Made by a program: the position numbers and the translations under genes. Under the pieces are notes generated by a model. The model made no database searches. It had not been told where the DNA came from and worked only from the letters and a program-made list of their open reading frames with translations. Positions 1-15,821 of a stretch of DNA of 15,821 nt are shown in pieces. The stretch comes from Chloroflexota bacterium (GTDB lineage Bacteria > Chloroflexota > Dehalococcoidia > SHYB01 > JACPQI01). The DNA lies in NCBI GenBank assembly GCA_016190545.1, contig JACPQI010000109.1, positions 1 to 15,821 of the forward strand, given 5' to 3'. The first letter of the stretch is position 1, and each line of letters begins with the position of its first letter.

Positions 1-21
1 ATGGTAGGATGGTGTGCGGGT

Positions 22-98
22 CGGGGCGTAGCGCAGCCCGGTAGCGCACTAGCATGGGGTGCTAGGGGTCCTGGGTTCAAATCCCAGCGCCCCGACCA
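22..98 (+). tRNA. tRNA-Pro (anticodon GGG)
   Basis: A complete cloverleaf folds by eye. The acceptor stem CGGGGCG (22-28) pairs perfectly with CGCCCCG (88-94), followed by discriminator A95 and an encoded CCA (96-98). The anticodon stem CTAGC/GCTAG (49-53, 61-65) closes a 7-nt loop whose middle bases 56-58 are GGG, which reads the proline codon CCC. The T arm is CTGGG/CCCAG (71-75, 83-87) around a TTCAAAT loop. The C1:G72 pair with A73 is typical of bacterial tRNA-Pro. Confidence 0.97.
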
Positions 99-114
99 GT
101 TTCTTTCACTGCTA

Positions 115-143
115 TTGCACCTGGCGCCACACCCGGCTATCAT
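115..143 (+). promoter_or_regulatory. Probable sigma70 promoter for the HAD-peroxiredoxin operon
   Basis: A TTGCAC -35 box (115-120), a 17-bp spacer and a TATCAT -10 box (138-143) lie just before the ATG at 156. The expected transcription start, near 150, would leave a leader of only about 6 nt, and no Shine-Dalgarno sequence is visible. A 6-bp inverted repeat, GGCTAT (135-140) and ATAGCC (150-155), spans the -10 and start region and could be an operator. Confidence 0.5.
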
Positions 144-155
144 GCCCCTATAGCC

Positions 156-551
156 ATGCGCGTCTTTTTCGACGTCGATAACACTATTCTGGCCTGGGAC
201 AACAGTCTCCGCCCCCTCGTCCGCGAAGTCTTCCAGCGCCTCAATGCTGACGGCCACTCCGTCTTCATCTGGTCGGGCGTGGGCTTGCGCTGGGAGGTTG
301 TACGCACCCATCAGCTTGAGCAGTACATCGTCACCTGCTACGTCAAGCCCCTGGACAGGTACCACGAAAGCCTCACATCCCTCGGCATCACAACAACCCC
401 CGACTTCGTCGTGGATGACCACCCCGGCATCGTGGAGGCCTTCAGCGGCTATCTGGTTTCGCCGTACTATTTTACCAACCCCCACGACCAGGAGATGCTA
501 CGCGTCTACGAGGCCGTCGCCACGCGCTCCAATGGAACGGGCAAGCCATGA
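156..551 (+). CDS. Small HAD-superfamily phosphatase-like protein
   Basis: A 131-aa protein with the landmarks of the haloacid dehalogenase superfamily. Motif I is DVDNT at residues 6-10 (nucleophile Asp6, acid/base Asp8). Motif II is the Ser of FIWSG (about residue 40), Lys64 is a candidate motif III lysine, and motif IV is VVDDHPG (Asp87, Asp88). It lacks a sizeable cap domain, so a cytosolic phosphohydrolase of unknown substrate is the most that can be said. The stop TGA (549-551) overlaps the ATG of the next gene (ATGA), so translational coupling with the selenoprotein peroxiredoxin is likely. The ATG at 156 is the first in frame and follows the promoter closely. Confidence 0.8.
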   Translation: MRVFFDVDNTILAWDNSLRPLVREVFQRLNADGHSVFIWSGVGLRWEVVRTHQLEQYIVTCYVKPLDRYHESLTSLGITTTPDFVVDDHPGIVEAFSGYLVSPYYFTNPHDQEMLRVYEAVATRSNGTGKP

Positions 552-1012
552 GCGCCACTCTGGATGCAGGCCAGTCTGCGCCCGGCTTCATGCTGCCCTC
601 CACCCAAGGCCCCATCGTCCTCGGAGACTTGCTGCACCACTGGCGCGTGGTCCTGGCCTTCTATACGGAAGACCTCACGCCCACCTGAACCACACAGGTC
701 TCCTCCCTCGTGCAGGGCTATGACACCTTCAAGGAGCTGAACGCAGAGGTGGTGGCGGTCAGCGCCGACAGCCTGGAGGCCCACCAGCGGTTCGCCCAGA
801 AGCTGGGCGGCGTGCCTTTCCCATTGGCCAGCGACGCCAACCTGCGCGTCGCTCGGCTCTACGGCGTCGCTGACGAGGGGGCCAAGCGCGCCACCCGCGC
901 CGTCTTCGTCATCGACAAGGGCGGCGTCATCCTTCACGCCAACCGGCAGTACAGCCCCGGCAACCAGGGTCACTACCTGGAGATGTTCAAGGCGCTGGGC
1001 ATGGAGCAGTAA
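548..1012 (+). CDS. Peroxiredoxin (AhpC/TSA-BCP type), probable selenoprotein with Sec47 encoded by TGA 686-688
   Basis: Read through one in-frame TGA, this is a 154-aa peroxiredoxin of normal BCP-like length. It has the N-terminal GQSAPGFMLPS segment, then FYTEDLTPT, the TGA, then TTQVSSL, where the family has its peroxidatic Cys (as in DFTPxCTTE). Thr44 is the catalytic Thr three residues before, and Arg117 (RATRAVFVID) is the conserved active-site Arg. After the TGA the frame stays open through LASDANLRVARLYGV to a TAA at 1010-1012, with no other lesion. The protein contains no cysteine, so it would work as a 1-Sec enzyme needing an outside reductant. Thr40 replaces the usual Pro of the PxxxTxxC motif. 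The gene overlaps the HAD gene by 4 nt and precedes a flavodoxin-like gene. Sec forms of this family are known. A nonsense-mutated pseudogene is the alternative, but it is unlikely given the exact position. Confidence 0.9.
696..728 (+). promoter_or_regulatory. Candidate bacterial SECIS element of the peroxiredoxin gene
   Basis: Downstream of the TGA, AGGT (696-699) pairs with ACCT (725-728). After an internal loop, CCCT (705-708) pairs with AGGG (714-717) around the 5-nt loop CGTGC (709-713). The apical loop starts 21 nt after the TGA and has G in its second position. Both fit the bacterial SECIS rule: a small loop 16-37 nt downstream with a G in its first two bases. Confidence 0.65.
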
Positions 1013-1038
1013 CGCGCTGTGGAGATGAGGCCTGGGCC

Positions 1039-1539
1039 ATGACCACCATTCTCGTCCTCTACGATAGCCACGGTGCGGTGAAGGACCTGGCCGAGGCCAT
1101 CGCCGAAGGGGTGGGCAGTGTGCCGGGCGCAACAGCGCTATCACGCTCCGTCGACGCCGCGACGCGAGACGACCTGGTGAACGCAGACGGCCTCGTCCTG
1201 GGCTCGCCCAACTGGAGCGGGGTGACCGGCAGGATGAAGCAGTGGCTGGACTCCATCGGCGACGTGTGGCAGGAAGGCCAGATGACAGGAAAGCCGGGCG
1301 CCGCCTTCACCGCTGGCTCATCGCGCTCCGCCGGCATCGAGGCTACACTGCTGCAACTTATCCACTGGATGCTGGCGGGCGGCATGGTCATCGTGGGCCT
1401 GCCCTGGGACGAGCGCATGAAGCGTACCGGTTCCTACTACGGCGCCACCGTCTGCGGCACCGTCACGCTGGAAGATCGCGAGCTCGCACGGACTCTGGGT
1501 AAGCGCTTGGCGGAGACGGCCTTGCGCCTCAGGCGCTGA
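1039..1539 (+). CDS. Flavodoxin/WrbA-like FMN-binding protein
   Basis: A 166-aa single-domain flavodoxin fold. The N-terminus TTILVLYDSHGAVKDLAEAIAEGV is a beta strand followed by a phosphate-binding loop (YDSHG, residues 8-12). Residues about 51-66, LVLGSPNWSGVTGRMKQW, match the GSPNxxxxxxxxxKxFxD region of WrbA and related NAD(P)H-dependent reductases. TAGSSRSAGIEATLLQLIHWMLAGGMVIVG is the second flavin-contacting region. It probably binds FMN and carries electrons or reduces quinones in the cytosol. It lies 26 nt after the Sec-peroxiredoxin in the same operon, so it could supply its reductant; that is inference. Its 3' end overlaps the convergent hpnG-like gene by 11 nt. Confidence 0.85.
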   Translation: MTTILVLYDSHGAVKDLAEAIAEGVGSVPGATALSRSVDAATRDDLVNADGLVLGSPNWSGVTGRMKQWLDSIGDVWQEGQMTGKPGAAFTAGSSRSAGIEATLLQLIHWMLAGGMVIVGLPWDERMKRTGSYYGATVCGTVTLEDRELARTLGKRLAETALRLRR

Positions 1540-2284
1540 GCCAGTGCAGGAGGAAGGTGTCAAGACTGCGGAGGGCCTTGCGGCGGCGGCGGGCGGTCTG
1601 GCAGAGGGTGGGCCACTCCCATGGCCGTAGGGTGAACGATGCCACATCGACCGGCGAGAGCTTGCCGGAGTTGTCGGCGATGCGCAGGAAGCTGCGCGGC
1701 AGATTGTGGCTGGCGGCGTCCATCACCGCCCGCACATTGAGGCACGGCACCGCGCGCTCCCGGGCCGCCTGCAGCACCCAGAACGCCTCCATGTCAACGG
1801 CCTGAGCGCCCGAACCGCGGAACATGGCGCGTTTGTCAGCGCTGCGCACCACGAGCACGGGGCTACACGCCGTGCGGCCAGTGATAAACGGCACGCCCTT
1901 GTCTTTTAGCAGCGTTCGCGCCCGCTCTACCAGGCCCGCGTCGCAGGCCAGGGCTTGGCCCGACTCGACAAATCCGGCTTCATTCCGCCACTCCCATGCA
2001 CTCATCGTGGTGGACAGTGCCAGCATGCCCGGCTTGAGGTCAGGCGAGAGTCCACCGGCCAGACCTACGGTCAGCAGCGCATTCACGGAGTGACGGGCCA
2101 GAAGCGCCTCGATCGCCGCAGCGGCGCGGCGCGGGCCGACACCCGTGATGCAGACGAGCACTTCCTTACCGTTAACGGTTGCCGTAGCAGACCATCCATC
2201 GGCCACAGGCGTACGCGAGGAAGAGCCAAGCCTGCGGAGCAGGCCGCCGACCTCGAAGGGGAGCGCAGCAACGACAGCCAGCAC
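1529..2284 (-). CDS. hpnG: Hopanoid-associated nucleoside phosphorylase (HpnG-like)
   Basis: A 251-aa protein of the purine/uridine phosphorylase (MTA/SAH nucleosidase) superfamily. It has an N-terminal LAVVAALPFEV strand, a GVGPRRAAAAIEALL segment (about residues 48-62), LLTVGLAGGLSPDLKPG (about 70-86) and the nucleoside-binding VDMEAFWVLQAA motif (about 168-179). Known HpnG releases adenine from adenosylhopane to give the ribosylhopane or phosphoribohopane intermediate of bacteriohopanepolyol synthesis. The assignment rests on fold plus position: it starts 12 nt after hpnH on the same strand. The start is GTG (2284-2282); no upstream alternative exists, because hpnH ends at 2297. The stop is TGA. 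The C-terminus is rich in Arg and Trp. Confidence 0.75.
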   Translation of the reverse strand: MLAVVAALPFEVGGLLRRLGSSSRTPVADGWSATATVNGKEVLVCITGVGPRRAAAAIEALLARHSVNALLTVGLAGGLSPDLKPGMLALSTTMSAWEWRNEAGFVESGQALACDAGLVERARTLLKDKGVPFITGRTACSPVLVVRSADKRAMFRGSGAQAVDMEAFWVLQAARERAVPCLNVRAVMDAASHNLPRSFLRIADNSGKLSPVDVASFTLRPWEWPTLCQTARRRRKALRSLDTFLLHWLSA

Positions 2285-2296
2285 GCCGACCTAGCG

Positions 2297-3337
2297 CTAT
2301 CCGGCGACGGGAGCCGGCTCCTTAACGCCGGACGCCATCGTCAGCTTCACGGAGCGGATGAGGTTGCGGGCATCGGCCATCATGGCCAACACCGCACTCG
2401 CCTCGTAGCCGGAGTGGATCATGCAGTTCTCGCAGCGGGGGTCGCGGCCATAGCCGAACTTGTCCCAGTTTGTGGTCTGCAATAGCTCTTTGTAGCTGGC
2501 CGCCTGGCCCTCCGCCGCCATGACGTAGCACGGCTTCTGCCATCCCATGACGTTGCGGTTGGGCATGCCCCACGGCGTGCACTGGAGCTGGACATCGCCT
2601 TGGAGGAACCCCAGGTAAAGGGGTGTGTTGGTAAGAGGCCAGCGCCTCTTGTGCTTGAGGATCTCGCGGAAGAACTGGTGGGTGCGCTGCCGCTTGAGGA
2701 AAATGTCCTGGCGAGGGGCCTTCTCGTAGCTGTAGCCGGGCGAGACCATGATGCCGTCCACTTTGATGTCGAAGGTCAGGAAATCGAACAGAGCAATGAT
2801 GTCGTCGGGGTCTGTGTTATCGAACACTGTGGTGTTGGTGGCGATGCGGAAACAGGCGGCCTTGGCGGCCCGCATGCCGCTGACGGCCGTGGCGAACACG
2901 CCGTCGCGGCACACAGAGGCGTCGTGGGCCTTCTCCAGGCCGTCCATGTGCACGTCGATGGTGAGATAGGCGGAGGGCTTTAGCTTCGGCAGGGACCGCT
3001 CCAGCAGAATGGCGTTGGTGCAGAGATAGACGAAGCGCCCCCGCTCGACGAACCCGTCGATGATCTCGCCGATCTGAGGATGGATGAGCGGCTCGCCGCC
3101 GGCAATGGAGACGACGGGCGCGCCGCACTCTTCAGCGGCGTCCCAGCACTCCTGCGGGGTGAGCATCTTCTTGAGGATAGGCTCCGGGTGCTGGATCTTG
3201 CCGCAGCCAGCGCAGGCCAGATTGCAGCGCCACAGCGGCTCCAACATGAGCACCAGAGGGAACTTGTCCCGTCTTAGCACCTTCTGCTTCACCAGGTAGG
3301 AGCCAACTTTCACTGCCTGCTTGAGCGGAGGACCCAT
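2297..3337 (-). CDS. hpnH: Radical SAM adenosylhopane synthase HpnH
   Basis: A 346-aa radical SAM protein with the cluster motif CNLACAGC (Cys38, Cys42, Cys45) followed by GKIQHPEPIL, a signature of the HpnH family. SIAGGEPLIHPQI is the SAM-contacting GGEP motif. The N-terminus PLKQAVKVGSYLVKQKV and the C-terminal CENCMIHSGYEASAV also match the family. HpnH joins a 5'-deoxyadenosyl radical to a squalene-derived hopene to make adenosylhopane, the first committed step of extended hopanoid synthesis. The ATG at 3337 follows an AAAGAG-type ribosome site. The gene heads a two-gene operon with hpnG and is preceded by a clear -10 box. Confidence 0.92.
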   Translation of the reverse strand: MGPPLKQAVKVGSYLVKQKVLRRDKFPLVLMLEPLWRCNLACAGCGKIQHPEPILKKMLTPQECWDAAEECGAPVVSIAGGEPLIHPQIGEIIDGFVERGRFVYLCTNAILLERSLPKLKPSAYLTIDVHMDGLEKAHDASVCRDGVFATAVSGMRAAKAACFRIATNTTVFDNTDPDDIIALFDFLTFDIKVDGIMVSPGYSYEKAPRQDIFLKRQRTHQFFREILKHKRRWPLTNTPLYLGFLQGDVQLQCTPWGMPNRNVMGWQKPCYVMAAEGQAASYKELLQTTNWDKFGYGRDPRCENCMIHSGYEASAVLAMMADARNLIRSVKLTMASGVKEPAPVAG

Positions 3338-3339
3338 AG

Positions 3340-3519
3340 CAACTCTTTCTAGCGAAAGGAGGGGTACATCGCCTGCCTAGGTATCTGCGGCATTATACCA
3401 CGCCAGTGGGCGGGAATCAGCAAATACAACCGGTATCCAAGAGCATCCGGATCTGGACGGCCAAGAGCGGCGGCTACATCGGCTTCAACTACGAGTACGA
3501 GACCCTCATCCCGCGCTAA
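3340..3519 (+). pseudogene. Possible 3' remnant of an unrecognised gene
   Basis: A plus-strand frame is open from after a TAG at 3337-3339 to a TAA at 3517-3519. Its end reads SIRIWTAKSGGYIGFNYEYE, then TLIPR, which looks protein-like, and a strong terminator follows 25 nt later. There is no start codon, and the 5' part overlaps the hpnH promoter region, so at most the C-terminal end of a displaced gene remains. I do not recognise the family. It may be chance coding. Confidence 0.2.
3392..3420 (-). promoter_or_regulatory. Promoter for hpnH-hpnG
   Basis: On the minus strand a perfect TATAAT -10 box (3397-3392) is preceded, at 17 bp, by a weak -35 candidate CTGATT (3420-3415). The expected start near 3386 gives a leader of about 50 nt before the hpnH ATG. 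Confidence 0.55.
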
Positions 3520-3544
3520 CGAACGCGCACGCCTAAGAACGGAA

Positions 3545-3580
3545 AGCGGGGGAGGCGATGTTGCCTCCCCCGCTCCTTTT
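3545..3580. terminator. Strong bidirectional intrinsic terminator
   Basis: A perfect 12-bp stem, AGCGGGGGAGGC (3545-3556) with GCCTCCCCCGCT (3563-3574), has a 6-nt GATGTT loop. On the plus strand CCTTTTCC follows; on the minus strand TTTCCG follows. It most likely ends the minus-strand yedE-tusA-rhodanese-PCYCGC operon, whose last stop is at 3624. It could also end any plus-strand transcript from 3340-3519. Confidence 0.85.
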
Positions 3581-3623
3581 CCGCCACTATGGTACCCGTG
3601 GTGCTGCGGCTGACAACCTCACA

Positions 3624-4085
3624 TTACTGGGTCTGTTTTTCCACCGCGTACTTCTGGAAGATGAACCGCCGTATCTCCCAGAGACTCTTCCCCTCTTCTG
3701 CCATGCGTTGGGCGTCACGCGCCGTTCCCTGGCACACTGTTCAGAAGGATCCCATCGGCTCGTAGGAGACGCCTCCGGTGGGACTGACGGAGCGGACGAA
3801 GCAGTCCCGCGTGTGCCTGTGGCCGAGGGCGGCGCACCCGCAATAGCAGGGCACGCCTTGCAGCACCTCAGGGTGCTCCACCGCATAGCGGTAGAGCGCG
3901 ATCACGTTCTGGTCCGCCGCCTGCACGTAGTCGGGCAGGCCGGTCTCCCCGGCTGGCTCGCCACCCGCAGCGCTCGTTTGCAGGTACGCGATCGCCCCCA
4001 GCGCCACGAAGACGGTGCCCACTGCCAGTGCCGGGACCGCCATTCGGCGGGTCAGGCTGAACAATCCGCCACCCATTCTCTGCAT
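3624..4085 (-). CDS. PCYCGC-motif protein, probable selenoprotein with Sec115 encoded by TGA 3743-3741
   Basis: Read through one TGA, this is a 153-aa protein. Residues 14-36 form a signal or membrane anchor. The family motif PCYCGC is at 79-84, followed by GHRHTRDCF (88-96), then SYEPMGSF, the TGA (residue 115), TVC, and a basic helix ARDAQRMAEEGKSLWEIRRFI (122-142) before a TAA at 3626-3624. The TGA makes a UxxC motif (Sec115, Cys118) exactly where relatives have CxxC, and the EGKSLxEIR tail is typical of the family. It is probably a periplasmic or membrane-anchored redox or metal-binding protein. It is the last gene of the yedE operon, 14 nt after the rhodanese stop. As I recall, this family is annotated in databases as a (seleno)protein; that needs checking. 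Without readthrough only 114 residues are made and the second redox motif is lost. Confidence 0.88.
3699..3734 (-). promoter_or_regulatory. Candidate bacterial SECIS element of the PCYCGC gene
   Basis: On the minus strand a lower stem TGCCA/TGGCA (3734-3730 with 3703-3699) encloses an internal loop. An upper stem GGCG/CGCC (3723-3720 with 3714-3711) has a 5-nt apical loop CGTGA (3719-3715). The loop begins 22 nt after the TGA and has G second. The layout and the CGTG loop start are almost the same as in the peroxiredoxin element. Confidence 0.7.
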
Positions 4086-4099
4086 GGCTCTTCGCTGGT

Positions 4100-5086
4100 C
4101 TATTTTTCGATGGGGGTGGAGGTGTCGTTACCCCACTCCGCCCAGGCGCCGTCGTAGTTGCGGAACTTATCGTAGCCCAGTAGGCGGAGTGCGAAGTAGG
4201 AATGGGAGCTCCGCACCGCCGTCTGGCAGTAACCAACGATCTCCTTATCCTTGGACAGCCCGGCCTTCTCGTAGAGGGCCTTGAGGTCAGCGGCGGGCTT
4301 GATGGTCGGGACGCCATTTACTTCTGTATTGTTCTGGGTCCAGTTGACGTTCTTGGCCCCAGGGACGTGGCCGCCGCGCTGGGAGCGCACGTCCGTGCCA
4401 TCGTACTCAGCCGGTGAGCGGGCGTCCAGGATAAGGACCTTGCTGTTCTGGAGATTGGCTAGGACGTAGGCCTTATCGGCGAAGAGAGCCTCATTGGGAT
4501 GGGGAGTGTAAATGGCCGCTTGGACATCGGGCGTCTTGCGGCTCAGTTCACGCTCGTCCGCCTTCCATGCTGCGATGCCGCCGTTCAAGATGCTGGTCTT
4601 GGCGTGACCGAAGTATTCGAGGGTCCACAACAGGCGGCTGGCGCTCAGGCTGCTGCCTTCATCATAGATGACCACCTGGGTGTTGTTGCTCACGCCCGCG
4701 TTCGCCATCATCTTGGCGAAGTCGTCGGATGTGGGCAGCTCGTTGCCGATGTTGTTGCGCGTCGTGGCGAACTGGGCCATCGGCAGGTTCACGGCGCCCG
4801 GGATGTGGGCCTCTGCATACTGGGCGGTTGGCCGCACATCGATGACGCGCAGAGTGGCGACCTCAATGCGCGACGCCAACCAGGCCGTGTCGACAATCAG
4901 CTCCGGCCTGGCGAACCCGGCTGGCACCGGGGCCGAGCTTTTTCCTTGGGGGGCCGGTGTCGCCGTCGGGGCTGCTGCTTTGTCTTCGCTCCCGCCGCCG
5001 CAGGCGACTGCGAGCGCGGCGAGGGCTGCGGCCACGAGGGCCAGGGAGAAGAGGCGCAAGGGACGGAACATCATAAGCCGGTTCAT
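4100..5086 (-). CDS. Two-domain rhodanese (thiosulfate sulfurtransferase) lipoprotein
   Basis: A 328-aa protein from the ATG at 5086-5084, which overlaps the tusA stop (ATGA) and has an AAGGAGG site. An upstream extension to 5293 would only run antisense-like through tusA. The N-terminus has a signal with lipobox AVAC (Cys29) and a Gly/Ser/Pro-rich linker containing TATPAP. The first rhodanese domain (VIDVRPTAQYAEAHIPGAVNLP onward) has Asp in place of the catalytic Cys (IYDEGSSLSASR). The second has LDARSPAEYDG and the active loop CQTAVRS (Cys287), ending YDGAWAEWG. It probably carries sulfane sulfur from thiosulfate on the outer face of the membrane, supplying the neighbouring YedE and TusA. 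Rhodaneses can also bind selenium as a perselenide. Confidence 0.9.
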   Translation of the reverse strand: MNRLMMFRPLRLFSLALVAAALAALAVACGGGSEDKAAAPTATPAPQGKSSAPVPAGFARPELIVDTAWLASRIEVATLRVIDVRPTAQYAEAHIPGAVNLPMAQFATTRNNIGNELPTSDDFAKMMANAGVSNNTQVVIYDEGSSLSASRLLWTLEYFGHAKTSILNGGIAAWKADERELSRKTPDVQAAIYTPHPNEALFADKAYVLANLQNSKVLILDARSPAEYDGTDVRSQRGGHVPGAKNVNWTQNNTEVNGVPTIKPAADLKALYEKAGLSKDKEIVGYCQTAVRSSHSYFALRLLGYDKFRNYDGAWAEWGNDTSTPIEK

Positions 5087-5340
5087 TTGGCTTCCTCCTT
5101 TACCACGCTGGGACTTAATGTAAGCTTCCATTCGGCGGAGCGGACGCGCTCGATCTTCACGTCCCAGCCCAGCCGCACGGCTTCGTTGGGAATGGTGAGC
5201 AAGGCCGGTGGATGGTCGGTCAGCACCTCGATTACCTCGCCCGGTTTCGCCTTCTGCATCGCCTCCGAGGCCTTCATCATGGGGTAAGGACAAATCTCTC
5301 CCCGGACATCCAGCTTCTTCGCTTTGGCCGTTTCCGTCAT
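5083..5340 (-). CDS. tusA: TusA/SirA-like sulfur carrier protein
   Basis: An 85-aa TusA-family protein. The hallmark CPYP motif is at residues 17-20 (LDVRGEICPYPMMKASEAM), with Cys17 the persulfide-carrying residue. The rest (GEVIEVLTDHPPALLTIPNEAVRLGWDV) is the usual beta-alpha-beta fold. It accepts sulfur from a rhodanese or transporter and relays it in the cytosol. The start is the ATG at 5340-5338 behind AAGGGAGG; a TTG at 5370 is possible but overlaps yedE. It lies 22 nt after yedE and overlaps the rhodanese lipoprotein gene by 4 nt. TusA homologues next to YedE also occur in selenium-metabolising genomes, so selenium relay is an alternative role. Confidence 0.92.
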   Translation of the reverse strand: MTETAKAKKLDVRGEICPYPMMKASEAMQKAKPGEVIEVLTDHPPALLTIPNEAVRLGWDVKIERVRSAEWKLTLSPSVVKEEAK

Positions 5341-5362
5341 GCTTGCGCCTCCCTTTGCTCCA

Positions 5363-6607
5363 CTATCCAAGCTTCTTGATCAGCCGAACACCGACGAACG
5401 AGCCGACGAGCAACCCCAGGGCGAATCCCCAGGCATTGACACCCAGCGAAGGGGCGGCGGAGAAGAAGGCGCCCAATGTGCATCCCAGGGCCAGGGCCGC
5501 GCCATAGCCCATCAGGATGCCGCCAATGACGGCCTGGACATAGCGTTTGGGCTGGCGCGGCACCCGAATCTTGAACTCGCCCGCAAGGTTGGCGGCGACA
5601 AAGGAACCCAAGACAATACCCACGTTGATCATGGTACCGTGGGTAAGGCCCACGCGCTTCGTTTCCGCCCCGCCGATGTTGCAGGTGCCGCCGATGTCGC
5701 CAAGGCCGGTCAGGGCCCCCGGCGTCAAGCCCACCTCTTTGCTCCCCAGGTCCATCCAGCGGAACATCTCGCCGGTCACGCCCCAGGGGTGGGCGTAGAG
5801 GTACTCCAGGGTGTTGAGAAAGCCGAGCAGCGCCCCCGCCGCCAGCACCGGCCAGGCGTTTACGAACACCTTCTGGAGCAGCGTCTTCACCTTTGCGCCG
5901 AACGTATCTTGCGCTGGCGTCGCGTCCAGTTCCGGATCGCGGAATGCCCGTGCGGGGGAACGGCCCTCCCACCACAGCACGAGCAGGTAGGCCAGCAGCA
6001 GGCCGAGCAAGGTCAGGACGATGCCGCCGGACCAGCCTACATAATGGGGCAGCCAGATGCGCGGGGCGTAGGAGACGCTGGTGTCCCACCAAAAGCCCCA
6101 GGTACGCGATAGGAGGAAGAACCCTACCAGCACGCCGCCCAGGGCGACCAGGGAGCCGACATAGCCTTCTCCAACGCGGTACAGGCTGCCGGACAGGCAG
6201 CCGCCCGCCAGCACCATGCCGAAGCCGAAGAGCAGTCCGGCGACGACGGTGTGGAACCCCAGCGGCGCCACATTCGCCTCCAGCGGGTAGCGCCCGGTGA
6301 TGATGGTGGGGCTGAGGTTGTACATGGCGAGGGCAAAGCCCAAGGTGGCGACGGCCATGCCGAGCAGCACGGCGCGCATCACCCGGCCGTTGCGGAACAG
6401 CCACAAGTCCCTGAACGACGAGGCGAAGCAGAACCGGCTCCGCTGCAGCACAAAGCCAAAGGCCAGGCCGAACAGCCACATGACCACCAGGTCCGCTTGT
6501 CCTCGGTTCAAGACGTAGATGACCGCAGCTACTAGGAGCCCCAGGGCGCCTAGCCCAGCCTGCCTCAGCCACGAGCTGTCCCGCACCTGTCCTACCGCAA
6601 CAGCCAT
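5363..6607 (-). CDS. yedE: YedE/TsuA-family thiosulfate or sulfur transporter
   Basis: A 414-aa multi-pass inner-membrane protein with two YeeE/YedE (sulf_transp) halves. The repeated small motifs RSRFCFASSFRDL (Cys60), GMVLAGGCLSGSLYR (Cys137), GDIGGTCNIGGAETKR (about Cys309) and GAALALGCTLGAFFSA (Cys376) are the conserved cysteine loops that pass thiosulfate in characterised TsuA. The last strand ends with a basic VRLIKKLG. It starts the operon yedE-tusA-rhodanese-PCYCGC and is preceded by a leader with a terminator directly before its ATG. Members of this family found beside TusA and Sec genes have been proposed to take up selenium, which fits the four Sec genes here, but the sequence alone cannot tell sulfur from selenium. 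Confidence 0.92.
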   Translation of the reverse strand: MAVAVGQVRDSSWLRQAGLGALGLLVAAVIYVLNRGQADLVVMWLFGLAFGFVLQRSRFCFASSFRDLWLFRNGRVMRAVLLGMAVATLGFALAMYNLSPTIITGRYPLEANVAPLGFHTVVAGLLFGFGMVLAGGCLSGSLYRVGEGYVGSLVALGGVLVGFFLLSRTWGFWWDTSVSYAPRIWLPHYVGWSGGIVLTLLGLLLAYLLVLWWEGRSPARAFRDPELDATPAQDTFGAKVKTLLQKVFVNAWPVLAAGALLGFLNTLEYLYAHPWGVTGEMFRWMDLGSKEVGLTPGALTGLGDIGGTCNIGGAETKRVGLTHGTMINVGIVLGSFVAANLAGEFKIRVPRQPKRYVQAVIGGILMGYGAALALGCTLGAFFSAAPSLGVNAWGFALGLLVGSFVGVRLIKKLG

Positions 6608-6621
6608 CTGCGACTCCAGTC

Positions 6622-6652
6622 AAAAAGAAACCCCTCGAAGCAGATCGAGGGG
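6622..6652 (-). terminator. Intrinsic terminator immediately before yedE
   Basis: On the minus strand CCCCTCGA (6652-6645) pairs perfectly with TCGAGGGG (6638-6631) around a 6-nt loop, followed by the U-rich tract TTTCTTTTT (6630-6622). It lies only about 15 nt before the yedE ATG and points into the operon, so it can only make sense as a regulated attenuator. Confidence 0.85.
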
Positions 6653-6800
6653 TGGGTCCGCCAAGCCTGCCGCCCTTGCCGTACGCCCCTTATGCTTGTG
6701 GCCGCCGGGGAAGGCGAGAGCGGGCCGCTCCCCTCGTAAGTGGTCTACAACAACACATACGACACCCCTTCACCCACACTTTGGCCCCGTTCCCGCTGTT

Positions 6801-6810
6801 GGTCATGACC
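6801..6810. promoter_or_regulatory. Perfect palindrome GGTCATGACC, possible operator
   Basis: A 10-bp perfect palindrome lies just downstream of the weak -10 candidate of the yedE leader. It could be a repressor site or the first hairpin of the leader. There is no second copy in the window that I can see. Confidence 0.3.
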
Positions 6811-6855
6811 TTTCCCTTATAAATACCATGCGGTTTGAGTGATGATAGTAGCAGG

Positions 6856-6893
6856 GGCGGCTGAACAGCGCCTGAATAAGAACAGGCGCCGCC
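6856..6893. repeat. GC-rich hairpin in the yedE/VOC divergent region
   Basis: GCGCCTG (6868-6874) pairs with CAGGCGC (6883-6889) over an 8-nt AATAAGAA loop. An outer GGCG (6856-6859) pairs with CGCC (6890-6893), leaving an 8-nt bulge on one side. AAAAAT follows on the plus strand, not a T tract, so it is not a plus-strand terminator. It lies between two divergent transcription units and could be an operator or a small RNA element. Beyond this and the listed promoter and leader I see nothing coding in 6608-7005. Confidence 0.35.
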
Positions 6894-6948
6894 TGAAAAA
6901 TCGCTGAAAACTCAGCCCCAGTTCTCCTGGCGCGCCACCTCAACGCTA

Positions 6949-6977
6949 TTGGCTGTGGCGTGATGACCCGCTATACT
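6949..6977 (+). promoter_or_regulatory. Sigma70 promoter for the VOC-VOC-phhB cluster
   Basis: TTGGCT (-35, 6949-6954), a 17-bp spacer and TATACT (-10, 6972-6977). The expected start near 6984 gives a leader of about 22 nt with an AGGGG ribosome site before the ATG at 7006. Confidence 0.7.
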
Positions 6978-7005
6978 GAGGGGCACATCATTGCAGGGGT
7001 CACGC

Positions 7006-7428
7006 ATGATCACCGACTACAACCACGTCAGCTTTACAGTCAGCAACCTGGACCGCTCCATCGACTTCTACACCAAAGCCTTTGGGTTCAAGTTCCTTCA
7101 ACGGTTCGATAGCATAGGAAGCAAGGTGGCGGGCTATCCCAACCTGCACTCCAAGGTCGCGTTCCTCCAACTCGGCGGTCTCAACCTGGAGCTTATCGAG
7201 TATGTGAACCCCAAGGGAGAGCACCGGCCCGTCCTGGAGACCAAAGACGTGGGCACGGCCCATTTCGCATTGACCTGCGACGATGTGCATGTGGAGTATG
7301 AGCGGCTCAAGAAAATGGGTGTGCGGTTCAAGAGCGAGCCGCAGGTGAGCAAGCGCTTTGGGACAATGAGTGTCTACGGCTTGGACCCGGACGGCATTAC
7401 CTTTGAGCTGCGCAGCGCCCCGTGGTGA
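7006..7428 (+). CDS. VOC-superfamily (glyoxalase/dioxygenase fold) protein, copy 1
   Basis: A 140-aa protein with two beta-alpha-beta-beta-beta modules of the vicinal oxygen chelate fold. Expected metal ligands are visible: His7 (NHVSFTVSNLDRSIDFY), Glu62 (NLELIEY), His86 (GTAHFALTCDD) and Glu134 (DPDGITFELR). The enzyme family includes glyoxalase I, methylmalonyl-CoA epimerase and extradiol dioxygenases, and the substrate cannot be read from the sequence. The ATG at 7006 is chosen over an in-frame TTG at 6991 because AGGGG lies at the right distance. It is followed by a closely related second copy, so this is a tandem duplication. The stop is TGA. Confidence 0.85.
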   Translation: MITDYNHVSFTVSNLDRSIDFYTKAFGFKFLQRFDSIGSKVAGYPNLHSKVAFLQLGGLNLELIEYVNPKGEHRPVLETKDVGTAHFALTCDDVHVEYERLKKMGVRFKSEPQVSKRFGTMSVYGLDPDGITFELRSAPW

Positions 7429-7432
7429 GCAA

Positions 7433-7457
7433 AAGGGCGGGTAGGAAATCCGCCCTT
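7433..7457 (+). repeat. Intercistronic hairpin between the two VOC genes
   Basis: AAGGGCGG (7433-7440) pairs perfectly with CCGCCCTT (7450-7457) across a 9-nt loop, 5 nt after the first VOC stop. ATATAG follows rather than a T tract, so it is a weak terminator at best. It may protect the upstream mRNA or lower downstream expression. Confidence 0.55.
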
Positions 7458-7478
7458 ATATAGAGATAGGAGAGAGGC

Positions 7479-7898
7479 ATGATTTACGATTTCAACCACG
7501 CCAGCATCACGGTCAGTAACCTGGAACGTTCCATCCAGTTCTATTGCGAGAACTTCGGAATGGAGTTGCGGCGCAAAACGGAAGGCGGAGGCATCGCCCA
7601 GGTCATTACCGGCTATCCGGGCGCTCACCTCAAAATCGCCTTCCTCAAGCTCAAGGAGAACTACGTGGAGCTCATCGAGTACGTGCATCCGGAGAGCAAG
7701 CGCCCGGAGGTCATCGAGACCAAGGATGTGGGAGGCTGCCACCTGTCCTTCGCTTCAGACAACATCTACCAGGACTACGAAACGATGAAAGCCAAGGGCA
7801 TCCGTTTCAAGAGCCCGCCCACCGTCACCAGCCGCGGCAAGGCCTCCTGCTATGGCCTGGACCCGGACGGCATCACCTTCGAGCTACAGGAGCGCTAG
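7479..7898 (+). CDS. VOC-superfamily protein, copy 2 (paralogue of copy 1)
   Basis: A 139-aa paralogue of the upstream gene sharing the blocks NHxSxTVSNLxRSIxFY, LIEYVxP, ETKDVG and YGLDPDGITFEL. The same four metal ligands are present (His7, Glu64, His88, Glu135). Differences are concentrated in the middle loop (RRKTEGGGIAQVITGYPGAH against a shorter one in copy 1), suggesting that the two copies act on different or related substrates. An excellent GGAGAGAGG ribosome site precedes the ATG at 7479. It lies 50 nt after copy 1 and 11 nt before the dehydratase gene. Confidence 0.85.
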   Translation: MIYDFNHASITVSNLERSIQFYCENFGMELRRKTEGGGIAQVITGYPGAHLKIAFLKLKENYVELIEYVHPESKRPEVIETKDVGGCHLSFASDNIYQDYETMKAKGIRFKSPPTVTSRGKASCYGLDPDGITFELQER

Positions 7899-7909
7899 GG
7901 GCGCAGACC

Positions 7910-8230
7910 GTGAAGCACGCGCCTCTCCTCTCCGAGAGCGACATCGAAGAACGGCTCCGCAGGCTCACTGGCTGGTCACTGCTCGGCAAAGAGATCACCA
8001 AGCAGTATGCCTTCAAGAGCTTCGTCCGGGCCATGCTCTTCGTCAACCACGTCGCCTGGCTGGCCGAGCAAGCGGACCACCACCCGGATATCGCCATCGC
8101 CTACAACAAGGTCAAGTTGGTCCTCGCTACCCATAGCGAGGGCGGCCTCACGGACAAGGACTTCGCCCTGGCCGCACGCATCGACAAGTCGCTCCCCCTG
8201 AGGACTCCCGGACCCGGGCAAGCCTCATGA
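7910..8230 (+). CDS. phhB: Pterin-4a-carbinolamine dehydratase
   Basis: A 106-aa protein from a GTG start (7910) with the family core: LLSESDIEERLRRLTGWSL, FVRAMLFVNHVAWLAEQADHHPDIAIAYNKVKLVLATHSEGGLTDKDFALAARID. The catalytic HHPDI (His57, His58) and His75 are present. It dehydrates 4a-hydroxytetrahydropterin to quinonoid dihydropterin, and in many bacteria without a pterin hydroxylase it serves another pterin or cofactor role. No aromatic amino acid hydroxylase is in the window. It probably shares the VOC transcript, being 11 nt after copy 2. The stop is TGA, immediately before a tRNA remnant. Confidence 0.92.
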   Translation: MKHAPLLSESDIEERLRRLTGWSLLGKEITKQYAFKSFVRAMLFVNHVAWLAEQADHHPDIAIAYNKVKLVLATHSEGGLTDKDFALAARIDKSLPLRTPGPGQAS

Positions 8231-8235
8231 ACAGC

Positions 8236-8262
8236 GCGGTTCGAGTCCCGCTCGGCCCACCA
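8236..8262 (+). repeat. tRNA 3'-end remnant, possible integration scar (att-like)
   Basis: The segment reads as a T arm (GCGG, TTCGAGT, CCCGC), a 3' acceptor strand TCGGCCC, discriminator A and CCA. The T stem has lost one G on its 5' side, and no matching GGGCCGA-type 5' half lies upstream, where phhB is coding. It is therefore a 3' fragment and not a working tRNA. Such fragments typically mark the far end of an element integrated into a tRNA gene. No integrase is in the window. Confidence 0.65.
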
Positions 8263-8317
8263 AACGCTCCAGACGCTTCGTAGTGCGCGTGTCCTTCCGC
8301 TCTTCCTCACCTTTTCC

Positions 8318-8346
8318 TTGCCCGCGGCCAGGTTCCAGGCGATAAT
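8318..8346 (+). promoter_or_regulatory. Promoter for the hpnA-LLM operon
   Basis: TTGCCC (-35, 8318-8323), a 17-bp spacer and GATAAT (-10, 8341-8346). The expected start is near 8353, followed by a strong AGGAGGG ribosome site (8368-8374) before the GTG at 8378. Confidence 0.55.
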
Positions 8347-8377
8347 CCATCACCAGGGAATAGCATGAGGAGGGCAG

Positions 8378-9373
8378 GTGCGTGCCTTTGTGACGGGGGC
8401 GACGGGCTTTGTGGGCGCCAACGTGGCGCGCGCCCTGCTGCGCCGTGGGCATCAGGTGCGGGCGCTGGTGCGGCCCGGTAGCGATACGAGAGCGCTGGAT
8501 GGCTTGCCCATCGAGCGGTGGCCTGGTAGCCTGAGTGACCGCGATGTCTTATGCGACGGCATGCGTGGCTGCGATACCGTCTTCCATGTGGCGGCCCTCT
8601 ATGAACTGTGGGGCGCTCAGTCCCGTCAGGTCTACGAGATCAACGTCAACGGCACGCTCCGGGTCATGGAGGCGGCTCTGGAGGCCGGCATCGGGCGCAT
8701 CGTCCACACCAGCTCCGTCGCCGCAATCGCGCGGCCCAGCGAGCCGAGCGAACTGGCCGACGAGACTTATGAGTGGAAGCGGCTGCGCGACCTCCCCGGC
8801 CACTATGAACGATCCAAGTTGTTGGCGGAGCGCGAGGTGTCGCGGCTGGTGAAGGAATGCGGCCTGCCGGCGGTCATCGTCAACCCCACCGCTCCTATCG
8901 GCGCCTTTGACCTGCGGCCCACCCCCACCGGCCGGATGATCGTGGGCCTGTTGACGGGCAAGGTCTGGGGCTATCTGGATGGCGGCATCAACATCGTAGA
9001 TGTGGAGGACGTAGCAGAGGGGCACGTGCTGGCCGCCGAGAAAGGCCGGGTTGGAGAACGCTACATCCTCGGTAATCGAAACATGACCTTCGAGGAGGTG
9101 TTCGGACTGGTCTGCAGTATGGGTGACAAGTCGCCGCCCGTTTTCAAAGCCCCCTACGGCCTGGCCCTGCTCACCGCCTACGTGGAGGAAGGCTTCCTTG
9201 GCAGCCTCCTGGCCCGCCGTCCTACCGCCACCATCGCCGGCGTCAAGCTGGCGAAGCAACGCATGTGGTTTGATTCCTCGAAGGCCGTCCGCGAGCTTGG
9301 CCTGCCCCAGTCCTCGGTTGATGAGACAATCCGCAAGGCGATCCTCTGGTTCCGCTTCAGGGGGCTGCTATGA
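8378..9373 (+). CDS. hpnA: NAD-dependent sugar epimerase/dehydratase, HpnA-like
   Basis: A 331-aa extended short-chain dehydrogenase. It has the GATGFVGANVARALL nucleotide-binding loop (GxxGxxG, about residues 7-13), then DTVFHVAALYELWG, SSVAAIARP with the catalytic Ser region, and YERSKLLAE (the YxxxK catalytic pair). The later blocks INIVDVEDVAEGHVLAAEKGRVGERYILGNRNMTFEEV are characteristic of the hopanoid-associated epimerase HpnA. The start is GTG with AGGAGGG just upstream; an ATG at 8365 is out of frame. HpnA is thought to act on sugar nucleotides for hopanoid head groups. It overlaps the following LLM gene by 4 nt. A related dihydroflavonol-reductase-like enzyme is the alternative. Confidence 0.8.
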   Translation: MRAFVTGATGFVGANVARALLRRGHQVRALVRPGSDTRALDGLPIERWPGSLSDRDVLCDGMRGCDTVFHVAALYELWGAQSRQVYEINVNGTLRVMEAALEAGIGRIVHTSSVAAIARPSEPSELADETYEWKRLRDLPGHYERSKLLAEREVSRLVKECGLPAVIVNPTAPIGAFDLRPTPTGRMIVGLLTGKVWGYLDGGINIVDVEDVAEGHVLAAEKGRVGERYILGNRNMTFEEVFGLVCSMGDKSPPVFKAPYGLALLTAYVEEGFLGSLLARRPTATIAGVKLAKQRMWFDSSKAVRELGLPQSSVDETIRKAILWFRFRGLL

Positions 9374-10284
9374 CACAGGGCTTGAAATTCGGCCTCAACC
9401 TGCCCATCCGCCGCATCCAGGAAGGCCGGGAAGGCCCCGCCTCTGACGTGATACTCGCCCTCGTGCGCCGCGCCGAGGAGCTGGGCTACGACGCCGTCGC
9501 CACCGGCGACCACATCGTGACGCCGGACCACTGGCTCTCCACTGCCGGCGAGGCCTGGTACGACCCCTTCGCCCTCCTGGGCTTCATCACCGCCGTCACC
9601 CATCGGCTTCGTCTTCTCACGGACGTGGTCGCACTGCCCTACCGCAATCCGTTCACCATCGCCAAGGCCGTCGCCAGCCTGGATCAACTCTCTCGCGGGC
9701 GGGTCATCTTCGGCGCCGGCTCGGGTTTCCTGGAGGCGGAGTTCTCCGCCCTCGGCATTCCGTTCCAAGAGCGGGGGCCCCGCACAGATGAATACCTGCG
9801 TATCATCAAGGAGCTGTGGACGAAGGAGGCCCCTTCCTTCCAGGGCCGCTATTACAGCTTCTCCGGCGTCAGGCTCTCGCCGCGCCCGCTCCAGAAACCG
9901 CACCCGCCTATCTGGATCGGCGGCAGCAGCCGCCGGGCGGTGCAGCGGGCCGTGGAGATGGGCGATGGCTGGGCGCCCTTCTCCGCCACGCCCCAGGAGG
10001 TGCGGGAGGCCCTCGCCTACGCTGACGGCCTCATGCGGGGGTGGCGCATCCACACGCGGCTGGACGTCGCGGTCCACCTGACGCAGGTCGAACTGCGATC
10101 CAAACGGCGCGACCGGGGCGGCCGCGCGCTCACCGGCGTCGCCGACCAGATTGGGGAGGACATCGCGGCCTACAAAGAGGCGGGCGCCACCTATGCTATC
10201 GTGGGGTTTGGAGGCCGCACTCTCCACGAGTTCCGGGAACACATGGAGGCCTTCGCCGCCCAGGTCATGCCGGCTTTCTTGTAG
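9370..10284 (+). CDS. LLM-class (luciferase-like, probably F420- or FMN-dependent) oxidoreductase
   Basis: A 304-aa TIM-barrel protein of the luciferase-like monooxygenase family. FGLNLPIR starts the first strand, RRAEELGYDAVATGDHIVTP (about residues 33-52) carries the usual Asp-His, RLRLLTDVVALPYRNPFTIAKAVASLDQLSRGRVIFGAGSGFLEAEFSALG (about 78-128) is the conserved barrel core, and PHPPIWIGGSSRRAVQRAVEMGDGWAP (about 179-205) is the cofactor-phosphate region. Families with this TxxLSRGR and PIWIGG pattern commonly use F420. The ATG overlaps the hpnA stop (ATGA), so the two are coupled. It ends 10 bp from the convergent transporter gene, with no clear terminator between them. Confidence 0.85.
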   Translation: MTQGLKFGLNLPIRRIQEGREGPASDVILALVRRAEELGYDAVATGDHIVTPDHWLSTAGEAWYDPFALLGFITAVTHRLRLLTDVVALPYRNPFTIAKAVASLDQLSRGRVIFGAGSGFLEAEFSALGIPFQERGPRTDEYLRIIKELWTKEAPSFQGRYYSFSGVRLSPRPLQKPHPPIWIGGSSRRAVQRAVEMGDGWAPFSATPQEVREALAYADGLMRGWRIHTRLDVAVHLTQVELRSKRRDRGGRALTGVADQIGEDIAAYKEAGATYAIVGFGGRTLHEFREHMEAFAAQVMPAFL

Positions 10285-10294
10285 GTGGGCCGTG

Positions 10295-11584
10295 TCAGGC
10301 CAGGCGTTGCGCCGCTCGGAGCGTGCTGCCGAGGCGCCGCGCGGCGGGGTGAGGGACCACGGCGCTCGCCGCCCGTAGTCCCCACCACACAGCAAGCCCT
10401 GCGCCAAGGCCCCAGGCAAGATTGCTTCCCGGTAACACGCTGACTACGGCAACTAGCATGGCGAGCGCCAGGTGCACTCTATTGGCTACGTTCGTGCCCA
10501 GAATCAGGTGCTGCCAGCCCACGTAGAGGAGCAAGGCCCCGAACATGGCGTAGGGGATGAAAGTCCTGATGGGGAGGGCGCTCTTGCCGAAGAGTAAAGC
10601 CACAGTGATAAGCACGGCCCCCATGAAGAGGGTAGCCGCAGGCGTCCGGGCGCCCAGCTTATAGTGGGCGGTGAGCCCACCGCTGCCGTGGCATATGGGC
10701 AGGCCGCCAAGAAGACCCGCCCACAGGTTGCCCAACGCGATGCTCAAGGAGATGCGTCGGGGGGTGACGCGGGCCGCCTGGGGCCCGAAGTACACGGTGG
10801 CGGCGTCCACCGTGGCAAACACCGAGTTGGTGAGGGTGAGAGCGATTTGGGGGATCACCAAGAGCGTCAGCGCTGTGCTGAAATCGCCTGCTGAAGGGAA
10901 TGCCGGATTGATGGCGAGAGGGCCGAGGGCCGCGCCTTCGAAGGACTTCCATCCGCCCAGGCTGAGGCCCACGGCAGCGCCCACCGCCAGGACGAGGACG
11001 GTGGCGGGGAGCCGCTTCCAGCGCAGGGCAAGGAGCAACAGGGCGATGCCGAGCAGGCCAATCAGCAGTCCCAAGGGAAGCGATACGCCCGCCACCTCCA
11101 CAAGGCGTCGATCACCACCGATGAAGAAGGGCCGTGACCACAGGATGAGAACGCCGGTCTTGAGCAAGAGAAACCCCAGGCCCATCTGCACGCCACGGAT
11201 GAGGGGCGCAGGAATAGCGACGGCGAAGAGGTTGATGAGGCCGGTCGTGGCGAGGAACCCCAACGTCGCCGACATGAGCAGGGCGCCGGCGGCGATGACC
11301 GCTGGCGCCAGGTGCTGGGCGACGGCGATGACGGCGAGGGCTTTGAGCGGCTGCACCGGCATGGGAATCCTGAAGTAAAGCCCGGCCAAGATGTAGGCGA
11401 TGCCCACGCCCAGCAGCGTGGTGGTGGGGTTGAGCCCGTTGATGGCGATGAGAGCGACTTCCAGCGGAACCAGGACGGACAGATCAGCCAGGCCACCGCT
11501 GATCTCAGAGCGGCTGAGGCGCCATGAGTGCGGCTCGGGCTCGCTTCCCAGCCCTGCGTTGGCCCTATTCGCAGCGTGTCGCAT
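10295..11584 (-). CDS. MOT1-family molybdate/sulfate transporter
   Basis: A 429-aa membrane protein with about 10-12 hydrophobic segments. The motif GGLPICHGSGGLTAHYKLGART (about residues 292-313) is the MOT1 hallmark (PxCHGxGGLxxxYxxGART), and the N-terminal block SGGLADLSVLVPLEVALIAINGLNPTTTLLGVGIAYILAGLYFRIPMPVQPLKALAVIA is the first MOT1 repeat. Members take up molybdate or sulfate-like oxyanions across the inner membrane. The gene is monocistronic here. The start ATG is at 11584, and a short N-terminal tail precedes the first membrane segment. A possible extended -10 (TGCTATGAT, -10 at 11661-11656) lies upstream on the minus strand. Confidence 0.88.
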   Translation of the reverse strand: MRHAANRANAGLGSEPEPHSWRLSRSEISGGLADLSVLVPLEVALIAINGLNPTTTLLGVGIAYILAGLYFRIPMPVQPLKALAVIAVAQHLAPAVIAAGALLMSATLGFLATTGLINLFAVAIPAPLIRGVQMGLGFLLLKTGVLILWSRPFFIGGDRRLVEVAGVSLPLGLLIGLLGIALLLLALRWKRLPATVLVLAVGAAVGLSLGGWKSFEGAALGPLAINPAFPSAGDFSTALTLLVIPQIALTLTNSVFATVDAATVYFGPQAARVTPRRISLSIALGNLWAGLLGGLPICHGSGGLTAHYKLGARTPAATLFMGAVLITVALLFGKSALPIRTFIPYAMFGALLLYVGWQHLILGTNVANRVHLALAMLVAVVSVLPGSNLAWGLGAGLAVWWGLRAASAVVPHPAARRLGSTLRAAQRLA

Positions 11585-11742
11585 TCCCTGTGTCTTCTAC
11601 TTTCGTACCCAGGTCTTCCAGGTCGCCAGCGCCGCTCTGAGGTTTATGCGACCTCATCATAGCACGCTTTATCTGCACGACGTCCTTCTCGGCTGCCGTG
11701 CGCAAAATTCTGAAAAACTTCCCTGTGTCACTATAGATATTT

Positions 11743-11771
11743 GTTGAACTTTGTTTAATAATTAGTTCAAC
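11743..11771. promoter_or_regulatory. Inverted repeat, possible operator before the alpha/beta hydrolase
   Basis: A perfect 8-bp inverted repeat, GTTGAACT (11743-11750) and AGTTCAAC (11764-11771), is separated by a 13-bp spacer of only A, T and one G. It lies 38 bp before the hydrolase ATG in an unusually AT-rich stretch, with TATAGA at about 11732-11737 as a possible -10 just upstream. The layout fits a dimeric repressor site. Confidence 0.5.
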
Positions 11772-11809
11772 TCGCCCGTCCAGGCGTGACCAGCAGAGGA
11801 GGGTGTAGC

Positions 11810-12592
11810 ATGCCCAAGGCCACCATCAATGGCATCGAGCTCTACTACGAGGTGCATGGCAGTGGGCCTACCGTGGTGTTCTGTCATGGGGCCAGCGGGA
11901 GTCATCTGAGCTGGTGGCAGCAAGTGCCTGACTTCTCTAAGTACTATCGCTGTATCACCTACGACCAGCGTGGCTTCGGCCAGTCCCTCGACGCCCGGAA
12001 CGGCTCCGGCGCCAAGGCCCTCGTCGATGACCTGGACGGCCTGCTTCTCCACCTCAACATCCGCGAGATCCACCTGGTGTGTCAGGACCTGGGCGGTTAT
12101 ACGGGCATGGGTTTTGCGCTCAAATATCCGAGCCGGGTGAAGAGCCTCACGCTCTCCGGGAGCCACGGCTGGATCATCGATCAGGACACGATTGCCAAGG
12201 CCTTGCGCGCTCGCAACAACCACAAGAACCGGGAAGGCGACCTGATGAGCCTTTCCGTGTCCAGCCGGCTCCAGCGGGAGCGTCCTGCCGTCGCGTTCCT
12301 CTTCAAGCAAATCGCGGGCCTCAACCCCACCCTGTCACGGGACTACTTCCAGCGCATTCCGGCCTCGCCGCCGCCTCGCGTGCTCCTCAGCAAGCTCATC
12401 TTCCCCACACTCTTCGTGGTGGGCGAAGAAGATGAAATGACCCCGCCCGAAATCGTTGAGGCGGCGCACCGTCAGCTCCTCAATTCCATGGTGTACCGAG
12501 TGCCGGGCAGCGGCCATTCGTCCTACTTCGAGCGGCCTGAGCTGTTCAACCCGCGCGTCCTCAGCTTCGTCGACCAGCCGGTGCGGATCTAG
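11810..12592 (+). CDS. Alpha/beta hydrolase with an Asp nucleophile (epoxide hydrolase/dehalogenase type)
   Basis: A 260-aa alpha/beta-hydrolase. VVFCHGASGS carries the oxyanion-hole HG (residues 26-27), and ITYDQRGFGQS is the conserved DxRGxGxS strand (50-59). The nucleophile elbow reads VCQDLGGYTG, so the nucleophile is Asp93 instead of Ser, as in epoxide hydrolases and haloalkane or fluoroacetate dehalogenases. The acid is probably Asp208 (VVGEEDEMTPP) and the base His236 (GSGHSSYF). The ATG at 11810 is chosen because a GAGGAGGG ribosome site sits just before it. It is cytosolic, with no signal peptide. The substrate is unknown. An inverted repeat upstream suggests it is regulated on its own. 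Confidence 0.85.
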   Translation: MPKATINGIELYYEVHGSGPTVVFCHGASGSHLSWWQQVPDFSKYYRCITYDQRGFGQSLDARNGSGAKALVDDLDGLLLHLNIREIHLVCQDLGGYTGMGFALKYPSRVKSLTLSGSHGWIIDQDTIAKALRARNNHKNREGDLMSLSVSSRLQRERPAVAFLFKQIAGLNPTLSRDYFQRIPASPPPRVLLSKLIFPTLFVVGEEDEMTPPEIVEAAHRQLLNSMVYRVPGSGHSSYFERPELFNPRVLSFVDQPVRI

Positions 12593-12665
12593 GCCTTCAC
12601 CCAGCCAGCGTAGCCCTTTCGACGGGACGTGTCGCGCCGTTGACTGCGGCTGATGCGACGAACAC

Positions 12666-14273
12666 ATGAGAGTGCTTCCCTTTCTCACCGCCAGCGATAC
12701 GAAGAGTCCGGGTCGCCCAGTCTCATGTGAACTGGAGATAGCGCTTGTGCTCCTGCAGGTGCAGCGGGCAGGGCAGCGGTCTCACGCGCTTTTCCAACGA
12801 AAACTCATTGAGCCGCCCCTTTTTGTCGCCCGGCTGTTCTGGCCTTTCTATGTGCTTGAGCGAGCGGACGGGCAAGGCTCCGTGGTGATGGACGGCTTGG
12901 GGCTGTTCAACCACCATGTCACCTATTCCACCGTCTCGCAGTGTGACCACTTCGAAAGCGACCTGGCTAAAGCACTTCGCTCAAACATTTCCCCCTCCGC
13001 CTATCTCGAAGTCTTGAAGGTCCACGCTACCACCTTCAGAAGTCCCAACGGTGCCATAGACTACTCGCTCCACGGCTACATTGCCGATGACGGTCTGGTC
13101 TCGGGCCTGTGCGATTACGCCAAGGCAAGCCCAGAGGTGGAGAGCCTGCCGGAATCGGCGGCGCTGTCGCCCCGTATAAGTCCCGAGGCGGCAAGCACTG
13201 CGGTCTGCATCTTCTCCCAATTGGTCAAAGAGACGTCGCGAAAAGATGTCAAGCGTCTGGAAACGGTAGGGAATCTCCTGGGGGAGGCCACGGCCTACTG
13301 GATGACGCGCGTTGAAGAGGAGCAACTCCAGGCCGGGAGAGCATACAGCGAGCGCATCGCTCATCTGCGTCCAGAGATTGAGGAAGCAGTGCAACAACGT
13401 GATGAGTCGATGCGGGAGGAGGTGGCCCTGGTGGAGGAGCGGTTCGCCCCGCTGGTCGCTGATTTGAAGGCTGAGGTCGCTCGATGGGAGAGTGAGGCCC
13501 GCCAGTGGAAAGACAAGGGAGGCGCCTACGCCAAATCGCGCAGCAGCGCGGAGCGCGCCAGGAGCGCGTCTGCGGGTCGGCTGGCCAATGTGTTGGCCCA
13601 TCGCGACCGAGAGATATCTCGGGTTGTAGAGCATGTGAGTCACCTTACGACGCAGGAATGGCGCCGCGTGTCCGATATCGAAAAGGAGAAGGACCAGGCG
13701 GTGCAGGAGCTAGGCAGAATAGGCGAAAGGCTCACCACGTTCGCAACCCAAATCGGCAACGACATCAATCGATTGATTTCCGCTAAGCAGGCGTTTGTGG
13801 AAAGTATGGAGGATGCGGGAGCCGGCTTTCCACGGCAGTTTGACTCCAGTCCCCGCAGCGCGGTCATGGTCCATGTGCCGTTCTGGGTGGCCGCGCTTGA
13901 CGCTCGGCCAGACCACAGGTTGTTGCTGCTCCTGCCGAGCGTTGTAGACCAGTCAGTGAATCGACTGGGGAGAGCGTTTCGTCTGTTCTGGCAGCCAGCG
14001 CTGCCGGTGAGGCCGCGCACAAAGCGCTTTGAGCAGGTACTGAAGCGGACTCTCCAACAGGCGGCAACGACGGACCAGTCCCTCATGCAAGAGCTGATGG
14101 AGAAAGGCTTGCGGACGAACGTGTTGGAGGACCGCTCGACAGAAGCCACCTGCCGGAGCGGCCTGCGGCGCCTTCTGGAACTCGGGCGGATCAAAGCCCA
14201 TCAAGCTGAGGAAGTCATCAGTTCTCTCGCCGCTCAGCCCGTCGGCGCGCCGACCGATAGCGCGGTTGCTTAG
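12666..14273 (+). CDS. Hypothetical coiled-coil protein
   Basis: A 535-aa protein that I do not recognise. Residues 1-190 look globular, with LFWPFYVLERADGQGSVVMDGLGLF as a hydrophobic core. Residues about 195-375 are rich in Glu, Arg, Ala and Gln and strongly helical, a probable coiled coil (for example EEEQLQAGRAYSERIAHLRPE and EKEKDQAVQELGRIGERL). Residues about 395-440 return to a hydrophobic strand-like stretch (AVMVHVPFWVAALDARPDHRLLLLLPSVV), followed by a helical C-terminus. There are no membrane segments, signal peptide or nucleotide-binding loop. The start at 12666 is uncertain because its ribosome site is weak. The gene stands alone, 73 nt after the hydrolase, and converges on the DUF411 gene. 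Confidence 0.6.
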   Translation: MRVLPFLTASDTKSPGRPVSCELEIALVLLQVQRAGQRSHALFQRKLIEPPLFVARLFWPFYVLERADGQGSVVMDGLGLFNHHVTYSTVSQCDHFESDLAKALRSNISPSAYLEVLKVHATTFRSPNGAIDYSLHGYIADDGLVSGLCDYAKASPEVESLPESAALSPRISPEAASTAVCIFSQLVKETSRKDVKRLETVGNLLGEATAYWMTRVEEEQLQAGRAYSERIAHLRPEIEEAVQQRDESMREEVALVEERFAPLVADLKAEVARWESEARQWKDKGGAYAKSRSSAERARSASAGRLANVLAHRDREISRVVEHVSHLTTQEWRRVSDIEKEKDQAVQELGRIGERLTTFATQIGNDINRLISAKQAFVESMEDAGAGFPRQFDSSPRSAVMVHVPFWVAALDARPDHRLLLLLPSVVDQSVNRLGRAFRLFWQPALPVRPRTKRFEQVLKRTLQQAATTDQSLMQELMEKGLRTNVLEDRSTEATCRSGLRRLLELGRIKAHQAEEVISSLAAQPVGAPTDSAVA

Positions 14274-14288
14274 CGCATCGTACAAGGG

Positions 14289-14777
14289 CTAATAGCTGCC
14301 GAACAGCGTCGTGCTCTGTTGTCCCCAGGCGTAAACGTCGAGCGGCCCTGCTTTCTTCCCTGGCATCCCGGGCGATCCCTCAGGCATGCCCGGCAGAGCG
14401 ATACCTGTAGAAGCAGGGCGTTCCGTCAGCAACAGCCGTATCGCCTCGACCGGCACGTGACCCTCAACAACGTAGCCCCCAACGAGGGCGGTGTGGCAAC
14501 TGCGCAACGTCTCCGGGACTCCGTAGCGGTCCTTCACTGCGATGAGATCGGCTTCTCGTTGCACCTTGCCGGTGAAGCGCTGCTGTCTCAAGTACGTACC
14601 GTACTCGTCGCAACACCCTCAGGTCGGCGGTTGGTAGATGACCACTTGGGTAGCCTCTCCCTGAGCAACCGAAGACTGGGTCGCAGGACTAGGTGACTGG
14701 GTTCGCCCCGCACTACCGCTTATCACGGCGATGAGGACAAAGGCTGTGGATATGAGCAAGCCGAAGCGCAGTTTCAT
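14289..14777 (-). CDS. DUF411/CopG-like protein, probable selenoprotein with Sec53 encoded by TGA 14621-14619
   Basis: Read through one TGA, this is a 162-aa DUF411 protein. Residues 1-24 are a signal peptide or anchor (MKLRFGLLISTAFVLIAVIS), then comes a Ser/Gln/Pro linker, VVIYQPPT, the TGA and GCCDEYGTYL. The TGA falls on the first Cys of the family's CGCC motif, giving U53-G-C55-C56. The rest is textbook DUF411: VKDRYGVPETLRSCHTALVGGYVVEGHVP (Cys94, His95), RLLLTERPASTGIALPGMPEGSPGMPG, stop TAG. The ATG at 14777 has an AAGGAG site. Characterised DUF411 proteins (CopG) are periplasmic copper-resistance proteins whose cysteines bridge a copper cluster. It is 80 nt downstream of the Sec-UGSC gene, probably in one operon. 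Starting after the TGA would lose both the signal and the metal motif. I know of no described Sec form of DUF411. Confidence 0.85.
14589..14607 (-). promoter_or_regulatory. Candidate bacterial SECIS element of the DUF411 gene
   Basis: On the minus strand CGAGTAC (14607-14601) pairs with GTACTTG (14595-14589) over 7 bp including one G-T wobble. It has a 5-nt apical loop GGTAC (14600-14596). The loop begins 19 nt after the TGA and has G in both of its first two positions. Confidence 0.7.
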
Positions 14778-14857
14778 CCGCTGCTCCTTGGGACACCGAT
14801 GGTCGCTATCGCTTTCTCAATAATAGCGGGAAGCAGCGCCAGGGTGTGCCGCAGAGC

Positions 14858-15499
14858 CTATTGCCCGTGCGGCAGGGAACAGGCCAGGACGCCCTCCTCC
14901 GGCTGCGGGAAGCTCTTGGAGCGGTACTCCTTCGCCAGTTCCTCCGCCGGCGCCGTCAGCACCCGCTCGATCTCCGGCAGCAGCGCTTCAGCGGCGGCGC
15001 TTACGCCCGCGGGCGTAAGGGTATCGAAGGGATGGGGCGCCGCCAGGATGCACAGGCCCTCCAGGCCCAGAGATTCAGCGGTGTCTCGCCCCATGTCGGC
15101 GAAGCCCGTCGTGCTGACCACCGCCGCAGGCACGCCCCACCGCTCCAGCCGCACTCCTGTGTGGGCACCCCACACCACGCACCCTCAGTGGCCCACCCCC
15201 ACCACGGCGGCGTCGCACCTCTTGGCCGCCTCTTGCAGCGTCTCGCTCTCCACCGGCGCTTTCGCCTTGCGCGTCAGGTCGTAGCCGGCGCCGGTGTTCG
15301 TCTGGCGGTACACGATGGCGGCGACGCCGTGCCGCTCCATAAGCAAGGAACCGACCGTCTCCAGGAACAGCGTCGCATTGGGGACCTGGTTGTCGAACAG
15401 GCCCACAGTGGCGCCGGACAGCTCCCCTTTGCGGCGGGCCAGATGGTGGCGCTCTTGCCTCCGGTCGCCGATGGGGTCCAGAATGACGAACTCTGCCAT
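14858..15499 (-). CDS. UGSC-family protein, probable selenoprotein with Sec105 encoded by TGA 15187-15185
   Basis: Read through one TGA, this is a 213-aa protein; without readthrough it looks like two separate genes in the same frame. The N-terminal half (FVILDPIGDRR; LSGATVGLFDNQVPNATLFLETVGSLLMERHGV; CDAAVVGVGH) ends at the TGA, followed by GCVVWGAHTGVRLERWGVPAAVVSTTGFADMGR. This is the layout of the UGSC family, whose Sec or Cys follows a VVGVGD-like strand. Here the motif is U-G-C and not U-G-S-C, one residue shorter. The function is unknown; a thiol-redox or nucleotide-related role is possible. The ATG at 15499 has only a weak GGGA site. A promoter lies just upstream, and DUF411-Sec follows after 80 nt. 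Its upstream neighbour is a probable LLM oxidoreductase. Confidence 0.87.
15159..15175 (-). promoter_or_regulatory. Candidate bacterial SECIS element of the UGSC gene
   Basis: On the minus strand GTGTGGG (15175-15169) pairs perfectly with CCCACAC (15165-15159), a 7-bp stem with a GTG triloop (15168-15166). The loop begins 17 nt after the TGA and has G first. Of the four candidates this has the strongest simple stem. Confidence 0.72.
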
Positions 15500-15508
15500 A
15501 CTATTCCC

Positions 15509-15538
15509 ACTCTAGTCGCTACGTGTGTAGCGTGTCAA
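15509..15538 (-). promoter_or_regulatory. Promoter with palindromic operator for the UGSC-DUF411 operon
   Basis: On the minus strand a consensus TTGACA -35 box (15538-15533), an 18-bp spacer and TAGAGT as -10 (15514-15509). The spacer holds a perfect inverted repeat CGCTAC-ACAC-GTAGCG (15532-15517), a classic place for a repressor or a MerR-type activator. The expected start is near 15502, so the transcript would begin only about 3 nt before the ATG at 15499 and be nearly leaderless. Confidence 0.6.
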
Positions 15539-15581
15539 GGCGCGTGCGGTCATTTCTTCAGAGCGCGTGTCCGCACAAAGC

Positions 15582-15821
15582 CTACATCGCCCTAGCCTGG
15601 GGCATCACCTCGTGCGCGAACCACTCCATGCGCTCAATGAGCCGCTCCGGCGGCAGGTGGGCGACGTCACCCATGCGCAGATACAAGGACTTGGCCCCGA
15701 CCCGCGCCCAGCGGGCGGTCTCCTCCAGCACCAGGTCAGGCTTGTTAAGGACTGCTCCGCCCCTGCGGCGGGTGGCGTCGAACCCCCGGCCCGACTCGAA
15801 GTCGATGGCCATGCTGCCGGA
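15582..15821 (-). CDS. Partial gene: C-terminal end of a probable LLM-class oxidoreductase
   Basis: The last 79 codons of a gene whose 5' part lies beyond the window edge. The frame is open to 15821, and the internal ATG at 15812 is probably not the start. The end reads NKPDLVLEETARWARVGAKSLYLRMGDVAHLPPERLIERMEWFAHEVMPQA, and the closing helix ending FAHEVMP resembles the C-terminus of luciferase-like oxidoreductases, including the one at 9370-10284 (FAAQVMP). The identification is tentative because no cofactor region is visible. It ends 83 nt before the UGSC gene start on the same strand, but that gene has its own promoter. Confidence 0.5.
   Translation of the reverse strand, partial: SGSMAIDFESGRGFDATRRRGGAVLNKPDLVLEETARWARVGAKSLYLRMGDVAHLPPERLIERMEWFAHEVMPQARAM

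Follow-up and report, generated by a model that had tools for sequence, protein, structure and literature searches.

Four predicted selenoprotein genes, among them a putative selenocysteine form of CopG, in a 15.8-kb Chloroflexota sequence

Four unrelated genes within 15 kb of a Chloroflexota contig each contain one in-frame TGA codon that is predicted, with a probability of about 0.93 judged from the sequences, to be read as selenocysteine (Sec). The predicted products are a Sec peroxiredoxin of the TxxU type, a Sec PCYCGC protein (UxxC), a protein of the UGSC family and a Sec form of CopG (DUF411). Three of the families, UGSC, PF13798 (OS_HP4) and the TxxU peroxiredoxins, are already known to contain selenoproteins and are extended by the genes described here; the fourth is predicted to be a selenoprotein family missing from the 2026 catalogue (PMC13188914). 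The selenocysteine interpretation, proposed in an initial annotation of this DNA, is strongly supported for all four genes by the alternation of TGA and Cys at the same codon in relatives, for UGSC and PCYCGC additionally by covariation of the SECIS hairpins, and by SelB and tRNA-Sec, which the majority of relatives with these TGA codons possess. Decoding would proceed as is usual in bacteria: SelB, attached to a SECIS hairpin immediately 3' of the UGA, would deliver Sec-tRNA(Sec). The cell from which the DNA came would then possess selA, selB, selC and selD, and the four selenoproteins would actually be made.

In-frame TGA codons at conserved cysteine positions

The window, by which we mean the whole 15,821-nucleotide stretch analysed, has its internal TGA codons at 686–688 (forward strand, peroxiredoxin) and, on the reverse strand, at 3743–3741 (PCYCGC), 14621–14619 (DUF411) and 15187–15185 (UGSC), and translation places each of them in frame as the initial annotation had claimed. 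Its further claims, that the frames are clean on either side and that each TGA falls on a key Cys, likewise hold: a family match or alignment extends on both sides of every codon, neither TAA nor TAG occurs inside the window translations, and each TGA aligns with a Cys/TGA column in homologues. Read through with TGA as U, all four proteins exceed their Pfam cut-offs. Cys/Sec alternation, which the same annotation had proposed as a check, was found for all four families, among relatives that are distant (identity at best 38% for UGSC, 49% for PCYCGC, 54% for DUF411 and 52% for the peroxiredoxin). The alignments cover 12 of the 40 UGSC matches, 25 of the 60 peroxiredoxin matches and 20 of the 36 PCYCGC matches, with seven more TGA-bearing PCYCGC loci in the hairpin set. 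The U/C and hairpin counts given below contain related sequences, and the U/C counts omit two loci, one with CGA in place of the Sec codon (L115) and one whose TGA lies a codon before the position given by the automatic pairing (L098); L159 duplicates L160.

That there is just one TGA per gene would suit four nonsense changes in decaying or misread genes. Such an origin in pseudogenes or sequencing errors is nevertheless very improbable: all four codons lie on conserved Cys columns, although Cys accounts for just 54 of 4257 other codons, the frames remain open past the TGA with GC3 still high (0.72–0.92), and two families show SECIS covariation. We reject it on the identical TGA codons in relatives. 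A genome-wide change of code, with TGA meaning Trp or Cys, would also open all four frames, and its probability is close to nil. Eight other genes of the window stop at TGA (HAD, flavodoxin, hpnG, tusA, VOC1, phhB, hpnA and MOT1), exactly those named in the initial annotation, whose exclusion of Trp is thereby borne out; both Trp and Cys are rejected on this ground. The four genes themselves terminate at TAA (peroxiredoxin, PCYCGC) or TAG (DUF411, UGSC), never at TGA. Cys is otherwise encoded in the window by TGC or TGT, at 54 codons, and a GU-loop hairpin, as defined below, follows all four internal TGAs and none of the eight TGA stops.

Hairpins downstream of the TGA codons

The initial annotation had described a small-loop hairpin 17–22 nt after each TGA. 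The hairpins are present in all four genes, whereas the spacing does not hold throughout, the loops starting 20 (peroxiredoxin), 21 (PCYCGC), 19 (DUF411) and 16 (UGSC) nt downstream. Compared with shuffled sequences, only the DUF411 hairpin stands out in folding energy (z = -3.48, against +0.47 for the peroxiredoxin, -0.54 for PCYCGC and -0.09 for UGSC). All four Sec codons of the window pass a GU-loop rule that was set after the hairpins of relatives had been viewed (stem of at least 4 bp, GU-bearing loop of 3–6 nt, 15–24 nt downstream), compared with 292 of 4257 other codons, none of the 54 Cys codons and none of the eight TGA stops, which is more than chance. With a 5-bp stem, DUF411 and UGSC alone pass among the four, against a background of 99/4257. 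The GU-loop rule replaces an earlier stem rule, by which long stems containing two G-U pairs (locus L102) were incorrectly rejected. Across the window and the relatives, the GU-loop hairpin occurs at 33 of 44 Sec sites versus 5 of 40 Cys sites.

The bSECIS definition in the available part of PMC13188914 (loop of 3–9 nt, stem of 4–16 bp, G in loop positions 1–2, spacing of 16–37 nt, MFE of -7.5 or lower) fits all four Sec codons, MFE included. By itself, its geometry discriminates poorly: 2355 of the 4257 background codons pass in a loose form and 1450 in a stricter form, and the stricter form is also passed by 3/3 haloarchaeal Cys UGSC sites. In an Rfam search, a tRNA alone scored above threshold and no SECIS-like match appeared at E values up to 10.

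Covariation was assessed for UGSC and PCYCGC, in two alignments whose segments we positioned manually by their loops, a procedure that favours the structure. The UGSC hairpin has compensatory changes in six of seven pairs among 12 distinct sequences, with 91.7% of cells paired, and none of 500 shuffles reached its covariation score. For PCYCGC, compensatory changes affect 3/6 pairs, 93.9% of cells are paired and the score was again reached by 0/500 shuffles; a further measure, of additional pair types, was matched by 62 of 500 shuffles.

Selenocysteine machinery in relatives

SelB scores above the cut-off in 28 of the 31 relatives that we sorted as TGA-carrying, and in all three genomes with Sec-DUF411, in one of them barely (G557, 245.1 vs 242.25 bits). 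It is common anyway, with or without TGA genes, being found in 19 of 23 genomes of the same search that have no PCYCGC or UGSC match with TGA. By our sorting, tRNA-Sec is present in 29/32 TGA carriers, and 3 of 14 control genomes also match; the Sec-DUF411 carrier G557 gave no tRNA-Sec match. Another search for tRNA-Sec, in 16 HpnH genomes with an E value of 0.001, caught other tRNAs as well, with 14/14 controls positive, and is left uncounted.

The peroxiredoxin gene

The AhpC/TSA peroxiredoxin gene (548..1012, forward strand) matches PF00578 at 106.9 bits and has its predicted Sec at residue 47, in a TPTU motif of the TxxU type. By homologue alignment the TGA (686..688) occupies the peroxidatic Cys column, which holds Cys in the solved peroxiredoxins 5enu and 5ovq and Ser in 3drn. 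In the sampled Chloroflexota genomes 24 of 60 matches carry TGA, and the aligned loci have U in 10/25 and C in 15/25. Its SECIS-like hairpin, CCCU[CGUGC]AGGG (705..717, forward strand, 4 bp), is the weakest of the four, and SECIS support for this gene is weak because a GU-loop hairpin accompanies just 2 of 11 U sites and 2 of 15 C sites.

The PCYCGC gene and its neighbours

The PCYCGC gene (3624..4085, reverse strand) encodes an OS_HP4/CYCXC-like protein with the PCYCGC motif in its translation and a predicted Sec at residue 115 (UxxC). It belongs to PF13798 (84.5 bits, cut-off 25) and falls below the equivalog cut-off of NF041379 (CYCXC OS_HP4; 59.3 bits, cut-off 90). The family occurs in 32 of 301 Chloroflexota genomes, and 14 of its 36 matches have a single TGA. 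In the aligned loci U and C occupy one column, that of the TGA at 3741..3743 (reverse strand), with one R, and U is also found in Thermomicrobium roseum. A sequence search with PCYCGC yielded nothing beyond the piece from the window itself and a second piece that stops short of the Sec position. Homologue comparison identifies the hairpin GGCG[CGUGA]CGCC (3711..3723, reverse strand), whose loop and spacing are common to the Sec homologues (one has CGGGA) and whose stem changes are partly compensated.

Directly upstream lie genes for a YeeE/YedE-type sulphur transporter, TusA and a rhodanese (4100..6607, reverse strand; PF04143, PF01206, PF00581). Neighbours overlap by 4 nt or are separated by 14 and 22 nt, and the four genes are likely one operon. 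The Sec PCYCGC protein would be the last gene product of a probable sulphur (or selenium) trafficking operon. None of 15 PCYCGC loci from relatives shows this gene order.

The UGSC gene

The UGSC family gene (14858..15499, reverse strand) matches PF24696 at 136.6 bits (cut-off 25) and has its predicted Sec at residue 105. It remains below the cut-off of NF041046 (96 vs 125 bits), and its motif, UGC, is one residue shorter than UGSC. Homologue alignment of the TGA (15185..15187, reverse strand) gives U in 12/12 aligned Chloroflexota loci and on an Acidovorax plasmid, and C on three haloarchaeal plasmids; the family is present in 20 of 301 Chloroflexota genomes, all 40 matches having at least one TGA. 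The hairpin, GUGUGGG[GUG]CCCACAC (15159..15175, reverse strand), is the one in which covariation was found in six pairs. An AlphaFold model of the protein alone has a pLDDT of 54.

Comparison of the UGSC protein with genome contigs returned 338 stretches, none of them relatives, and 1363 candidates from the protein database included none at E 0.001. Relatives were probably missed since protein databases cut them at the TGA. Gene callers truncate such selenoproteins: the CDSs annotated for PCYCGC in a T. roseum plasmid record and for UGSC in that of Acidovorax sp. T1 stop at the same TGA.

A putative selenocysteine form of CopG

The DUF411 gene (14289..14777, reverse strand) has an N-terminus that looks leader-like by eye and a predicted Sec at residue 53 (UxCC). 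Its product matches PF04214 at 86 bits (cut-off 27) and is CopG by fold and sequence. The Pfam stretch starts after the TGA, and the segment before it is supported by alignment. The TGA (14619..14621, reverse strand) stands at the first Cys of the CxCC motif, a column that is Cys in 39/39 aligned homologues (of 120 listed and 3840 found). The remaining two cysteines of the motif, C55 and C56, are invariant in the 40 aligned rows, as are C94, H95, H107 and the two methionines, M131 and M138. In a class-level sample, in which 6 of 343 genomes gave seven DUF411 matches, TGA occurs at the same codon in three matches from three Chloroflexota genomes, one of which (G550) carries a Cys copy in tandem; TGA members are found rarely among the sampled Chloroflexota DUF411. 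The SECIS-like hairpin, CGAGUACG[GUA]CGUACUUG (14589..14607, reverse strand), has a folding energy equalled by none of 200 shuffles. Among the three relatives with Sec-DUF411, L160 is without a GU-loop hairpin, and two of seven Cys DUF411 sites have one.

In the accessible parts of the CopG literature, the ligands of a tetranuclear Cu cluster are the CxCC motif and two Met (PMC7558416), and binding of such a cluster and Cu redox activity are reported for the protein (PMC7558416; PMC8456105; PMC12428095). Sec would, if the prediction is right, replace the first copper-binding Cys of this copper oxidoreductase. Tentatively, and at slightly less than even odds, we propose a Chloroflexota Sec branch of DUF411/CopG with a selenium ligand in the copper cluster of a metal-resistance enzyme. 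If true, this would be a new kind of Sec use, in which a multi-copper cluster is tuned and not a thiol. Neither PF04214 nor DUF411 occurs in the available text of PMC13188914, and DUF411 would add to it a family in which Sec sits in a CopG-type copper protein. Natural Cys counterparts exist, one in tandem in G550, and the effect of Sec on the copper cluster is therefore directly testable.

Clustering of the four genes

The initial annotation had also suggested a selenoprotein island, and four Sec genes in 15.8 kb are indeed dense. The largest published count, in the part of PMC13188914 available, is 63 in one MAG; given 63 Sec genes in an assumed 3 Mb, the Poisson probability of at least four in the window is 3.9e-4, and the UGSC and DUF411 genes lie 80 nt apart on one strand. 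However, the window was chosen for looking dense, and the genes, judged by layout, occupy both strands and no fewer than three transcription units, with ordinary metabolic genes in between. No other window gene was found beside PCYCGC in 15 loci, except one weak hpnA-like match, and the surroundings of DUF411, peroxiredoxin or hpnH (eight loci), and of hpnH in eight more, yielded none of the other Sec genes; UGSC neighbourhoods were compared within flanks of about 1.5 kb. A mobile or co-regulated cluster is thus unlikely, and the island is rejected on the ground that the relatives examined share no neighbourhood.

Comparison with known systems

The window peroxiredoxin resembles the TxxU selenoprotein peroxiredoxins (PF00578), a family listed in the part of PMC13188914 available, in having TPTU at the peroxidatic position, and differs in its weak hairpin. 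Its nearest homologue (G300; 52–53% identity, with a flavodoxin neighbour at 58%) has Cys where the window gene has TGA. The UGSC protein shares Pfam family and Sec position with the UGSC-containing selenoproteins (PF24696; NF041046), known as such from the available portions of PMC2398784 and PMC13188914, and its hairpin shares the GUG loop of Chloroflexota relatives; it departs from them in its UGC motif, in the residue before Sec, which is His and in most relatives Asp, and in a hairpin 3 nt closer.

PCYCGC has UxxC at the same column as the CYCXC protein OS_HP4 (PF13798), a selenoprotein according to the available part of PMC13188914, and the CGUGA loop of its Chloroflexota relatives, but scores below the NF041379 cut-off and is preceded by genes for YeeE, TusA and a rhodanese. 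The adjoining transporter, assigned by its PF04143 match, and TusA/SirA-like gene recall the YedE/YedF pair, whose genes are linked to selenium in the accessible part of PMC5322559. YedF, as described there, combines SirA-like and DsrE-like domains, whereas the window TusA has 85 residues, PF01206 at 8–75 and no DsrE match, and does not have the domain make-up of YedF; a PF10006 match is also present, below its cut-off. Finally, the DUF411 protein shares with the copper-resistance protein CopG (PF04214; PDB 6wis, 6wje) the Trx-like fold, C55 and C56 and the two methionines, and differs from it in having TGA, the predicted Sec codon, for the first Cys of CxCC.

In-frame TGA codons and their density

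The window has a GC content of 0.636 and holds 19 genes that we take as clear, together with a tRNA-Pro(GGG) at 22-98 and the end of another frame. The frames for a peroxiredoxin (Prx; 548..1012, + strand), a PCYCGC protein (3624..4085, - strand), a DUF411 protein (14289..14777, - strand) and a UGSC protein (14858..15499, - strand) are open only if one TGA is read through in each. All four codons lie where the initial annotation, which predicted selenocysteine (Sec) at them, had placed them. It was also right that TGA is a stop codon elsewhere in the window, since it ends eight other genes and the four candidates end in TAA or TAG. A 535-aa protein (12666-14273, + strand), charged and coiled-coil-like by eye, had no match in a Pfam search.

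The richest published set that a recent review names comprises 63 selenoprotein genes in one MAG (PMC13188914). With 63 genes and an assumed 3 Mb, the Poisson probability of at least four Sec genes in 15.8 kb is 3.9e-4, for a window chosen for looking dense. The suggestion of a selenoprotein island finds no support, as the relatives examined have no shared cluster of these genes, and we therefore take the clustering to be chance, in a genome that uses Sec. UGSC and DUF411 are perhaps co-transcribed. HpnH (2297-3337) is 59-61% identical to its counterparts in 12 genomes, all from a single class within the phylum to which the relative G009 belongs; among the best 80 of at least 581 confirmed contig-scan relatives, where closer ones are possible, the top identity is 56%. 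The source is therefore likely to be a lineage of Chloroflexota that is distant from the genomes sampled.

TGA and Cys at the aligned columns

All 40 UGSC matches, which come from 20 of the 301 Chloroflexota genomes sampled, contain one or more internal TGA codons, and five of these matches have a second stop too. The window's column is TGA, read as predicted Sec, in 12/12 aligned Chloroflexota loci and on an Acidovorax sp. T1 plasmid, and Cys in three haloarchaeal plasmids. The annotated Acidovorax CDS stops at the TGA and homology runs on, marking an unrecognised Sec gene. One Chloroflexota genome (G153) has ten matches, all with internal TGA (locus L094 among them), a lineage expansion of the predicted selenoprotein.

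PCYCGC gave 36 matches in 32 of the 301 genomes, 14 of them with TGA, and among aligned loci U-x-x-C and C-x-x-C share the column. The annotated CDS on the Thermomicrobium roseum plasmid NC_011961.1 (L091) likewise stops at the TGA while homology continues, again an unrecognised Sec gene. In another relative (L115 1501-1812, G225) the column is CGA and the CGUGA hairpin is intact; it seems that TGA mutated to CGA recently and the SECIS persisted, unless the CGA is an assembly error. In the window, Sec-PCYCGC closes a row with a YeeE/YedE-type transporter, TusA and a rhodanese (3624-6607, - strand). The row may be an operon for trafficking sulphur or selenium; none of the 15 loci of relatives showed this gene order around PCYCGC.

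For Prx, 24 of 60 matches in 35 chosen genomes carry TGA, and the 25 aligned comprise 10 with predicted Sec and 15 with Cys at the window's column. Prx adjoins a flavodoxin/WrbA-like gene (548-1539); G300 (L202) has the same pair in reversed order, 53% (Prx, with Cys) and 58% (flavodoxin) identical.

DUF411 (PF04214) occurs in 4/301 genomes of the phylum sample, all with Cys, and in 6/343 genomes of the class of G293. TGA lies exactly at the first Cys of the copper-binding CxCC motif in G557 and G560, and G550 (C107; L160/L198) has a tandem pair of DUF411 genes of which one carries TGA at that codon and the other Cys. Among the best 120 of 3840 DUF411 proteins, only the window's own 100-aa fragment is shorter than 122 aa; no other looks to us like a piece cut at this TGA, so that the Sec form is rare among them or unseen.

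Hairpins downstream of the TGA codons

A small G-U loop is common to the UGSC Sec sites, some 19 nt downstream of the TGA. In the window it lies at 16 nt, 3 nt nearer than in most relatives, because one codon is missing between TGA and loop: the motif (15173-15190, - strand) is cut to UGC, one residue less. Compensatory changes affect 6/7 pairs in 12 distinct sequences, with the covariation score reached by 0/500 shuffles and the count of further pair types by 3/500. PCYCGC Sec sites, the window's included, have a CGUGA loop at 21 nt (CGGGA in one); here changes affect 3/6 pairs in 11 distinct sequences, and the corresponding shuffle counts are 0/500 and 62/500.

Across families, a GU-loop hairpin with a 4-bp stem follows 33/44 Sec sites (window included) vs 5/40 Cys sites. 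We claim no P value, because the rule was fixed after looking and the sites are related. The counts are 13/13 vs 0/3 for UGSC, 15/16 vs 1/15 for PCYCGC and 3/4 vs 2/7 for DUF411; at 2/11 vs 2/15 the test is uninformative for Prx. All four window sites fit the bSECIS geometry published in PMC13188914, but so do 34% of background codons in its strict form and 55% in its loose form.

Sec-insertion machinery in relatives

SelB exceeded the cut-off in 47/54 genomes, 28/31 TGA carriers and 19/23 others as sorted by us, so that its presence does not discriminate. It was not found over the cut-off in carriers G233, G275 and G145, the last of which has part of a SelB at the start of a contig. SelB is present in each of the three genomes with Sec-DUF411, in G557 only just above the cut-off. 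A tRNA-Sec search (E up to 1e-9) of 38 genomes, with G233 and G275 outside the set, was positive in 32 (29/32 carriers, 3/6 others); at that threshold none was found in carriers G557, G145 and G249 or non-carriers G162, G230 and G009. G162 and G230, with Cys DUF411, have neither SelB nor tRNA-Sec over the cut-offs, G230 having a 121.8-bit piece at the start of a contig.

Comparison with known selenoproteins

Neither PF04214 nor '411' occurs in the main text of PMC13188914, and no paper pairing DUF411 or PF04214 with 'selenoprotein' was found in a search of mainly open-access main texts. The 2026 prokaryotic selenoprotein table of that article (PMC13188914) lists UGSC, CYCXC/OS_HP4 (PF13798, UxxC) and Prx (TxxU); a Sec DUF411 would be new within the literature searched.
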